Shown here: piece after piece, positions 1 through 64,000 of the stretch
Position numbering within the stretch: position 1 is the first letter of the stretch
Layout: each line of letters starts with the position of its first letter
Assembly: GCA_020073245.1 (NCBI GenBank)
Contig: JAIQFQ010000007.1
Coordinates: forward strand, 49,851 to 113,850
Origin: Terriglobia bacterium
GTDB taxonomy: Bacteria; Acidobacteriota; Thermoanaerobaculia; Thermoanaerobaculales; Thermoanaerobaculaceae
Reading direction: 5' to 3'
Length of the DNA stretch: 64,000 nucleotides
The notes under the pieces: generated by a model
The model's database searches: none
Told to the model about the DNA's origin: nothing
The model's input: the letters and a program-made list of their open reading frames with translations, nothing else
Position numbers and translations under genes: made by a program

Positions 1-1002
1 AAATCGGAGCCCTACGATGGCAGTGCGAGGTCCGGGATCAACCGTCAGGGTAAGGAGGCGCCCGGCGCCGTCGTCCGTCACGCTGCCTTCGACCTTCGCG
101 AGCAACTTGCCCTGCCGCTGGAGGTAGGTCCGAAGGCGCGTCACGACCGGATCGAGAGCCGCCTCGCTGAACGTCTCCTCACCGCGAACGAAGGGCAGCG
201 CCTCGGCCTCGACGGATTTGCTCCGTTTGAGCCCCTGAAGGCGGAGGTTCCAGTGCGGGCCCCGTTGCACCGTGAAATCAACCGAGGCTCCGGCAGGTCC
301 CTCTCTGACATTCGCGGAATCCACCTCGACCTCCCAGAACCCACCCCGCCGCAGGAACTCTGTCAGGCGCCGCCTCGCCCCTTCCAGGTTTTGTGCCGTC
401 AGGGTCCGCCCCGGCGTCAACCTGCAGACCTCCCACAGCCTCAGAGTCGTCAGGGCCGCGCCCGGAGCCGCAAGCTCCCGAACCAAGAGAGGGGTGCCCA
501 GGTGAACATGCAGAAGAACGGCGACCGACGCGTCCTCCCGTTTGAACTCGAGGTCGGGGTCGAGCGCGGCGCGAGGATAGCCGCGGTCGCGCAGCAACTG
601 ACGGACACGTTCGAGTGCCGCCTCGAAGGAACTCATTCGAAGTGGCACGTTCTTCGACAGCCCGAGCGCGGCCGACACCATCTTTGCCTCGTGTTTGGAG
701 ACCCCGAGGACCTCCACAGACCGGACGCGCGAGGCCGGTTGGACGCGCACGTGGATGAGCGCCCCTGCCGGAGTGTCGGCGAGGTCCACCACCGCATCTT
801 CGACTTCGCCCGTTGCGAGGATCGCCTGTACGCCGGCTCGGATCTCCGCGCGCGACAGGACGCTCCCCTCGGTGACCCCGAAGACGCTTCGAAGGCGCTC
901 CGCGTCCGCCACGCCGGGAGCCTCGACCGTGACCTGGGCGACCGGGACCGTCCCCCAGGCGAGGGCGGCGGCCGCGAGCGCGCTCAGTACCGGCGCTGCC
1001 AC
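1..1002 (-). CDS. Omp85/BamA-family outer-membrane protein, N-terminal POTRA part (cut by window edge)
   Basis: The reverse strand is open from a GTG at 1002 to the window edge, giving 334 codons without a stop. The product starts with a short Ala-rich hydrophobic stretch that could be a signal peptide. It continues with repeated alpha/beta units of about 75-80 residues that look like POTRA domains, e.g. VRSVEVLGVSKHEAKMVSAA followed by an LRDRGYPRAAL helix. The C-terminal beta-barrel would lie outside the window. The GTG start overlaps the end of tamB by 19 bp and has a GGAGGTGAA ribosome binding site inside the last tamB codons, so the genes are translationally coupled. TamB with an Omp85 partner (TamA/BamA type) is a known outer-membrane assembly pair. 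Whether this is TamA or BamA cannot be decided without the barrel. Confidence 0.8.
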   Translation of the reverse strand, partial: MAAPVLSALAAAALAWGTVPVAQVTVEAPGVADAERLRSVFGVTEGSVLSRAEIRAGVQAILATGEVEDAVVDLADTPAGALIHVRVQPASRVRSVEVLGVSKHEAKMVSAALGLSKNVPLRMSSFEAALERVRQLLRDRGYPRAALDPDLEFKREDASVAVLLHVHLGTPLLVRELAAPGAALTTLRLWEVCRLTPGRTLTAQNLEGARRRLTEFLRRGGFWEVEVDSANVREGPAGASVDFTVQRGPHWNLRLQGLKRSKSVEAEALPFVRGEETFSEAALDPVVTRLRTYLQRQGKLLAKVEGSVTDDGAGRLLTLTVDPGPRTAIVGLRF

Positions 1003-4000
1003 TTCACCTCCATCGAGTACGAGCCGTCCTGCTCACGGGCGGCCTCCAGGTAAACGCCCTGCGCGAGGCGCCAGCGACTGGTGATGACCTCTTCCCGGTT
1101 CGTCGTCAGGTTCGTGGACACGGTCACGGCCCAGTCCCTGTTCAGCTGCTTGACGACCGTCAGACGGGCCGTCGGGTTGCCGGTTTGGGTGACCCCGAAC
1201 GGATCCACCCGCATCTGGTCCACGTCGAGAAGTGTCCGGGCGCGGTTGGTCACCACACCCGTGAGTTGGTCGGTCAGGAACGACGAAGCGACTGCACCCG
1301 CTCCCGACTGTCCCGCGGAGTCCGCTCTCCGACCCGTCGAGATCAGGGAGATCACGTCCATCTGAGGCAACGGCGGGTTCGACGTGAAGGTCGGCGTCAG
1401 GCGGTCGAGCGTGCCATTGAGCCCCACGGTCACCTCGAACGTCTGTACGGTGGTGCGGGCGAGGATGTCCAGGCGCGGTTCGAGACGGTCCGGGCTCGTG
1501 AACGTGACGGTACCCCGGTCCAGCTCGTAGCGGTTGCCGGCGAACTCGAGTTCGCCGCCAGGCAGGGCCTCGAGGCGTCCCAGAACGCCGTACCGCGCCG
1601 TCGTTCCGACGATCCGGAGGTCGCCCCTCGCCGTCAGCCTGGCGAGCGGCGTGTCGACCTCGAGCGTGCTGGGGACGTCAACCGTCAGGTTCAGCGCCAT
1701 TGGGGTTCCTTCCGTCGCGCGCACACGCTCCGGTGTCCGGATCTGCTCGACTACAAGCTTCTGGAGGTCGAGGTCCCGGCGGAACACCGTGTGCTTCAGA
1801 GTCGCTTTCCCGGAGAGCGACAGGCTCTGCAGCCCACCCACCAACCGCACGTCGCCAGATAGGATGGGCGTCAGGCCGGTGATGAGTGGCCAGTGGACGG
1901 CGTCGAGTCGCATCCCCAGGTCGAGGCTGAGCTGGGGGCTCAAGTAGATCTGGCCGTCGCACACGCCCGAGCCACCCAGGATCGCGAAGTTGACCCCTTT
2001 GAGCTTGACCGCCTCCGGTATGAACTCGAGCTCGCCGTTGATCCTCGTCGCGGGTTCCGGGAGACCCGGGATGCGCAGCGATCCGTCGGTCACGCGGGCC
2101 GTCCCCTCGAACCTGGGTGCCGAGTCCGTCCCCGAGATGTCCCCCGTCAACTCGACGCGACCCGAGGGCCTGGAATCGCGCCATACCAGCGCCAGCAGCA
2201 CTGCCGGCAGCTCGCCCGACACGGTTCCGGAGAGCACTCCGTCGCTTCGGCGGGCCGCCCGGGCGACGAGGTTCGACCGTTTCCCGGTCACCGTCAGCCC
2301 GTCGAGCTGAATGGCTCCGCCGTCCACGACGAAGTGGGCTGGCTCCGCGAGCGTCGCCTGCTCGCCCTCAACGGAGAAGATGAGCTCGTTCACGACGCCG
2401 TCGATGTGTGCAGGTCGAGGAGGGGCAAGACGGACCTCCGCTTCCCCCGACATCCGGCCATCGACCGGCAGATCGGTCCCCGCGAGGTCTTGAGCCAGGA
2501 GCCGCCAGGACTCGACCCCGAAGTCGAGTTTCCCCCGGAACTCGCCCTTCTCGCGGCGCAGGTCGCCGGAGATCTCCCACACGTGGGGACGCTCCACCTG
2601 GAGACGGATGCCCTGGGTATCCAGCTCAATCAAGCCACGGGCGCCCTTGGCGCTGGCGACCTCGAGTCTGCCGGCCGGGCTGTCGAAGGGGAAGGCGCCG
2701 TGGAGTGTGCAGTCGAGGGAGCCCCCGGCCATGCGAGCGAGCGGCGGAGAGATCGCCTCGAGTCCGAACCCCGAAAGCGAGGCGTCCACGACCGCTTCGC
2801 GCCTGGCCAGGTCCACTTCCGCGGAGGCGGCGAACGGGCCGACGGCGATCCCCGAAACGCTCACAACCCTATCGGCAAGCCGGACCCGGCCGGTGCCGTC
2901 GCCGAACGGCGCCCCGGCAACCGCGACGCCGGCGAGGTGAAGGTCCGCCTCGGCGGTCGGGGCATCGAGGCTTCCGCCGACCGTTCCGTGTAAGCTGACC
3001 CGACCGGCCAACGGGGCGTGCACCCCTCCCCACGCGACCATCCTCACCAGGGGCACGCCCTGGCCCGAGAGCTCGATCTGGAGCTCGCCGCCCTTGCCGT
3101 ATCGCAGCTCCCCGCGGCCGCCCACCCGGCCGGCGCCGACGTAGATCACGCCAGGATCGACGGTCAGCACACCCTGCCCCGCGCGGAAGGTCGCCTCGAT
3201 GCCGTCCGCGTTGACGGGTCCGAACGCGACGGGGGCGAGAGCGACGTTGCCCTCCACGGTCAGATCACGGAACGGTCCCGAGAGCCCGATGTCGATCGCC
3301 GCTTCGCCGGTGAGCTGCGGCGGGATCACCTCGGTTCCCACCCAACCCCTCAGGAGCCTGGCAATGCTGGCCATCTGAAGTCTCTCGCCCTGGATCTTCC
3401 AGTTCGGGAGCCAGCTCCCGAGGGCAAGCTTCCCCTCCCACCGCACCGGCGCGCCGGCCAACGTGGTGTTCTTCGCGGAGATCTGGAGGGCACCATCGTG
3501 CGAGAGCGAGAGGACAACTCTGCCGGCCACGGGAACGTCGCCGCTGCCCGGCTGCAAGTCCGCGATGCCTGTGCCGTCCCCCGCCTTGAACGCGCCGCCC
3601 TCCCACGTCACCTCGGCGCTCACCCGGGACCGAGCCGAGATGCCGGCATCGGGCGACCCGAGTTCCCCGAGGAAACGCCCGAGGTCGACACCTTGGCCGC
3701 GGACTGCGACGCGGTGCCGCCACGGAGGGCCGAAGCTCCCGAGGCTGTACGATCCCTCGAGGTCGCCGCCGGCGAACTTCGCCTGCGAGACCGACGCCTC
3801 GAGCCCGTCCGGGGAGAGGTGGGCCTCTCCGACGAGGTCGCCGAATTGGAGTCCGGCGACCTCGACCCTCGGGCTCGACACGACGGCGTCGACGCGGAAG
3901 TCGACCACCTTCACGCCGGTCCTCACGCTCCCCTTCCAACGCAGGTCCACAGGTCCGGCGAGCCCGGCGCCGATCTTCAAGGTCCGGTCGAGGTCACCTA

Positions 4001-4739
4001 GCTCTACACCCGTTGTGCCTTCTCCGGTCACTCCAGTCCCGGTCGAACTGCAGTGCGCGTCCACGGTCCAGCCTTTGCCGCGACCACGCAGCCGTCCGAT
4101 CTCCCACCCCTGGTCGGTCTTCCGGCCCCACGCCATCAGCGAACCCGACATCGGCTCGACGCCCGGGACCTCGACCGTCAGCGAACCGATGCTGACCACG
4201 GCAGAACTGATCGGCGCGCGTCGCGTGCCGTTCCAGCGCGCCTCCACGTTGGCCGCCTTGAGCACGACCCCGCCCGGTAGTGCGACCTTCTTGATCTCGA
4301 GGTCCTGCACCTCGAGCTGCCGCACGAGAATCCGGATCCACCCCCCTCCGGTGCTTCCCTGCGACGCCGGACGCTCCTCGAGGTCCACCACGACACCCTC
4401 TAGCCGAAGCTGGTCGATAACGATCTCACGGGTGGCGAGAAACACGTCGCCAACAAACACATCGGCCACGGCCACCTGGACCAGCGGCGCCTTCGGCGGG
4501 CCGACCACCAGCCCCCGCACGACCAGGCGGATGGGGCTGAGGGAAACCTGGACGTCCGCGACCTGGACAGGAAGCCCAGCCGCAGCGGTGATCCTCTCGG
4601 CGATCTTGCGGGCGAGCCAGGCTCGCGAGCTTGGCCGGTCCATGGCCCATAACGCGGCCGCCACCGCAGCCGTCCAGAGCGCCATAGCGACCAACAGCCC
4701 GATCGTGGTTCGGGCCAAATGGGGACGCCGGCGGGGCAC
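984..4739 (-). CDS. tamB: Translocation/assembly module protein TamB (DUF490)
   Basis: This 1251-residue protein has one N-terminal membrane anchor (about residues 10-32, LLVAMALWTAAVAAALWAM) followed by a very long region of repeating beta-strands. It ends in a DUF490-type C-terminal domain with alternating beta-strands and a final aromatic-rich strand (MEVKWQRRY). TamB-like proteins are periplasm-spanning, anchored in the inner membrane, and work with an Omp85 protein in outer-membrane assembly or lipid transport. The length fits the family (about 1200-1400 residues). The gene begins 1 bp after the NAD kinase stop and overlaps the downstream Omp85 gene, so the three form one operon. The family call is firm; the exact cargo is not known from sequence. 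Confidence 0.9.
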   Translation of the reverse strand: MPRRRPHLARTTIGLLVAMALWTAAVAAALWAMDRPSSRAWLARKIAERITAAAGLPVQVADVQVSLSPIRLVVRGLVVGPPKAPLVQVAVADVFVGDVFLATREIVIDQLRLEGVVVDLEERPASQGSTGGGWIRILVRQLEVQDLEIKKVALPGGVVLKAANVEARWNGTRRAPISSAVVSIGSLTVEVPGVEPMSGSLMAWGRKTDQGWEIGRLRGRGKGWTVDAHCSSTGTGVTGEGTTGVELGDLDRTLKIGAGLAGPVDLRWKGSVRTGVKVVDFRVDAVVSSPRVEVAGLQFGDLVGEAHLSPDGLEASVSQAKFAGGDLEGSYSLGSFGPPWRHRVAVRGQGVDLGRFLGELGSPDAGISARSRVSAEVTWEGGAFKAGDGTGIADLQPGSGDVPVAGRVVLSLSHDGALQISAKNTTLAGAPVRWEGKLALGSWLPNWKIQGERLQMASIARLLRGWVGTEVIPPQLTGEAAIDIGLSGPFRDLTVEGNVALAPVAFGPVNADGIEATFRAGQGVLTVDPGVIYVGAGRVGGRGELRYGKGGELQIELSGQGVPLVRMVAWGGVHAPLAGRVSLHGTVGGSLDAPTAEADLHLAGVAVAGAPFGDGTGRVRLADRVVSVSGIAVGPFAASAEVDLARREAVVDASLSGFGLEAISPPLARMAGGSLDCTLHGAFPFDSPAGRLEVASAKGARGLIELDTQGIRLQVERPHVWEISGDLRREKGEFRGKLDFGVESWRLLAQDLAGTDLPVDGRMSGEAEVRLAPPRPAHIDGVVNELIFSVEGEQATLAEPAHFVVDGGAIQLDGLTVTGKRSNLVARAARRSDGVLSGTVSGELPAVLLALVWRDSRPSGRVELTGDISGTDSAPRFEGTARVTDGSLRIPGLPEPATRINGELEFIPEAVKLKGVNFAILGGSGVCDGQIYLSPQLSLDLGMRLDAVHWPLITGLTPILSGDVRLVGGLQSLSLSGKATLKHTVFRRDLDLQKLVVEQIRTPERVRATEGTPMALNLTVDVPSTLEVDTPLARLTARGDLRIVGTTARYGVLGRLEALPGGELEFAGNRYELDRGTVTFTSPDRLEPRLDILARTTVQTFEVTVGLNGTLDRLTPTFTSNPPLPQMDVISLISTGRRADSAGQSGAGAVASSFLTDQLTGVVTNRARTLLDVDQMRVDPFGVTQTGNPTARLTVVKQLNRDWAVTVSTNLTTNREEVITSRWRLAQGVYLEAAREQDGSYSMEVKWQRRY

Positions 4740-4740
4740 C

Positions 4741-5622
4741 TCACCCCTCCCGTTCGCCCCACTTCAGCTTCTGGTGCAGGATCGAGAAGAAGCTCGCAGT
4801 GGGAACGCGGATTAGCGATAGCGGCTCGACGGCCTTGTCGATCTCGACACTGACATTCGCCCCGATCGGTAGACCGTGCTGGCCATCGAGGGTGAGGTAG
4901 ACCTCCTCGTCGCCGGGACCGACCCAAACCCGGACGCACCACTCGAGGGGGACGACCAGCGGCCGGTTTGTGAGGGTATGTGAGCAGATCGGGGTAATGA
5001 GCATCGCCGACAGCCCCGGGTGAACGATCGGCCCGCCGGCAGAGAGGTTGTACGCGGTCGAGCCGGTCGGCGTGGCGATGATCAGTCCGTCCGCGTGATA
5101 CCGCGAGATGAACTCGCCCTCGATCTCGACGTTGATCGTCAGAATGCGGGCAAGCGCCGCCTTGTTGATGACCACGTCGTTGAGAACCAGAAACTCCTGG
5201 CCGGGGCCGCCATCGCCCACAGCGACGTGGAGGCGGTCGCGCCGGTCGATGACGGCACGCCCGGCGAGCAACTCGTCCAGCAAGACGAGCGCCTGCTCCT
5301 GGCTGTGCTCGGTCAGAAACCCCAGCGTTCCCATGTTGATTCCGGCCACGGGCGTCGCGGCTGGGCAGCCCCGCGACACCGACAGGAACGTTCCGTCCCC
5401 GCCCAGCACTACCACTGCGTCAACATGCCGTCCCAACTCTGCACGAACCGGTCCCGCCGCGACTCCCAGGACACCCGCCGACTCGGCGTCGGCGACGCCC
5501 TTCACGCCGCGACGCGCGAGCTCGCCCAACAGTTTCTTGCCAAGCGCGATCGCCTCGGGACTCGACAGCTTGACCGCTAGGCCTACCCGTCGGGGGGCCA
5601 CGAGAGCCTCGTCACCTCGCAT
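4741..5622 (-). CDS. nadK: NAD kinase
   Basis: This 293-residue cytoplasmic enzyme phosphorylates NAD to NADP. Diagnostic motifs are VLGGDGTFLSVSRG (the GGDG ATP/polyphosphate site), NMGTLGFLTE, and the NAD-binding stretch TPTGSTAYNLSAGGPIVHP, followed by LTNRPLVVP. The length matches bacterial NadK (about 290). The ATG at 5622 gives MRGDE; there is no clear Shine-Dalgarno, but a TAGAAT hexamer lies 6 nt upstream, so the mRNA may be leaderless. It is the first gene before tamB. An NAD kinase heading an envelope-assembly operon has no obvious functional logic and may simply be co-transcription. Confidence 0.96.
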   Translation of the reverse strand: MRGDEALVAPRRVGLAVKLSSPEAIALGKKLLGELARRGVKGVADAESAGVLGVAAGPVRAELGRHVDAVVVLGGDGTFLSVSRGCPAATPVAGINMGTLGFLTEHSQEQALVLLDELLAGRAVIDRRDRLHVAVGDGGPGQEFLVLNDVVINKAALARILTINVEIEGEFISRYHADGLIIATPTGSTAYNLSAGGPIVHPGLSAMLITPICSHTLTNRPLVVPLEWCVRVWVGPGDEEVYLTLDGQHGLPIGANVSVEIDKAVEPLSLIRVPTASFFSILHQKLKWGEREG

Positions 5623-5628
5623 CGCATC

Positions 5629-5634
5629 ATTCTA
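5629..5634 (-). promoter_or_regulatory. -10 element TAGAAT of nadK, leaderless
   Basis: TAGAAT on the minus strand ends 6 nt before the nadK ATG, and no Shine-Dalgarno is present. A start of transcription about 7 nt downstream would coincide with the start codon. The -35 region is weak. Confidence 0.45.
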
Positions 5635-5671
5635 GCCGAGCATGCGTGTCTACAGGCGAGAGACGTCGCCG

Positions 5672-5899
5672 TCACGCCTTCGGACCGCCGAGAAGGCGGG
5701 TGACCTCGCCGGGCTCGGGGAATCGTCCGGTCTCGTGTTTGGAGAAGACCGTTCGACCATCGACCTTCACGTCAAAGACACCGCCCGAGCCCTTGATCAG
5801 CCTGGCCTCCGCCCCGAACGACTGCTTCAACTCGGCCGCCAGACCGGCGGCCCGAGGCTCGTAGTTTCAAACCACGCAGTAGGTAATCACGACCTTCAT
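5672..5899 (-). CDS. SelW/SelT/SelH-family (Rdx) selenoprotein, UGA-encoded selenocysteine at residue 11
   Basis: Read through one in-frame UGA (5867-5869), this is a 75-residue protein beginning MKVVITYCVVU-NYEPRA, where U is the UGA codon. It continues with FGAEARLIKGSGGVFDVKV and ends with FSKHETGRFPEPGEVTRLL. This is the full Rdx/SelW thioredoxin-like fold: beta1, CxxU redox loop (C8, U11), helix, GSGGVF-D-V strand, and the conserved ETGRFPEPGEV C-terminal signature. Treated as a stop, the UGA would leave a 10-residue peptide and an orphan conserved tail. A hairpin suited to a bacterial SECIS lies directly after the UGA. The ATG overlaps the stop of the upstream MFS gene as ATGA, so translation is coupled. 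SelW proteins are thought to act in thiol redox. It needs selA, selB, selC and selD elsewhere in the genome. The gene is short and would be missed by standard callers. Confidence 0.88.
5831..5856 (-). promoter_or_regulatory. Bacterial SECIS hairpin of the SelW-like gene
   Basis: On the coding (minus) strand GGCCGCC and GGCGGCC form a perfect 7-bp stem around the loop GGUCU. The stem is extended by CUC/GAG across a bulged G. The loop begins 21 nt after the UGA, against 18 nt in E. coli fdhF, whose SECIS also presents GGUCU in the apical loop. The hairpin lies within the coding sequence, as bacterial SelB-dependent elements do. Confidence 0.8.
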
Positions 5900-7146
5900 G
5901 AAATCCTCCCACCGGCCCGTTCGAACGACCGCCGGAGAACAGACATTTCAACGCCCATCAAAACGGCCGAGACGAGGCACGCAAGCCCCGCGCCGGCGGC
6001 GGTCCACGGCGCACCCGCGTGCTCCGCCACCCAACCCGCAACGAAACCGCCGATAGGCGACAGCCCGCTGAACAGCCAGATGTACAGGGACACGACGCGG
6101 CCACGCATGTGAGGCGGCGCCGTCGTCTGCAGGAAGCCGTTGGTGGTCGAGAGCTGGACCGCGACGCCGAGCCCGATCATCACCATCCAGGCGGAGGCTA
6201 GCGGCAGCCAGCGCGTGCCTGCCAACGCCATCAGCCCGATACCGAGCGCGCCCTGCCCTACCGCGATGATCATCCCGGTGTGACGCGTCCCGCGACGGGC
6301 AGCTGCACCCAGTGCGCCGACCATGGCGCCGAGCCCGCCGCTCGACATCAGCAGGCCGAAACCCTGCACGCCGCCGTGCAGCACGTCACGGGCGAACACC
6401 GGCAGCAGCGTGGTGTACGACAGCCCGAAACCTGAGGTCACGGCTATGGCGGCGAGCATCAAGCGAATCTGCCGGTTACCCCAAGCATAGCTCAACCCCT
6501 CGGCCAGCTCATCCCGCAGGGAACCCTTCGCCGGCCGCGGCGACGATGGGATCCTGATCGTCAGCAGCGCTATCAGGACCGCCAGGTAGCTGACGGCGTT
6601 GACCGCGAAGCACACACCCTCGCCCCAAACCGCTACCAGGACCCCGGCCAGCGCCGGTCCGACCATTCGCGCCGCGTTGAAGGCGGAGGAGTTCAGCGAG
6701 ACGGCGCTCTGCAGGTCCTCGACGCCGACGATGTCCACCTGGAGGGTCTGGCGAGCGGGCGTGTCCAGCGTGTCGACGACCCCTTGAAAGAGCGCGAGCA
6801 CCAGGACGTGCCATACCCTGACCACGCCGGCCAGGGTTAGCGTCGCCAGCAGGCTGGCCTGGACGAGGGAGATGGATTGCGTCGCGAGCACCAACAGACG
6901 CCGGGGGAGCCGGTCCGTCAGCACGCCGGCGATCGGCGCACCGACGAGCGCCGGCCCGAAACGTACCACCGAAAGAACCCCGAGCATCAGAGGCGAGTTC
7001 GTGAGGCGATAGACCAGCCACGCCTGAGCTGTCGTCTGCATCCAGGTGCCGTTGACCGACAGCCACTGCCCGATCCAAAACACCCGGAAGTGTCGGTGCC
7101 GCAGCGCCCGAAAGGCGTGCCTGATGCGCGACGCAAGCCGCCCCAT
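5896..7146 (-). CDS. MFS transporter, MFS_3/EntS-like
   Basis: This 416-residue integral membrane protein has about 11-12 hydrophobic segments. The N-terminal signature FRALRHRHFRVFWIGQWLSVNGTWMQ, cited here as FWIGQWLSVNGTWMQ, and the loop GVLTDRLPRR (an MFS A-motif variant) place it in the MFS_3/DUF894 group. That group includes the enterobactin exporter EntS and many uncharacterised drug or metabolite exporters. The substrate cannot be inferred. The stop overlaps the start of the SelW-like gene (ATGA). An extended -10 lies 8 nt before the ATG and no Shine-Dalgarno is visible, so the transcript may be leaderless. Confidence 0.85.
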   Translation of the reverse strand: MGRLASRIRHAFRALRHRHFRVFWIGQWLSVNGTWMQTTAQAWLVYRLTNSPLMLGVLSVVRFGPALVGAPIAGVLTDRLPRRLLVLATQSISLVQASLLATLTLAGVVRVWHVLVLALFQGVVDTLDTPARQTLQVDIVGVEDLQSAVSLNSSAFNAARMVGPALAGVLVAVWGEGVCFAVNAVSYLAVLIALLTIRIPSSPRPAKGSLRDELAEGLSYAWGNRQIRLMLAAIAVTSGFGLSYTTLLPVFARDVLHGGVQGFGLLMSSGGLGAMVGALGAAARRGTRHTGMIIAVGQGALGIGLMALAGTRWLPLASAWMVMIGLGVAVQLSTTNGFLQTTAPPHMRGRVVSLYIWLFSGLSPIGGFVAGWVAEHAGAPWTAAGAGLACLVSAVLMGVEMSVLRRSFERAGGRIS

Positions 7147-7154
7147 CGCCGGTC

Positions 7155-7163
7155 AAGGTATCA
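7155..7163 (-). promoter_or_regulatory. Extended -10 (TGATACCTT) of the MFS-selenoprotein operon
   Basis: TG-A-TACCTT on the minus strand ends 8 nt before the MFS ATG. It matches the TGN-TANNNT extended -10 form and implies a leaderless message. Confidence 0.4.
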
Positions 7164-7182
7164 GAACCGCGGCTGGCGACGG

Positions 7183-7370
7183 TTTCAAAGTTCGAAGGTT
7201 CGACAAAGATGTAAAGGGTCAAACGTCAAAGGTCAAACGGACGGCAGAGACCTCCGATGACCCTCAACCTGCCGGGTCGTGTCTTCCCTTTGACCTCTTC
7301 CCTTTCACCTTTGACCTTTCTAGCCTCGGGGGGAACCTTCGAACCTGTGAACGTGCGAACGTTCGAATGC
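7183..7370. repeat. Nested heptamer inverted repeat
   Basis: Outer arms are degenerate GTTCGAAG units (7183-7206) and GAACCTTCGAAC-like units (7331-7368). Inner arms are 7-bp GGTCAAA units (7213-7240) and their complement (7282-7319, CCCTTTGACC-like). The two families are nested around a loop of about 42 nt. The element fills the space between the MFS start and the stop of the downstream-facing kinase gene. See the finding on the whole family. Confidence 0.8.
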
Positions 7371-7385
7371 CTCCTGCCCCAGCAA

Positions 7386-9956
7386 TCAGCGGCGGGGAGG
7401 CAGCCTGTCGAGCAGCCCGGCGGTGCGCAACGGATCAAGGTCCGGGTCCATGGCGAGGTCCAGGCGGTCGGCGCCGTACTGGTCGCGCGCCCGCAGCAAC
7501 CACTCGTACGCCTGGCGGGAGTCGCCGAGCGCGGCCCAGCCGGAGGCAATGTTGTAGGCGAGGGTGCCGAGTGCAGGGATACCGCCCGCACGCCACAGGT
7601 TCCCGGCCCGATCGAGCGCATCCCGCGCGCCAACGGTGTCGCCGAGACCACCGCACGCTCGTGCGAGGACCCTCAGCGCATCCGGGTCATTGGAGTGCGA
7701 CACGTCCGCCCCGTTGAGCACGGTGCGCGCGTCCGCATAGCGGCCGATGCCCGCCAGGGCTTCCGCCCTCGCTACTGCGAGGTTCGTGTCCGTCGGTTTG
7801 TCCCGCAGCGCTCGTTCGGTCTCGGCCAGGACGGCCTGCCATTGGCGCTGCCGCTCCGTTTCCCAGCGAAGGAGCGACGCCCAGTACTGCGCCGTCTGGT
7901 GAACGACGAGCCGGCTGGTACTCGAGAAATCGAGGTGCTTCCGGATGGCCCGTTGGAGTGCCTCGCGCGCCTTGGTCTGCTCGCCGCGCTGTTGCAGTGC
8001 GAGTGCGGCGTACAGCGGGTACTTGTACCTGGTGGGAAAGCGCTCTTCCCCCTCCGAGGTTGTCCGTAGCACCTCGCTGAGCCTCCCGGCCAGGAGCTGG
8101 CTGAGCGCGAGCTCTTCGCGTGTCGGGCTCCAGTCGGGCCGCCAGTTGGACCGCAGCAGCTTCTCGAACAACGGGATCGCCTCGGCGGGACGATCCTCGA
8201 TCCGGTACGCCTGGGCCGCTCCATAGGTCAGCTCGCCGCTCTCCGGGAAAAGCGCGCGGGCGCGCTCCAACGCTTCGAGGCGACGCTGGCTGTCTTCGGC
8301 AAGCATCGCCGAAACTTCCTCAACCACGACCGCCTCGGTCTCGTCCGGATGGGGAACGAGCCTGCGCGCCGCATCCAGCTCGCCGGCCCACTCGTCGAAG
8401 TGTCCTGTCGCCTTGGCGTTCATCGCGAGGTACAGATGCGAAGGCCAGAAGCTCGGGTCCGCCTCGAGCGCTCGCCGAAACGCCTGCTTGGCCTCCGACA
8501 AACGGGTGCGCGCGGCCAACTGCAACCCATCTCGGAATGCGCGCGCCGCATCGAGCACCTTCGTCCGGCGCGCCAAAAAACCGTGCAGCGGGTCCGAATC
8601 CTCCAGCTCCCGGCAAACCTGCTCGAGTTCCAGCGCCGCAGCGAGGGCGGCCCCGGGTTCGGGCAGCTCGTTCGCACCGCCCGCCCTCCCGATCGAGAGC
8701 TGCTGGACGCCGAGGACCGAGCCACTTTTGGAGTCGAGAATCGTGAACCTCACGGTCGCCTTGCCGACACCGCCGTCGACGACCCCGCGCACGCGGACAT
8801 CGCTGCCGCCCGCTTCGACAGCCTGGAGCGTCTTGCGGGCCGCCACTGCCCTGATCAGTTCCGCGTTCAGCGTCGCGAGCAGGCTGCGCGGGGGCGCTGG
8901 CGAGCCGGCCAGCACCGGCTCCAGTGCCACCCGCAACTGCGGTCCTGCCGCGGCCCGCGGATGTGACGTCAGGCGCCCCCGCACGGCGAGCCAGACCGCG
9001 CCAGCCATCATCACGGCGAGCGCAGCCGCTGCGGCCATGGGCCATCGACGCCGAGGCCGCATGCCTCCGGTCAGCGAGGTCGCCGTCTGGAGCACCGACG
9101 CGGCTTCATCAAGCGTCGGCCGGCGCGAGCGGTTGGTCTGGAGGCACGAGGTCACGAGAGCGCGCACGTTCTCCGGCGTGCCCGAGGGGAAGCTCCCGAG
9201 GTTGGCCTGGCCGGAGATCACCCTGGACATGATGTCCGGGACCGTCGGTCCGTTGAAGGTCCGCGTGCCCGAGAGCATCTCCGCAAGACAGCACCCGAAC
9301 GCCCAGATGTCGCAGCGCTCGTCGCATTCCTCACCCCGTACCTGCTCGGGCGCCATATAGGCGGCGGTCCCGACCACGCCGCCGGAATCGGCAAGCTTGG
9401 CGGTGAGGTCCACGTCCTCCGGCGGCCTGCGTTCGGGACGGAAGCGCGCCAAGCCGAAATCGAGCACCTTTGCCTCGCCGCCGGCGGTGAGCATGATGTT
9501 GCCCGGCTTGAGGTCGCGGTGGACCACGCCGCGGGCGTGGGCCGCCACGAGGCCGCACACCACCTGGCGTGCGATCGCCAACGCGTCATCGAGGGGCACC
9601 GGGCCGTCACGCAGGCGCCGCGAGAGCGATTCGCCCTCGACCAGCTCCATGACGAGGAACCGGACCGCCGTTGTCGGGTCATCGCCGACGGCGCCGTCGG
9701 GGCCGGCATCCGGCATCGCCTCCCCCAGTTCGTAGATCTGCGCCACGTTTGGGTGGTTGAGGGCCGCCAGCGCCCTCGCCTCCCGCTCGAATCGCGCCAC
9801 CCGGTCGGGTTCGGCGGCCATGCTCTCGGGGAGGACCTTGAGCGCCACCTCACGCCCGAGCCGGAGGTCGCGGGCGCGCCAGACCTCGCCCATGCCGCCC
9901 CTGCCGAGGACGGAGACGAGCTGGAAGCGGGAAAGCGTCATTCCAGGACGTAGCAT
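7386..9956 (-). CDS. Ser/Thr protein kinase (Hanks type) with TM segment and TPR region
   Basis: This 856-residue protein carries a kinase domain at about residues 11-275. It has the glycine loop GRGGMGEV (18-25), catalytic Lys40 (EVALK), the catalytic loop [13 protein letters not shown] and MAPEQVRG. One membrane segment follows at about residues 307-327 (WPMAAAAALAVMMAGAVWLA). The external part begins with a beta-rich domain and continues into TPR-like helical repeats with many Ala/Leu/Arg pairs. All catalytic residues are present, so it should be an active PknB-like kinase. Unlike the two paralogues at 18105 and 27401 it lacks a clear TolB-like domain. A TATGAT hexamer lies 9 nt before the ATG. 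Target proteins are unknown. Confidence 0.92.
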   Translation of the reverse strand: MLRPGMTLSRFQLVSVLGRGGMGEVWRARDLRLGREVALKVLPESMAAEPDRVARFEREARALAALNHPNVAQIYELGEAMPDAGPDGAVGDDPTTAVRFLVMELVEGESLSRRLRDGPVPLDDALAIARQVVCGLVAAHARGVVHRDLKPGNIMLTAGGEAKVLDFGLARFRPERRPPEDVDLTAKLADSGGVVGTAAYMAPEQVRGEECDERCDIWAFGCCLAEMLSGTRTFNGPTVPDIMSRVISGQANLGSFPSGTPENVRALVTSCLQTNRSRRPTLDEAASVLQTATSLTGGMRPRRRWPMAAAAALAVMMAGAVWLAVRGRLTSHPRAAAGPQLRVALEPVLAGSPAPPRSLLATLNAELIRAVAARKTLQAVEAGGSDVRVRGVVDGGVGKATVRFTILDSKSGSVLGVQQLSIGRAGGANELPEPGAALAAALELEQVCRELEDSDPLHGFLARRTKVLDAARAFRDGLQLAARTRLSEAKQAFRRALEADPSFWPSHLYLAMNAKATGHFDEWAGELDAARRLVPHPDETEAVVVEEVSAMLAEDSQRRLEALERARALFPESGELTYGAAQAYRIEDRPAEAIPLFEKLLRSNWRPDWSPTREELALSQLLAGRLSEVLRTTSEGEERFPTRYKYPLYAALALQQRGEQTKAREALQRAIRKHLDFSSTSRLVVHQTAQYWASLLRWETERQRQWQAVLAETERALRDKPTDTNLAVARAEALAGIGRYADARTVLNGADVSHSNDPDALRVLARACGGLGDTVGARDALDRAGNLWRAGGIPALGTLAYNIASGWAALGDSRQAYEWLLRARDQYGADRLDLAMDPDLDPLRTAGLLDRLPPRR

Positions 9957-9965
9957 GACTCATGA

Positions 9966-9971
9966 ATCATA
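9966..9971 (-). promoter_or_regulatory. -10 element TATGAT of the kinase gene
   Basis: TATGAT on the minus strand ends 9 nt before the kinase ATG with no Shine-Dalgarno between; near-leaderless start. The -35 is poor. Confidence 0.4.
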
Positions 9972-9996
9972 GTGCGGCAGTGACCGAGACAGAAGA

Positions 9997-10112
9997 GAGA
10001 AGGTAAAAGGGAAAAGGGCAAACGTCAAATGAAGACCAGGGTTTGCCTTCGGGTTCCGCGCCTACGTCGTCGTGCGTCCTCCCTTTGACCTTTCACCTCT
10101 CACCTTTGACCT
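9997..10112. repeat. Heptamer inverted repeat
   Basis: The left arm (9997-10034) consists of AAAAGGG/GTCAAAT-type 7-bp units. The right arm (10077-10112) is the complementary CCTTTGACC/TTTCACC type. The loop is about 42 nt. It lies just after the rmuC stop. Confidence 0.75.
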
Positions 10113-10127
10113 ATTTCCGTTTCTGCT

Positions 10128-11351
10128 CTACGTCTCGGGCGCCAGAATCGGTGCCTCCGCGGCGGGCAGCTCAGGCGGTGCCTCCTGGCCGGTTACCGAC
10201 AGCAGCCGGTCACCGACCTTGCCGGCGAGCTTCTCGGCCTCCTCGTACTTCCCGGAGGCGGACTGAAGGTGGCGGCCGACGAGCCGGAACGCCTCGCCGA
10301 ACTTGCCGAACTCGGTCTGCAGGCGTCCCAGCTCCGCCAGGATTTCGCGCGCTCGCGCCTCCACCTGCATTCCCTTGAGGCCGGTCACGATCGTCGAGAG
10401 ATAGGCGTAGAACGAATTGGGGGACACCGGCACGACCCGCCGCGAGGTCGCGTACGCGAGCAGCGAGGCGCCCTCGCCAAGGCTGTCGTCCTTGATGATC
10501 ACCTCGTAGTAGATGTTCTCGGCCGGAATGAACATGAGCGCGAACTCGAACGTCCCTTCGCCGGGCCGGATGTACTTGTCGGCGATCTCGTCGATCCGTC
10601 CCTTGACCGACTTCTCGAACTCCTTGCGGGCCACCTTGCGCGCGACGTCGTCCTCGGCCGCGACCATGCGCTGGAACGACTCGAGCGGGAACTTCGCGTC
10701 CACCGGCACCAGGTGCCCGCGCAGCTTGATCACTGCGTCGACCGTTTGCCCGTCGCGGAACCGGTATTGCGTGTCCCAGAAACCCGGCGGCAACACCTGC
10801 CGGAAGAACTCCTCGAGCGAAGCCTCACCCATGTTGCCGCGGAGCTTGGGCGCCTTGAGGATCCCCTGCAGCTCCTCGATCTCCCGCCCGAGCGCCTCCA
10901 TTCGCGTCGCCATCTCGGCGACATGACCGAGCTGTCCCTTGAGCTCGCCGAATACCTTGGTGGCGCCCTCGAACTGTGAGCCGAGGTTCTTCTGCGACTC
11001 CGCCAGCTGGGTATTGACCGCCCCGACAAGTCCCTGGAGCTGCTCGGCGAGGCTGCGACGCGCCTGTTCCAGACCGGAGCGCAGCGTCTCGCCTGTGGTC
11101 ACCTGGCCGCCCTGCACCTGCTGCCCGAACTCGCCCAGGCGCCGGTTGAAGTCGGCCACCACCGAAGTCAGCTGGCCGCCTACCTGCCCGAGAGTGTCCC
11201 GCTGCGACTGCGCGAGCGCGAGCGACACCCGGCCCAGCTCCTCGCGAAGCGCCAGCTCCTGGCGCCCGGAGCGCACGAGCTGCACGAAGGCGAGGATCAC
11301 CAGCACACCTGCCAACGCCCCCACCACGACAAGCCCGGTCGTCATCGCCAA
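10128..11351 (-). CDS. rmuC: DNA recombination protein RmuC homologue
   Basis: This 407-residue protein has an N-terminal membrane segment (about residues 5-24), a long coiled-coil-like region (about 30-170) and a C-terminal RmuC nuclease-like domain. The signature of that domain is LRGNMGEASLEEFFRQVLPP, then VDAVIKL and VPVDAKFPLESFQRM, where the D-x-K type motif lies. RmuC limits recombination between inverted or short repeats in E. coli. That is noteworthy in a genome rich in inverted repeats, but the link is only contextual. The start overlaps the end of plsC by 10 bp, so the two are co-transcribed. Confidence 0.92.
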   Translation of the reverse strand: MAMTTGLVVVGALAGVLVILAFVQLVRSGRQELALREELGRVSLALAQSQRDTLGQVGGQLTSVVADFNRRLGEFGQQVQGGQVTTGETLRSGLEQARRSLAEQLQGLVGAVNTQLAESQKNLGSQFEGATKVFGELKGQLGHVAEMATRMEALGREIEELQGILKAPKLRGNMGEASLEEFFRQVLPPGFWDTQYRFRDGQTVDAVIKLRGHLVPVDAKFPLESFQRMVAAEDDVARKVARKEFEKSVKGRIDEIADKYIRPGEGTFEFALMFIPAENIYYEVIIKDDSLGEGASLLAYATSRRVVPVSPNSFYAYLSTIVTGLKGMQVEARAREILAELGRLQTEFGKFGEAFRLVGRHLQSASGKYEEAEKLAGKVGDRLLSVTGQEAPPELPAAEAPILAPET

Positions 11352-12139
11352 TCCCCCGTCGCGGCTCCCCGCGGGGCGCCGTCCCGCAACTCGCGCACCC
11401 GCGCTTGAGCCGCTGCCGCCAGGGTACGCCTGTCATGGTGCGGTGGGGCGATCGGGTCGCCGAAACGCACCTCGGCGAGCACGCGCCGGTGTGACGCGAG
11501 GCGCAAAGCGTGGGTGATGAAGTTCTCGCCGTGGAACCAGCCGATCACGTCGAGGTTGGCTTCCGTCACCGGTTCACCGTCGATCTCGAGATATCGCACC
11601 GCCGCGGGCACCACCGGCGCGGCGGCGTCCACCGCGGCCTGAAACAGCCCACTCCGGAAAGGCAGCAGCGAGCCAGCGCCGGCGGAGGTCCCCTCCGGGA
11701 AACCGAGCACGGTGGCGCCGGAGGCGAGCGCAGCCGTTACCTGCGCGATGCCGCGCGCCCCCGCACGGGCACGTTGCCTGTCGATGAAGATCGTAGCGCC
11801 CGCAGCCGCCAGCCCCCCGAACACCGGCCAGCGCCGCATGTCGTGGCGTGCCGCGAAGACGACAGGGAACAGCCCGCCGATCGTGAGCACGTCGGCGTAC
11901 CCGTAGTGGTTCGCCACGACCAGCGACCCCGGCGGCGGCAGCGCGCCAACCGTTCGGACCCGGATCCCTAGGCACCGCTGGCCAACCCGCCCCCAGCGGG
12001 CGTTGTGCGGAGAGTTGCGCTTCCAGCGCCGTGGGAACCGACAGAAGACCGCGCCGATCGCGCGCGCCACCACGAGCCACGACCCGACGACGAACGCGCC
12101 CATCCGGGCGATCGCCCGCATTCGGCCAGTCACGGTCAT
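11342..12139 (-). CDS. plsC: 1-acyl-sn-glycerol-3-phosphate acyltransferase (PlsC-like)
   Basis: This 265-residue membrane-associated acyltransferase has an HX4D motif (ANHYGYADV), a substrate motif VFGGLAAAGATIFIDR and a PEGTSAG block. These are the classic PlsC/LPLAT signatures for lysophosphatidic acid acylation in phospholipid synthesis. The ATG at 12139 (MTVTGRM) is preferred. An upstream in-frame extension to 12271 would translate an intergenic heptamer repeat (HEQRTMDHGLSW) and has no ribosome binding site. Its 3' end overlaps rmuC. Substrate specificity is inferred from the family only. Confidence 0.87.
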   Translation of the reverse strand: MTVTGRMRAIARMGAFVVGSWLVVARAIGAVFCRFPRRWKRNSPHNARWGRVGQRCLGIRVRTVGALPPPGSLVVANHYGYADVLTIGGLFPVVFAARHDMRRWPVFGGLAAAGATIFIDRQRARAGARGIAQVTAALASGATVLGFPEGTSAGAGSLLPFRSGLFQAAVDAAAPVVPAAVRYLEIDGEPVTEANLDVIGWFHGENFITHALRLASHRRVLAEVRFGDPIAPPHHDRRTLAAAAQARVRELRDGAPRGAATGDWR

Positions 12140-12150
12140 GGCAGTCTTGT

Positions 12151-12281
12151 ACCACGAAAGACCGTGGTCCATGGTCCGTTGCTCGTGGTTCGCCGACCGA
12201 ACGAAAAGCGACCGATTCATCTCTGGGGTCCTACCAGGGGTTCCCTCGGCGCACCATGACCCACCACCCACGAACCACGGG
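12151..12281. repeat. Heptamer inverted repeat, GTGGTCC family
   Basis: Left arm 12151-12192 carries CGTGGTCCATGGTCC-like units; right arm 12252-12281 carries the complement (ACCATGACCC, CGAACCACGG). The element fills the divergent gap between plsC and the DUF1015 gene. Confidence 0.65.
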
Positions 12282-12358
12282 CGGGAGGGGTGGTGGCGGA
12301 TACCGCTTCGTGATAACTTTCACCTGTCCGCCGGTATGCCGGCGCCGGAGGTTGGCTG

Positions 12359-13597
12359 ATGTCTGACGTCCGCCCGTTCCGGGCCTTGCGGCCGCGTCCC
12401 GATCTCGCAGCGCGAGTCGCCGCGCCCCCATACGACGTGATCAACTCCGAGGAAGCCCGCGCGATGGCCAAGGGGAACGAGATTTCGTTCCTCCATATCA
12501 ACAAGCCCGAGATCGACCTCTCCCCCGATGTCAACCTCTACGACGACAGGGTTTACGCGACAGGCGTGAAGAACCTCCGTTCCTTCATGGCCAAGGGCGT
12601 GCTCGTGCGCGAGGCCGAGCCGCGGTTCTACGTCTACCAGCAGCGAATGGGCGACCACGTCCAGGCGGGGGTTGTCGGCGCGGCGAGCTGCCAGGAGTAT
12701 GCCGACGGGCTGATCAAGCGGCACGAGTTCACCCGCAAGGACAAGGAGGACGACCGCACGCGGCACACGCACGAACTCAACGCGAACGCCGGTCCGGTGT
12801 TCCTCACTTACCGCCAGCGCGCCGAGATCGACCGGATCGTGGCCGGCGTCCGGAAGGGGCAGCCGCTGTACGACTTCGTCGCGCCCGACGGGATCGGGCA
12901 CACGGTTTGGACCGTTCCTCTCGAGCAGACGTCGGCGCTCCAGAAGGCGCTTAGTGCGGTCCCGGCGCTCTACGTCGCCGACGGGCACCACCGAGCCGCA
13001 TCGGCGGCCCGAGTCGGTCTCGAGCGGAAGGCGTCGAACCGGCACCACCGGGGCGACGAGCCTTACAACTACTTCCTTGCAGTGCTCTTCCCGCACGATC
13101 AGCTGTGCATCATGGACTACAACCGCGTCGTAAAGGACCTTAACGGCATCAAGGAGGATCAGTTCCTCGCGAAGGTCGGGGAGAAGTTCGCCGTGACGAC
13201 GACGACCGAGCCGCACCCCGCGGCGCCGCACCGTTTTGGGATGTACCTCGGTAGGACGTGGTATCGCCTCGAGGCCAAAGCGGGCTCATTCCCATCCGAA
13301 GATCCCGTGCGCTCTCTCGATGCGGCAATCCTGCAGGAGAACCTGCTTTCCCCCGTCCTCGGCATCGCCGACCCGCGCACGGACAAACGCATCGACTTCG
13401 TCGGAGGGATCCGGGGGCTGGGCGAGCTCGAGAAGCGGGTCAGGGAGGGGTGGGCGGCGGCCTTCGCGCTCTTCCCCACGTCGCTCGACCAGCTCATGTC
13501 GGTGGCGGATGCCGGGCTTGTGATGCCGCCCAAGTCAACGTGGTTCGAGCCGAAGCTGCGCTCGGGCCTGCTCGTCCGCACTTTGGACACGTGGTAG
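12359..13597 (+). CDS. DUF1015 family protein, serine-pathway associated
   Basis: This 412-residue soluble protein is of the DUF1015 family, recognised from the N-terminal PFRALRPRPDLAARVAAPPYD (partly quoted), the HTHELN region and the conserved ALYVADGHHRAASAARV motif. The start at 12359 has a GGAGG site 8 nt upstream. It is followed by serA and serC on the same strand, an association seen widely in bacteria that lack an obvious serB. The biochemical role is not something I can state. The DGHHR motif resembles the active-site motif of ParB/sulfiredoxin-fold free-serine kinases (SerK, SbnI), so a role in serine/phosphoserine chemistry is a reasonable inference. Confidence 0.85.
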   Translation: MSDVRPFRALRPRPDLAARVAAPPYDVINSEEARAMAKGNEISFLHINKPEIDLSPDVNLYDDRVYATGVKNLRSFMAKGVLVREAEPRFYVYQQRMGDHVQAGVVGAASCQEYADGLIKRHEFTRKDKEDDRTRHTHELNANAGPVFLTYRQRAEIDRIVAGVRKGQPLYDFVAPDGIGHTVWTVPLEQTSALQKALSAVPALYVADGHHRAASAARVGLERKASNRHHRGDEPYNYFLAVLFPHDQLCIMDYNRVVKDLNGIKEDQFLAKVGEKFAVTTTTEPHPAAPHRFGMYLGRTWYRLEAKAGSFPSEDPVRSLDAAILQENLLSPVLGIADPRTDKRIDFVGGIRGLGELEKRVREGWAAAFALFPTSLDQLMSVADAGLVMPPKSTWFEPKLRSGLLVRTLDTW

Positions 13598-13632
13598 GCG
13601 GGGCCGCTGGCCCCAGGAAAAGGGAGGTCGCA

Positions 13633-14511
13633 ATGCTGATCCTGATCTGTGACGCCTTCGACAAGTCGCTCCCGGAGAGGCTCAAGAAGTTCGCGGAGGT
13701 CACCGAAGACATCGCCCGGCTCCCGGAGGCCGAGGTTGCGCTCGTGCGCTCCAAAACGAAGTGCACCGCGGAGTGGATCGCCGGCGCTCCCAGGCTCAAA
13801 CTCATCATCCGCGGCGGCGTGGGCCTCGACAACGTGGACGCCAAGGCCGCCAAGGAGCGCGGCATCGAGGTGCGTAACACGCCTGCGGCGTCCTCGGTCG
13901 CGGTCGCCGAGCTCGCGTTCGGCCTCATGCTCGCCGTGCCCAACAAGCTCATCGAGGCGCACAACGCCATGAAGCTCGACGGGAAGTTCCTCAAGAAGGA
14001 GCTCAAGCGCACGGAGCTCTTCCAGAAGACACTGGGCCTGGTCGGGATCGGTCGGATCGCTGGCGAGGTGGCCAAGCGGGCCGCCGCGTTCGGCATGCGG
14101 GTGCTCGCGTACGACCCGTACGTCAAACACTCCGACGTCGCGATCCTGGTGCCGACCCTCAAGGAGCTTTTCTCCAAGGCCGATTACATCTCCCTGCACG
14201 TCCCGCTCAGCGAGGACACCAAGGGGATGATCAACAAGGCCGCGATCGCCGAGATGAAGGACGGCGTCGTGATCGTCAACACGGGGCGCGGCAAGTGCAT
14301 CGTCGAGGAGGACCTCGCCGAGGCGCTCAAGTCGGGCAAGGTGGCAGCGTACGCGACCGACGTGTGGTTCTCGGACCCGCCGGACCCGTCCTCCCCTCTT
14401 CTCGCCGCACCCAACGTGATCATGACACCGCACATCGGGGCCAGCTCCAAGGAGAACCTCCTTCGGATCGGCAGCGAGGTGGTGGAGCTGCTCGAGAAGT
14501 GGGGTAAGTGA
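13633..14511 (+). CDS. serA: D-3-phosphoglycerate dehydrogenase, short form without ACT domain
   Basis: This 292-residue NAD-dependent D-2-hydroxyacid dehydrogenase carries out the first step of serine synthesis. It has IIRGGVGLDNVD, the Rossmann motif GLVGIGRIAGEVA, NTGRGKCIVEEDL with the catalytic Arg region, and the catalytic His in MTPHIGASS. The start at 13633 (MLILICDAF) has a GGGAGGT site 4 nt upstream; a longer reading frame upstream only overlaps DUF1015. It lacks the C-terminal ACT and intervening domains that give serine feedback inhibition in longer SerA forms. Placement between DUF1015 and serC fits PGDH better than another hydroxyacid dehydrogenase. Confidence 0.9.
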   Translation: MLILICDAFDKSLPERLKKFAEVTEDIARLPEAEVALVRSKTKCTAEWIAGAPRLKLIIRGGVGLDNVDAKAAKERGIEVRNTPAASSVAVAELAFGLMLAVPNKLIEAHNAMKLDGKFLKKELKRTELFQKTLGLVGIGRIAGEVAKRAAAFGMRVLAYDPYVKHSDVAILVPTLKELFSKADYISLHVPLSEDTKGMINKAAIAEMKDGVVIVNTGRGKCIVEEDLAEALKSGKVAAYATDVWFSDPPDPSSPLLAAPNVIMTPHIGASSKENLLRIGSEVVELLEKWGK

Positions 14512-14669
14512 CCGTGGTTCCTGGTCCGTGGTCCGTGGTCCGTTGCGACCCCCGACGCGAGCCGGACGGTCCGGCGCGTTGGCCCTCAGTCCCTTCGATT
14601 CCCCCGGAATGCCAGAATTGGCCGTTGGGAGCTTTCAACTCTCAACTCTTAACTCTTCACTCTGCACTG
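14511..14669. repeat. Heptamer repeats between serA and serC
   Basis: Positions 14511-14547 carry tandem GTCCGTG units. Positions 14632-14669 carry a second series of TCAACTC/TTAACTC/TTCACTC units. The two arms here are of different families, so the long hairpin is not obvious. The spacer separates two genes that otherwise look like one operon. Confidence 0.65.
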
Positions 14670-14692
14670 TTGACCTCACCAAGGAGGCTTCG

Positions 14693-15790
14693 ATGAGCCA
14701 CAGAGTCATCAATTTCTACGCCGGTCCCGCCGCGTTGCCGTTGCCGGCCCTGGAACGGGCCCAGGCGGAGCTGCTCGACTTCGAGAAGACCGGCATGTCG
14801 GTCATGGAGATCTCCCACCGCGCCAAGGAGTACGACGCGGTGCACACGGAGGCGATCGCGCTTGTCAAGGAGCTCCTGGCCGTCCCGGACAACTTCAAGA
14901 TCCTGCTGCTGCAGGGCGGCGGCAACCTGCAGTTCGCGATGCTGCCGATGAACATACTGCACTCGGGGAAGAAGGCGGACTACATCATCACGGGCCAGTG
15001 GGCCAAGAAGGCGTACAAGGAAGCAAGGATCGTAGCCGGCGACAACGCGCGGGTCATCGCGACCACGGAGAGCGAGAAGTTCTGCCGGCTGCCGCGCCCC
15101 GACGAGATCAAGGTCAACGCCGACGCAGCGTACGTGCACTTCTGCTCCAACAACACCATCTTCGGCACGCAGTGGAAGACGTTCCCCCAGACGGGTGGCA
15201 TCCCGCTCGCGTGCGACATGTCCTCCGACTTCATGTGGCGCCCGTTCGACGTCAAGCCGTTCGGCTTGATCTACGCCGGCGCCCAGAAGAACCTGGGGCC
15301 GTCGGGCCTGGTGGTCGCCATCATCCGCGACGACTTCCTGGCGGCCTGCTCCGACAAGCTTCCCAGCATGCTCCAGTACAAGATCCACGCCGAGAAGAAC
15401 TCGCTCTACAACACCCCTCCGTGCTTCTCGATCTACATCCTGCGCAACGTGCTGGCGTACAACAAGTCGATCGGCGGGCTCGCGGCGATCCAGAAGAACA
15501 ACCTGACCAAGGGCGAGCTGCTCTACGGCTGCATCGACAGGTACCCCCAGTTCTACAAGGGCCACGTCACGGTCAAGGAAGACCGCTCGCTGATGAACGT
15601 CGACTTCTTCCTGCCAAACGACGAGGTGACGGACGCCTTCGTCAAGGAAGGCAAGGCGAACGGGATGGTCGGGCTCAAGGGGTACCGGGACCTGGGCGGC
15701 ATCCGCGTCTCGATGTACAACGCGGTGACCGTGGACAACATCAAGACCCTGGTCGCGTTCATGGAGGCGTTCGCGAAGAAGCACGCGTAG
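14693..15790 (+). CDS. serC: Phosphoserine aminotransferase
   Basis: This 365-residue PLP enzyme of fold type I (class V) makes phosphoserine from phosphohydroxypyruvate and glutamate. Signatures are INFYAGPAALPLPAL, MEISHRAKEYDAVH, LLLQGGGNLQFAMLPMN and the PLP-Lys region YAGAQKNLGPSG. The start at 14693 (MSHRVINF) has an AAGGAGG site 6 nt upstream; a longer frame would translate the heptamer repeat. The length is that of SerC. With serA and DUF1015 it supplies the serine pathway. A phosphoserine phosphatase gene is not in the window. Confidence 0.95.
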   Translation: MSHRVINFYAGPAALPLPALERAQAELLDFEKTGMSVMEISHRAKEYDAVHTEAIALVKELLAVPDNFKILLLQGGGNLQFAMLPMNILHSGKKADYIITGQWAKKAYKEARIVAGDNARVIATTESEKFCRLPRPDEIKVNADAAYVHFCSNNTIFGTQWKTFPQTGGIPLACDMSSDFMWRPFDVKPFGLIYAGAQKNLGPSGLVVAIIRDDFLAACSDKLPSMLQYKIHAEKNSLYNTPPCFSIYILRNVLAYNKSIGGLAAIQKNNLTKGELLYGCIDRYPQFYKGHVTVKEDRSLMNVDFFLPNDEVTDAFVKEGKANGMVGLKGYRDLGGIRVSMYNAVTVDNIKTLVAFMEAFAKKHA

Positions 15791-15791
15791 A

Positions 15792-16048
15792 GACCGTGGA
15801 CCGTGGTCAGTGGACCGTGGTCCGGTGAGACAACAACAGAGACTTGATTGGGCGGGGCGGGTGCCCCGCCCTCGCGTTTGAGGGGAAGCGTGATCAGGGG
15901 CTCGTGTTCAGTGGTCCGCAAAGAACAGAACCAACGGACCGACAGCGCGCTCCAATGCCAGACAACGTCCAAGTCTGGATCGGCCGCAACCCAGTGAAGT
16001 CAGGCGTTTGTGCGGACCACGGTCCACAGGCCATGGACCACGGACCCC
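15792..16048. repeat. Large heptamer inverted repeat, GTGGACC family
   Basis: Left arm 15792-15826 carries GACCGTGGTCAGTGG-like 7-bp units. Right arm 16012-16048 carries the complement (GGACCACGGTCCACAGG). The arms enclose about 185 nt that includes a GC-rich terminator hairpin. Confidence 0.75.
15850..15871 (+). terminator. Terminator-like hairpin after serC
   Basis: GGGCGGGGC and GCCCCGCCC form a perfect 9-bp stem around a GGGT loop about 60 bp after the serC stop. No strong T-tract follows, so termination strength is uncertain. Confidence 0.55.
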
Positions 16049-16072
16049 TGTCGTCCCGACTGGATCTCGGCG

Positions 16073-16492
16073 CTAGAGGGAACGCTTCCGGCCGCGAGTA
16101 CCCCGGCGGCTCCCCTTGGGCCTGGAGAAACGTCCTTCGACCGCGAAGAAGCTCGGCCCCCCGATGGCCTCCGGGGGCCCCCCGAACGGCCGCGGGCCGC
16201 CCGGACGGCGCTGGGGCCGATCCTCGGCGACGTTGACTTTCAAGGCCCGGCCGCCGACCTCGCGGCCGTTGAGCTGGCGGACGGCTTCCTCTGCCTCGGC
16301 CTGGCTCGCGAACTCCACGAACGCGAACCCGCGAGGCTTCCCGGTCCCGCGGTCGGCCGGCATGTAGACGTCCACGACGGTTCCTGCAGCAGTGGCGAGT
16401 GTGGTGAGCTCCTCCTTCGTCGTGCGGAAGCTCAGGTTGCCTACGAAGACCTTGGCTGGAATGGTCAGTCTCCCTTTCTGATCCGGAAGCAC
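16073..16492 (-). CDS. RNA-binding protein with one RRM domain
   Basis: This short cytoplasmic protein has one RRM: RNP2 KVFVGNLSF and RNP1 KPRGFAFVEF, with the typical beta-alpha-beta spacing, then a basic Arg/Gly/Pro-rich tail (RPKGSRRGTRGRKRS). Such bacterial RRM proteins bind single-stranded RNA and are often cold-induced. The usual start would be GTG at 16492 but it has no ribosome binding site. An AAAGGGAG site sits 7 nt before an ATT at 16462, just before PAKVFVGNL, so the natural start may be that non-canonical codon. No other gene shares its orientation, so it is probably monocistronic. Confidence 0.88.
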   Translation of the reverse strand: MLPDQKGRLTIPAKVFVGNLSFRTTKEELTTLATAAGTVVDVYMPADRGTGKPRGFAFVEFASQAEAEEAVRQLNGREVGGRALKVNVAEDRPQRRPGGPRPFGGPPEAIGGPSFFAVEGRFSRPKGSRRGTRGRKRSL

Positions 16493-16685
16493 TTTGTGCG
16501 GCCGTGCCGTTCGGTCAAGCCGAGATTGTACAGCTATCCGGGCAAAAGGCTCACCAAGGAGCCCGTCCGCCTGCGTCAGTTGGGCCGCGTGGGCGACCGT
16601 CGTCCGCCCCCTGAAATGCCCGACAGGCCTGCCGCGTTCGTCGTGAACGGATGAAAAAGCAGTACCTTACAGCAGTAGGAGGACG

Positions 16686-17999
16686 TTGGATAAGGCAATG
16701 GCGCATCGGGTCGTGATCGTCGGCGGCGGCTTTGGCGGCCTCGCCGCTGCCCGTGCCCTCCGCCGTGCGCGGGTCGAGGTGACGCTGGTGGACCGCCGCA
16801 ACTTCCACCTCTTCCAGCCGCTGCTCTACCAGGTGGCGACGGGATCGCTCTCCCCCGCCAACATCGCGGCCCCCCTGCGCGCGCTCTTGCGGAAGCAGAG
16901 GAACGCCCGTGTGCTGCTCGGCGACGTCCGCGAAATCGACGCCAACCGCCGGCGCGTCTTGCTCGCCAATGGTGAGCTGCCCTACGACACCCTAGTCGTC
17001 GCCGCCGGCGTTTCCCACCACTACTTCGGCCACGACGAATGGGCAGCGTTTGCGCCCGGCCTCAAGACGATCGAGGACGCGACGGAGATCCGGTCTCGCA
17101 TCTTGCTCGCCTTCGAACGCGCCGAACGTTCGGGCGATGATGCCCAACGCCGCGCGCTTCTTACATTCGTGGTGGTCGGTGGCGGGCCAACCGGAGTCGA
17201 ACTCGCGGGGGCGCTGGCTGAGATCGCCCGTGTCACCCTCCGGGACGATTTCCGCGCCGCGGACCCCACCGACGCTCGCATCGTGATGCTCGAGGCCGCC
17301 CAGCGCGTGCTCCCGTCGTACCCGCCGGATCTGTCGCGAGCCGCGGAGGCCTCGCTTCGGCGGCTCGGCGTAGAGGTCCGCACGGGTGCCCTCGTGACCG
17401 CTCTTACCCCCGGGGCGGTCGAGTTCCGGGAGGGCGTCGGCGCCCAGAGCCTCGCAGCGGAGACCGTACTGTGGGCAGCCGGTGTCAAGGCCTCGCCACT
17501 CGCACAGGAGCTGGCCGGTGCCACGGGGGCGCCGCTCGACCGCGCGGGCCGCGTCCGAGTGCGGCCTGATCTGACCGTGCCCGGCCACCCGGAGATCGTC
17601 GTGATCGGCGATCTCGCCTGCGTCGAGCAGAGCGGTGCGCCCCTTCCCGGCGTGGCGCCGGTGGCGATGCAGCAGGGCGCGTTCGCGGCACGCCTCGTCC
17701 GTGCGCGTCTCCGCGGCCGCACGCCCGGGCCGTTTATCTACCGGGACCGGGGAAACCTCGCGACGATCGGCCGCAACGCGGCGGTCGCCGACGTGTTCGG
17801 TCTGCGCTTCACGGGCTACCTGGCCTGGCTGGTGTGGCTGTTCGTCCACCTCATGAACATCGTCGAGTTCCGCAACAGGCTGCTGGTGCTCGTGCAGTGG
17901 GCGTGGAACTACTGGACCTTCGACCGCTCGGCCCGCCTTATCACCGGCGAGACCGCGGCCTCGGCCGTCATCGATGGTGACCGGACGGGCCGACCTTGA
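16686..17999 (+). CDS. ndh: Type II NADH:quinone oxidoreductase (NDH-2)
   Basis: This single-subunit, FAD-containing, non-proton-pumping NADH dehydrogenase of about 435 residues is of the NDH-2/FIP family. It has the N-terminal FAD site [18 protein letters not shown], the family signature [14 protein letters not shown], the NADH site [16 protein letters not shown], and the second FAD motif [14 protein letters not shown]-terminal hydrophobic/aromatic segment ([18 protein letters not shown]) should contact the membrane. Start choice is open: TTG at 16686 lies 3 nt after AGGAGG, ATG at 16698 gives [11 protein letters not shown], the more usual family start. It offers an alternative entry point to complex I encoded at 55.9-61.8 kb. 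Confidence 0.9.
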
Positions 18000-18108
18000 T
18001 CGCGACCTCGCGCCCGAGGCGCGTGTCCCGAGCTCGGTACATCTCCCCGGTCCCACCCGGACCGGTTGGGGCGACGATCTCGTACGGGCCGAGGCGGGTG
18101 CCGATCAT
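17968..18108 (-). pseudogene. Remnant of a Ser/Thr kinase N-terminus
   Basis: The ATG at 18108 overlaps the stop of the intact upstream kinase as ATGA. It reads 39 residues that match the N-terminus of the paralogous kinases ([13 protein letters not shown] then [16 protein letters not shown]), then diverges and stops after 46 codons. The glycine loop is degenerate (GPGGTGEM in place of GAGGMGEV) and everything after the catalytic Lys is gone. Its end runs 32 bp into the 3' end of ndh. It is best read as the stump of a second kinase once encoded in tandem and deleted down to its first exon-like block. Confidence 0.8.
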
Positions 18109-20768
18109 TGCTTGATTTCGTACTTGGCGAGTAGGGCCTGGAATCGTGGGTCCGACCGGAGCGGGTCCCAAACGGGATCAAGCCGGACCCCCTCGGTCGT
18201 GAACCAGCCGCTTCGTGCCAGCAGGTCGTCCAGCGCGGCGATGGCCTCGCTCCGTTGTCCGACCATGGTGTAGACCACGGCTAGGTCCTCGAGGCGGTAG
18301 AGGGCGCGGAACCCATCCTTCGACGCCGGCATGAGGTTGAAACCGAGCCGTGCCTCTCGCACTGCTTCTTCGCGGCGACCGAGCCCCGCGTACGTGATCC
18401 CGAGCGAGCTGTGGAGTCGGTGGTCGTCGGGGTCCTGCTTGACCCTTTGCTCGAGCTCTAGGCGAGCGGCCTCAAATGAGCCACGGGCGAGATCGTCCTG
18501 CCCTGCAAGTTCTTGCACCTGTCCACGAGATAACGCGACTGGTAGATACATCAGTTCGTTGTCGATACCGCCGTGCATGCCTCCCGTGAGTTGACGCAGC
18601 GCCCCCTGGTAGTCGCGGCGGTCCACGGCAACTCGCAGCTCCTCTTCCGCGAGGTACCCACCGTCATCCGTGAGCCCGGCAACCTGCCTGGCTTCGTCCA
18701 GGACCTTCCTGGCCTTTGGCAGATCCCCGCGCGCCTGGAGGCATAGCCACGCACTCCAAGCCCATGGGTCAGACCAATGTGGGTTCAATGCGATGGCCGT
18801 TCGATAGGCACGTTCGGCATCCGCGTAGCGTCGGGCCAGATGATCGGTTTCGGCCAGGTTAGCCTGGTAGAAAGAGCTCTTCGGGTCCAGCTCGAGCGCT
18901 TTGCCCATCGCGTCCGCCGCCTCCGACCAGCGTCCTTGACGGCGCAGGACAGCGCCGATTCCAAAGAGGGCTTGGCCGTTGTTGGGCTGGATCCTTCCTG
19001 CTGCGGTGAATTCCTCCAAAGCTCGTGGGTAGTCGAGCAGGCCGTGATAGAAGTACCAGCCGAGTGCCACGTGCGGTTCTGCGAGGTCTGGCCGAAGCTC
19101 GACCGCCCGTTCGCCTGCTTCCTTCGCTCTCGTCAAACGTGCCTGGCTCCGGTCGTAGTAATCCCAGTACATCATGAGGTGTTTCCGTGCTAGCCCTGCA
19201 AGCGCCTGAGCGAAGCGAGGGTCGCGATCCACTGCCGCCTGGTACATCCGCAAGGCGCCCTCAACATTGCTTCTGGCCTCGCCGCTGTTTTCGAGCTCCC
19301 TGCCCCGGAGGTACAGGTCGTAGGCCTCGAGGTCGTTCGTCGAGAGCTCCTTCAGTGCGGTCCGCTCGTGCAGCAGGAGTGCGACGCCCATCGCCTTGAC
19401 CGCGCTCTCCGCGACCTCCGACTGAATCGCGAACACATCCGCCAGAACGCGGTCGTAACGATCGGCCCAGACGTGGGTGTCGTCCGCAACCCGGATCAGC
19501 TGCGGCGTGATGCGCACCCTACTTTCATGCCCTTGCTCGTGCTCCCAGCGCACGCTCCCCTCCAGCACGTAGTCGACGCCGAGTTCGCTCCCGATCTGTC
19601 TGACTGTCTTCCCCGTTTGTTTGTACGCGAGTGCTGACGTGCGCGAGATCACACCGAGTCCGTGGACGTTTGCGAGCCGGCTCGTGATCTCCTCGGCCAT
19701 GCCGGACGCAAAGTAGGCGTCCTCCGCCAGGCCGAGGTTTTCGAACGGGAGGACGACGATCTTCGGCGGCGCGGCCGCTCCGGCGGTTGGAGCTGCCGGC
19801 CTCAGCCTCAAGACGAACATACCGACAATGGCCAGCAGCGCGGCACCGGCCAAAGTGACGCCGACAACACTTCGCCTTCGAGAGGGGACCCTCGCCAGCG
19901 TGGCGCGGGGGTTCTCCGAACCCCGCCAGACCGCCCGCAGGGCCAGCGCCAGGTCGTGCGCCGATGAGAACCTCTCCTCCGCCCGCTTCTCGAGGCACCG
20001 GTCCACGATCTCCTGCAACGCCGGCGAAACCGCCTTCCCCGCGAGCGACAACGGCGCCGGTTCCTCGTGCAGGATCGCGCTCACCGTGTCGGCTGTCGTA
20101 TCCCTCTTGAAAGGCGGCCTGCCCGAGAGCATCTCGTACAGCACGCAGCCGAACGAAAAGATGTCGCTCTGCTGATCCACTGCCTTCCCACGCACCTGCT
20201 CCGGCGACATATATCCAATGGTTCCGAGTGTGGTGCCCGCTTCCGTTGCCTCGACCACCGTACTCGCCTGCGCAGCATCTGCGATGTTCTGTGGCGTTGC
20301 GAGTTTCGCGAGGCCGAAGTCCAGGATCTTGGCGTGCCCGTCGTTCGTGACAAACACGTTGCCCGGCTTGAGATCGCGATGGACGATCCTCTTTTCATGG
20401 GCCGCCGCGAGACCCTGCGCGATCTGGACCGCGAAATCCACGGCATTGCTTTCAGACAACACACCACGGTTGAGTCGTTCCCGCAGGCTCTCTCCCTCAA
20501 GAAGCTCGGTGACGATGTACGGGGCGCCCTCGCGAGTGCCGACATCGTGGATCGCGAGGATGTTCGGGTGATCGAGCGCCGCAACGGCGCGAGCCTCCTG
20601 TTCGAAGCGCCGCTGGCGCTCCGGATCCGCGACAAACTCCTCCGGAAGCAGCTTGATCGCCACGTCGCGGTCGAGGCGAGTGTCGTGGGCGCGATAGACC
20701 TCGCCCATCCCTCCTGTGCCAATCAGGCCGACAACCTCGTACGGTCCCAGGCGAGCGCCAGGTTCCAA
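18105..20768 (-). CDS. Ser/Thr protein kinase with TolB-like and TPR domains
   Basis: The TTG start at 20768 (AAGGA site 8 nt upstream) gives 887 residues, exactly the length of the paralogue at 27401; a longer frame to 20990 has no support. Domains in order: kinase at about 8-270 (GTGGMGEV, Lys39, [23 protein letters not shown]), one TM segment near 300-320, a TolB/FlgO-like alpha/beta domain at about 330-465 ([34 protein letters not shown]), then TPR repeats ([28 protein letters not shown]) to the end. Similar fusions of signalling domains to this TolB-like segment are known in Acidobacteria. Catalytic residues are intact. The ligand or substrate is unknown. Confidence 0.92.
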
Positions 20769-21068
20769 TGTCGCGGTCCTTCTGGGTCGAATTGTAGTCC
20801 CCTTCGCGCTCAGAAGACGGTTAGGTGAACCCCAAAAGAGCAAGGCGCGCGTGGCCGCGGGAGCAGGCGCACAGCTGGGGATCATGTGGCGCTTCGTTCG
20901 CAGCTCACCCGTTATCGAGGACGGGAACCGCTGGGCGAGGTGGACACCGAATGAGAACGACCATTGCCGTTGGCCGTGACAGCTCGACAAGGTCCTCCCA
21001 CAGGAGACGCGACTGACCCTCGGCGTCTTCCTTCAATGGGCCGAAACGACGGATAGGGAAAGGATGCT
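20769..21068. other. Intergenic stretch, nothing recognised
   Basis: About 300 bp between the radical SAM stop and the kinase TTG start. It contains the kinase ribosome binding site and a TACAAT hexamer (minus strand) 24 nt upstream of the TTG that may be its -10. Short open frames here show no recognisable protein. Confidence 0.4.
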
Positions 21069-22478
21069 TCAATCTGGCAGCGAGACCGGCTCCCACCTCC
21101 GTGCGTACGCACTCGCGAGTTGGGCCGAAGCATCTGAAACGGCGACGACGTCTGACCACCTCAGATGACCCGCTTCGCAGCGCCCGAACTGCGTGAAGAG
21201 CTCGGGGTGTTTCCTGATCAGCTCAGTCGCCCCATCATCCAGAGGCAGGTCATCTCCTGCCAGGCCGGAGCTCTCCCGACGAAAACGCATTCGGTAACTT
21301 GGGTCCTCGACAAACCGGGTCCCCGGCAACGGACATAGAATCCAAATTCCGCTCCGAAAAACGCCGTACCGGAGAAGCTGACAGTGGAGATCGTACGTTC
21401 GATCCAGGTCGTCCTTTGTCTCCCAGGGAAAGCCGACGATGAGCGACGTTTCCACCAGGAACCCCATCGTGACAGCCCTGCGGATCACCTCCAGCTCCCC
21501 TTCCAGGGAGACGCATTTTCCGATCCGGTCCAGGGTCCGCTGGGATGCGCTCTCGACCCCAACCAGGAACCCTCGGCAGCCCCCTTCCCAGAGCAAATCG
21601 AGGTCCGCCGGTCTGATTCGCTCCATGCGCAAGTTGCATACCCATCGGAGGTCGCCTGCGCCTCGGGCCATGCTGGCGCAGAACTCGAGGAGACGCTGCC
21701 GCGGGGCACCAAAGTTGTCGCCTATGAAGCGGAAGCAACGGTCGCCGGTGGCATCGTGAATGTGCCGCATCTCGGTGATGAGGCGCCCATCGGACTTCCG
21801 TCGGACTCGTCCACCCCAGAACCGACTGGTCGAGCAGAATGCACATCGGCCCGTGCACCCGCGCGCCGCCTCGAGCGGAACGGTCTTCGGGAACTCGTAT
21901 GGCTTCGCAGTGCACCATGCCGCGAGGAAACTCCTGGCTGTGTCGATGAACGGCAACTGATCGACGTCGCTCAACGGCGGGCGGGGCGAGTAGCCGCCTT
22001 CTCTGGTATGCACCCCGGCGATACCGGTCAAGTCTGCGACTCCCTGACACCGCCTCGAAAGGACTTCGGCGAACGTCAACTCGCCTTCTCCGACGAAGAC
22101 CGCATCCACCTCGCCAAAGGCCTGCAGGATCTCTGCTGCCAAGACGGATGCATGTGGCCCCCCCATCCAAACTGAGACATCGGGAGCCCTCTCTTTGATG
22201 CGGCCTGCGATCATGAGCGAGTGGTGGAAGGCGCTGCAAACGCTCGAAAGACCGACGACATCGTACTGCGATAGATTGATGCCGGTGAGGATCGCCTCGG
22301 CCAGTTCCCCGGAACCGGAAAAGGACCTCCCTTTCGTTCCAGTTGACAGGTCGAGCACGTCAACCGTGTCTCCGAACTGGCTCGCCACAGCTTGCAGGGA
22401 GAAGAGGCCAAGATGCAGACTGGGCGTGAGTTGTTGCCCGACGACGTTTGGCGGAGGGATCAGCAGGATTCGCTTCAT
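21069..22478 (-). CDS. B12-binding domain radical SAM protein
   Basis: This 469-residue enzyme has an N-terminal cobalamin-binding-like Rossmann domain (about 1-150: RILLIPPPNVVGQQLTPSLH, QYDVVGLSS, VWMGGPHASVLAAEIL, VFVGEGE). The radical SAM core follows with Cys208, Cys212 and Cys215 (ARGCTGRCAFCST), GDNF and VGVESASQRTLDRIGK. The C-terminal part ends without further cysteine clusters. It is BchE-like in architecture, a class that includes methyltransferases and ring-forming enzymes; the substrate is unknown. A small basic protein gene (22644-22856) lies immediately upstream on the same strand, and base composition here is less GC-rich than in neighbours, which suggests an accessory or acquired unit. 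Confidence 0.88.
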   Translation of the reverse strand: MKRILLIPPPNVVGQQLTPSLHLGLFSLQAVASQFGDTVDVLDLSTGTKGRSFSGSGELAEAILTGINLSQYDVVGLSSVCSAFHHSLMIAGRIKERAPDVSVWMGGPHASVLAAEILQAFGEVDAVFVGEGELTFAEVLSRRCQGVADLTGIAGVHTREGGYSPRPPLSDVDQLPFIDTARSFLAAWCTAKPYEFPKTVPLEAARGCTGRCAFCSTSRFWGGRVRRKSDGRLITEMRHIHDATGDRCFRFIGDNFGAPRQRLLEFCASMARGAGDLRWVCNLRMERIRPADLDLLWEGGCRGFLVGVESASQRTLDRIGKCVSLEGELEVIRRAVTMGFLVETSLIVGFPWETKDDLDRTYDLHCQLLRYGVFRSGIWILCPLPGTRFVEDPSYRMRFRRESSGLAGDDLPLDDGATELIRKHPELFTQFGRCEAGHLRWSDVVAVSDASAQLASAYARRWEPVSLPD

Positions 22479-22643
22479 GCTCGGGCGCTCCCGAGATCAA
22501 GGAAATGCAGCGACAACATGCCGGCCTGGTGACAGCGCCCGCCCGCACCCACGGCTGCGACGAGCCGCGCACAGGTTACAGGCAGCTCCTGTGATGTAGC
22601 CGTTGCCGCTAGCCCTCGTGGCCCGGCCAAGAAATCGGGCTGT

Positions 22644-22856
22644 CTAACCTATTGGACGATGCCCGCTGGCGATTTCCGCAGCGATCTCGGAGAAGAGTGA
22701 AGACTTCTCAGCTCGAGTCAGTTTCACGTTGGCCTTCTCGTAGAGCCTCGCAAAGACCACATGCAGATCAAGCAAGAGCTTCTCATCGTCCAAGAGCGTG
22801 GCGAGGGCCTTCTTGACGTTCTCTGTGACCTTTGGTTCCGTTCTTTTCGGGGGCAT
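22644..22856 (-). CDS. Small charged protein, upstream of the radical SAM gene
   Basis: This 70-residue protein is highly charged and helical (KALATLLDDEKLLLDLHVVF, KLTRAEKSSLFSEIAAEI) and ends IASGHRPIG before TAG. A GGAGG site 6 nt before the ATG supports translation. It is not a family I recognise. Its position 165 bp before a B12/radical SAM gene allows a role as partner or precursor peptide. The frame after its TAG continues open for 48 codons with three Cys residues, which is discussed as a finding. Confidence 0.6.
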   Translation of the reverse strand: MPPKRTEPKVTENVKKALATLLDDEKLLLDLHVVFARLYEKANVKLTRAEKSSLFSEIAAEIASGHRPIG

Positions 22857-23588
22857 ACCGTCCTCCGCTCAACCCGAATGCTCCTGCTGCCCAACCATCC
22901 CCATGAAAGAGCGGTGAGGGACCGCAGGAGATTCTCCTGAGTACTTGCCGCGTCTCTCCATCTCACCAGACCGGCTACGTCCGCACCCAAGGTTTGCTCC
23001 AGCGAGATCTCGCGTCACACAGACGAAACCGTCGACCTACCCCAGACCGGTCATTCCCTGGGAAAAGTGACGCCTGACAGCGACCGCCGGGTCCGATCCT
23101 CCTCACGGGCATACGGGCCCGGGCCGTCCTCGCGGGGGCGACCGCGTTGGGGAGTTCACCATTCGCGTGCTTGCACAACCGTCCGATACCCTCGATGTCA
23201 GCTTAACGTGTTGCCCCGCGCCAGTGGAGGCAGTCGGTGCTGCGGCTTGGTAGACCGAACAATAGGTCGGGCCCATTGCGTCCCGACCCGGCAGCGATGC
23301 GTCGTTCCCCGTATTCCCTAAACAGCTGCAGAAAATGGGCGCCCTGCCCAAACCATCAGTATCTTGCTGACCCACTGTGTCCTGGTTTCTGTCTTGATCT
23401 CAATATGGTGCCCACAAGAGCAATCCGCAACCGCAAGGACGGGAGAAATCCTGCGCCGGCCAACCGGGGTAAGGCAAAATGACGCGCGGGCCACGCAGCT
23501 GTTCGGCCCCCCTGGTCGGCCGCTCGGGTTCCTGGCCGGGCGGCGGGTCAACCGTAATGGCGGGCGCCGCCGCTCGTGACGGTCACGC
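22857..23588. other. Long non-coding stretch, no gene recognised
   Basis: About 0.7-0.8 kb between the small-protein start and the diguanylate cyclase stop, less GC-rich than its surroundings. Short frames on both strands (e.g. one ending at 23318 on the minus strand with CSCGHHIEIKTETRTQW) show no recognisable family. It may be decayed coding DNA. No tRNA, IS end or riboswitch was identified. Confidence 0.4.
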
Positions 23589-23606
23589 CGTTCCTCGTCA
23601 GGAACG
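23589..23606 (-). terminator. Hairpin downstream of the diguanylate cyclase gene
   Basis: CGTTCCT and AGGAACG pair perfectly (7 bp) around CGTC about 70 bp after the stop of the GGDEF gene. There is no T-tract, so it is a weak terminator candidate. Confidence 0.35.
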
Positions 23607-23677
23607 AGGCGTTCTCCGGTTCCTTGATCCCCGGGCGCGGTTCTCCGGGGCATCGACGAGGTCGGCGGAGGGCCCGG

Positions 23678-24655
23678 TCACAACGGCCGGTTAATCTTTC
23701 TGGGGGAGCCGGTGCGGCGCCCGGCCGCTTCGCTGCGGCGGCGGACGGAGCTGCGGCGCTCGAGGGCCCGCTTGCGAAGCAGGCCCTTGTCCGCGCGGCG
23801 GATGGTGTCCTCGAGGCTCTCCCTGCCCTCGCGGACGGCCCAGCCGTACGACAACCCGACGGGCACCTTTTCGCGGCCGATCGTGTGGAGCCGTTTCGCG
23901 ACGGTCTCGGCCGAGCGGGAGGCGCTGCCGGTGAGGAGGATGAGAAACTCGTCGCCGCCGATCCGGACGACCGCGTCGTCGGGCCTCGCCTCGCCGGTGA
24001 GGAAACGGGCGACGCGCACAAGCACGCGGTCGCCGGTGTCGTGGCCGTGAAGGTCGTTGTAGTCCTTGAAGTGGTCGATGTCCGCGATCACCACGCCCCA
24101 CGTCCGGCGGCCCCGGCTGAGCTCCTCTTCGCGGTCCATGAGGAACCGCCTGTTGTAGCAGCCGGTGAGCGGATCTCGCAGGGCGGCCTGGAACAGCTGC
24201 CGCTCGAGCTCCTTGCGGTCGGTGATGTCGATCAGGATGCCGTGGAACAGGGTTTCGCCCGTTTCGGGGTCGGCGACCTGGTAGGCGGTGTCGAGAACCG
24301 TCCGCACCTCGCCGTCCGGACGACGGATCTCGAGCTCGAACTCGCGGACCGAGCCGTCCGTGGCGAGAACCGCCAGCTCGTCAAGTCGGCGCTGCGGCTC
24401 CACCAGCAGCTCCTCGGCCTTGCACTCACCCAGCTCGGCGAGCGAGGAAACGCCGAACATCCTCAGGAACGCGGGGTTGGCGTCGAGAATGCGGCCGTCC
24501 GTGGTAGTGACGTAGATTCCTTCCTGGACGTTGCGGACGAACTCGGCCAATGCCCACGGGTCCTCGAGAAGGCGCGGACCGGTGGCGGAGGCGACGGTAC
24601 GCCGCTCGGACGACTTCCTCCGGCGACTGCCCGTCTTGCTGCCGGCACCCCTCAC
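23678..24655 (-). CDS. Diguanylate cyclase with PAS sensor domain
   Basis: This 325-residue protein starts at GTG 24655 with an AAGGAGA site 8 nt upstream; a longer frame would run into the divergent permease gene. A PAS domain (about 45-160: FVRNVQEGIYVTTTDGRILD, then ILIDITDRKELERQL) is followed by a GGDEF domain (about 170-300: DPLTGCYNRRFL, DIDHFKDYNDLHGHDTGD, RIGGDEFLILL). The active-site GGDEF is intact, and an RxxD inhibitory site (RPDD) sits five residues before it. It should therefore make c-di-GMP and be product-inhibited. The C-terminus is basic. No membrane segment is visible, so the PAS signal is probably intracellular. Confidence 0.93.
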   Translation of the reverse strand: MRGAGSKTGSRRRKSSERRTVASATGPRLLEDPWALAEFVRNVQEGIYVTTTDGRILDANPAFLRMFGVSSLAELGECKAEELLVEPQRRLDELAVLATDGSVREFELEIRRPDGEVRTVLDTAYQVADPETGETLFHGILIDITDRKELERQLFQAALRDPLTGCYNRRFLMDREEELSRGRRTWGVVIADIDHFKDYNDLHGHDTGDRVLVRVARFLTGEARPDDAVVRIGGDEFLILLTGSASRSAETVAKRLHTIGREKVPVGLSYGWAVREGRESLEDTIRRADKGLLRKRALERRSSVRRRSEAAGRRTGSPRKINRPL

Positions 24656-24783
24656 GGTTCCGGTCTCCTTGCGATCAAGGATACGGCGACCGACGAGGAC
24701 CCGCAACGTCGTCGTGGTCCAGCTTCCCAGCCCGGGAAGGACGTCCGCTCCGGTCCGCGGACCACGCGGTACACTCAGGGCCG

Positions 24784-26076
24784 ATGGAGCTTCGGGCACC
24801 GGACTCCCGTCTGGTCGCTGTCGGCCGGCGGCCGCCGGTCTCGCGTGCCGCTGTCTTGGCGAGCCTTTTTGTCCGCGAGGCGGTGCGGGCGCTCGTCCGC
24901 CACAAGATGCGAAGTGCGCTCACAACGCTCGGGGTAATGATCGGCATTGCGGCGGTGGTCCTCGTCGTCGCGATCGGCAAGGCCGGCTCGGAGCGGGCCC
25001 AGGAGGCGCTTGCGAGCCTCGGTGACAACCTGGTGTGGGTCGAGGCCGGCGCCCGCAACGTCAACGGCGTCCGCACCGGCAGCCTGGGCGCGAACACCCT
25101 CACGGTCGACGACGCCGATGCAATCCGGCGCGAGGTGCCGCTGATCACGCGGGTCTCGCCGCAGGTGGACGGCCATATCCAGGTCGTGTTCGGCAACCGA
25201 AACTGGGCGACGCACTACCGTGCCGAGTCGCCCGAGTACCTTGCGATCCGGCGCTGGGGCGTCGCGCTCGGGCACGCGTTCTCCCAGGACGACGTCGAGC
25301 GCTCGGCCACCAAGGCGCTACTCGGCGAGACCGTCCGCCGAGAGCTGTTCGGCAACGTCAACCCGGTCGGCGAGGTCGTTCGTCTGCAGAACCAGCTCTT
25401 CGAGGTGGTTGGCGTGCTGGCGGCCAAGGGGCAGTCCGGCGACGGGCGCGACCAGGACGACTGGGTGTTTCTTCCCTACACAACCGCGCAGAAACGGTTC
25501 CGTGCGCGGACCGAGACGTGGCTCGACGACATCCTGTGCTCGGCGGTCTCGCCGCAAGCGGTGGAGCCCGCGATCAATCAGATCGAGGCGCTGCTGCGGC
25601 AACGGCACCACATCGAGCCGGGGGGGGACGACGACTTCAACATCCGCCGACCGGACGAGGTGCTCAAGGCGCAGGTTGCGGCAAGCGACACGCTCGCACA
25701 CCTCCTGCTGTCCGTGGCAGGCGTTTCGCTGCTCGTCGGCGGCATCGGGATCATGAACGTCATGCTGGCGTCGGTGGCGCAGCGGACCCAAGAGATCGGG
25801 CTGCGCATGGCGGTCGGGGCGCGGGAGTCGGCAATCCGCGTCCAGTTCCTCGGCGAGGCGGTCGTTCTCTCTCTCGTCGGTGGCGTCTTCGGCGTCGGTC
25901 TGAGCATTGCCGGCTCGGCCGGCTTCGAACGCACGCTCGGCTGGCCGATCACGATCCCGCCGTCCGCGCTCGTGGTGGCTGTCGCTTCTGCCGTGGCGGT
26001 CGGCGTCGGGTTCGGTTCCTACCCTGCGTGGCGCGCCTCGCGCCTCGACCCCATCGAGGCGCTCCACCACGAGTAG
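24784..26076 (+). CDS. ABC transporter permease, MacB/FtsX-like
   Basis: From ATG 24784 the protein is 430 residues: a cytoplasmic N-terminus, TM1 at about 46-66 (GVMIGIAAVVLVVAIG), a large periplasmic MacB_PCD domain, and three C-terminal TM segments including SVAGVSLLVGGIGIMNVMLA and LVVAVASAVAVGVGFGSYPA. The motif RTQEIGLRMAVGAR is typical of MacB/LolC-type permeases. Such proteins couple with a separate LolD/MacB ATPase, which is not adjacent here. A longer upstream frame only reads through the divergent promoter region. The substrate (antibiotic, lipoprotein or other) cannot be inferred. Confidence 0.88.
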   Translation: MELRAPDSRLVAVGRRPPVSRAAVLASLFVREAVRALVRHKMRSALTTLGVMIGIAAVVLVVAIGKAGSERAQEALASLGDNLVWVEAGARNVNGVRTGSLGANTLTVDDADAIRREVPLITRVSPQVDGHIQVVFGNRNWATHYRAESPEYLAIRRWGVALGHAFSQDDVERSATKALLGETVRRELFGNVNPVGEVVRLQNQLFEVVGVLAAKGQSGDGRDQDDWVFLPYTTAQKRFRARTETWLDDILCSAVSPQAVEPAINQIEALLRQRHHIEPGGDDDFNIRRPDEVLKAQVAASDTLAHLLLSVAGVSLLVGGIGIMNVMLASVAQRTQEIGLRMAVGARESAIRVQFLGEAVVLSLVGGVFGVGLSIAGSAGFERTLGWPITIPPSALVVAVASAVAVGVGFGSYPAWRASRLDPIEALHHE

Positions 26077-26105
26077 CGCATGCGCCGAGGCTCGCAGCCT
26101 GTCCG

Positions 26106-27221
26106 CTATCTCAGCGGCTTGATTCTGGCGTCGCCGCTACCGGTGTCGATGGAGATCCTTGCCCGACCGTCGCCGCGCCGATAGCCGACGGTCTTGTGGT
26201 CGCTCCTGACCGCCTGGGCGTCCGCAAACGCGCAGGTGAGCTCGCCGCTGCCCTGGTCGGCTGCGACATCGAACGACGCCTCGGCCGGCAGCAAAAGCGT
26301 CACGTCGCCGCTGCCGGTATCGGCCTTGACTCGGCGCAGGCGGGTGCCCACGAGTTCCGCCTCGATTCCGCCCGAGCCGGTGTCCCCGCTGAACTCCTCC
26401 ACGTCGGCGCGCTCGGCCCGCACGTGGCCCGAGCCGGTGTCGGCGCGCAGCCGCTCGGCCCTGACGTCCCTCACCCTCACGGCGCCGGAGCCAGTGTCGC
26501 AGTACAGCTCCTTGCCTTCGAACCCGTTGACGATGCAGGCGCCGCTGCCCGTGTCGCATACGAGCGAGCCCGTAATGCTCTCGGCAAGCACGTCGCTCGA
26601 GCCGGTGTCCGCCTTGATGTCGCCCCTGAGGCTGCGGGCAGTGATCGCGCCGTGCGTCGTGTCGAGCATGATGCGGCCTTCGAGCCCCTCGGCCCGCAAG
26701 GCACCGACGAAGTTGCGGAACGTCGCCTCGACCGCGCGCCTCGGGACGGTCACCTCGATGTCGGCGTACAGCAGCGTACCGTTGCTCGACCCTACGCGCA
26801 CCCGGTGCCCGTCGTACCTGATCTCGGAATTTGAGAAGAGAAGACCGAGGAACCAGTGCGACTCATGGTGCCCGTGCCGGCCCGTGTCGGCGCCGTCGTC
26901 GAAGGCCTCCGGGTAGCGGATGCGCCGCTCGCGGTCGAGCGGGTAGATCACCCGCAGCGTCGGCAGGCCGTCCTGGTTGCGCACCTGCTCGAATCGCATC
27001 GCGTTGGCCAGGGCCTCGCTCTCCGAGTGGACCGTCGCGACAGCGATGACCGTGTCGCCGTCACCCGCGACCACTGTCATCCTTCCGGCGAGGTTCTCCA
27101 CCGCGAACGGCGCCTTGACGTCGCCCGAGAGCGTGGCGCGTAGCGTCCGGGTCGCCTCTCCGAGCGCCAACGTGCTGATGGTCAACGAGAACACAGCAAT
27201 CAACAGAGCCGGGCGTCGCAT
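26106..27221 (-). CDS. Secreted DUF4097-type beta-repeat protein with DTGSG motifs
   Basis: This 371-residue protein starts at ATG 27221 (AGGAGG 7 nt upstream). It has a signal peptide (RRPALLIAVFSLTISTLALG) and then a right-handed parallel beta-helix-like region with the motif DTGSG recurring about every 19-20 residues from about residue 200 to the end (at least seven copies, e.g. LVCDTGSGACIV, LYCDTGSGAVRV). This is the DUF4097/DUF2807 adhesin-like type, probably periplasmic or surface-exposed. It converges on the ABC permease gene (30 bp gap). The biological role is unknown. Confidence 0.8.
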   Translation of the reverse strand: MRRPALLIAVFSLTISTLALGEATRTLRATLSGDVKAPFAVENLAGRMTVVAGDGDTVIAVATVHSESEALANAMRFEQVRNQDGLPTLRVIYPLDRERRIRYPEAFDDGADTGRHGHHESHWFLGLLFSNSEIRYDGHRVRVGSSNGTLLYADIEVTVPRRAVEATFRNFVGALRAEGLEGRIMLDTTHGAITARSLRGDIKADTGSSDVLAESITGSLVCDTGSGACIVNGFEGKELYCDTGSGAVRVRDVRAERLRADTGSGHVRAERADVEEFSGDTGSGGIEAELVGTRLRRVKADTGSGDVTLLLPAEASFDVAADQGSGELTCAFADAQAVRSDHKTVGYRRGDGRARISIDTGSGDARIKPLR

Positions 27222-27275
27222 CGGGCGTCCTCCTTTGTCGTCCACATTCCATCAAACGAAGGAAGTCGAGGAAAG

Positions 27276-27299
27276 GTTCACGCGCGGGAGCGCGTGAAC
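27276..27299 (-). terminator. Terminator-like hairpin after the kinase gene
   Basis: GTTCACGCG and CGCGTGAAC pair perfectly (9 bp) around a 6-nt loop, about 100 bp beyond the stop of the 27401-30064 kinase. On that strand CTTTCC follows the stem, a weak T-rich tail. Confidence 0.5.
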
Positions 27300-27400
27300 G
27301 CGTCACGTCGATCCGACCAGCGGTTTCGCGCATGTCAGTCGGCTGACCAGACCCGGCTCACCGGCGAAAACGGAACCCTGAAGACGGAGGCGGTTCACGT

Positions 27401-30064
27401 CTACGGCTTGATCTCGTATTTGGTGAGCAGCGCCTGGAATCGCGGGTCCGACCGCAGGGGGTCCCACCTGGGGTCCAGCCGGAGCAGATGGACCGTGAAC
27501 TCGCCGCTCCCCGCGAGGAGCCGCTCAAGCGTTGCAAGTGCCTCGCTCGAACGTCCAGCCATCGCGTAGACCACAGCCAGGTCCTCGACGCGGTGCAGCG
27601 CTCGCCAGGCGTCCTTCGACGTCGGCATGAAGTCACAGGCCCGCTGAGCCTCTCGAACGGCCTCCTCGCGCCGGCCGAGGCCCGCGTAGGCGATCCCAAG
27701 CGCGCTGTGGAACCGGGCGTCGCTCGGGTCGTGCGCGATCTTCTGTTCGAGCTCGCGTTGCGCCTCTGCGAAGGAGCCGCGCGACGCTTCCTGTCCTGCG
27801 AACTCCTGGACCTGGCCGCGGAGCAACGAGACCGGACGATAGCCGAGGTTCGTGTCGGATGCTCTGCCCTTCCTCTCGTCGAGGAGTCTGAACACCGCCG
27901 CGTAGTCGCGGCAGGCCGTGGCGATTCGTATCGCCCAGTACCCGCAGATCTCCATGAAGCGGTCCGGATCCCCGGCGACCACGCGCGCCTCGTCCACGGT
28001 CGCCTGAGCTCTCGCCACGTCGCCGTGCCACTGGACCTGGAGCCACGCCCTGCGCCCGTAGGCACCGCTCCCGAGCGGGCTCAGGGCCATCGCCAGCCCG
28101 AACGAACGGTCGGCGTCGGCGTAGCGACGGGCGAGCTCGCAGATCTCGCCATGGTTGTAGAGCAACCCGGCGTTCTTGGGATCCGACCCGAGCGCGTGGC
28201 CCATCGCCTCCGCGGCATCCCTCCAGCGGCCCTGACGGCGCAGCACGTAGCCGGTTGCCGCACGCGCATCGCTGCTGCTGGGCTGGATCGTGAGGGCCGT
28301 CGAGAACTCGCTCAGCGCCCTCGGAAAGTCGACCAGGCCCTGGTAGAAGTAGTAGCCGAGCGCGATGTGCGTCTCCGCGAGGTCGGGTCGGAGCTCGACC
28401 GCCCGTTCGGCCGTTTCCCTGGCGCTCGCGAGCCGCGCCTCGCTCCGGTCGTAGTAGAGCCAGCACATCATCAGGTGCATCCTGGCAAGCCCCGCGAGCG
28501 CCTGCGCGAAGTGGGGGTCTCGATCGATCGCCGCCTGGTACATCCGCAGCGCGCCCTCGACGTGTGCGCTGTCCTCGCCGCCGCTTGCAAGCTCCTTGCC
28601 TCGGAGGTAGAGGTCATACGCTTGCAGGTTGGTCGTCGAGACCTCCCTCAGCGCCGTCTGCTCGCGCGGCAACAGCGTCGCGCCCATCGCCTTGACGGCG
28701 CTCTCCGCCACCTCCGACTGGATCGCGAACACGTCCGCGATCACCCGGTCGTAGCGGTCCGCCCACACGTGGGTGTCGTCCGCGACCCTGATGAGCTGCG
28801 GCGTGATGCGCACGCGTCCCTCGCGCCCCGCACCGTGCTCCCAGCGCACGCTGCCCTCGAGCACGTAGTCGACCCCCAGGTCGCTGCCGATCTGCTTGAC
28901 CGTCTTTCCCTTGCGGTCGTACTCGACCGCCGTCGTCCGTGAGATCACGCCGAGCCCCTGGACGTTCGCGAGGCGGCTCGTGATCTCCTCCGCCATGCCG
29001 GACGCGAAGTACGCGTCCTCCGAGGCGCCGAGGTTCTCGAAGGGGAGGACGACAATCCTCGGGAGGGACGTCGCCGGGGCACTCGGGCGTCCGGCCATGA
29101 GCCTTAGGAAGAGCACACCGGCCACGACGAGCACCGCCACGGCCGCGAGCGCCAGCGGCACGACCGGCCACCGCCTGGGGCCCACAGTGACCACGCCAGG
29201 GCCGACGGGACCAGCACCCGCCATGCTCGCGCTGAGGTCGTTTGCCAGGTCGCGCGCCGACTGGAAACGGCCCTCAGGGGTCTTCTCCAGGCAACGGTTC
29301 ACCACTCCTTGCAGCGCAGCCGGTACCTCGCTGCGAGAGTCGATCAGCGGCAACGGCTCGCTGGCGAGGATCGCACTGATCGTGTCCGCCGGCGTGTCCC
29401 CCAGGAACGGCGAGCGGCCGGACAGCATCTCGTACAGCACGCACCCGAACGAGAAAATGTCGCTCCGCGGCTCCACGGCCTGCCCCCGCAGCTGCTCGGG
29501 CGACACATAGCCGATCGTCCCCATCACGAAGCCCACGTTGGTGGCTGCCATCACCGTCTTTCCTCGCTCCAGCTCCTCCGGGCTGCTCGACGGCGCCAGC
29601 TTCGCAATGCCGAAATCCAGGATCTTGACGCGGCCGTCGTTCATGATGAACACGTTGGCCGGTTTCAGATCCCGGTGGACAATCCCCTTGTCATGTGCCG
29701 CAGCAAGGCCGAGCGCGATCTGCACCCCGACGTCCACGGCAGATCGGATGGGCACCGCCCCGTCCCGCAACCGCTCGCCCAGGCTCGTCCCCTCGAGCAG
29801 CTCGGTCACGAGATACGGCGAGCCCTCGTGGGTGCCGACGTCGTACAGGGCGAGGATATTGGGGTGGTTGAGCGCCGCGACGGCGCGGGCCTCGAACTCG
29901 AACCGCCGGAGCCGCTCAGGATCAGAAGCAAACTCCGCAAGCAGCACCTTGATCGCGACGTCGCGCCCGAGGCGCGCGTCCCGGGCGCGGTAGACCTCGC
30001 CCATCCCGCCCGCACCGATCCGGGCGACGATCTCGTACGGGCCGAGGCGGGTGCCCGGTTGCAC
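27401..30064 (-). CDS. Ser/Thr protein kinase with TolB-like and TPR domains (paralogue)
   Basis: This 887-residue protein starts at a GTG. The kinase domain (about 8-270) has GAGGMGEV, Lys39, HRDLKPAN, DFGIAKL and VSPEQLRG. A TM segment lies near 300-325 (VVPLALAAVAVLVVAGVLFL). A TolB-like domain follows (about 333-465: [46 protein letters not shown]), then TPR repeats to ALLTKYEIKP. It is collinear with the protein at 18105-20768 (same length, same blocks, same C-terminal YEIK), so the two arose by duplication. It is intact and probably active. It lies alone, with divergent and convergent neighbours, so regulation is likely its own. Confidence 0.93.
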   Translation of the reverse strand: MQPGTRLGPYEIVARIGAGGMGEVYRARDARLGRDVAIKVLLAEFASDPERLRRFEFEARAVAALNHPNILALYDVGTHEGSPYLVTELLEGTSLGERLRDGAVPIRSAVDVGVQIALGLAAAHDKGIVHRDLKPANVFIMNDGRVKILDFGIAKLAPSSSPEELERGKTVMAATNVGFVMGTIGYVSPEQLRGQAVEPRSDIFSFGCVLYEMLSGRSPFLGDTPADTISAILASEPLPLIDSRSEVPAALQGVVNRCLEKTPEGRFQSARDLANDLSASMAGAGPVGPGVVTVGPRRWPVVPLALAAVAVLVVAGVLFLRLMAGRPSAPATSLPRIVVLPFENLGASEDAYFASGMAEEITSRLANVQGLGVISRTTAVEYDRKGKTVKQIGSDLGVDYVLEGSVRWEHGAGREGRVRITPQLIRVADDTHVWADRYDRVIADVFAIQSEVAESAVKAMGATLLPREQTALREVSTTNLQAYDLYLRGKELASGGEDSAHVEGALRMYQAAIDRDPHFAQALAGLARMHLMMCWLYYDRSEARLASARETAERAVELRPDLAETHIALGYYFYQGLVDFPRALSEFSTALTIQPSSSDARAATGYVLRRQGRWRDAAEAMGHALGSDPKNAGLLYNHGEICELARRYADADRSFGLAMALSPLGSGAYGRRAWLQVQWHGDVARAQATVDEARVVAGDPDRFMEICGYWAIRIATACRDYAAVFRLLDERKGRASDTNLGYRPVSLLRGQVQEFAGQEASRGSFAEAQRELEQKIAHDPSDARFHSALGIAYAGLGRREEAVREAQRACDFMPTSKDAWRALHRVEDLAVVYAMAGRSSEALATLERLLAGSGEFTVHLLRLDPRWDPLRSDPRFQALLTKYEIKP

Positions 30065-30264
30065 TCTGCTGCTGCCCTCTTGATCTCAATTCTACTGCCG
30101 TTCGAGTGTTCCGCAGGTCGGGCGACAGCGGGTTCGGGCTCACCCGCAAGCATCGTTCACCGCATGGTGAGCACAGTTCGTCGTCGCGGCGCCCGGAATG
30201 CGATCCGGGTGATCCCGACAGGGGTATCATCAATTAATGACAACGTCTTGCGAGGAGGATTGCC

Positions 30265-31482
30265 ATGACGCGATCGCTTTCGGCCACCGTTCTGCTTTCC
30301 GCGGCGCTCGCGATTCCTGCCGCCGGCCAGAACCTGCTGACCAATACGTCGTTCGACACGGGCATCAACGGGTGGAGCCCGGCCAACACCGCGTGGATCA
30401 GCGATGCCGGGAACCCCTCGGGCTCCGGGCCGGGGTGCGTCGAGGTGACGGCGCCCGCGATCAACGGGGGAGGCTACTTCACCGGGCAGATGGTTGCGGT
30501 CGAGGGCGGTGTCACCTACGAGATCTCGGGCTGGGCGTACGTCCCCGACAGGGCGGACAACATCGCGGCCGGCTCCGAGTTCCTCGTCCAGTGGTTCAGC
30601 GGCTCGGAACTGGTCGACGCCCGCAACTTCCCTACCAACACCACCCGCGGCCAGTGGACCCGGATCACCGGGCAGGCCACCGCCCCGGCGGGCGTCACCT
30701 CGGCCGAGGTGTGGTTTGGAGTCCGCGGACCGGTCTCCGGGTCGGGCACGCCCAAAGCGCGCTGGGATGATGTCTCTTTCGGTCCGCCCCAGACCGGCCA
30801 GCTCGTGGCCGACTACTTCGTGCTCGCCGCCGGCTACGGTCAGGGCAAGAAGGGGACGTTCTGGACCACCGACGTCTCGGTGTTCAACCCCACCGCCGCG
30901 TCGCTCGGCATCCAGGCGACGTTCTTCCAGGGGATTGGCGACAACTCCGGAGCGACGCCGGTCAGCCTCGGCTCGATCGCCGCCGGCGCCACGATGAGCA
31001 TCCCGAACATCGTCCACGCCGCAGGCGGGAGCGGGACCGGGGCCGTGCGCCTGCGCTTCACGGCACCCCAGGGCGCGACAAGCGCCACGGCCGCGGTGAC
31101 CGCCCGCACGTGGACGCCGTGGCTTGACGCGAGCATCGGTCAAGGGGCGACCGCGATCTCCAGCGCTTCAGCCACGGCCAGCGCGGTAGGAGGGCTCGTC
31201 GAGAACGCGGCGTTCCGCACCAACGTCGGCGTGTTCAACGCCATGGGCAGCACCCGACAGGCTCGGGTACGGATCTTCGATTCCGCCGGAACGGTTCTCT
31301 ACGACCAGACCTGGACCCTCGGGCCGTACGGTCAATCCCAGGTCAGCCTGCCGAGCCTTGGCATCTCCTCCCTCGAGGGCGGAGCGCTGCGGGTGGACGG
31401 GGCGGGCGTGCTGGCCTACGTCACGCCGGCCGACAACGTCAGCGGCGACGCCGCTTTCCTGGAGGCGAGGCCGGTCGAGTAG
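30265..31482 (+). CDS. Secreted protein with carbohydrate-binding-like (CenC/CBM4_9) domain
   Basis: This 405-residue protein has a signal peptide (RSLSATVLLSAALAIPAAGQ). The N-terminal beta-sandwich at about 22-170 has the familiar opening NLLTNTSFDTGINGWSP and ends ARWDDVSFG, as in CBM4_9/CenC carbohydrate-binding modules. The C-terminal half has two related beta-rich units (VFNPTAASLGIQATFFQG and TNVGVFNAMGSTRQARVRIF), a pattern common in secreted Acidobacterial proteins. A GAGGAGG site precedes the ATG by 6 nt. No catalytic domain is recognised, so it may be a binding or surface protein. Confidence 0.75.
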   Translation: MTRSLSATVLLSAALAIPAAGQNLLTNTSFDTGINGWSPANTAWISDAGNPSGSGPGCVEVTAPAINGGGYFTGQMVAVEGGVTYEISGWAYVPDRADNIAAGSEFLVQWFSGSELVDARNFPTNTTRGQWTRITGQATAPAGVTSAEVWFGVRGPVSGSGTPKARWDDVSFGPPQTGQLVADYFVLAAGYGQGKKGTFWTTDVSVFNPTAASLGIQATFFQGIGDNSGATPVSLGSIAAGATMSIPNIVHAAGGSGTGAVRLRFTAPQGATSATAAVTARTWTPWLDASIGQGATAISSASATASAVGGLVENAAFRTNVGVFNAMGSTRQARVRIFDSAGTVLYDQTWTLGPYGQSQVSLPSLGISSLEGGALRVDGAGVLAYVTPADNVSGDAAFLEARPVE

Positions 31483-31536
31483 CCGGTCACCGACCGGAAG
31501 ATGCGGGCCTCGCGCCGGGTCCGGGAGCGAGCCTGC

Positions 31537-33600
31537 TCACCGGGTGACGCGCACGACGACGAGGGTCAGGTCGTCGCTCTGCGGCGCGGCGCCGCGCCAA
31601 GCGGCGGCGACAGCCGACAGGCGGTCCACGACCTCGGCGGACGGGACGCCGACGGTTTCGCGGAGTGCGCGAGCTGCTCCGTCGAATCCTAGGGCCGCGC
31701 CCGCGGGATCCTGCAGCTCGAAGAAGCCGTCGCTCGCGAACAGCAGCGTGTCGCCTGGCCCGAGCGGCGCGCTCTGCTCCTCCCAGGCTTCCCCGAGGTG
31801 GGACCCCAGCGGCAGCCCGCCCTTCCCCAGCTCCTCGACCGCGCCGGACGCGGCGCGGTGGATCAGGACCGGCGGCATTGCCGCGCAGCACGCGGTGACG
31901 GAGCGCGGGGTGACGCGCGCCAGCGTCAGGCACATGTGGAGCGGCCTGAGGTTCATCGAGCGCAGCACGCGGTTGCACTCCGCGATCATCGGGCCCAGCC
32001 TGGCGGGCCCCCTCTGGCTCGCGAAGAGCGCCTTCACCGCGGTGACCATGATCCCGGCCGCGACGCCGTGACCGGTCGCGTCACCGAGGGCGACGACGAG
32101 GGCGCCTTCCGGATCGACCCGGAAGTCGTAGTAGTCGCCGCCGACCTCGCTGGCGGTGAGCATGGCGGCCGCAACCTCGAGGCCAGGCACTGAGGGCAGC
32201 GCCGACGGGAGCATCGAGAGCTGGAGCGAGCGCGCCGCCTCGACCTCCGCCTCGGTGCGCGCGTGCTCCGCCTCGAGCAGGCGCTGCCTGAGCTCCTGGG
32301 CGTGGGCGGCGCGCTCCTGGGCGAGCACCTGGTCGGAGAGGCTCTGCACCTCGCCCAGGCGCCGCTCGAGGTCGAGGTTGGTGCGGGCAAAGCTCCGCGC
32401 AAGGAAGACGGACATCCCGACCGCGAGTGGGACGAGCGCGATCAGGTACATGTTGTTCCCCATCACCGTCGGCACGAGGCCGAAGTTCGACAGCACCACG
32501 AGCCCGACCGCCGCGAACTGGGCGAGGAGCGCCCAGAGGAGGATCCCGAACCCCTCGCGGGGCAGCGCGCGGCCGCTCCGCTCGACGCGAGCCACCTCGA
32601 GCGTGACGGCGCCGAAGAACAGGTACCACGTCCACGCCGCGACGGTGCCGGGCTCTAGGAAAGCGACGACCGCTAACGCCGCCGCCGCCGCGGCGAAGAA
32701 GCGCCAGGACCGGGGGAACGGGCGCGTCCGCACCGAGTAGTAGGTCAGCAGGACCGAGAAGATCGCGGCCAGGACGACCGGGATGGTGATTCGGACGGCC
32801 AGGTCGCGGCCCGCCTCGCTGGCAAGCTCCCGGGACAGGGTGTTGCACAGCACGACCCCGGAGAAGGCCGTCATCCAGAGGGCGTAGAAGAGGTTCTCAC
32901 GCGCCCTCGGGTACGCCCAGAAGAGTGCGAGGTGGAGCAGCGCCAGGCTCGCGGGCATCGTGATGAACACGATCGCCGTCACGGTATCGCGACGCCCGGC
33001 GACGAGCCGGCGTGCCGCCGCGCCCTCCACGTCCAGCGACAGCCTGAACCCGGGATCGGTCGCGGTGCCGGCCGGGGCCGACGGGAGGTAGGAGTACCGT
33101 ACTGCGAGAACGTGGCTCGCCCACCCGGCGAGCCTCACCGTCTGCCACGCGCCCTGGTTCGTTCCCGCGCCCGGGCCCTGGCTCGCGGCTCCGCCGCCGG
33201 CGCGCAGCAGAGGCGCGCCGTCGAGGAACACCTCGGCGATGCCGGGTGCTTCGACGCGGACGGTCAGCGGCGTGTCGAAGAGCGAGGGATCAACGGTGAG
33301 GTGGCGCCGGAACCAGCCCTCCCCCTGCCACGCGGCGGCCGCCGCGGCGCCGGTGAGCCGCACCGGGTCGAACGGAGCCCACGCGGAGTCGTCCAGCGCG
33401 GGGTCGGCGAAGGATCCGTCGTCCCCGGGGTGGAAGCGCCACGCGAGTGTCATCTCCACGGTGGCATCATCGCGAAAGTTCTGTGGGCCCAGCCGGGCAG
33501 GCTTCGGCTCCTGGGCCACGGCTACGCACGCCACCCCGAGCGCGAGAGCGGCGGCCGCCGCGCGGCGGGCAAGGGGGCTGGCCATCGCGTGCACGCCCAT
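31537..33600 (-). CDS. PP2C (SpoIIE/RsbU-type) phosphatase with extracellular sensor and 7TM region
   Basis: This 687-residue protein has a signal peptide, a galactose-binding-like beta-sandwich sensor outside the membrane (about 30-210, with GEGWFRRHLTV and the strand VRVEAPGIAEVFLDGAPLL), a 7TM block at about 220-410 resembling 7TMR-DISM receptors, a coiled coil (about 410-460) and a SpoIIE phosphatase domain to the end. The metal-binding signatures GGDYYDF, ALGDATGHGVAAG and PQSDDLTLVVV are intact. Such phosphatases dephosphorylate anti-anti-sigma factors in response to signals. The RsbW-type kinase gene directly upstream supports a partner-switching module. No anti-anti-sigma gene is present nearby. 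Confidence 0.9.
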   Translation of the reverse strand: MGVHAMASPLARRAAAAALALGVACVAVAQEPKPARLGPQNFRDDATVEMTLAWRFHPGDDGSFADPALDDSAWAPFDPVRLTGAAAAAAWQGEGWFRRHLTVDPSLFDTPLTVRVEAPGIAEVFLDGAPLLRAGGGAASQGPGAGTNQGAWQTVRLAGWASHVLAVRYSYLPSAPAGTATDPGFRLSLDVEGAAARRLVAGRRDTVTAIVFITMPASLALLHLALFWAYPRARENLFYALWMTAFSGVVLCNTLSRELASEAGRDLAVRITIPVVLAAIFSVLLTYYSVRTRPFPRSWRFFAAAAAALAVVAFLEPGTVAAWTWYLFFGAVTLEVARVERSGRALPREGFGILLWALLAQFAAVGLVVLSNFGLVPTVMGNNMYLIALVPLAVGMSVFLARSFARTNLDLERRLGEVQSLSDQVLAQERAAHAQELRQRLLEAEHARTEAEVEAARSLQLSMLPSALPSVPGLEVAAAMLTASEVGGDYYDFRVDPEGALVVALGDATGHGVAAGIMVTAVKALFASQRGPARLGPMIAECNRVLRSMNLRPLHMCLTLARVTPRSVTACCAAMPPVLIHRAASGAVEELGKGGLPLGSHLGEAWEEQSAPLGPGDTLLFASDGFFELQDPAGAALGFDGAARALRETVGVPSAEVVDRLSAVAAAWRGAAPQSDDLTLVVVRVTR

Positions 33601-33711
33601 GGTACGTCACCCCGGCAATCCTGTTGCGAGCGCGAAGGAGTACGTCCCCGGCGAAGGCATGGGTGAGGTCGAGCGCCGCCCGCCGGCGAAGTGGAGCCCG
33701 GGGTACGTCAG

Positions 33712-34155
33712 CTACCGCTTCGTCATTCGGATCTCGGTGCCGCCCCGCTCGTAGTGGACGTCGTCCATGAGGCGGTTGATGAGGTAGATCCCGCGGCCCC
33801 CCTCGCGGTACACCTGCTCTCCTTCGATCGGGCTCGGGATCTGCGACGGGTCGAAGCCGGGACCCGGGTCCCGGACGACGATGAGCAGGCCGCGCTCGTG
33901 GTCGCACCCCACCCAGATCTCCACGTTCTTGTCGGGGTCGTGTTCGCAGCCGTGCTCGACCGCGTTGGCGAGCGCCTCGGTGAGCGCGATCTCGATCTCG
34001 AACTCCTTGCCGGCGGCGCATCCCAGCTCCTGGACCGCCGCCATGACCTTCTCCACCGCCGGGCCGATCTCCCCAACGTGGCCCGGGATGGTCAGGTCGG
34101 CCTGCGCCGCCAAGGTCAGCGCGTCGAAATCGCAGTGTGGACGCCTCGGGCTCAT
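33712..34155 (-). CDS. RsbW-type anti-sigma factor / serine kinase (HATPase)
   Basis: This 147-residue GHKL ATPase starts at ATG 34155, which follows a GAGGAG site. The N box is EALANAVEHGCEHD, G1 is VRDPGPGFDP and G2 is GGRGIYLINRLMDDV. The small size and lack of a dimerisation/H-box domain place it with RsbW/SpoIIAB-like kinases, which phosphorylate STAS anti-anti-sigma proteins and bind sigma factors. It sits 111 bp upstream of the SpoIIE phosphatase, the classical opposing partner. The name RsbW is not used as a gene symbol because the target sigma factor is unknown. Confidence 0.88.
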   Translation of the reverse strand: MSPRRPHCDFDALTLAAQADLTIPGHVGEIGPAVEKVMAAVQELGCAAGKEFEIEIALTEALANAVEHGCEHDPDKNVEIWVGCDHERGLLIVVRDPGPGFDPSQIPSPIEGEQVYREGGRGIYLINRLMDDVHYERGGTEIRMTKR

Positions 34156-34422
34156 CGCAACTCTCCTCAGCGATAGTACTTCACGATGACTGGTTTCAGA
34201 GCTACACAACTCGTGCGCTTTCAGGTTGATTCCACGCCAGGGCCCATCCCGCGCTCACGGCGTGCCGTCCGCGAGGGATCGCGACGACCCGATCCCGACC
34301 CAGGCGAGCCATCAGAACCCCGCCCGCTGTCTCTGCCTCCGCCAGGGCCACCACGTCCTTGCATGTCAATTGGCTGGATATCCGCCGGGATTGGTTGGTC
34401 TTGGAGGGTTCGAAATTGGTGC
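34156..34422. other. Divergent intergenic region, no gene recognised
   Basis: This gap between the RsbW-type gene and the MocR promoter holds a minus-strand open frame (to 34202) with no recognisable family. TTGACA occurs on the minus strand near 34365-34370 but no fitting -10 was seen. Confidence 0.35.
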
Positions 34423-34450
34423 TTGAAACCTCTTCAGACGAGCCTAGTAT
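34423..34450 (+). promoter_or_regulatory. Sigma70-type promoter of the MocR gene
   Basis: TTGAAA (34423-34428) and TAGTAT (34445-34450) are separated by 16 bp, about 60 bp before the GTG start of the MocR gene. Confidence 0.6.
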
Positions 34451-34457
34451 GACCATA

Positions 34458-34467
34458 GGACCGGTCC
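34458..34467 (+). promoter_or_regulatory. Palindrome GGACCGGTCC, candidate MocR operator
   Basis: A perfect 10-bp palindrome lies where transcription should begin, just after the -10 of the MocR gene. It is well placed for autoregulation. No second copy was found near the downstream aminotransferase. Confidence 0.4.
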
Positions 34468-34508
34468 AATTGCTGGGGTGGGAAGCCGGCGGCGACTGGA
34501 GGGCAACG

Positions 34509-36017
34509 GTGGACATCCGGATCGACAGGGAGTCCGCGGTTCCGATCTACATGCAGATCAGCACCGGCATCAAGGAGCTGATCCTCACCGGCAAGTTGCC
34601 CGAGGGTTTCCGGCTGCCGCCCGAGCGGCGTCTCGCCGAGGCGCTCGGCGTGAACCGCAGCACGGTGCTGTCGGCGTACCGCGAGCTGAAGGCCGATGCG
34701 CTGGTCGACTCCCACGTCGGGCGGGGAACCAGCGTGCTGCCGCGCAGCCACGCCGCGGCAGTGTCGGCAAGCGTGCAGCCACTGGCGTGGCGACAGCTCG
34801 TGCGCGAGGGCGCGACCGAGGTGCAGGACCCTCTGCTTCGCGACCTGCTCGCGCTCGCGGAGCGGTCGGACGTGATTACGCTCTCGGTCGGCCTGCCCGC
34901 CGCCGAGATGCTCCCCCTCGCCGTGCTGCGGAAGGTGCAGGCGGACGTGCTCCAGGACGTCGGCGCGCCGATGCTGCTGCACAGCCCGACCGAGGGCTTG
35001 ACCCACTTCCGCGAGGCGCTCTGCCAGCTCGTGATCGCGCGCGGCATCCAGTGCTCGCCAGCCGAGGTGCTGGTCACCTCCGGGTCCCAGCAGGGGCTCG
35101 ACCTCGCGGCTCGTGTGTTCGTGGCTCCGGGCGACGAGGTGGTCGTCGAGGAGCCGACGTTCTTCGGGGCACTCCAGGTCTTCCGGCGGGCCCAGGCCCG
35201 GCTGCTCAGCGTGCCGATCGACCGCGACGGGATGCGGACCGACGTCCTGGAGGCCCTGCTCGAGCGCCACCGCCCGAAGCTGATCTACACCCTCCCCACC
35301 TTCCAGAACCCTTCGGGTACCGTGATGAGCCTGGAGCGGCGACTGCACCTTCTCGCGCTCGCCTACCGATTCCAGGTGCCGGTGCTCGAGGACGACCCCT
35401 ACTACGAGCTGCGCTACGAGGGAGAGTCGGTCCCGCCGCTGAAGGCACTCGACGAGCATGGGTACGTGATCTACCTGTCCTCGTTTTCCAAGGTTCTCTT
35501 CCCCGGCCTGCGGATCGGGTGGCTCGCCGCGCCGCGCCCCGCGGCCCGACAGCTCGCGCTCGTGAAGCAGGCGGTGGACCTGCACTCCTCGACCGCCGGC
35601 CAGTACCTCCTCGAGCGGTTCCTCCGCGACGGTCACTACGCGCGCCACGTGAAGGCGGTGCGGCCGGAGTACGCGAGGCGTCGCGACATCATGCACGAGT
35701 CCCTGACCGCCGAGGCCCCGTCGGGGGTCACCTGGACGAAGCCTCAGGGTGGTTTCTACTTCTGGTGCCGCTTCCCTGACGGCATCCGCCAGTCGCAGCT
35801 GCTCGGGAAGGCGGCGGAGCTGAGGGTGTCGTACCTCCCCGGCGATGCGTGCGTCGCCGGGGAGCCGGGGGCTAACCACTTCAGGCTGAACTTCACGTTC
35901 GCGCCGCCGGACCTGATCCGGGATGGCGTCGCACGCCTGATGGAGGCGTTGCGCGTGATGGCCCGGCGCCCCCAGGGAGGCAAGCCCGAAGGGGAGGCGA
36001 CGCCCCCGATCGTGTGA
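34509..36017 (+). CDS. MocR-type transcriptional regulator (GntR HTH fused to aminotransferase)
   Basis: The GTG at 34509 with a GGAGGG site 5 nt upstream gives 502 residues; a longer frame lacks a site. The N-terminal winged helix is GntR-like (about 1-75: VPIYMQISTGIKELILTGKL, PPERRLAEALGVNRSTVLSA). A fold-I aminotransferase domain follows with TSGSQQGLDLAAR, EEPTFFG, FQNPSGT, EDDPYYELRY and the PLP-binding Lys in SSFSKVLFPGLRIGW. MocR proteins sense PLP or amino-acid derivatives and usually control a nearby gene. The adjacent aminotransferase (36069) is the natural candidate target. Confidence 0.9.
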   Translation: MDIRIDRESAVPIYMQISTGIKELILTGKLPEGFRLPPERRLAEALGVNRSTVLSAYRELKADALVDSHVGRGTSVLPRSHAAAVSASVQPLAWRQLVREGATEVQDPLLRDLLALAERSDVITLSVGLPAAEMLPLAVLRKVQADVLQDVGAPMLLHSPTEGLTHFREALCQLVIARGIQCSPAEVLVTSGSQQGLDLAARVFVAPGDEVVVEEPTFFGALQVFRRAQARLLSVPIDRDGMRTDVLEALLERHRPKLIYTLPTFQNPSGTVMSLERRLHLLALAYRFQVPVLEDDPYYELRYEGESVPPLKALDEHGYVIYLSSFSKVLFPGLRIGWLAAPRPAARQLALVKQAVDLHSSTAGQYLLERFLRDGHYARHVKAVRPEYARRRDIMHESLTAEAPSGVTWTKPQGGFYFWCRFPDGIRQSQLLGKAAELRVSYLPGDACVAGEPGANHFRLNFTFAPPDLIRDGVARLMEALRVMARRPQGGKPEGEATPPIV

Positions 36018-36068
36018 GACGACGGACAGTTGAGGTCCGCATGAGCTTCAGGCGGCAAGGAGGGTCTG

Positions 36069-37340
36069 ATGGCAGTCCGGTTCGCGCAGCGGATGAACGA
36101 GATGAGAGCGTCGGAGATCAGGGAACTCCTCAAGCTCACGCAGCGCCCTGAGGTGATCTCTTTTGCCGGCGGGTTGCCGGCGCCCGAGTCGTTCCCGGTC
36201 GAGGAGCTCAAGGAAGTCACGGCGCGCGTGCTGGACGAACACGGCCGGGAGGCGCTCCAGTACTCCCCGACCGAGGGGTACCCGCCGCTCCGGCGCTGGG
36301 TGGCCGACCACATGAACGAGAGGTTCGCCACCGCCGTCGCTCCCGACGACGTCCTCATCACGAGCGGTTCGCAGCAGGGGCTCGACCTCTCGGGCAAGCT
36401 CTTCCTCGACGAGGGCGACGTGGTGCTGTGCGAGAGCCCGACCTACCTCGGGGCGATCAACGCCCTGCGAAGCTACCGGCCTCGCTTCGTCGAGGTCCCC
36501 ACCGACGACGAGGGGATGATCCCGGAGGCGCTCGACGCGCTCCTCGCACGAGAGGGGCGGGCTCGCCTCGTCTACGTGATTCCCGACTTCCAGAACCCGA
36601 CCGGCCGCACCTGGTCGCTCCCGCGCCGACACGCATTCATGGAGGTCGCGCGGCGCCACCGGATCCCCGTGATCGAGGATTGCCCGTACGGCGAGGTGCG
36701 CTTCGAGGGTGTCCCCATCCCGCCGCTCAAGGCGCTCGACGAGGACGGCCTGGTGATCTTCCTCGGCACCTTCTCGAAGATCTTCTGCCCGGGCATGCGG
36801 ATCGGCTGGATCGCCGCCGCGCCGTACCTGATCGAGAGGTATGTCCTGATCAAGCAGGGTGCCGACCTGCAGACTGCCACGCTCGCACAGATGCAGGTCG
36901 CGGCGTACGTCGAGAATCACGACATTGATGCCAACGTGGCACGGGCGTGCGAGATCTATCGCGCGCGGCGTACCGCGATGATCCGTGCCCTCGAGCGCGA
37001 GATGCCGCCCGGCGTCCGGTTCACCCGGCCTTCCGGCGGTCTTTTCCTGTGGGTGGAGCTCCCGGAGCAGGTGAACGCCCCGGAGCTCCTCGCCGCCTGC
37101 CTGGAGCAGGAGGTGGCGTTCGTCCCCGGCGGCTCGTTCTTCCCCAACGGAGGGCACCAGAACACGATGCGGCTCAACTTCTCGAGCATGCCGGAGGAGC
37201 GCATCGACGAGGGCGTGCGACGACTGGGCGCGGTGCTGAGGGAGTTCATCGGACGGGGTGAGACAGGATCAAAGGTTCCGAAGTTCGAAGGTCCGAAGGT
37301 TCAGAGGTTAGAAGGTTCGAAAGTTGTCGGCGGGAATTGA
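36069..37340 (+). CDS. Fold-I PLP-dependent aminotransferase (2-aminoadipate/LysN-like)
   Basis: This 423-residue enzyme starts at ATG 36069 after AAGGAGGG. Motifs: VISFAGGLPAPESFPVEEL, LQYSPTEGYPPLRRW, TSGSQQGLDLSGKLF, FQNPTGRTWSLPRR, EDCPYGEVRF and the PLP Lys in GTFSKIFCPGMRIGWI. It belongs to the LysN/Aro8/kynurenine aminotransferase II group; the amino-acid substrate is not determined. The last about 24 residues (from GSKVPKFEGPKVQRLEGSKV) are encoded by the start of a heptamer repeat, so the ancestral stop was probably earlier. It lies 51 bp downstream of the MocR gene, same strand. Confidence 0.9.
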   Translation: MAVRFAQRMNEMRASEIRELLKLTQRPEVISFAGGLPAPESFPVEELKEVTARVLDEHGREALQYSPTEGYPPLRRWVADHMNERFATAVAPDDVLITSGSQQGLDLSGKLFLDEGDVVLCESPTYLGAINALRSYRPRFVEVPTDDEGMIPEALDALLAREGRARLVYVIPDFQNPTGRTWSLPRRHAFMEVARRHRIPVIEDCPYGEVRFEGVPIPPLKALDEDGLVIFLGTFSKIFCPGMRIGWIAAAPYLIERYVLIKQGADLQTATLAQMQVAAYVENHDIDANVARACEIYRARRTAMIRALEREMPPGVRFTRPSGGLFLWVELPEQVNAPELLAACLEQEVAFVPGGSFFPNGGHQNTMRLNFSSMPEERIDEGVRRLGAVLREFIGRGETGSKVPKFEGPKVQRLEGSKVVGGN

Positions 37341-37513
37341 AGAGGTTAAAGGTCAAAAGGAAAAGGGAAAAGGTGAAAAGGAAAACTTCAAACGAAGGGC
37401 ACGCCCAAGGCGCCCAGTTCGCCCGCTGTGCCCTGCCTTCCCCTTTACCTTTGACGTTTGCCCTTTTCCCCTTCTATCGGAACCTGCGAACCTTTCGAAC
37501 CTTTGAGCCTTCG
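37270..37513. repeat. Nested heptamer inverted repeat overlapping a gene end
   Basis: Outer arms of GTTCGAAG units (37270-37325, 37478-37513) enclose inner arms of AAAAGGG/GGTCAAA units (37340-37394, 37435-37474) and a 40-nt loop. The loop itself has GGGCAC/GTGCCC ends. The first arm is translated as the C-terminus of the aminotransferase. Confidence 0.8.
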
Positions 37514-37530
37514 GACGGACGGAGGCGAAC

Positions 37531-37860
37531 ATGAGGATCGAGGGCGTCCCGTTCGGAACCACCGACTGGAGCAACGTCCCGGCCACGGAACACGCCGGTG
37601 CGACCGGCGTCGCGCTCTGGCGCACGTTCGAGGTCGGCAACATCCGCGTCCGCATGGTCGAGTACTCCGCGGGGTACCTCGCCGACCACTGGTGCGAGCG
37701 CGGCCATGTGCTTCTTGTGCTCGAGGGCGAGCTCGTCACGGAGCTTGCGGACGGCGAGCGACACGTCCTCCAGCCCGGCCAGAGCTACCAGGTTGCGGAC
37801 GGCGCCGCGCCCCATCGCTCCCGCACCGCGTCCGGCGCGAAGATCTTCATCGTGGACTAG
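37531..37860 (+). CDS. Small cupin-fold protein (DHCW-type)
   Basis: This 109-residue single-domain cupin has a core GYLADHWCERGHVLLVLEGEL and LQPGQSYQVADGAAPHRSRT. It keeps a His/Cys/His set (H and C of DHWC, H of RGH, H of PHRS) that could bind a metal. It resembles the short DHCW-motif cupin proteins of unknown function. It is the first gene of a tight three-gene unit with the C_GCAxxG_C_C gene 8 bp after it and PhzF behind, suggesting one transcript. The substrate is unknown. Confidence 0.75.
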   Translation: MRIEGVPFGTTDWSNVPATEHAGATGVALWRTFEVGNIRVRMVEYSAGYLADHWCERGHVLLVLEGELVTELADGERHVLQPGQSYQVADGAAPHRSRTASGAKIFIVD

Positions 37861-37868
37861 GAGGAGCC

Positions 37869-38345
37869 ATGCAGACGATGAACCCCAGGCCCAGGCGAAC
37901 CGGAGACGTCGCGGTCGAGCATTTCGAACGCGGGTACAACTGCGCCGAGGCGATCGTGCTGGTGCTCGCCCCCAAGGACGGACGCACTCCTGCCGACCCG
38001 CAACGGGCTGCGACCGCGCTCGGTGGCGGGATCGCTCGCGCCGGTCTTGTCTGCGGCTGCCTCAGCGGTGCCGCAATCGCCGTGGGACTCCATATGGGGC
38101 GCACGCGCCCGGACGACAAGGAGTCCAAGGAGCGCGCCTACCGGGTGATGGCGAGCGTCGTGCGCCGGTTCGAGGCGAGGTTCGGGACCACCGAGTGCCG
38201 GAAGCTCACCGGGCTCGACTTCAACTTGGAGAATCCCCAGGCAGAGCGCGACCTGGTTCACTCGGAGATCTGCACGAAGCTCGTCCGGTTCGCCGCCGAG
38301 ACCGCCGCCGAAGAGATCGCGGCCGCCGAAGCCGAAAAGGAGTGA
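37869..38345 (+). CDS. C_GCAxxG_C_C family redox-type protein
   Basis: This 158-residue protein carries the family cysteine pattern: YNCAEA, GLVCGCLSGAA (the GCxxG core), a Cys in TTECRKLTG and one in SEICTKLV. These proteins are thought to be membrane- or metal-associated redox proteins, but the function is not established. The start is ATG 37869 after GAGGAG, with ATG 37878 as an alternative. It overlaps no neighbour and ends 2 bp before phzF. Confidence 0.8.
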   Translation: MQTMNPRPRRTGDVAVEHFERGYNCAEAIVLVLAPKDGRTPADPQRAATALGGGIARAGLVCGCLSGAAIAVGLHMGRTRPDDKESKERAYRVMASVVRRFEARFGTTECRKLTGLDFNLENPQAERDLVHSEICTKLVRFAAETAAEEIAAAEAEKE

Positions 38346-38347
38346 CC

Positions 38348-39139
38348 ATGGGCATCCGAGGGTTCAAGGTGGACTCGTTCACCGCCGAGCCGTTCACCGG
38401 CAACCCCGCCGGCGTGTGCCTCCTCAACGAGCCGCGGGACGAGCGCTGGATGCAGGCGGTGGCGCGCGAGATGAACCTCTCGGAGACCGCGTTCCTCCTG
38501 CCCGAGGGCGACGGCTTCAGCCTCCGATGGTTCACGCCCGTGGCCGAGGTCGCGCTCTGTGGCCACGCGACGCTCGCCTCCGCGCACATCTTGTGGGAGG
38601 AGCGGATCCTCGCTCCGGGCGACACCGCTCGCTTCTTTACGAAGAGCGGTGAGCTGCGCGCGCGCCGGCGCGGCGATCTGATCGAGATGGACTTCCCCGC
38701 CAAGCCGGAGGAGCCTGCCGAGCCGCCCGCGAACCTTCTCGAGGCGATGGGCGCCAAGCCGACCTACCTTGGGCGGAACGCCTTCGACTACCTGCTCCTG
38801 CTCGAGAGCGAGGCCGCCGTGCGCGCGGCCGCGCCGGACTTCGGCCTGCTCCGCAGCGTCGACGTCCGCGGCGTCATCGTCACCGCGCCGGCAACAACAC
38901 CGGGGTATGACTTCGTCTCGCGCTTCTTCGCCCCGGCGGTCGGCGTGGACGAGGATCCGGTCACCGGCTCCGCCCACTGCTGCCTGGGGCCGTTCTGGGC
39001 GGCGCGCTTCGGGAGGCCCGAGCTTTCCGCCTACCAGGCCTCCGCGCGCGGCGGCGCGCTCTCGGTCCGCGTCGCGGGCGACCGGGTGTTTCTCGGCGGC
39101 CGCGCCGTCACGATCCTGCGCGGCGAGCTTGCGGTCTAG
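38348..39139 (+). CDS. PhzF family isomerase/epimerase
   Basis: This 263-residue diaminopimelate-epimerase-fold protein shows the PhzF opening VDSFTAEPFTGNPAGVCLL, the catalytic Glu in NLSETAFLL, TPVAEVALCGHATLAS and GVDEDPVTGSAHC. PhzF in phenazine synthesis isomerises dihydro-hydroxyanthranilate. Most homologues outside phenazine clusters have unknown substrates, and no phenazine genes are present here. It is the last gene of the cupin operon and is followed by a strong hairpin. Confidence 0.92.
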   Translation: MGIRGFKVDSFTAEPFTGNPAGVCLLNEPRDERWMQAVAREMNLSETAFLLPEGDGFSLRWFTPVAEVALCGHATLASAHILWEERILAPGDTARFFTKSGELRARRRGDLIEMDFPAKPEEPAEPPANLLEAMGAKPTYLGRNAFDYLLLLESEAAVRAAAPDFGLLRSVDVRGVIVTAPATTPGYDFVSRFFAPAVGVDEDPVTGSAHCCLGPFWAARFGRPELSAYQASARGGALSVRVAGDRVFLGGRAVTILRGELAV

Positions 39140-39189
39140 GAGCTGCGAGCTCCACCCGAACGGGTTGCCTGAACTCCCGCCAAGAAACA

Positions 39190-39216
39190 GGGCCTCCGCC
39201 CGGCGGGCGGAGGCCC
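39190..39216. terminator. Bidirectional terminator hairpin
   Basis: GGGCCTCCGCCC and GGGCGGAGGCCC form a perfect 12-bp stem with a GGC loop between the convergent phzF-like and papain-like genes. Confidence 0.75.
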
Positions 39217-39240
39217 ACTCGGATCATGGCAGGCTGAGAT

Positions 39241-40230
39241 CTACTGCGCCACGGCCCACGCCGCGCCTTCGCCGACGCGGACGACGCCGTATTTGATCCA
39301 CATGTACCCGTCGATGCCCCATGCGGCGCCCCACGAGTTCTTGAGGAGCCACGCGCCCGTGGCATCGTCCCAGCCGACCAATTGGATCGCATGGTTGGTG
39401 TACGTGTACTTCTTAGTGTCGTTGAACACGCCGCCCGTGTACGCCTGAAACAGGCTATCGGCGTAGATGTAGGCCGCGACGGCGCCATAGGTGTAAATCG
39501 CCTGCTTGATCGCGGCCGCCGTCGGGCTGGTGGTGTCCGACGTGAGGTAACCCCAGCTTGAAAGCGGAGTCAACGTCGGGTTGCTGCAGTAGCGGCACGT
39601 CTTCTTCTTCGCCACATACGGGAAGCAGCTCTCCGGAATCGCGCCCTTCGGCGACACCAGCATCCCGAATGCCACGTTGCCGCCGTTGCAGCTGTACTTG
39701 TACGGGTTGCACGACAGGACGTATTCCTCCGAGAGATCCGGTGTGGTCGCCGAAGCCGTGACCGACGTGCTGGTGGCGGTCCCGAGCCGGGCGCCGTTCC
39801 TGGTCAGAACGGCCGTTTCGGTCTCGTCGATCGTCGCAAACGCCCAGCAGCTTCCGCACTGTCCCTGGTCACGAGGAGTGGTGAAACGGCCGATGTAGCG
39901 GCTCGGCAGCGTCGCCATCGCCGACGCCATCATCTCGCCTTCCATGTAATCGCGCTCATGCGCGTCGGGCGGCAGCAACTCCTCGCGACGCCCACACAAC
40001 TGCTCGAGGTCGAACTGCATCGCCGGGTTCGGCCCGATCTCGAACGTCCACCCGTTCGCCTTGATCTCGGCCTTCATCGCTTCGATCCGCTGAAGCAGCT
40101 CCGGGGCATTGAGGTCGATAAGCGGGGAGTCCTCCCCGCCCGGACGCAATGGAGCGGGGTGCCACTGGGCCAGGACCGCAGGGGCGGCCAACGCGGCAAA
40201 CATGAATGCCAGCACCAAAGCTCTCCTCAT
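39241..40230 (-). CDS. Secreted papain-like cysteine protease (C1 family)
   Basis: This 329-residue protein has a signal peptide ([20 protein letters not shown]) and a prosegment-like region to about residue 100. The mature C1 domain has Cys in [13 protein letters not shown], the catalytic His in [13 protein letters not shown] and Asn in [17 protein letters not shown]. Extra Cys pairs ([19 protein letters not shown]) probably form disulfides. Start ATG 40230 follows AAGGAGGAGG. Secreted C1 proteases are scarce in bacteria but recurrent in Acidobacteria and fit a peptide-using lifestyle together with PepD and PepT. Confidence 0.92.
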
Positions 40231-40400
40231 CTGTCCCTCCTCCTTGTGCTGGTGCCAACTATGACGAGGTCGACGGCGCTGTCAAGTATCTCCAGATATG
40301 TATCGCCGATTCTGCGAAAACCGAGCGAGCAAACCATTTACACTGAAAATCGGCAATTCGCGCCGCGGTCGGGTTGCCGACTCCTCGGCCCGAGACGAAC

Positions 40401-40420
40401 GGGCCGCCTCGCGGCGGCCC
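40401..40420 (-). terminator. Terminator hairpin after pepD
   Basis: GGGCCGCC and GGCGGCCC pair (8 bp) around a TCGC tetraloop (GCGA on the transcribed strand), 24 bp after the pepD stop. Confidence 0.6.
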
Positions 40421-40443
40421 GGTTGTCTCCGAAGGTCGAGTGC

Positions 40444-41910
40444 TCAGGCGAGTTCCTTGAGGATCGCCTTCAGCAGCGTGTAGAACTTCTCCACCGTCGG
40501 AATCTGGACCCGCTCGTCAGGCGAGTGCGGCGACTCGATCTGGGGACCCAAGGAGACCATGTCCATCCCAGGGTACTTCTCCCCGATCAGGCCGCACTCG
40601 AGGCCGGCGTGGATCGCCTTGACAGCCGGCTTTGCGCCGAACTCGCGCTCGAAGACCCTGAGCGCAGTGTTCAGCACCGGAGAGTTCGGGTTCGGTTTCC
40701 ACCCGGGGTAGCCGTCGAGCTGCTCGACCTCGGCGCCGCCGAGCCGGAACACCGAGCCGACCTGCTCGGTCGTCGCCTTGAGCGACGGCATCACCGAGGA
40801 GCGGCTCGAGGCGACGATCTTCACCGTGTTCCCCTCGGTGGCCACGACCGCGAGGTTGTTCGAGGTCTCCACGAGGCCCGGCACCGCGCGGCTCATCGCC
40901 AGCACACCGTGGGGGCATGCGAGCAGGGCGTCCAGGATGCGATCGTTGTCGAAGCGGATCCAGACCTTGCGGTTGCCCTCCTCGCTCCTGAGGGTCACGC
41001 ACTCCAGCCGCTGGTTGGGGTCGATCTCGCCGAATTCCTCCTTGAAGATCCGCCCGCACTCGGCCACGGTTTCCTGGACCGTGCCCTCGCTCGTCGCGGC
41101 GACCCGCACGACTGCATCCGCCTCGCGCGGGATGGCATTGTGCTTGCTCCCGCCGCTGATGGAGGCGATGCCGAACTCGATCCCCTTCTGCCGGATTGCG
41201 TTCAGTGTGCGGAGGAGAAACTTGAGGGCGTTCCCGCGGTTCTCGTGGATGTCCACGCCCGAGTGACCGCCGCGCAGACCTCGCACCGAAATGCGCACGG
41301 GCACAGTACCGGGGAGAGCGTCCTCACGCGTCACCGTGACGGTGGCGTGGGTGTCCGCGCCGCCTGCACACCCGATGTAGAGTGCGGCGTCTTCTTCGGT
41401 GTCGAGGTTCAGCATCGTGCGGCCTGCGAGCAGCCTGGGGTCGAGCTGCATCGCCCCCGTCAGGCCCGTCTCCTCGTCGGTCGTGAACAGCAGCTCGAGC
41501 GGCCCGTGGACGGCGCCGCGGTCCTCGGCAACCGCCATCGCGGCAGCGACCCCGATACCGTTGTCGGAGCCGAGGGTGGTGCCGGTCGCGTAGACGAAGT
41601 CGCCGACGACTCGGACCTGGATTGCGTCCTTCTCGAAATCGAAGGTGACGTCCGAGTTCTTCTCCGGAACCATGTCGAGGTGACCTTGGAGCACGACCAC
41701 CTTGGCCTTCTCGTGGCCCGAGGTCGCCGGCACCTTCACCAGAACGTTTCCGACACCGTCCCTTGTGGTCTGAAAGCCCTGTGATTTTCCCCAGCTCACG
41801 ACGTGCTTGGCGATCTGCTCCTCGTGCTTGGACGGACGGGGGATCTGCCGGATGGCGTCGAAGTGCTTCCAGATCAGGCGCGGCTCCAATTTGTCCAGCG
41901 GGCTCGACAC
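40444..41910 (-). CDS. pepD: Aminoacyl-histidine dipeptidase (PepD, M20 family)
   Basis: The GTG at 41910 preceded by GGGAGGTG gives 488 residues, near the E. coli PepD length (485). Metal and catalytic motifs: LQGHLDMVPEKN (His-x-Asp), TLGSDNGIGVA, FTTDEETGLTGA, and the C-terminal IHAGLECGLIGEKYPGMDM and IESPHSPDERV. It hydrolyses Xaa-His and other dipeptides in the cytoplasm using zinc. A longer frame to 42273 overlaps glpX antisense to nothing and has no site, so it was rejected. It may be co-transcribed with glpX upstream (107 bp gap). Confidence 0.95.
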   Translation of the reverse strand: MSSPLDKLEPRLIWKHFDAIRQIPRPSKHEEQIAKHVVSWGKSQGFQTTRDGVGNVLVKVPATSGHEKAKVVVLQGHLDMVPEKNSDVTFDFEKDAIQVRVVGDFVYATGTTLGSDNGIGVAAAMAVAEDRGAVHGPLELLFTTDEETGLTGAMQLDPRLLAGRTMLNLDTEEDAALYIGCAGGADTHATVTVTREDALPGTVPVRISVRGLRGGHSGVDIHENRGNALKFLLRTLNAIRQKGIEFGIASISGGSKHNAIPREADAVVRVAATSEGTVQETVAECGRIFKEEFGEIDPNQRLECVTLRSEEGNRKVWIRFDNDRILDALLACPHGVLAMSRAVPGLVETSNNLAVVATEGNTVKIVASSRSSVMPSLKATTEQVGSVFRLGGAEVEQLDGYPGWKPNPNSPVLNTALRVFEREFGAKPAVKAIHAGLECGLIGEKYPGMDMVSLGPQIESPHSPDERVQIPTVEKFYTLLKAILKELA

Positions 41911-42017
41911 AGTGCACCTCCCTTGGCGGTTCGCCGGCGTGAAGGCGCGGCGAGGTTGCATTCTACCCCGGGCTCTCCGGGCGGCAAGACGGCCAGTCGA
42001 TCGGCACCCCCGGAACC

Positions 42018-42998
42018 CTACCGCATGACCTCGAGGATGCCGTCTTCGTGCATGTACACCGAATCGATAAAGCGGACGGTGTGAGTGTTGAGGGACATGA
42101 TCACCGACGAGACTCGCACCCCACCGCCGAAGAGACGGACACCTTCGAGCAGGTCGCCCTTGGTGACGCCGGACGCCACGAAGAGCGCGTCGTCCGCCGA
42201 TGCCAGCTCCCTCTCGGTGTAGACGTGGTGGTGGTCCTTGATGCCGATCTCGTCGAGGCGGCGTTTGTGCCACTCCTCGAGGACAACGAGCCGGCCCTGC
42301 ATCTCTCCGTGCAGGCAGCGGATCGCGGCCGCGGTGAGCACACCTTCCGGGGCGCCGCCGATCCCCATCAGCGCGTGGATTCCCGTGCCGCGGATCGCGG
42401 TCGACATGCCGCCGGAGAGGTCCCCGTCCGAGATCAGCTTGACGCGCGCGCCGGCAGAGCGGATCTCCGAGATCAGCTGTTCGTGGCGGGAACGATCGAG
42501 CACCACAACCGTCAGGTCCTCCACGTCGCGGTCGAACGCCTTCGCGATGCGGCCGAGGTTCTCCTTGACTGGTGCATCGATGTCAATGCAGCCTCGGGCC
42601 GTGGGGCCGACAACGATCTTCTGCATGTAGATGTCTGGTGCGTAGAGGAGCCCACCCTTGCTTGCCGCCGCCAGCACCGCGATCGCGTTGTTGGACCCGG
42701 TGGCACACAGGTTGGTCCCCTCGAGGGGATCCACCGCGATGTCGATCTCAGGGTACCCGCGGCTGCCGTCTTTGTCGGCGCCCACCTTCTCACCGACGAA
42801 GAGCATCGGCGCCTTGTCACGCTCGCCTTCTCCGATCACGATCGTGCCGTTGATTGCGAGCGTGTCCATCTCCTGCCGCATCGCCTCGACGGCGATCTTG
42901 TCGGAGTGCTTGCGGTCCCCGTACCCCATGGTGCGCGCCGCGGCGATGGCGGCCTTCTCCGTAACCCTGAGAAAGTCTGGTTCGAGGTTGACATCCAT
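42018..42998 (-). CDS. glpX: Class II fructose-1,6-bisphosphatase (GlpX)
   Basis: This 326-residue enzyme hydrolyses fructose-1,6-bisphosphate in gluconeogenesis. Signatures: [65 protein letters not shown] and [14 protein letters not shown]. All metal-ligand acidic residues of the DPLEGT region are present. Start ATG 42998 follows GGGAGGGA. It fits an organism that builds sugars from amino acids. Confidence 0.96.
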
Positions 42999-43059
42999 CG
43001 GGGGGTCCCTCCCTTTCGGCTCGTGGCGGCCCGTCGCATTCTACGCCGGGCTGGGAGGC

Positions 43060-43190
43060 AGGAAAAGGGAAGAGGAAAAAGGTGAAAGGTAAAACGTCAA
43101 ATGGAGAGAGAGAAAGGAAGGACGCAAGCGCCAGCCATAAGAAGTCTCGGCCTTACGTTTGACGTTTGACCTTTTCCCTTTGCCCTATTC
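43060..43190. repeat. Heptamer inverted repeat
   Basis: Left arm 43060-43104 (AAAAGGG, AAAACGTCAAAT units), right arm 43157-43190 (GTTTGACGTTTGACC, CCCTTTG). The right arm covers the last codons of the BON protein gene. Confidence 0.75.
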
Positions 43191-43847
43191 CTTGACCGTC
43201 AGTTGATCGCGGACTTCCTTGACTCCGGAGGTGGATCGGACGATCCCGGTCGCAAGCTTCCGGCGGTCCGCGTCCGGAACAGTGCCCTTGAGGGTGACAA
43301 CACCCCTCGCGGCATCCACCTCGACCTCGAATGCCACCTTGCCCAGTTCCGAAAGAAGGCGGACCTTGACCCTTGCCTCGAGGAGCACATCGGCGAACCC
43401 GCGCTCCACCTTGCCGAGAATGTGCGCGACCGGCGGTTCCAAGGCCTGCCCGTTGGCCGCCAGCGTGACGCTGCTGTGAACCGTACGGACTCCGTCAACA
43501 GAGGCCGCCACCCGCTCCGCCAGCTGTACGTTGGCGCTCCGCTCGACCTGGCCGGAGAGCTCGATGTTCCCGCCGTGAGCCTCGATCGTCACACGCAGCC
43601 CGTCCTCCTTGAGGCGCTCCAGCAACGCCACGCGAACCCGGGTCATGAGCAGCGCCTCGCCGACGCTGGCCGAAACCTGTCCCCAGGCGTGATCGATCGA
43701 CCCGCCGGCGCGCGCGGCGGGGCCTTGCGCCGGCGTCGGGGTCGTCGCGGGTTCAGCCACCGCTACCATCGGCACGGCCAAGAAACAAAGGACGATGGCC
43801 AATACCAGTTTGCGCCCACGTGTCGCTGTGATGGCTTTCGGGACCAT
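43185..43847 (-). CDS. Periplasmic protein with two BON domains
   Basis: This 220-residue protein has a signal peptide (LVLAIVLCFLAVPMVAVAEP) and two BON domains: about 65-130 (TRVRVALLERLKEDGLRVTI, VRTVHSSVTL) and about 150-217 (EARVKVRLLSEL, GVVTLKGTVPDADRRKLA, VKEVRDQLTV). BON domains bind membranes or phospholipids, as in OsmY. It starts 2 bp after the upstream VWA gene stop, with GGAGG in the end of that gene, so they are co-translated. Confidence 0.85.
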   Translation of the reverse strand: MVPKAITATRGRKLVLAIVLCFLAVPMVAVAEPATTPTPAQGPAARAGGSIDHAWGQVSASVGEALLMTRVRVALLERLKEDGLRVTIEAHGGNIELSGQVERSANVQLAERVAASVDGVRTVHSSVTLAANGQALEPPVAHILGKVERGFADVLLEARVKVRLLSELGKVAFEVEVDAARGVVTLKGTVPDADRRKLATGIVRSTSGVKEVRDQLTVKE

Positions 43848-43849
43848 CG

Positions 43850-45610
43850 CTACTTGGCCTCCGGGTGGACGGCCGACCTGGCAAGGGCGTAGCCGGCCTG
43901 GTTGGTGAGCTCGTCGCGGACGCCGACCGAGATCCGATAAATTCCAGACTCGACCAGCAACGACGTGGAGATGGTGAACCGCTGCCGGCGCATCGCCTCG
44001 TACTGGCTCGCAGGCAGCCGGATCGGATGCTCTGTGCGCTGCAGGTCGGACTGCTTGCCTTCCGTGTCGCGGGCCGCGTAGTAGACCATCAGGAAGCCTA
44101 TGAGCTCCGCACCGTCGGGAATGAGCGCGACCTTGTCGAATGGCACCGAAACCTCCACCGGCAACGTCCAGCGATCGTTCTGAGCCGGTGCAGGCTCACC
44201 CGTCTTGATCTCCACGTTGAGAGGGTTGTCCTTGAGATCGAAGGCAAGACCGCTCATGACGCGGTCGCCGATCCGAGTCGGCAGGGTCTTCTCGATGAAG
44301 GTCTTCTTATAGACGAGCTTGTACTCGGGGTGCTTTTTGACCTTGACCTCGACGCGGTGCATGCGGTCTTCGCCGGTCGGAATGAGACGGTAGCCGAGCG
44401 AGTAGTAGGTTTCGAAATCCGCTGCGATCTTCTCGAGGCCAGATGTTGGGTCGTTGGCGTTGAGGATCGCGACCCCCCCGGTCCGATCCGCCATGTAGAT
44501 GAGAGAGTCCTGGTAGTTGCTGGACGCGATCGAGGCTACCAGTGGTGAGCGCGCTTGAGCGTTTTCCGCGTCGACACCCGACTCGGATTCGAGTCCCTTC
44601 CCATCGATGGCGTACAACGTCACGCCGGACGAAACCGCGGTCCGCACGAGACTGTCGAACAGATCGGTGGCATCGAACTCGTGCGATTCGGAAATCAGGC
44701 CGGGCTGTGTGTACTTCTCTTGGATGGCATAGAAAAGCTCCGCCCCCGGCGTCATGGCGAGGCCGTCGGAGAGATAGATGATGGCCTTCTTTCCCGGCAG
44801 GCCGCTCATCATCGAGACGAGATCCTGTAGAGCCCGCACGGAGAATTGAAGGTTGTTGCGCACTTCGCGGGCAAAGCCGCGAGCTTCCTCCACCGCCTGG
44901 TTGTAGTTCCCGGAGCCAGAGCCGGAACCCGAGGAATTCTGGTTTATGATCTCTTCGACTCGCTGGCGGCTGCTGATCAGGTCGGAGCGTCCACCAACGT
45001 ACCTGCGAACGGAGCGCAGGGCGGCGGCTATCTCGTCGGGGTCCGAGGTGAACGGCTGTAGGATCTTCGTGCTGCGTTGGTACGCCACGACCATCGCCTC
45101 ATCCGGCGGCGCGAGGTTCGTCTCGATCCAATCGGCCATCTTGCTGATGACCCGGTTGCGGTCGAAGGGCATGATGTTCTCGTTGTCAACGTAGAACGCG
45201 ATAAAGCGGGGCTCGCGCTTCGCGGCAATTGCGGCCTCGGGCGTCGGCGAGACCGACGCTGCGGTCGCGGCTGAGGCCGGCGCAGGGATCGGCTTGGCCT
45301 CGACCCGCCGCACGTACGCCGCAAAGTTGGTCAACGGTTGCGGCCTTCTATCCTGGGTGACCTCGAAGTCATCGCTGGTCAACCCGACCACGGACCCCTT
45401 CTTGTCGGACACGGAGACGTCGACGTTGACGACGGTCAGCTCGGAGACATCCAGGAAGCGCAGACCGCCAATCTGCTTGACTGGGGGCTGTGTCGCCGGA
45501 GGTTTGTCCTCGGTCGCCGGCGCAGGCGTTGGAGGCGTCTCCTGAGCGAGGACAACCACTGCCAGCAACACGAACGGGAGGGAGAACCGGAGCGTCGTTC
45601 TATCGTTCAA
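43850..45610 (-). CDS. VWFA-related secreted protein (Acidobacterial type), first
   Basis: The likely start is TTG 45610 with GGAGG 8 nt upstream (586 residues; ATG 45625 is in frame just before). The signal peptide is FSLPFVLLAVVVLAQ. The N-terminal strand block VVNVDVSVSDKKGSVVGLTSDDFEVTQD and a VWA-like domain with RFIAFYVDNENIMPFDRNR and KKAIIYLSDGLAMTPG mark the VWFA-related family common in Acidobacteria (TIGR03436-type, from memory). A C-terminal beta-sandwich follows. The metal-site DxSxS is not canonical. It is in tandem with a paralogue upstream (74 bp gap). The function is unknown, presumably protein interaction at the cell surface or in the periplasm. Confidence 0.8.
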   Translation of the reverse strand: MNDRTTLRFSLPFVLLAVVVLAQETPPTPAPATEDKPPATQPPVKQIGGLRFLDVSELTVVNVDVSVSDKKGSVVGLTSDDFEVTQDRRPQPLTNFAAYVRRVEAKPIPAPASAATAASVSPTPEAAIAAKREPRFIAFYVDNENIMPFDRNRVISKMADWIETNLAPPDEAMVVAYQRSTKILQPFTSDPDEIAAALRSVRRYVGGRSDLISSRQRVEEIINQNSSGSGSGSGNYNQAVEEARGFAREVRNNLQFSVRALQDLVSMMSGLPGKKAIIYLSDGLAMTPGAELFYAIQEKYTQPGLISESHEFDATDLFDSLVRTAVSSGVTLYAIDGKGLESESGVDAENAQARSPLVASIASSNYQDSLIYMADRTGGVAILNANDPTSGLEKIAADFETYYSLGYRLIPTGEDRMHRVEVKVKKHPEYKLVYKKTFIEKTLPTRIGDRVMSGLAFDLKDNPLNVEIKTGEPAPAQNDRWTLPVEVSVPFDKVALIPDGAELIGFLMVYYAARDTEGKQSDLQRTEHPIRLPASQYEAMRRQRFTISTSLLVESGIYRISVGVRDELTNQAGYALARSAVHPEAK

Positions 45611-45684
45611 GCCGTTAACCTCCATCGGGAGTCTAGCAAAGTGGGGCGTGGGTTCCCCGCCCACTCATCAATGGACGATCTCCG

Positions 45685-47319
45685 TCACAGGTTGAGGTCG
45701 GCCACTACCGCGGAGGTCGTGTGAGCCAGCACGTCGTCTACCCCGATTCGCATCGACCGCTTGCCTCCCTCCACCTCGAAGGTGAAGCGATACGCGAAGA
45801 AGCCTCGCTGCTGCGCCTCATTGAGTTTCTCTGACGGAAGCTCGATCGGAACGCGTCGGTGTGCCAGGTCGGAGAGGTTCCCGTTGTCGTCCGTCACCAC
45901 GACGACGACCTGGACTTGGCCCCATGCCACTGAGCCACGCGGCAACATCGTGAGACGCGCGTATGGGATGCGCAACTCTGCGCTGATGGTGTACACCTTC
46001 ATCCTTTGCGCACCGAGGCGGAACTTGCCCGCGGGCTTGTCGAGTACGAGCTCGATACCGAGAGGGTTCTGGGCTTCGCCTGTCAGCAGGGCGGCGCGCG
46101 TCCTTTCGGCGTCCCGCTGCTCCGCCGGACGGTCCACGTAACTCTGTCGGTGGGTCAGCCGGTACTCCGGGTGACCCACCACCTCCACCCGCAGTTTGTG
46201 CTCCTTGCCGTCACCGGCGTGGTCAGGCTGGAACGCCAACGAGTAGAAGTTGGAGGTGAGCCGCTCGACATCTGCGAGCGCCGCACCGCCATCAGCGGTG
46301 AAGACCGCCTCGCCCCCCGTGAGGTGCGCCGCCTGGATGAGGTTGTCCTTTCTGTCGGCCTCGCGCCAGAACTTGACGTTGGCGACATCCGCGAACCCGA
46401 TAGGCCTGCTGCGGCTGGCATCCATATCGGGGTTCGAAACACCCGACGGGTCGAGGGCGAAGAGCGTGTACTCGAGCTCGCTCGCGAGCTGCGCCGCGCG
46501 CTCGAGCAGTCCGACGTTCCTGTACTCCGAGGGTGAGGTGTCGCGGAAGAAGTCGTAGGTCCGGTAGATCGGAACGTTCTCAGCGCGCGGGAACCCCGGG
46601 GAGACCAGGACGACGACCTTGCGCGCACCGGGAGCGACTGCGAAGCGGTCGAGCGCCGCGGCGAATGCACTCTGGACGGCGCCGACAATTCTTCGCATCT
46701 CGTTCCAGTACTCCTCGTTCTGAGCATGGCGGAACTCGTACCCACCGTAACTCCGCCCGGTGCGCATGTCGTCGGTCCTGAAGGTGGAGAGCCTGATCTG
46801 GCGCTGCAGCCCCGTGGCGGGGAGGCGATCCACCTCTTTGAGCGCCGTCATGAGCTTCTCGACGCTCGAGGTCGGAGGCGTGTGGACCCGCAGCTTGCCG
46901 TCATAGCTCACGACCGCGACGACCTCAGCCGGCGGCAATCCAACGGCGATCTGGTCCCTGATCGACTGCAGCACGGTCGTCTTGTCCGGCTCGGTGAGCT
47001 CGTACAAGTCGAAGAAGAGCATTATCTGACGCGGCTCGGGCAGCCCAACGACGGCTCCTTCGGGCGACTCGGCCACCTGACCACCGGTCACGGCCAGGAA
47101 GTTGGTGACGGTCTGCTCCTTGCCATCCTCCATGATCCGGAAATCCGGTTTCCGCAAACCCGACACCGGCACGGCCTGAGGATCCACCACCTTGACGTCG
47201 ACGGTCACGTTGTTGATCGTCATCTCGCTGACGAACGCGGGCGGGGTCGGCCTCTCCTGGGCGAGAGCTGCGGTGGCTGCGAGCGCCACGCCGAGCACGA
47301 TGCGGCGGTTGGTGTTCAT
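45685..47319 (-). CDS. VWFA-related secreted protein (Acidobacterial type), second
   Basis: The ATG at 47319 with GGGAGGG upstream gives 544 residues. The signal peptide is RRIVLGVALAATAALAQE. As in the paralogue downstream, the mature part opens with NNVTVDVKVVDPQAVPVSGL and KPDFRIMEDGKEQTV, then a VWA-like domain (RQIMLFFDLYELTEPDKTTV; ARKVVVLVSPGFPRAENV) and a C-terminal beta-rich domain. The shared layout (N-terminal VxVxVxD.x.G.V..L strand block, VWA, tail) shows tandem duplication. Role unknown. Confidence 0.8.
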   Translation of the reverse strand: MNTNRRIVLGVALAATAALAQERPTPPAFVSEMTINNVTVDVKVVDPQAVPVSGLRKPDFRIMEDGKEQTVTNFLAVTGGQVAESPEGAVVGLPEPRQIMLFFDLYELTEPDKTTVLQSIRDQIAVGLPPAEVVAVVSYDGKLRVHTPPTSSVEKLMTALKEVDRLPATGLQRQIRLSTFRTDDMRTGRSYGGYEFRHAQNEEYWNEMRRIVGAVQSAFAAALDRFAVAPGARKVVVLVSPGFPRAENVPIYRTYDFFRDTSPSEYRNVGLLERAAQLASELEYTLFALDPSGVSNPDMDASRSRPIGFADVANVKFWREADRKDNLIQAAHLTGGEAVFTADGGAALADVERLTSNFYSLAFQPDHAGDGKEHKLRVEVVGHPEYRLTHRQSYVDRPAEQRDAERTRAALLTGEAQNPLGIELVLDKPAGKFRLGAQRMKVYTISAELRIPYARLTMLPRGSVAWGQVQVVVVVTDDNGNLSDLAHRRVPIELPSEKLNEAQQRGFFAYRFTFEVEGGKRSMRIGVDDVLAHTTSAVVADLNL

Positions 47320-47447
47320 GACGACACCCTCCCTGGTCAAAAGAGGATAGCAAGCGCCGTGCCATGCGCAACGTCAGTCGAGACACTCTGCCGTGGAGGG
47401 ACCATGCCCACCTTGAGGACGCCCGTCCGTTCAAGGCGACACCGGCA

Positions 47448-47544
47448 CGGAAGAGGGTAGAGGGTAGACGGAAGACGGAAGACCGGTAGCGCGTGGCGCC
47501 CCCCTTCAGGTCGTCCCTCTCCGGTCTTCCTTCTTCCCTTTTCC
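47448..47544. repeat. Heptamer inverted repeat, AGAGGGT/GACGGAA family
   Basis: Left arm 47448-47484 carries AGAGGGT and GACGGAA 7-bp units. Right arm 47516-47544 is CCGGTCTTCCTTCTTCCC. The loop is about 31 nt. It lies between the divergent VWA and aminotransferase genes. Confidence 0.65.
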
Positions 47545-47616
47545 AAGCATCGGGTACGCCGCGGCATGCCCGAGGGCTTACAATCACGGGGCCGCGATCG
47601 CGGCTCGAGGTGCACC

Positions 47617-48834
47617 GTGGCTTTCGACTACATCTACTCGGAGCGGGCGGCCGGCCTGCGCCCTTCGCCTATCCGCGAGCTGTTCAAGCTGATCCAGCGC
47701 CCCGGCATGATCTCCTTCGCGGGAGGCCTTCCCGACCCGGCGATCTTCCCAGTGGACGAGTTCGCGGCGTGCAGCGACATCCTGCGCAGCAAGGGCCTGG
47801 AGGCGCTCCAGTACGGCGCCACGGAGGGTTACAGGCCGCTGGTTCTGGAGATCGCCGGGCGGATGGAGCCCCTTCTCGGGCGCCCCGTGACCCCCGAGGA
47901 GATCGTGATCTCGTCGGGTTCGCAGCAGGCGATGGACATGCTTTCGCGGGTCTTGATCGACCCCGGCGACGTGATCGTGGCTGAGGCGCCAACCTATCCG
48001 GGCGCCCTCCACACGTTCCGCGCCGTGGGCGCCCGTTTCGCCCTCGTCCCGTGCGACCACGACGGCATGCAGACCGAGCGGCTCGCGGAGACCATCGAGC
48101 GCTCTCGGCTCACGACCGGGCGTCTCCCCAAGCTCATCTACACCATCGTCAACTTTTCTAACCCCTCGGGCGCCTGCCTGGCCGAGGCGCGGCGGCGCCA
48201 GCTGGCCGAGATCGCGGCTCGCTACGGCATCCCGGTGCTGGAGGACGACCCCTACGGCGAGCTGCGCTACAGCGGCGAGCGGATCCCGACGCTGTTCTCG
48301 ATGGCCCCCGGCGGCGTGCTCTACGCCTCCTCGTTCTCCAAGGTCCTGGCTCCGGGCGTTCGGGTGGCGTGGGCGGTCGGCGACGCCGAGCTCATCCGCG
48401 GGATGGTCATCGCCAAGCAAGGGATGGACCTCTGCACCTCCGTGGTCGCGCAGGTTCTGGTCACGGAGTACTGCCGGCGCGGCCACCTCGACGGTCACCT
48501 TGCAAAGATCCGCGCCCACTATGCCACGAAGGCCGCGGCCATGGGGGCCGCTCTGCGCGAGCATCTGCCAGCCGACCAGGTCAGCTTCTCGGAGCCCACG
48601 GGAGGCTTCTTCTTCTGGGTCCGACTGGCCGGAGACGGCCAGGCGCTGTTCCGCCGTGGCGTGGACGAAGGCGTCGCCTTCCTCCCGGGGGAAACGTGCT
48701 ACCCCGAGGCGAAGGAGACCGTCGGCGAACCCCAGGACGGCCGGCCGTTCGCGCGCCTCTGTTTCACCTTCGCGCAGCCCGACGAGATCGTGGAAGGGAC
48801 CAAGCGCCTCGCCGCCGCGCTGAGGCGTTCCTGA
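47617..48834 (+). CDS. Fold-I PLP-dependent aminotransferase (LysN-like), second copy
   Basis: The GTG at 47617 after GAGGTG gives 405 residues (VAFDYIYSERAAG). Motifs: RPGMISFAGGLPDPAIFPVD, LQYGATEGYRPL, SSGSQQAMDMLSRVL, NFSNPSGACL, EDDPYGELRYSG and PLP-Lys in YASSFSKVLAPGVRVAW. It is a relative of the 36069 enzyme but without a repeat-derived tail. Substrate unknown; aminoadipate, aromatic or branched-chain amino acids are all possible for this clade. Confidence 0.9.
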   Translation: MAFDYIYSERAAGLRPSPIRELFKLIQRPGMISFAGGLPDPAIFPVDEFAACSDILRSKGLEALQYGATEGYRPLVLEIAGRMEPLLGRPVTPEEIVISSGSQQAMDMLSRVLIDPGDVIVAEAPTYPGALHTFRAVGARFALVPCDHDGMQTERLAETIERSRLTTGRLPKLIYTIVNFSNPSGACLAEARRRQLAEIAARYGIPVLEDDPYGELRYSGERIPTLFSMAPGGVLYASSFSKVLAPGVRVAWAVGDAELIRGMVIAKQGMDLCTSVVAQVLVTEYCRRGHLDGHLAKIRAHYATKAAAMGAALREHLPADQVSFSEPTGGFFFWVRLAGDGQALFRRGVDEGVAFLPGETCYPEAKETVGEPQDGRPFARLCFTFAQPDEIVEGTKRLAAALRRS

Positions 48835-48860
48835 GCGCTTCGCCCAGCCCGCGGTGGTGA

Positions 48861-48976
48861 CGGAAAAAGGTCAAACGGAAAAGGGAAAGCGTCAAAGGAA
48901 CCACAGCAGCTCGCCTCCAACAGAGGGCGGCGCAGTCGTGTCTTCCCTTTGACCTTTCGCCTTTTCCCTCTTCCTG
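48861..48976. repeat. Heptamer inverted repeat between convergent genes
   Basis: Left arm 48861-48900 (GGTCAAACGG, AAAAGGG units), right arm 48941-48976 (CCCTTTGACC, CGCCTTTTCCC). It shares tcgtgtcttccctttgacct with the element at 7183-7370, which shows a common origin. It lies between the aminotransferase and priA stops. Confidence 0.8.
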
Positions 48977-48978
48977 CT

Positions 48979-51402
48979 TCACACCGTGCTCTGCGGATCC
49001 ACGTCAATGATCCGGCGCACGCTCCGCGGGAGCGGGAGAGCGGTGACCACCGCCAGCGCAGTCCTCAACGGTGGCCGCGTCGGCGCAGTCAAGAGCAGCT
49101 GCACGCGCCACCGCCCTCGGAGGCGCTCGAGCGGCGCCGGAGCCGGCCCGATGACGCGGAGCCCGGCCGGCGCAGGGTCAAGCGCGCGCGCCGCCGCCTT
49201 CGCCGCCGCGGCAGCGGTGCTCTCGCTGACCGCCTCGTACCGAACGAGCGCCAGGCGAGTCGTAGGGGGATAGCGAAACGCCTTTCGAAAACGCAGTTCT
49301 TCCTCGGCAAATCCACGGAGATCGTGCACGAGGGCCGCGCGGACAGCGTGATGGTCGGGGTGGAAGGTCTGGATCACGACCAGTCCGGGCCGCTCGCCGC
49401 GGCCGGAGCGGCCCGCCACCTGCGTCAGCATCTGGAACGTCCGCTCGGCGCCGCGAAAATCGGGAAACCCGAGGAGGTTGTCCGCGTTGACGACACCCGT
49501 CAGCGTGACGGCCGGAAAATGATGCCCCTTCGAGACCATTTGCGTCCCCACGAGAACCCGGCTCTCCCCTGCGGCGAACCGCTCGAGCGTCGCGAGAAGC
49601 TGCGCGGGCGAGCGCGCGGTATCCCGGTCCAGGATGTCCACAACCGCCGCGGGGTGGAGCTTCCGCACCAGCGAGGCGATCTTCTCGGTTCCGGCGCCGA
49701 CGTGGTCGAGCACCTCGCCGCCGCAGCGCGGGCACGCCTGCGGGATGTCGCGGTGAAAGCCGCAGTAGTGGCACACCAGAGAGGCCGTGCGGCGATGCAC
49801 CGTGAGCGGGATCGAGCAGTCGCGGCACGCGGCCTGGTGTCCGCACTCCCGGCACAGCAGCACCGGAGCCCAGCCGCGCCGGTTCACAAGCAGGATTGTC
49901 TGTTCCCCGCGGGCCAGCGTCTCGGCGAGAGCCTCGCGGAGCCGCCGGGATAGGAAACGCTGGCCGTGCTCTCCAGGCTCGGGCGGCTCGCCTTTCAGGT
50001 CGACGACCTCCACGGCGGGGAGACGGCCGCTGGCAACGCGCTCCGGCAGATCGAGCACCTCCACCCTGCCCTGCTCAGCCAGCGCGAGCACTTCGAGCGA
50101 GGGAGTGGCGGAGGCCAGGATGACCGGGATCCGAAGGCGCTGGCCAAGGGTGAGCGCCAGATCCCGGGCGTTGTAGCGCGGCTCCTCCTCCTGCTTGTAC
50201 GACGTGTCCTGCTCCTCGTCCACCACCACGACCCCAAGGCGCGCCAGGGGTGCCCACAGGGCTGACCGCGGCCCGGCGACCACGTCAACCTGGCCGCGCC
50301 GGGCGCGCTCCCAGGCGGCGAGCCGCTCGCCTTCCGCCATCGACGAGTGCAGCACGGCGACTCGTCCGGAGAAGCTCCTGGCGAGGTGCCCCGCGAGAGC
50401 AGGTGTCAAGGCGATCTCGGGGACGAGGATCACCGCCTGCAGCCCCCTATCGACCGCAGCGCGCGCGACGCGCAAGTACACCTCGGTCTTGCCCGAGCCC
50501 GTAACGCCGAGCAGCAGAAATGCCTTGAATTCCCCACCACCCAGAGCCTTCGAGAGCGTCTCGACCGCTTGGTGCTGATGCGCCGTCAGCGTTTCCGGAA
50601 CGGGACCCGGGGCGAGCTCCCAACGCCGCACCTCCCGCTGGCGGGCCTGCCGAAACCGCCTGACGACACCCTTGTGGACAAGGGCGTCGACGACGCCCGA
50701 GGAACATCGGCACGCCGCCACGAGCTCGCCCTCCAGCACCGGTCGGCCGGTCTCGACGAGCCATGCCGCGGCCCGTGCCTGGGCCGGCGCGGCTCCCACC
50801 AGGCGCGCCCGCTCCTCGGGTGCCATTTCACACGCCACGACTGCCGAGACTGTCGCTCCGGCGGGCCCGCTCGCGCTGCGCTCGACAACCTTGAGTGCGT
50901 GCTTCTCGGCGAGAGCCGGAAGCAGCTCGTCGAGCTCAGGCTTGGACCAGCCTTCCGCTCGGAGACGGGCAACGGATATCCGTCGCGCCTCCAGCACCCG
51001 CTCGATCAGGCGCCGCGCGGCGGGCTCGGCGCCGGCGAGGAGCTCGCTCGCTCGAGCGCCCGCCTGCACGATCGGCGGCGGAACGCGCAACAGTGCGCCC
51101 GGGATAGCCGTGCGGACGACGGTGCCGACCGGCGCCGCGTAATACTCGGCGACGAACCGGATCAGCTCCAGCACGTGCGGCGGAAGCAGCGGCTCGGGGT
51201 CGAGCACCTCCTCGACCGGAAGCACCCGATCCGCCGGACAACCCGGGTCCTCGACAACCTCCACAACCACCCCTACGCGGCTCTGGCCGCGGAGGCGGAC
51301 CTTCACACGCGTTCCCGGGACGACGAGGTCGACGAGGTGTTCCGGGATCCGGTATGAGAGGGCTTCGGGAAGCGCGGTCGGCAGGGCTGTCCGGGCGAAC
51401 AC
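48979..51402 (-). CDS. priA: Primosomal protein N' (PriA helicase)
   Basis: From the GTG at 51402 the protein is 807 residues, in the PriA range. It has an N-terminal DNA-binding region, a Walker A GVTGSGKTEVYLRVA, a DEEQD-type box (VVVDEEQDTSYKQEEEPRYN) and ATPSLE. The zinc-binding cysteine cluster follows (LCRECGHQAACRDCSIPLTV, CHYCG, CPRCGGE), then VLVGTQMVSKGHHFPAVTL and RSGRGERPG. It restarts stalled replication forks. A longer frame to 51696 would cross the divergent gene. No Shine-Dalgarno is visible; a TATCAT -10 sits 8 nt upstream, so it is probably leaderless. Confidence 0.94.
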   Translation of the reverse strand: MFARTALPTALPEALSYRIPEHLVDLVVPGTRVKVRLRGQSRVGVVVEVVEDPGCPADRVLPVEEVLDPEPLLPPHVLELIRFVAEYYAAPVGTVVRTAIPGALLRVPPPIVQAGARASELLAGAEPAARRLIERVLEARRISVARLRAEGWSKPELDELLPALAEKHALKVVERSASGPAGATVSAVVACEMAPEERARLVGAAPAQARAAAWLVETGRPVLEGELVAACRCSSGVVDALVHKGVVRRFRQARQREVRRWELAPGPVPETLTAHQHQAVETLSKALGGGEFKAFLLLGVTGSGKTEVYLRVARAAVDRGLQAVILVPEIALTPALAGHLARSFSGRVAVLHSSMAEGERLAAWERARRGQVDVVAGPRSALWAPLARLGVVVVDEEQDTSYKQEEEPRYNARDLALTLGQRLRIPVILASATPSLEVLALAEQGRVEVLDLPERVASGRLPAVEVVDLKGEPPEPGEHGQRFLSRRLREALAETLARGEQTILLVNRRGWAPVLLCRECGHQAACRDCSIPLTVHRRTASLVCHYCGFHRDIPQACPRCGGEVLDHVGAGTEKIASLVRKLHPAAVVDILDRDTARSPAQLLATLERFAAGESRVLVGTQMVSKGHHFPAVTLTGVVNADNLLGFPDFRGAERTFQMLTQVAGRSGRGERPGLVVIQTFHPDHHAVRAALVHDLRGFAEEELRFRKAFRYPPTTRLALVRYEAVSESTAAAAAKAAARALDPAPAGLRVIGPAPAPLERLRGRWRVQLLLTAPTRPPLRTALAVVTALPLPRSVRRIIDVDPQSTV

Positions 51403-51410
51403 CAGCCGCG

Positions 51411-51420
51411 ATGATACACT
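51411..51420. promoter_or_regulatory. Overlapping bidirectional -10 elements
   Basis: In the 24-bp gap between the priA GTG (51402, minus) and the small gene GTG (51427, plus), TGATACACT gives an extended -10 on the plus strand 6 nt before GTG. The same bases read TATCAT on the minus strand, 8 nt before the priA GTG. Both mRNAs would be leaderless. Confidence 0.5.
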
Positions 51421-51426
51421 CGCCGC

Positions 51427-51699
51427 GTGACCGGGCGGGAGGAGATCGAGCGCTGGCGTGGCGTCCTGACACGTCTGCGGCGCGGTCCGGCTCCACGCGG
51501 CGAGGAGTACGACCTGTGCCGAGAGGTGCTCGCAGCCGCGCCCGCAACCATGCACGGCCGCCAGGCCGCCCGGAGGCTCCTCGAAGGTGCGATGGCCGAC
51601 GCCGGGATCAGCATCGCTGACGCCCAGGACGTGATGGGTTTGCTCAAGGCCGTAGCCCGGGGCGACGTTGACCTGGAGCACCTGCTCGAGCCGCAATGA
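51427..51699 (+). CDS. Small protein of unknown function
   Basis: This 90-residue, helix-rich, charged protein (IERWRGVLTRLRRG, GRQAARRLLEGAMADAG, VMGLLKAVARGDVDLEHLL) is not one I recognise. It starts at GTG 51427 without a ribosome binding site, probably from a leaderless message, and overlaps the next gene by 4 bp (ATGA), so the two are coupled. Confidence 0.65.
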   Translation: MTGREEIERWRGVLTRLRRGPAPRGEEYDLCREVLAAAPATMHGRQAARRLLEGAMADAGISIADAQDVMGLLKAVARGDVDLEHLLEPQ

Positions 51700-53663
51700 C
51701 CGGGTGGCTGGCGACTCTGCTCGTGCCCGGCGCGCTGTGGTTGGTCGGCCGCCAGCTCGCAGCGAATGCCGCCGCTGTTCCCTCGCTCCCGCTCCACTGT
51801 CTACTCGGCTTCCTCGGCCCCGCGGGCCTGGTGTGCTGGTGTAGGCGTCCCTTCACCGAGCAACTTCTAGCCTGGGTGGTCGGCGTCATCGCGTGGGCAG
51901 GGATCTTCGTCATTCGCGACCCACAGCTCTTCGTGGCCTTCGGGCTGGTAGGGGCGACGTGGGGGGGCATCCTCGGCTTGAAGACGCTCAAGCCGATGGT
52001 TCCCACGGTCACACCGGCTGCCCAGGGGCTCCCTCCAGAGGCCGCAGCCCGAGGCCGCGACGCCGGCTCCTGCGAGAGCCCCGGTTTTGCGCTCGAGATG
52101 CGCTGTCCGACCTGCGGCGCCGCGGCTGCCGTGCCCGTTTACCACCGCATGGCCCGCTGCGAGTTCTGTTCGAGCGACCTCGTCGTGATCGGGAAAACGG
52201 ACCCCCTGACCGTCGTGATCCCTGACGCCGTGACCACCGAGGCCGCGCTCGCGGAATCGGTCGTGAGGTACTTCCGCGACCGCCACTACCTCGAGCTGTA
52301 CGACCGGCGAGTGCGGCCGCTGATGGAAGAATCGGCGTTCGCTGACAACAACGGGGAAGCCGACCTGCAGCACCTTGTCGCTCCGCGCCCGTCACCGGCG
52401 GTGGAGGCTGTCGAAGCCGAGGTTTCCAGGGCTGCGGACGAGTGGGCTGCGCAGATCGCCCCCAGGGTTCGTGTTCGCGCCTGGCATCGCTTCCTGAGCC
52501 CGTACTGGCATCGCCTCGGAACGCTCTACCAGGCCGCGTTCGGCCGCGACCGGGCCGGCACCAAACGGATGGAGTTTGCGGTCACGACGGTCGAAGGCGC
52601 GGTGTCGGCGACGGCATTCCCCGTGCCAGAGATGGGGAAGCTCTCGTACCTGAAGGCGCTGCGGCCGCTTCTCGGGGCACCGGAGGCCGCATTTCCGGCG
52701 TTGGCAACAGAGGTCCGGCCCGACGAGATCGACAGGACGTTCCAGCAGTTCTCGCATCGCTCGACCGAACTGACGATCACGCCGATCGCCATGCACTCGA
52801 CGCTGGTTCCCGAGGTGGTCGCTCTCGTTTACCGGCCCTGGCACGTGGCGGTCGTCGAGCTGGACGGCGACGAACTGGCCATGCTGGTGGACGGTGGGAG
52901 CGCTCGCGTCGAGGGACAGGCCCCGGCCCAGGAACCTCCGACGAGCACGGCCGAGACTCCAAGGGGCCAGACGCCGACGCTGGCCCCGAGCCGATGCCCC
53001 GACTGCGGGGCGGACCTGCCTTTTACCCCCGAGGCGGTCGCGTTCCTCTGCCGGTCCTGTTTTCGGCTTCTCGAACTGCGAGGCACGCGCTGGACCAACG
53101 TCCCCTACCTCCGCGAGGAGCCGATGAAGGGACACCGCCAAGTCCCCTTCTGGCGCCTCCCGCTCCGGCTGCGCACGGCCGCCGGCGCTCTCATCACCGA
53201 CTTTCCCCACCTCACCGATGGTATCGACGGCACGTTCGACCAGATTGGCGATCGCCCACAGCTTTCCCAGAACTTCTTCGTTCCCGCCTTTCGGACACGG
53301 GTCAGCAAGGCGGGCGTCCAGCTGTATCGCCGGCTGTGGCCGGCGGTCCAAGGACGGGCGCACGAACCCCGGCCCGAGCGTTTCAGCCCGGCCAATCCTC
53401 CGGAGAGGACGGTCGAAGTCACCCTGAACGCGGCCGAGGCCCGTGTGTTCGCCCGTGTCTACCTGGCGCTCGCGTTCACCCAGCGGGATCTTGCCAGGGC
53501 GGAGGTGAAAGGGGTACGCGAGCGGTTTCTCTCCGCCGAACTGGAAGGAAACGCCGAGCTCGTGTTCCTGAACCTGCCCGACGAGCTTCTCGGGTCGTTG
53601 GATGGGCTCTTCGGTCGGGCGCGCGTCAGGGCGCTTGCAAGTCTCGAAGGACAAACTACATAG
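51696..53663 (+). CDS. Membrane-anchored protein with two zinc-ribbon-like cysteine clusters, unknown
   Basis: This 655-residue protein has three or so N-terminal hydrophobic segments (about 5-95: ATLLVPGALWLVG, LLGFLGPAGLVCW, LLAWVVGVIAWAGIFVI, LVGATWGGILGL). A CxxC zinc ribbon lies at about 135-165 (MRCPTCGAA, ARCEFCSS) and a second near 435-460 (RCPDCGADL, FLCRSCFRLL). The rest is a long soluble region. I recognise no family. The double zinc ribbons suggest a structural or nucleic-acid/protein-binding role at the membrane, without firm support. It is coupled to the 90-residue gene before it. Confidence 0.7.
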   Translation: MTGWLATLLVPGALWLVGRQLAANAAAVPSLPLHCLLGFLGPAGLVCWCRRPFTEQLLAWVVGVIAWAGIFVIRDPQLFVAFGLVGATWGGILGLKTLKPMVPTVTPAAQGLPPEAAARGRDAGSCESPGFALEMRCPTCGAAAAVPVYHRMARCEFCSSDLVVIGKTDPLTVVIPDAVTTEAALAESVVRYFRDRHYLELYDRRVRPLMEESAFADNNGEADLQHLVAPRPSPAVEAVEAEVSRAADEWAAQIAPRVRVRAWHRFLSPYWHRLGTLYQAAFGRDRAGTKRMEFAVTTVEGAVSATAFPVPEMGKLSYLKALRPLLGAPEAAFPALATEVRPDEIDRTFQQFSHRSTELTITPIAMHSTLVPEVVALVYRPWHVAVVELDGDELAMLVDGGSARVEGQAPAQEPPTSTAETPRGQTPTLAPSRCPDCGADLPFTPEAVAFLCRSCFRLLELRGTRWTNVPYLREEPMKGHRQVPFWRLPLRLRTAAGALITDFPHLTDGIDGTFDQIGDRPQLSQNFFVPAFRTRVSKAGVQLYRRLWPAVQGRAHEPRPERFSPANPPERTVEVTLNAAEARVFARVYLALAFTQRDLARAEVKGVRERFLSAELEGNAELVFLNLPDELLGSLDGLFGRARVRALASLEGQTT

Positions 53664-53698
53664 CACGACACCCTCGAAAGGTCGGGAGCTCAACCCGG

Positions 53699-53716
53699 AG
53701 TATGTTCTACCATACT
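53699..53716. promoter_or_regulatory. Inverted repeat upstream of the TetR gene
   Basis: AGTATG and CATACT flank 6 bp, about 60 bp before the regulator start. It could be its operator; a single copy is seen. Confidence 0.35.
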
Positions 53717-53738
53717 ACTGTTACGATTTCTTGACGTA

Positions 53739-53767
53739 TTGCCATTTGATTCATCGAAGCGTAGAAT
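53739..53767 (+). promoter_or_regulatory. Promoter of the TetR gene, leaderless
   Basis: TTGCCA (53739-53744), a 17-bp spacer and TAGAAT (53762-53767) end 7 nt before the ATG at 53775. No Shine-Dalgarno lies in between. Confidence 0.55.
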
Positions 53768-53774
53768 TTCTCCA

Positions 53775-54377
53775 ATGGCTGATCACTCCGCGCGCGAGGA
53801 GGCTATCGTCAGCGCGGCGATCGAGTTGGCGGAGGCCAACGGCGTCGCCGGCGTGACGACTGCTGCTCTGGCTCGCAGGCTCGAGTTCACGGAAGCCGCG
53901 CTGTACCGGTACTTCCCGGGCAAGTCTGCGATCATCGCCGCGGCGCTGCGGCACCAGAGCGAGCGCCTTTTTGCGACGATGCTGCTCGAGCTGATGCCCG
54001 AGGCCGTCCAGCACGGCCAGGCGGTGCAGCCGCAGCTGGAGCGCCACCTCCACCGCTTCGTGAACCACAACGGACTGCTGCTTGAGCTCCTCCTCTCCGC
54101 CGCAGGAGGGCGGGACGAGGCACTCCAGGTTGCGGGTGCCGCGGTCCTCCACGAATACGACCAACGGATGAGCGACTATTTCGCTCAACTGCAGCAGCTG
54201 GGGCTGATAGGCACGCAGGTGCCGGGCGCCGAGTTGTCGCGCCTTTGGATCTGCCAACTCCTCGGTGGATTCGTTCGGTGCCGTCTCGCCCGTGAGGGCT
54301 GGGACCCCATCCAGCAGCCGGGGTTCCAGGCGCTTGCCAACCACCTTCGGCCATCCGGTGTGGCCACCGGTCCCTGA
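53775..54377 (+). CDS. TetR family transcriptional regulator
   Basis: This 200-residue regulator starts at ATG 53775. The N-terminal HTH of about 50 residues is classic TetR: AREEAIVSAAIELAEANGVA, VTTAALARRLEFTEAALYRYFPGKSAI. The ligand domain is helical and not assignable. It diverges in no direct pair with a transporter; neighbours are the zinc-ribbon protein upstream and convergent pepT. The regulator may control itself through the inverted repeat upstream. Family membership is firm, the effector is unknown. Confidence 0.9.
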   Translation: MADHSAREEAIVSAAIELAEANGVAGVTTAALARRLEFTEAALYRYFPGKSAIIAAALRHQSERLFATMLLELMPEAVQHGQAVQPQLERHLHRFVNHNGLLLELLLSAAGGRDEALQVAGAAVLHEYDQRMSDYFAQLQQLGLIGTQVPGAELSRLWICQLLGGFVRCRLAREGWDPIQQPGFQALANHLRPSGVATGP

Positions 54378-54398
54378 CCGCACCCAGCCACCCGGCTG

Positions 54399-54460
54399 AG
54401 AGTCGAAAGCTCTCTTTCGACTTATGACTTTCGACCTCCGACTATTGACCGTTGGCCGTC
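54399..54460. repeat. Heptamer repeat with terminator-like hairpin
   Basis: AGTCGAAAG (54401-54409) and CTTTCGACT (54414-54422) form a perfect 9-bp stem around CTCT. Further degenerate TTTCGAC/TATTGAC 7-bp units follow. It lies between convergent TetR and pepT genes and may terminate both. Confidence 0.6.
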
Positions 54461-54485
54461 CCCTGACAACTGCGGTCCCGCCGGC

Positions 54486-55769
54486 TCACGCGGCCGAACG
54501 CTCCACCCAGACCTGAAGCAGGTGCAGCGTTACCTCGGAGGCCTTCGCCATCCACTCCAGCGAGACCCACTCCTGCACCGAGTGGAAGCTCTGGCCGCCG
54601 GCCCAGATGTTCGGCGTGAGCAGGCCCATGAAGGACAACCGGGATCCGTCGGTGCCGCCGCGGATCGCGCGCCGGACCGGTTCCATCCCCATCCGCCGCA
54701 CCGCCTCGAACGCGTACTCGAGAACTTTCGGATCCCCGGCAATCTTGTAGGCCATGTTCCGATACGATTCCTTGACCTCAACCGCGATCCGCGCTCCGGG
54801 GAAAGCGCCCTGAACCTCGCGCACAACGGCCCTCAGCGCGTTCTCGCGCTCCCTCAACTCCTCTTCCGTGAAGGCGCGCACCAGGAGCTTGATCTCGACG
54901 CGGGTGACGTCGCCGCGCAGGTCGTACGGGTGCAGGTAGGACTGCCGAAGCTCAGTGGTCTCCGGCAGGAACTCGCGAGGGACGCGCTCGACGATCGCGG
55001 CCGCGACACGCACGGCGTTGACGAGCTTGCCCTTGGCGTATCCCGGGTGGACGTCGTGCCCCTCGACAACCACCAGCGCCGAGTCGGCGCAGAACGTCTC
55101 GTCCTCGATCTCGGCGATGTCGGAGCCGTCAAGCGTGTACCCGTACTTGGCGCCGAACGCCGCGACATCGAAGTGCTCCGTGCCGCGCCCGACCTCCTCG
55201 TCGGTCGTGAAGCCGACGCTCACCGGCCCGTGCACGAACTCGGGGTGCTTGCCAAGCCAGGCCACGGCGGTCATGATCTCCGCGATCCCGGCCTTGTCGT
55301 CGGCCCCGAGAAGAGTGGTTCCGTCCGAGGTCACGATGGTGTGGCCGATGCACTTGGCGAGGTTCGGATTGTCCGAGAAGCGGATCACCTGACGCTCGTC
55401 GCCCGGAAGGGTGATGTCGCCGCCCTTGTACCCCTGGATCAGCTGGGGCTTGACCCCGGCGCCGAGCGTTCCGTGGTAGGTGTCCATGTGCGCGAGGAGC
55501 CCGATGACCGGCACCTTCCCGGCCTTGGGGTGGCCCGCTGGAAGGTTCGAGGGGACGGTCGCGAAGACGTACCCCCATTCGTTCACGGTCGCGTCGACGC
55601 AGCCCAGCTGTTTCAGCTCGCCGACCAGAACTCGGGAGAGGTCCTTCTGCTTCTCGGTCGAAGGGCTCGATGTCGAGTTCTCGTCCGACTGCGTGTCGAT
55701 GCGGACGTATCGGAGGAAACGATCCAGCAGATCCTTGCGGTCGGTGGCGTCAAAAGCGATCGTCGGCAT
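54486..55769 (-). CDS. pepT: Peptidase T (tripeptide aminopeptidase, M20)
   Basis: The ATG at 55769 with GAGGAGG upstream gives 427 residues, slightly longer than E. coli PepT (408). Motifs: RFLRYVRIDTQSDENS, LLAHMDTYHGTLG (zinc ligands), LLGADDKAGIAEIMTA, FTTDEEVGRGTEHFD, VEGHDVHPGYAKGK and RGGTDGSRLSFMGLLTPNIW. It removes N-terminal residues from tripeptides in the cytoplasm. With PepD and the secreted papain-like enzyme it supports growth on peptides. Confidence 0.96.
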   Translation of the reverse strand: MPTIAFDATDRKDLLDRFLRYVRIDTQSDENSTSSPSTEKQKDLSRVLVGELKQLGCVDATVNEWGYVFATVPSNLPAGHPKAGKVPVIGLLAHMDTYHGTLGAGVKPQLIQGYKGGDITLPGDERQVIRFSDNPNLAKCIGHTIVTSDGTTLLGADDKAGIAEIMTAVAWLGKHPEFVHGPVSVGFTTDEEVGRGTEHFDVAAFGAKYGYTLDGSDIAEIEDETFCADSALVVVEGHDVHPGYAKGKLVNAVRVAAAIVERVPREFLPETTELRQSYLHPYDLRGDVTRVEIKLLVRAFTEEELRERENALRAVVREVQGAFPGARIAVEVKESYRNMAYKIAGDPKVLEYAFEAVRRMGMEPVRRAIRGGTDGSRLSFMGLLTPNIWAGGQSFHSVQEWVSLEWMAKASEVTLHLLQVWVERSAA

Positions 55770-55848
55770 TGCGACCTCCTCGCGCGCCTCAACGGCCGCG
55801 CCGGCCGAGTCTACCCGCTTGAAGCCCCGGAACCAAGACACAATGCGC

Positions 55849-55878
55849 TTGACCTCCCCCGGGGAATAACGTTACGAT
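55849..55878 (+). promoter_or_regulatory. Promoter of the nuo operon
   Basis: TTGACC (55849-55854) and TACGAT (55873-55878) are spaced by 18 bp and lie about 30 bp before the nuoA ATG. Confidence 0.55.
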
Positions 55879-55908
55879 CATGTGAATTTGGGCACGAGGG
55901 GGGAAGGG

Positions 55909-56298
55909 ATGATTACCCAGTACATCCCTGTGGTGTTGGCGTTCGCGTTCGCCGCGGTTGTCAGCGGCGCGCTGATCGGCCTGACGGCGTTCCTCGGACG
56001 AGGCCGTCTGGGCGGCACGCGGACACGGGACACGTACGAGAGCGGCGTGCCGCTTCTGGACGGCTCGCGCAAGCGCGTTTCCGTCCGGTTCTTCGTGGTC
56101 GCGATGGTGTTCATCGTCTTCGACGTCGAGGTCGCGTTCCTCTTCCCCTGGGCGGTTTCGGCGCGGGGCCTGCTTGCCGAGGGCAACAACGCGGTGCTGC
56201 TCGACGGCCTGATCTTCCTCGTGCTCCTGGCGATCGGCTACGTCTACCTCTGGCGCGAAGGCGCCTTCGACTGGTCGCGCCGCCGGAGCGAGTCGTGA
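55909..56298 (+). CDS. nuoA: NADH-quinone oxidoreductase subunit A
   Basis: This 129-residue membrane subunit has three TM segments: QYIPVVLAFAFAAVVSGALI, then FFVVAMVFIVFDVEVAFLFP with the family acidic residues, and a third at the C-terminus (LDGLIFLVLLAIGYVYLW). The loop TYESGVPLLDGSRKRVSVRF is the NuoA signature (ESG...). Start ATG 55909 after GGAAGGG. Its stop overlaps nuoE. NuoA is normally followed by nuoB, C and D; here they are absent and nuoE follows directly. Confidence 0.95.
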   Translation: MITQYIPVVLAFAFAAVVSGALIGLTAFLGRGRLGGTRTRDTYESGVPLLDGSRKRVSVRFFVVAMVFIVFDVEVAFLFPWAVSARGLLAEGNNAVLLDGLIFLVLLAIGYVYLWREGAFDWSRRRSES

Positions 56299-56819
56299 CC
56301 ACGCGCCCGCTCGTGGTCGCAACGCAAGAAACCACCTCAGACGTGAAGTTCGACAAAACAATGGAGGACCGGATTGCCGACGTGCTGCGGCGCTATCCGA
56401 CGACGCGCGCCGCACTGCTGCCCGTCCTCTGGCTGTGCCAGGAACGCTTCGGATGGATCTCCCCGGGCGTCATCTCGGCCGTCGCGGAGCGTCTGGGTGA
56501 GAGCGCCGCCTTCGTGGAAGGAGTGGTGAGCTTCTACACGATGTACTACACCTCCCCTCCCGCGCGTTACGTGCTGCAGGTCTGCACGACGCTCTCGTGC
56601 TCGGTCTGCGGGGGTCGCGAACTCGTCGATCATCTCACGGCCAAGCTCGGCATCGGCTTCGGCGAGAAGACCCCGGACGGTTCGTTCCAGCTCGTGGGCG
56701 TGCAGTGCCTGGGCGCCTGCGGCAACGCCCCCGTGATCCAGATCAACGACGACTACTACGAGGACCTGACGCCGAAGAAGCTCGATGCGGTTCTGGACGA
56801 CCTGAAGGGGAGGCGCTGA
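56295..56819 (+). CDS. nuoE: NADH-quinone oxidoreductase subunit E (24 kDa, 2Fe-2S)
   Basis: This 174-residue thioredoxin-like subunit binds the N1a-type 2Fe-2S cluster through CTTLSC and CLGACGNAP (four Cys). GTG 56295 overlaps the nuoA stop (GTGA). The region RYPTTRAALLPVLWLCQERF, with SPGVISAVAERL and FVEGVVSFYTMY, is typical. It is peripheral and faces the cytoplasm next to NuoF. Confidence 0.96.
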   Translation: MTTRPLVVATQETTSDVKFDKTMEDRIADVLRRYPTTRAALLPVLWLCQERFGWISPGVISAVAERLGESAAFVEGVVSFYTMYYTSPPARYVLQVCTTLSCSVCGGRELVDHLTAKLGIGFGEKTPDGSFQLVGVQCLGACGNAPVIQINDDYYEDLTPKKLDAVLDDLKGRR

Positions 56820-58133
56820 ATGGAACCGGTGCTCTTGCGGGCCCGCGGCGTCCCCGGTTCACGGTCGATCGCGACCTACCTCGCCGCCGGTGGCTACGAA
56901 GGCTGGAAGAGAGCGCTCGGGCTCGGACCCGATGCCGTCGTCAAGGAGGTCCTCGACTCCGAGCTGCGCGGGCGGGGCGGCGCTGGGTTTCCCACTGGCC
57001 GCAAGTGGAGTTTCGTCCCGAAGGATCACCCCGGGCCGCGCTACCTGGTCTGCAACGCGGACGAGTCCGAGCCCGGAACATTCAAGGACCGGGAGATCAT
57101 CGAGCACGACCCGCACCAGGTGATCGAGGGCATCGCGATCGCTTCGTTCGCGATCAAGGCGAACACCGCCTACATCTACATCCGGGGCGAATTCGTGCGG
57201 TGGGCGACGATCCTCGAAGAGGCAATTGGGGAGGCGCGGGCAAAGGGTCTGCTGGGCACGAACGTGCTCGGCAGCGGATTCGACCTCGACATCTGGGTCC
57301 ACCGCGGAGCGGGGGCGTACATCTGCGGCGAGGAGACCGCGCTCATCGAGTCGCTCGAGGGGAAGCGCGGGTTCCCCCGCCTGAAGCCGCCGTTCCCCGC
57401 CGTTGTGGGCGTCTTCGGCAAACCGACGGTGGTGAACAACGTGGAGACGCTCGCCTGTGTGCCGCACATCATGACCCGCGGCGCAGCCTGGTTCGCCTCG
57501 ATAGGTCGACCGAGAAACACCGGCCCGAAGCTCTTCTGCGTCTCCGGGCACGTGAACCGGCCGGGCGTGTACGAGTTGCCGCTCGGGGTGACGTTCCGCG
57601 AGATCATCGAGGAACACTGCGGCGGGGTCAGAGGCGGGCGGAAGCTCAAGGCGTTCTTCCCCGGTGGTTCCTCGGCGCCCGTCATGACCGCTGACGAGGT
57701 TGACGTTAAGGCCGACTTCGACGCCTGCGCGGAGGCCCAAACGATGCTCGGCTCGGGCGGGGTCATCGTCCTGGACGATTCCGTGGACATGGTGGCGGTC
57801 GCAGACAACATCGCGCACTTCTACGCGCACGAGTCGTGCGGGCAGTGCACGCCCTGCCGGGAGGGATCGGACTGGTGCGCAGACATCCTCGACCGCATGG
57901 CGGCGGGGCACGGCCGCGCGTCCGACCCCGACACCCTCCTGCGGATCTGCCGCTTCTCCTCAGAGGGGATGACCATTTGCCCGCTCGGAGACGCCTACGC
58001 GCTTCCCCTTTCGAGCATGGTGAACAAGTTCAGGGCTGAGTTTGAGCGCCGCATCGCCGACGCGACTCCCCTTCCACAGAAGAGGCTGCCGGTGCTGCCG
58101 TGGACCGGGCCCCGTCCCGGCTTCGGGATCTAG
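56820..58133 (+). CDS. nuoF: NADH-quinone oxidoreductase subunit F (51 kDa, NADH/FMN site)
   Basis: This 437-residue subunit oxidises NADH. It has the NADH-binding glycine-rich segment LRGRGGAGFPTGRKW, the FMN-region CNADESEPGTFKDR and GAYICGEETALIESLEG, and the 4Fe-4S ligands in ESCGQCTPCREG followed by a fourth Cys near SEGMTICPLGD. It begins 1 bp after nuoE. NADH entry point of the complex. Confidence 0.97.
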   Translation: MEPVLLRARGVPGSRSIATYLAAGGYEGWKRALGLGPDAVVKEVLDSELRGRGGAGFPTGRKWSFVPKDHPGPRYLVCNADESEPGTFKDREIIEHDPHQVIEGIAIASFAIKANTAYIYIRGEFVRWATILEEAIGEARAKGLLGTNVLGSGFDLDIWVHRGAGAYICGEETALIESLEGKRGFPRLKPPFPAVVGVFGKPTVVNNVETLACVPHIMTRGAAWFASIGRPRNTGPKLFCVSGHVNRPGVYELPLGVTFREIIEEHCGGVRGGRKLKAFFPGGSSAPVMTADEVDVKADFDACAEAQTMLGSGGVIVLDDSVDMVAVADNIAHFYAHESCGQCTPCREGSDWCADILDRMAAGHGRASDPDTLLRICRFSSEGMTICPLGDAYALPLSSMVNKFRAEFERRIADATPLPQKRLPVLPWTGPRPGFGI

Positions 58134-58146
58134 GAGGACCAGGGCC

Positions 58147-59820
58147 ATGCCGAAGCTCACCATCGACGGGCACGAGGTCGAGGTCGCCGCCAGGACCAAC
58201 CTCATCGAAGCGGCGCGCGCGGCCGGCGTCTTTATCCCGTACTTCTGCTACCACCCGTACCTCACCGTCGTCGGCCAGTGCCGGATCTGCATGGTGGAGA
58301 TCCAGGGCCAGCCGCGCCTCGCCCTCGGTTGCGCGACCCCGGCGACCGATGGCCTAGTCGTAAAGGTGGAGACGTCGGCACGCGCCAAAGAGGCACGAGA
58401 GGCGGTCATGGAGTTCCTGCTCGCGAACCATCCTCTCGACTGCCCCGTCTGCGACCAGGCGGGAGAGTGCCTGCTTCAGGATCACTCGATGCGGGAGCAG
58501 CGGGACACATTCACCACCCACATGGCGGAGACGCGGCGCACCTTCCCAGGGTACGAGCGACGCCTCCTGGGGCCGCACATCGTGCAGAACCAGAACCGGT
58601 GCATCCACTGTTCGCGCTGCATCAGGTTCACCCAGGAGATCTCGGAGACGGCGGCGCTCACGTACAAGTCCCGCGGAAACTCCGAGTTCATCGACACGTT
58701 TGATGGTAGGGCCTTCGACGATCCGATGTCCGCGTGCGCGGCGGACGTCTGCCCCGTCGGCGCCCTCACGGTGCGGGAGTTCCGCTTCCGCAAGCGCGCG
58801 TGGAAGCTGAGCTCGACTCCGTCGATCTGCCCAGGCTGCTCGATCGGCTGCAACATCTTCATCGACCATCACGAGCGTGAGGTCCACCGCTTCACCCCCC
58901 GGGAGAACCCGGCGATCAATGCGACGTGGTTGTGCGACTACGGCCGGTTCCTTGCCGATTCACTGAACGAGCAGACGTACCTCTACCCGCAGCGCCGAGC
59001 GGCGGGACACATGGTCCGCGCCGAGTGGGGCGAGGCGATTGCCGCGCTGGCCCTCGAGCTGAGGGCGGCACGTCCCCTGCGCGTGGTCGCCTCGGCCAAC
59101 CTCTCGAACGAGGAGCTATTCCTGGCCCGCGAGCTGTTCGGTCGTCACCTCCGGGGCGAGCTGGCGGTGCCGCTGGCCGCCGGCGAGCAGCGTCGGATGA
59201 GAAACGGCAAGGGCGAGTGGCTGCACGCCGCCGACCCCTACCCGAACTCCCTCGGCGCCCGCCGGCTCGGGCTCAACGTCGTCGACGGGGAGGGCTTGTC
59301 GCGCTTCCTCTACGGCGGCGCCGGGCTGACCCTGATCCTCGACGCCGAGGCGCACCCGTTCCTCGCAGGCGCGGAGGCGCTCCAACTCCTCCGTGTGGGC
59401 GCGACGGCCGTCTGGATGCGCTGCGAGCACCCCCTGGCCGGCGTGGCCGGATGGCTTCTGCCGGCGGCGTCGCTCGCGAGCGACGAGGGAACGTTCACGT
59501 CCTCGACGGGAGTCGTTCAGCGCTTCGCGGCGGCGTTCTCGCCGCCCGGCACGGTGCATCGGATGCCGACCGGGGCGATGTCGCCGGAATGCCCGACGAT
59601 CGCTTCCCCTTGGGGCCCTCCGGGGGAGGCCCGCCCGCTCTGGCTGGTGCTCACTGCGCTGGCACGCGAACTGGGAGCCCCGAACCTCGACCTCGCTTCG
59701 CCCGCCGAGGTTTTCACTCTGATGGCGCAGACCGACCGGGCGTTCGCGGGTCTGGAGTGGGAGGCGCTCGGCGGGCTGAAGCTCGACGAGTCGTTCCGGG
59801 AGCGCCAGCATGTGGGCTAG
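58147..59820 (+). CDS. nuoG: NADH-quinone oxidoreductase subunit G, short form
   Basis: From ATG 58147 the protein is 557 residues. The 2Fe-2S domain has YFCYHPYLTVVGQCRICMVE and a Cys in LALGCATP. A His-Cys 4Fe-4S region (HPLDCPVCDQAGECLLQD) and further ligands (NRCIHCSRCIRF, ADVCPVGAL, CPGCSIGCN) follow. A degenerate molybdopterin-oxidoreductase-like C-terminal part makes up the rest. It is far shorter than E. coli NuoG (about 900), as in many bacteria. It overlaps the nuoH start by 11 bp. Confidence 0.94.
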   Translation: MPKLTIDGHEVEVAARTNLIEAARAAGVFIPYFCYHPYLTVVGQCRICMVEIQGQPRLALGCATPATDGLVVKVETSARAKEAREAVMEFLLANHPLDCPVCDQAGECLLQDHSMREQRDTFTTHMAETRRTFPGYERRLLGPHIVQNQNRCIHCSRCIRFTQEISETAALTYKSRGNSEFIDTFDGRAFDDPMSACAADVCPVGALTVREFRFRKRAWKLSSTPSICPGCSIGCNIFIDHHEREVHRFTPRENPAINATWLCDYGRFLADSLNEQTYLYPQRRAAGHMVRAEWGEAIAALALELRAARPLRVVASANLSNEELFLARELFGRHLRGELAVPLAAGEQRRMRNGKGEWLHAADPYPNSLGARRLGLNVVDGEGLSRFLYGGAGLTLILDAEAHPFLAGAEALQLLRVGATAVWMRCEHPLAGVAGWLLPAASLASDEGTFTSSTGVVQRFAAAFSPPGTVHRMPTGAMSPECPTIASPWGPPGEARPLWLVLTALARELGAPNLDLASPAEVFTLMAQTDRAFAGLEWEALGGLKLDESFRERQHVG

Positions 59821-60862
59821 CGCCGCGGTGAGCGCCGCCAAGCTCGTGATCGTCGCCGTGGGCTTGCTCACGGCCGTGCCCGTGATGGTATGGGTCGAGC
59901 GCCGGGGCGCCGCGTTCATTCAGGATCGCCTCGGCCCGAACCGGGTCGGGCCTTTCGGCCTCCTCCAGCCGGTGATCGACGCGATCAAGCTCGTCTTCAA
60001 GGAGGACCTTACGCCGGCCAACGTCAACCGGGGCCTCTATCTCCTGGCCCCGATGGTCTCCTTCTTCGTGGCCATGGTGACGTTCATCGTGATCCCCTTC
60101 GGCGCCGGGAAGGACATCACCGTGTTCGGGGTGCCGCTCGGCGGTCTGAGCGTCGCCCCGGACCTCGGCGTCGGGGTGCTGTTTCTCCTCGCGATCGGGT
60201 CGCTGGGCGTCTACGGGATCGTCCTGGCGGGCTGGTCATCCAACAACAAGTACTCGCTGCTCGGCGGTCTCCGGTCCTCCGCGCAGCTCATCTCGTACGA
60301 GCTGCCGATGGCACTGGCCGTGCTCGGCGTCCTGCTCTCGACGGGCTCTTTGCGTCTCGACGACGTCGTCACCCGTCAGGCCGAGCACCTCTGGCTCAAC
60401 TTCATCCCCCAGTGGAACCTCATCCCGCAGGCCATCGGATTCGTCGTGTTCGTCACCGCCGCCTTCGCGGAGACCAACCGGCTGCCGTTCGACCTCGCCG
60501 AAGCGGAGACGGAGCTCGTCGCCGGCTATCACCTCGAGTACTCGTCGATGAAGTTCGCCGCGTTCTTCATGAGCGAGTACATCAACATGACGACGGCCTC
60601 CGCGCTGATCGTGACCCTGTTCTGCGGCGGGTGGACATTCCCCGGAATGCAGCATTTCTCCGGTTGGTGGCTGCTGGTCGCCTCCGTGGGCGCTTTCTTC
60701 GTGAAGCTGGCCTTTTTCCTCTGGCTCTTCGTATGGGTGCGCTGGACTCTGCCTCGCTTCCGCTACGACCAGTTGATGCGCCTAGGTTGGAAGGGGCTGC
60801 TGCCGTTGGCGACGCTCAACCTCGTGTGGGTGGGCGTGGCGATGGCGATGAGGTGGATCTGA
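59810..60862 (+). CDS. nuoH: NADH-quinone oxidoreductase subunit H
   Basis: This 350-residue membrane subunit has about eight TM segments and the signatures [57 protein letters not shown] and [12 protein letters not shown]. These line the quinone tunnel and couple electron transfer to proton pumping. Start overlaps nuoG. Downstream, where nuoI usually lies, there is a repeat-bearing spacer of 115 bp. Confidence 0.97.
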
Positions 60863-60863
60863 T

Positions 60864-60898
60864 GAAGACAGGGCGCAGGGCACAGGGCACAGGGCACC
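60864..60898 (+). repeat. AGGGCAC heptamer repeat in the nuoH-nuoJ gap
   Basis: Tandem 7-bp GGGCACA units sit directly after the nuoH stop. A GGCTC/GAGCC hairpin follows. This gap occupies the place normally held by nuoI. Confidence 0.65.
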
Positions 60899-60977
60899 GA
60901 AACGGCTCCCGGAGCCTCGTGCCGGCGATTCGGCGCGCGGAGTCCGGCGCCTGGGGCCCGCTTGCCGGGGGGCGGCG

Positions 60978-61466
60978 ATGGTGACGGCGTTCTTCTACCT
61001 GGCGGCCGCGGTCGGGCTGGTGTCGGCCGCGGTGGCAGTCGCGCACCGGAACCCGGTCGTCAACGTGCTGTCCCTGGTAGTTACGCTCTTCTGCATCGCG
61101 GTCAACTACGCGCTTCTGGGGGCGGAGTTCCTGGCCGCGGCCCAGGTCCTCGTCTACGCCGGAGCGATCCTGGTGTTGTTCCTCTTCGTGGTGATGCTGC
61201 TCAACGCTCCGGAGGAGCAGCCCGCAACGGAACCGCGACCGTTCCAACGGGTCGCCGGCCTGCTGCTTGCGGTGGCCGCGGCCGTCGGTGGCGTCGCCCT
61301 CCTGATGGGGCTGCGCTTGTCCCTTCCGACCCAAAGCTCCCCGGGAAGCGCTCAGGCCCTCGGCCGACTGCTGACCGGGCCCTACCTGTTCGCTTTCGAG
61401 TTCATCTCGGTGCTCCTGCTCGCAGCGATGGTGGGTGCGCTGATGCTGGTGAAAAGGAAGCACTGA
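60978..61466 (+). CDS. nuoJ: NADH-quinone oxidoreductase subunit J
   Basis: This 162-residue membrane subunit has five hydrophobic segments; NPVVNVLSLVVTLFCIAVNY and LVYAGAILVLFLFVVMLLN are the family hallmarks of the antiporter-like module's small subunit. It ends 1 bp before nuoK. Confidence 0.95.
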   Translation: MVTAFFYLAAAVGLVSAAVAVAHRNPVVNVLSLVVTLFCIAVNYALLGAEFLAAAQVLVYAGAILVLFLFVVMLLNAPEEQPATEPRPFQRVAGLLLAVAAAVGGVALLMGLRLSLPTQSSPGSAQALGRLLTGPYLFAFEFISVLLLAAMVGALMLVKRKH

Positions 61467-61467
61467 C

Positions 61468-61773
61468 ATGACGGTCCCCACGACGTACTTCGTGATCTTC
61501 GCCGCGTTGTTGTTCGCGGTGGGCGCTGCTGGGGTCCTGCTGCGCCGGAGCGGCATCTCGATCCTCCTTGGGATCGAGTTGATGCTGAACGCAGCGAACC
61601 TGGCGCTCGTCGCGTTCGGAAGGCAACACGGCCAGCTGGATGCCCAGGTGTTCGTCTTCTTCGTCATGGCGGTGGCGGCGGCCGAAGTTGCCGTCGGCCT
61701 CGCCTTGCTGGTGGCCATCTTCCGCAAGAACCAGTCAATCGACGTGGACAGGCTCAACGTGTTGCGGTGGTAG
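61468..61773 (+). CDS. nuoK: NADH-quinone oxidoreductase subunit K
   Basis: This 101-residue subunit has three TM segments. The conserved Glu residues lie in ISILLGIELMLNAANLA and FFVMAVAAAEVAVGLAL, which match the proton channel positions of NuoK. It is followed 8 bp later by the start of nuoL. Confidence 0.96.
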   Translation: MTVPTTYFVIFAALLFAVGAAGVLLRRSGISILLGIELMLNAANLALVAFGRQHGQLDAQVFVFFVMAVAAAEVAVGLALLVAIFRKNQSIDVDRLNVLRW

Positions 61774-62971
61774 GAGGAGCAATGCTCGACTTTCTCTGGC
61801 TCCTGCCAGCCCTGCCACTCGCCGGCGCCCTGATCCTGCTGGCCGGCGCGATGCGCTTCTCACACCGCACGACCTCGTTCGTGGGACGCTCGATCAGGCC
61901 GCGCTGTACGACCACCCGGCTGCGGTACGCAAGGTCGTCGCGGAGACCCGGTCGTCCACCATCAAGGCGGTGGTTCATTGCCAGGGCTCGACGAGTTTCT
62001 CGATGTCGGCGGTCGCCGGGCTGGTGCCTCGTCTTCCCGTCAACAACCACTTCAGGGGTTCCGTCCACTGCCGTTGCAACGATTGGACGTCCCGCCGCGA
62101 GGGACTCAATCGCCACGAGTGGAAGCCCTTCATAGAAAGACGGAAGCACCACCACGTCGGCCAGGGCGAGCCAGTCGGGGATATTGGCCTGGTAGCCCAC
62201 GAAGCGTACGGACCCGTCCAATTCAAGCGAGCCGGCCTGCGCTTCCAGCTCAGAGCGTAGGGCCCCGTCGCCCACGCAGACAAGGCGCGCTCCAGGAAAA
62301 CGGCGGCGAACGAGCGGCATCGCGTCGAGCAGCACGCGATGCCCCTTCTGCGGCTCCAGGCGACCGACGACGAGCAACACCGGGTCACCTTCGGAGAACC
62401 CGAGACGCGTTTTCAGGCCCGCAGGGGCCTGGCGGGCGGGATCGAACCGTGTGAGGTCGCAGCCGTTTTGAATGACAATGACTTTGCGTGGCGGGAGGCC
62501 CTTGGTTTCGACCAGGTACTTGGCGTTCGCACGGGATACGGCGATGTAGTAATCCACGAAGCGGCCGGCAAGCCGATCCACCACGAACCGCGACTTCAGC
62601 CAACCGTGGCGCCACTGCTCTCTCAGGTGTGGTGTCTCGATGATAACCGGCACCCGGCACGACCAACCGATCGGCGAGGCAAAGAGGCTGCTATAGAACA
62701 AATGCGAGTGGAGGATGTCGACACGGCGTTCCCGTATGATCCGCGCCAGGCGAAGGGCGGATCCGATCTGGCTTGGTTTCCTGAGAAACAGCGGCACAAG
62801 CTCGACGTCACTCGGGATGTCAGGTCGAAGTTTCTCCGCTACTTGGGGTGTGCAAACCAGGTGGAGCCGGAAATGGCGCCGATCCAGCCCTTTTAGCAGC
62901 GTCAGGATGTGTTCCTCGGCGCCACCGCGGGCAAGCGTGTTGGAGAAATAAAGGAGCGAGAGCGGACGCAT
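61754..62971 (-). CDS. GT4-family glycosyltransferase with a disrupted 3' part
   Basis: From ATG 62971 the protein shows the GT4 layout: N-terminal acceptor domain (LLYFSNTLARGGAEEHILTL, VDILHSHLFYSSLFASPIGW), linker with VSRANAKYLVE, and the donor domain with LLVVGRLEPQKGHRVLLDA, VCVGDGALR and the E-x7-E-like stretch SFYEGLPLVAIESLAAGRP. After VVVDGKT the frame is odd: the expected PGD-ADIEKLVE-ALAMN sequence appears only by switching frame twice, consistent with two compensating single-base changes near 62000-62030. The C-terminal LAYRSRVVVQRGLIERPTNE region is again in frame. It then runs antisense to the nuoL stump. It would transfer a sugar from a nucleotide donor, probably in envelope glycan synthesis. 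Confidence 0.8.
   Translation of the reverse strand: MRPLSLLYFSNTLARGGAEEHILTLLKGLDRRHFRLHLVCTPQVAEKLRPDIPSDVELVPLFLRKPSQIGSALRLARIIRERRVDILHSHLFYSSLFASPIGWSCRVPVIIETPHLREQWRHGWLKSRFVVDRLAGRFVDYYIAVSRANAKYLVETKGLPPRKVIVIQNGCDLTRFDPARQAPAGLKTRLGFSEGDPVLLVVGRLEPQKGHRVLLDAMPLVRRRFPGARLVCVGDGALRSELEAQAGSLELDGSVRFVGYQANIPDWLALADVVVLPSFYEGLPLVAIESLAAGRPIVATAVDGTPEVVVDGKTRHQPGDRRHRETRRALAMNHRLDGGRPGLRDDLAYRSRVVVQRGLIERPTNEVVRCEKRIAPASRIRAPASGRAGRSQRKSSIAPPTTATR
61782..61850 (+). pseudogene. nuoL: 5' stump of nuoL
   Basis: ATG 61782 after GGAGGAG reads MLDFLWLLPALPLAGALILL, the usual NuoL opening, for about 23 codons. The following sequence is the reverse strand of a glycosyltransferase gene rather than NuoL. 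NuoL is normally about 600-650 residues with a dozen TM segments, so nearly all of it, and nuoM/N, are missing here. Either a rearrangement or an assembly join explains this. The exact join is uncertain by some tens of bases. Confidence 0.75.
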
Positions 62972-62980
62972 CTTTCTCAA

Positions 62981-63169
62981 TGGGTTTATGCCTGGGACTC
63001 AGACCCCAATCCGAAAAAAACCGTGAACCGCCGGTACCAACGGCCCCGCCGTTGGTGCGCCAGGGCCGCCAAGGAGAACAGAATTCTTATTCCGAACCAA
63101 GGATCAAGAAGCGCCCCTCTTGGGGCCTTCAGATTCTGAGCCCCAGTGTTCCGGCTTACCGTTCCATCC
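62981..63169. other. Intergenic stretch before the repeat block
   Basis: Divergent region between the glycosyltransferase and the hydrogenase protease gene, less GC-rich. No gene, promoter or RNA recognised. Confidence 0.35.
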
Positions 63170-63243
63170 TTGGCGTTCTTGGCGAGGAAAATCCCCCCCA
63201 CCCTTCCCCTCCCCCACGGTGGGGGGAGGGCTGGGGTGGGGGT
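63170..63243. repeat. C-rich/G-rich inverted repeat with G-tracts
   Basis: A CTTGGCGTTCTTGGCGAGG segment is followed by a C-rich arm (63193-63215) and a G-rich arm (63219-63243) that can pair imperfectly over about 20 bp around ACGG. The G-rich strand has runs of G able to form a quadruplex. It is of a different type from the heptamer elements. Confidence 0.6.
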
Positions 63244-63336
63244 CGCTGACTCTGGGCACTTCGCCAGGGTTTTCATCCGTCGTAGTGAAACTCGTTTCTT
63301 GACCACTTGGCAGTGAAACGTTCGGGTTGAATCGTC

Positions 63337-63888
63337 ATGTCGAGCAGCGGACGCACCGTAGTCTTGGGGATGGGTAACCCGGTCGTCAGCGACGACGGCG
63401 TGGGACTGGCCGTGGCGGCCGAGCTCAAGCGCCTCCTTGCGGAGGCACCCGTCCGCGGGGTGGATGTCCTCGCCAGCACACGGGCGGGCTTCGAGCTGAT
63501 CGACATGCTTCGTGGATACGCCCGCGCCATCATCGTTGACTGCATTGTCCTCCCAGACCCCCGGCCAGGCCGCGTATGCCGGCTAACCTTGGATGACGTG
63601 TCGGGCTGTGCACGATTGGTGAATGCCCACGAGATGAGCGTCGGCACCGCATTCCGCCTGGCCGAGCGAATGGGCATTCCGATGCCCGGAGAGGCGGAGA
63701 TCATCGCGGTCGAGGGGGGCGACACCTCCACCATCGGCGAGGGTCTGACCCCAGCGGTCCAGGCGACAGTCGGCCCCCTCGCGCAGGAGATCTACGACCG
63801 CCTCAAGCAGAACGAACCTGCCACCGATCCCCTTGACACCGAAGACTTCCGCAAGCGCCGCGCGTTCTATTCTCCTGGGATCGAGTGA
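63337..63888 (+). CDS. Hydrogenase maturation protease (HyaD/HybD, M52)
   Basis: This 183-residue protease has the family opening VVLGMGNPVVSDDGVGLAVA with metal-ligand Asp in the DDG segment, FELIDMLRGYARAIIVDCIV and NAHEMSVGTAFRLAE with the conserved His. These enzymes bind nickel and trim the C-terminus of [NiFe]-hydrogenase large subunits. No hydrogenase structural gene is in the window, but one may follow to the right. The start ATG 63337 has no strong ribosome binding site. Confidence 0.85.
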   Translation: MSSSGRTVVLGMGNPVVSDDGVGLAVAAELKRLLAEAPVRGVDVLASTRAGFELIDMLRGYARAIIVDCIVLPDPRPGRVCRLTLDDVSGCARLVNAHEMSVGTAFRLAERMGIPMPGEAEIIAVEGGDTSTIGEGLTPAVQATVGPLAQEIYDRLKQNEPATDPLDTEDFRKRRAFYSPGIE

Positions 63889-63932
63889 CGGGCAATATCG
63901 GATGAGCCACCTTTCGAGAGGATGATCCTGCC

Positions 63933-64000
63933 ATGGCCAAGGTCAGCAAGAAACCCGGCACGTACCTTTACCCCCTGCCACCCAGCCTCATCACCTGCGG
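63933..64000 (+). CDS. Flavin-reductase-like protein, N-terminal fragment (cut by window edge)
   Basis: From ATG 63933 the 22 codons visible read KPGTYLYPLPPSLITCG at the end, a sequence resembling the opening of flavin reductase-like FMN-binding proteins (TYLYP-x-P). It continues beyond the window. The call rests on this short stretch only. Confidence 0.5.
   Translation, partial: MAKVSKKPGTYLYPLPPSLITC

Follow-up and report, generated by a model that had tools for sequence, protein, structure and literature searches.

The 64-kb stretch of DNA analysed here (referred to as the window) contains degenerate tandem heptamers in many of its intergenic gaps, often facing an inverted copy, and this raises the question of what these elements are and how they are maintained. 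The elements of the window are listed below, with the strand where one was assigned. The names serA and serC are adopted here for the genes of a 2-hydroxyacid dehydrogenase and a class-V aminotransferase, respectively.

7183..7367: nested element; octamer outer arms of the GAAGGTTC type (about 7183-7204 and 7333-7367) and GGTCAAA-type inner arms (7211-7239 and 7282-7320); genes 5896-7146 and 7386-9941 (both minus strand) on either side
9987..10112: GGTCAAA/GGTAAAA-type inverted pair downstream of an RmuC-domain gene (10128-11345, minus strand); arms 9987-10029 and 10082-10112
12160..12279: weak GTGGTCC-type inverted pair; right arm (12259-12279) scoring 9.0, left arm (about 12160-12193) running into gene 11342-12220 (minus strand) at its called 5' end
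14512..14543, plus strand: one GTGGTCC array, immediately after the serA stop (13591-14511, plus strand)
14632..14674, minus strand: AACTCTT array upstream of serC (14693, plus strand)
15792..16046: GTGGTCC/GTGGACC inverted pair after the serC stop; arms (15792-15824 and 16013-16046) 188 nt apart
37275..37510: nested element; inner GGTCAAA/GGAAAAG arms (37343-37385 and 37438-37473) enclosed by octamer arms (37275-37325 and about 37480-37510); the left octamers lie within the called 3' end of gene 36069-37340 (plus strand)
43061..43191: GGTAAAA/GGTCAAA-type inverted pair at the stop of a BON-domain gene (43185-43847, minus strand); arms 43061-43101 and 43155-43191
47449..47544: GGAAGAC/GGTAGAG inverted pair in a divergent gap; arms 47449-47483 and 47521-47544
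48861..48980: GGTCAAA/GGAAAAG inverted pair (left arm about 48861-48899, right arm 48946-48980) between convergent genes 47617-48834 (plus strand) and 48979-51696 (minus strand, PriA domains)
54399..54450: short TTTCGAC-type element in a convergent gap, with a lag-14 segment at 54414-54450
60868..60897, plus strand: ACAGGGC array 5 nt past the nuoH stop, lacking a period-7 partner arm; nuoH (59828-60862) upstream, nuoJ (60978-61466) downstream

Repetitive units of 7 or 8 nt were found in all 11 gaps reported by the first-pass annotation. Arrays were called as lag-7 segments with a fixed score of at least 10; nine of the 11 gaps reach this score, while the gap at 12151 stays at 9.0 and that at 54399 holds a lag-14 segment only. 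In 1.19 Mb sampled from the 4.38 Mb genome, arrays are present in 58 of the 549 intergenic gaps of at least 40 bp (75 segments; 0.6 in shuffled sequences). In the first sample, 84 kb of intergenic sequence contain 55 lag-7 segments, against 0.6 in dinucleotide shuffles, and about 0.7 Mb of coding sequence contain eight; the second sample (398 kb) contains 20, against 0.0 after shuffling. Other lags are poorly represented in the two samples: lags 4-6 and 9-13 give zero to two segments, lags 16 and 18 up to four, and lag 8 seven and three. Period 7 is thus prominent regardless of the word. The motif TTTGACCTTTGACC, with at most one mismatch, has 57 copies genome-wide, compared with one for the reversed control. 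The dispersed period-7 arrays are therefore real and genome-wide: neither confinement to the window nor chance resemblance, two of the objections raised at the outset, is compatible with these counts. As had been proposed, several arm families coexist, namely six heptamer families (two of them intergrading) plus an octamer family, all with a common architecture. No Rfam family matches the 64-kb window at the gathering score.

The arrays follow gene 3' ends, as had been suspected. Only five of 128 divergent gaps contain one, versus 53 of 421 gaps containing a 3' end (P = 0.005), and in codirectional gaps the paired elements are closer to the stop than to the start (13 of 14 in the first sample, three of four in the second). 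Where an array begins within 15 nt of a stop, the coding strand is G-rich in 29 of 30 cases (21/21 in the first sample and 8/9 in the second), whereas array-free 3' sequence is G-rich or not in a ratio of 185 : 144. The relatives, represented by smaller samples, show this polarity less strongly: counted simply as G minus C, it holds for 44 of 55 arrays close to a stop over four samples, and for four of eight in one of these genomes, G015. All of these polarity counts exclude gaps longer than 1.2 kb. In two relatives, arrays occupy gaps of just 37 and 47 nt, lying between the stop codon and the ribosome-binding site. Several of the heptamer words contain no stop codon (by eye), an observation that bears on stops in all reading frames as a cause of the period of 7.

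An inverted second arm was found in 33 of the 57 array gaps examined; an accepted paired arm is missing from the other 24. The inverted-repeat score exceeds all eight shuffles in 33 of 41 gaps of the first sample (a 42nd, longer than 1.2 kb and mostly masked N, was dropped) and in seven of 16 of the second. The window includes six long inverted arm pairs, 34-188 nt apart (43068/43158, 15794/16013, 37292/37492, 37359/37444, 47463/47521 and 7221/7299). The annotation of most elements as a left arm complemented on the right is upheld by these pairs. At 14511 no partner from the family of the array was found; at 60864 the pairing is marginal, the best partner scoring 12.0 against a shuffle maximum of 10.5 and not being itself of period 7. 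Nesting of one family inside another is confirmed at 7183..7367 and 37275..37510, with octamer arms outside heptamer arms. The 20-bp stretch described as common to two elements matches exactly between 7277 and 48936; elsewhere on this contig, beyond the window, there is a third copy (C37:45018), and the 1.19 Mb sampled contains none beyond these three.

In the small samples compared, the arms do not carry the marks of selection on RNA structure. Mismatched pairs are G.T in 31 cases and A.C in 32 (14 elements), and nine and three in four further elements; with 40 versus 35 overall, these small samples give no G.T excess of the kind expected from an RNA wobble preference on the transcribed strand, and neither compensatory nor wobble-biased pairing could be detected in them. 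When arms were cut blindly, partner arms were not significantly more alike than arms of the same family from different elements (857 of 10 000 permutations), so strand switching within one hairpin is not directly seen. An earlier value in favour of partner-arm co-evolution (0 of 5000) was discarded, the arms having been cut by their own alignment.

Orthologous gaps were compared between this genome (G000) and its relatives; the nearest named relatives of this bacterium are acidobacteria. The comparison covers 28 gaps of this genome and 145 gap comparisons: where this genome has an array, so does the relative in 16 of 35 cases; where it has none, the relative has one in two of 110. In the nuoH-nuoJ gap, an array begins 1-7 nt past the stop in 10 of 16 genomes of the family, at a display score of 7 (two of the ten, G002 and G005, score below 10); G016, whose sole nuoH match is 49 per cent identical and probably a paralogue, was left out. 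At least five clearly different words occur at this one site: ACAGGGC or its variant GGGCACC/GGGTACC, ACAGCTC, AGGCAAG, TGACAGT and AGTCAAG/AGTCGAG. Genome G004 retains one ACAGGGC unit within an ACAGCTC array, possibly an intermediate between the two words. In G008 this gap holds two tandem copies of an inverted element, whose loops and right arms are identical. The serA-serC array (14512..14543) has the identical word and place in G008, G001 and G005; for serC, G002 was omitted (its contig ends inside the gene), and G006 was kept as having no array, its gap being partly masked N. The AACTCTT array (14632..14674) reads ACTGTCA in G008, as does the G008 gap corresponding to 54399..54450. Threefold ACAGTNN is counted 152 times in G008, 13 times in G000 and zero or one time in the seven other congeners, and this single word type fills at least three G008 gaps that carry three different words in G000. 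Hence, at several orthologous gaps, place and period are kept while the word is exchanged. Variation within arrays is concentrated in about two of the seven columns (as extreme in 0 of 2000 simulations for G000 and 1 of 2000 for G008); this concentration is absent in G015 (943 of 2000).

Matches to the heptamer-array pattern are patchy across the order and the phylum. A GGTCAAA pair of the same polarity, beginning about 9 nt past a called stop, is present in the gammaproteobacterium Mizugakiibacter. The earlier description of the element as lineage-specific is therefore too narrow.

The conservation of place with change of word suggests that the arrays are renewed by copying slippage. The reading that we prefer, and to which we give slightly less than an even chance, is that of a self-renewing, word-exchanging heptamer satellite, for which we infer a copying mechanism. 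Arrays would grow, shrink and switch word through slippage in 7-nt steps and through copying between arrays. They would be restricted to the untranslated mRNA tail, hemmed in by coding sequence on one flank and by ribosome-binding sites or promoters on the other. The G-rich polarity of the coding strand suggests coupling to transcription, which might operate, for instance, via hybrids of G-rich RNA with DNA that form after the ribosomes have left. Some words share four or five bases of the unit, which could allow a slipped or switched strand to re-anneal, so that word exchange would spread, and the inverted arm would be a product of strand switching at a hairpin. The history of the arrays is consistent with both slippage and inversion, the two modes of expansion suggested by the first-pass annotation. 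Several observations sit less easily with a satellite. Arrays persist at one and the same gap in different genera, which may reflect selection, and the two-column variation is unexplained by plain slippage and expected of a binding site with a spacer. The weaker polarity in relatives and the lack of a significant likeness between partner arms also count against it.

In a different explanation, each array would offer successive binding sites, located on the mRNA tail or on single-stranded DNA, to a protein that is oligomeric or has several domains. Such a protein would contact about five bases and skip two, and the word would co-evolve with it. The five near-fixed and two free columns in two of the three genomes tested, the near-uniform polarity, the conserved places and the occupation of several G008 gaps by one word all agree with this, as does the similar form of known heptamers, GGGANTN in Xanthomonas (PMC4692102) and NNTGAGT in Nostoc (PMC4476775). 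Against it, six families in one genome would require several such readers, and the protein is putative, Y1_Tnp being the sole candidate looked for; we regard this explanation as a minority possibility of some weight. A broader and somewhat less probable proposal is that a genome-encoded activity imposes a genome-specific heptamer just after stops on the coding strand. This activity might write 7-nt units from a template, or it might read them under selection, and the heptamer would have five fixed and two free bases; the word would be exchangeable genome-wide, with site, period and polarity unchanged. If so, the arrays would represent a sequence-agnostic post-transcriptional tag, extending from acidobacteria to Xanthomonas and cyanobacteria. 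Selection on structure alone appears distinctly unlikely. A REP-like hairpin past the stop would keep 3' exonucleases away from the mRNA upstream of it or hold back the last ribosome; in E. coli the REP effect is exerted near stop codons. The position of the paired elements near stops, the inverted-repeat scores and the G.T excess of the small second sample fit this role; the overall balance of G.T and A.C does not, nor do the 24 array gaps without an accepted paired arm, which include the serA-serC array common to three relatives.

Bidirectional transcription terminators between genes, intrinsic or Rho-dependent, are a very improbable explanation. The scarcity of arrays in divergent gaps and the C-rich distal arm, whichever the direction, would suit them, and in codirectional gaps a canonical terminator-like site accompanies none of 23 arrays, compared with 23 of 192 gaps without an array. 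However, in convergent gaps such sites are commoner with an array (5/13) than without (7/55), and pooling both gap types removes any exclusion (5/36 versus 30/247, P = 0.79); canonical hairpin-plus-T sites in this genome barely exceed shuffles (12 versus 8.3 in convergent gaps, 23 versus 15.3 in codirectional gaps). Judged by gene order, the arrays between the adjacent codirectional genes nuoH/nuoJ and serA/serC would not lie at the end of a transcription unit. The array after serC precedes a separate GC-rich hairpin, which lies between the arms of 15792..16046 and is common to relatives (both by eye). The suggested function as a terminator is thus unsupported. Insertion of a mobile element, whether a MITE or a REP/REPIN mobilized by a Y1 transposase, is the least probable explanation of all. 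The dispersal of copies, the 20-bp stretch common to three elements of one contig and the one Y1_Tnp (PF01797) match in this genome point towards it. The different words at orthologous sites speak against it, as do G027 and G034 (88 and 79% complete), which are rich in another heptamer word and have no Y1_Tnp match. Among relatives, Y1_Tnp matches do not track the arrays, which makes a Y1 transposase an improbable driver.

The heptamer satellite, as we prefer to read these arrays, can be compared with several known systems. The closest are the G-rich heptamers of Rehm 2015 (PMC4692102), GGGAATC in Xanthomonas and GGGGA(C/T)T in Nostoc. Like the arrays studied here, they are tandem with period 7, over-represented between genes and under-represented in divergent gaps, and near an ORF the downstream G-rich strand is the coding strand. 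Their function is presented there as not elucidated, the ideas offered being a polymerase-sized slippage step and G-quadruplexes. One word per genome was studied and the words form quadruplexes, whereas here there are six families and an octamer family, only eight of 75 segments could form a G3 quadruplex and 30 contain no GGG or CCC. A G-quadruplex was accordingly rejected as the basis, most segments being unable to form one alone. The first-pass annotation did not recognize nested palindromic heptamers from earlier work. Inverted pairs are in fact included among the Xanthomonas heptamers (PMC4692102), and in the P6b stem of the Nostoc trnL intron (PMC4476775) both hairpin arms are built from heptamers; for concentric nesting of different heptamer families we found no earlier description. 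Relative to Rehm 2015, this nesting and the replacement of words at orthologous gaps are features of the present genome and its relatives. The Nostoc heptamers, TDNGATT or NNTGAGT, also have free positions and have been swapped repeatedly at one site (PMC4476775), but they concern a single locus in a folded RNA, not many post-stop sites. The TAACTGA repeats of Beggiatoaceae and cyanobacteria (PMC4679880) are likewise mostly intergenic tandem heptamers; unlike the present arrays, they consist of one word in direct repeats, with one inverted case in 170, and lie mostly upstream of start codons in the genome described. REP and REPIN elements with RAYT (Y1) transposases are dispersed intergenic palindromes as well, of 20-40 nt, and keep a sequence tag, GTAG/CGTC (PMC3733652, PMC2817692), while here the arms are heptamer arrays of several words and the word is not kept. 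Many words thus obey a single placement rule within one genome, and its relatives swap the word and keep the site, which makes the rule of period, place and strand separable from the sequence. This pattern argues against quadruplexes as the general explanation, and the reasons for the 7-nt step and for the strand polarity become open to testing.

The source genome (G000; 4.38 Mb in 89 contigs) contains the window, for which a purpose-written gene caller predicts 45 genes. All eleven gaps listed in the first-pass annotation do contain degenerate tandem repeats with a unit of 7, in places 8, bases, and most have a complementary arm across a loop. Each intergenic gap of 40 bp or more was scanned by scoring self-similarity at every lag, with no motif named. 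The first sample (373 gaps with 84 kb of intergenic DNA, from the initial 794 kb of the genome) gave 55 segments at lag 7 versus 0.6 in dinucleotide shuffles, and 8 were found in about 0.7 Mb of its coding sequence. There are 41 and 14 segments at lags 14 and 21, multiples of 7, and seven at lag 8, which are GGTTCGAA octamers; lags 4–6 and 9–13 gave 0–2 each, and lags 16 and 18 four each. A second, later sample (398 kb, 176 gaps) yielded 20 lag-7 segments versus 0.0. When both are pooled, 58 of 549 gaps carry an array, which extrapolates from the sampled part to some two hundred genome-wide.

The repeated heptamers (usually called words below) are diverse: GGTCAAA, GGAAGAG/GGTAGAC (a family that grades into GGTCAAA), GAGTTGA, GTGGTCC, CAGGGCA and GAAAGTC, plus the octamer AAGGTTCG. 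Some elements are concentric, with heptamer arms within and octamer arms outermost. The inverted repeat was better than all eight gap shuffles in 33 of 41 array gaps of the first sample, and 29 were accepted as paired arrays; the second sample gave 7 and 4 of 16. About six in ten array gaps are thus two-armed by a pairing rule that is lenient in places, accepting the nuoH gap, where the second arm lacks period 7. A motif-free test showed that deviations from the array consensus concentrate in few unit columns. Of 2000 simulations per genome, not one reached the observed extreme for G000 (45 arrays) and one did for the related genome G008 (15 arrays), but 943 did for G015 (seven arrays). Typical unit forms are AGAGTNN, ACAGTNN and GG[AT]AGA[GCA].

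In the window, the aminotransferase ORF called with its stop at 37340 has an octamer array within its C-terminal end (37275–37340), which looks as though the repeat had invaded or extended the coding sequence. On contig C63 of G000, a long masked (N) stretch at about 164000–170000, adjoining rRNA-like sequence (by eye), ends in two arms, the left of GGGAAGACGG type and the right of TCTTCC type. A second dispersed repeat of roughly 150–200 bp, with ccgccgttgggcctatcgcaaggcgc and similar sequences, adjoins GTGGTCC heptamers in longer gaps and looks like a separate element.

Occurrences of the dispersed repeat of about 150–200 bp.
G000, contig C37: 42553–42883
G000, contig C63: 86102–86584
G000, contig C63: 290830–291210
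G000, contig C63: 325432–325784
G008, locus L189: after serC

By gap type, pooled over the two samples, arrays occupy 36 of the 329 codirectional gaps, 17 of the 92 convergent ones and 5 of the 128 divergent ones. In codirectional gaps of the first sample, the median two-armed element begins 4.5 nt from the stop and leaves 49 nt to the next start, and 13 of 14 lie closer to the stop than to the start; in the second sample 3 of 4 do. Where an array starts within 15 nt of a stop, the coding strand is G-rich in 21 of 21 cases in the first sample and 8 of 9 in the second, while array-free 3' sequence at similar distance, used as a control, splits into 185 G-rich, 144 C-rich and 34 even cases. Convergent gaps follow the rule at both ends, suggesting that polarity is set by the gene and not by the replication fork. 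Measured simply as G minus C, the rule is weaker in the smaller samples from relatives. Two of seven stop-proximal arrays in G008 count as C-rich, both being ACAGT arrays that read ACAGT along the coding strand; G015 (4 of 8 G-rich) and the g15 genomes are real exceptions.

The sites are partly conserved between genomes. A relative carries an array in 16 of 35 comparisons where the source genome has one, versus 2 of 110 where it lacks one; counted by distinct gap the figures are 5 of 8 versus 2 of 20, and the comparisons, sharing genomes and gaps, are non-independent. The clearest case is nuoH–nuoJ (nuoF, G, H, J and K are named from Pfam matches). The closest named relatives of NuoH are labelled Thermoanaerobaculaceae (best 92% identity) and Acidobacteriota, which makes the source genome very probably acidobacterial. 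An array starts 1–7 nt past the nuoH stop in 10 of the 16 family genomes with the gene, counting segments that score at least 7 (at score 10, G002 and G005 are lost). At least five distinct words are present.

Words of the nuoH–nuoJ array in family genomes.
ACAGGGC: G000, G001, G002, G005
GGGTACC/GGGCACC, a near variant of ACAGGGC: G003
ACAGCTC, with one ACAGGGC unit remaining inside: G004
AGGCAAG: G006
TGACAGT, element duplicated in tandem: G008
AGTCAAG/AGTCGAG: G010, G015

The element is two-armed in G004, G006, G008, G010 and G015; no second period-7 arm was found in the other five. G007 retains about two units, and five family genomes have no array. Ten genomes from another family of the order lack an array here; in these the next start codon overlaps nuoH or lies within about 20 nt of it (by eye). 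In the doubled element of G008 (loci L159 and L209), the loop and right arm are identical and the left arms differ.

The gap between serA and serC (names read from Pfam matches, 2-hydroxyacid dehydrogenase for serA and class-V aminotransferase for serC) has a GTGGTCC array directly at the stop in G000, G008, G001 and G005, and no such array was found in G003, G004, G006, G007 or G010. The gap is only 47 nt in G001 and 37 nt in G005, with the array between the stop codon and the ribosome-binding site. A GGGGTCC/GTGGTCC-type array lies 3' of serC in 7 of 16 genomes, followed in those seven by a GC-rich hairpin (by eye).

Single words can dominate a genome. In G008, TGACAGT/ACTGTCA stands where the source genome has ACAGGGC (nuoH–nuoJ), AACTCTT (serA–serC, second arm) and TTTCGAC (the 54399 gap of the window); the window's 12151 gap likewise has ACTGTCA units in G008. 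Counting overlapping matches inside single arrays, ACAGTNN x3 occurs 152 times in G008, 13 in G000, 0–1 in each of the seven remaining congeners and 115 in G030, from another family; AGAGTNN x3 has 106 matches in G000, 152 in G008, 52 in G005, 255 in G015 and none in G001. Of 297 genomes of the phylum, 13 contain AGAGTNN x4, with up to 243 matches. Some other genomes of the phylum abound in reversed control strings (TGAGANN x4, or CCAGTTTCCAGTTT with at most one mismatch), which amount to different heptamer words. About 90 to 545 such matches per genome were seen in G100 and G161 (same phylum) and G027–G029 and G034 (same order). Inverted GGTCAAA arrays also occur in records named outside the phylum, Mizugakiibacter sediminis (L033:1178–1251) and uncultured Prevotellaceae RUG571 (L031:33–115); the former starts about 9 nt past the called stop, with a G-rich coding strand.

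The terminator role proposed in the first-pass annotation does not fit, since the arrays sit between clustered codirectional genes and precede a separate hairpin. General G-quadruplex formation is likewise rejected: only 8 of 75 segments are capable of it, and 30 lack any GGG or CCC. No clear RNA wobble signature was found (G.T 31 versus A.C 32 in the first sample, 9 versus 3 in the second). Arms cut without regard to pairing showed no detectable extra likeness to their partners over other elements' arms of the same family; a stronger likeness obtained earlier came from a biased test and was discarded. The arrays do not track Y1 transposases across genomes, and no Rfam family matched in the window.

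Any explanation has to unite a sequence-indifferent step of seven, sites that outlast their words, a genome-dominant word and a polarity set by the gene. We propose that the first three most likely arise from a self-renewing satellite, maintained by 7-nt slippage and copying between arrays. The polarity might come from coupling to transcription where ribosomes no longer cover the mRNA, for example through RNA–DNA hybrids on G-rich coding strands. The best-supported rival is a word-specific reader protein, with which the two free columns in the unit would agree, but the many different words per genome argue against it.

No report of such arrays in acidobacteria was seen among the papers listed by searches of the open-licence literature. 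The class itself is already known: PMC4692102 describes excess heptamers, and G-rich inverted heptamers near ORFs that obey the same strand rule, two Xanthomonas species having mostly the same gaps with different heptamer sequences. Published heptamers are similarly formed, such as GGGANTN there and NNTGAGT and TDNGATT in PMC4476775. What appears to be new, as far as we have seen, is the sharing of one rule by many non-quadruplex words in a single genome, the concentric nesting, the replacement of one word by another in orthologous gaps, a possible intermediate included, and arrays placed between stop and ribosome-binding site within gene clusters.
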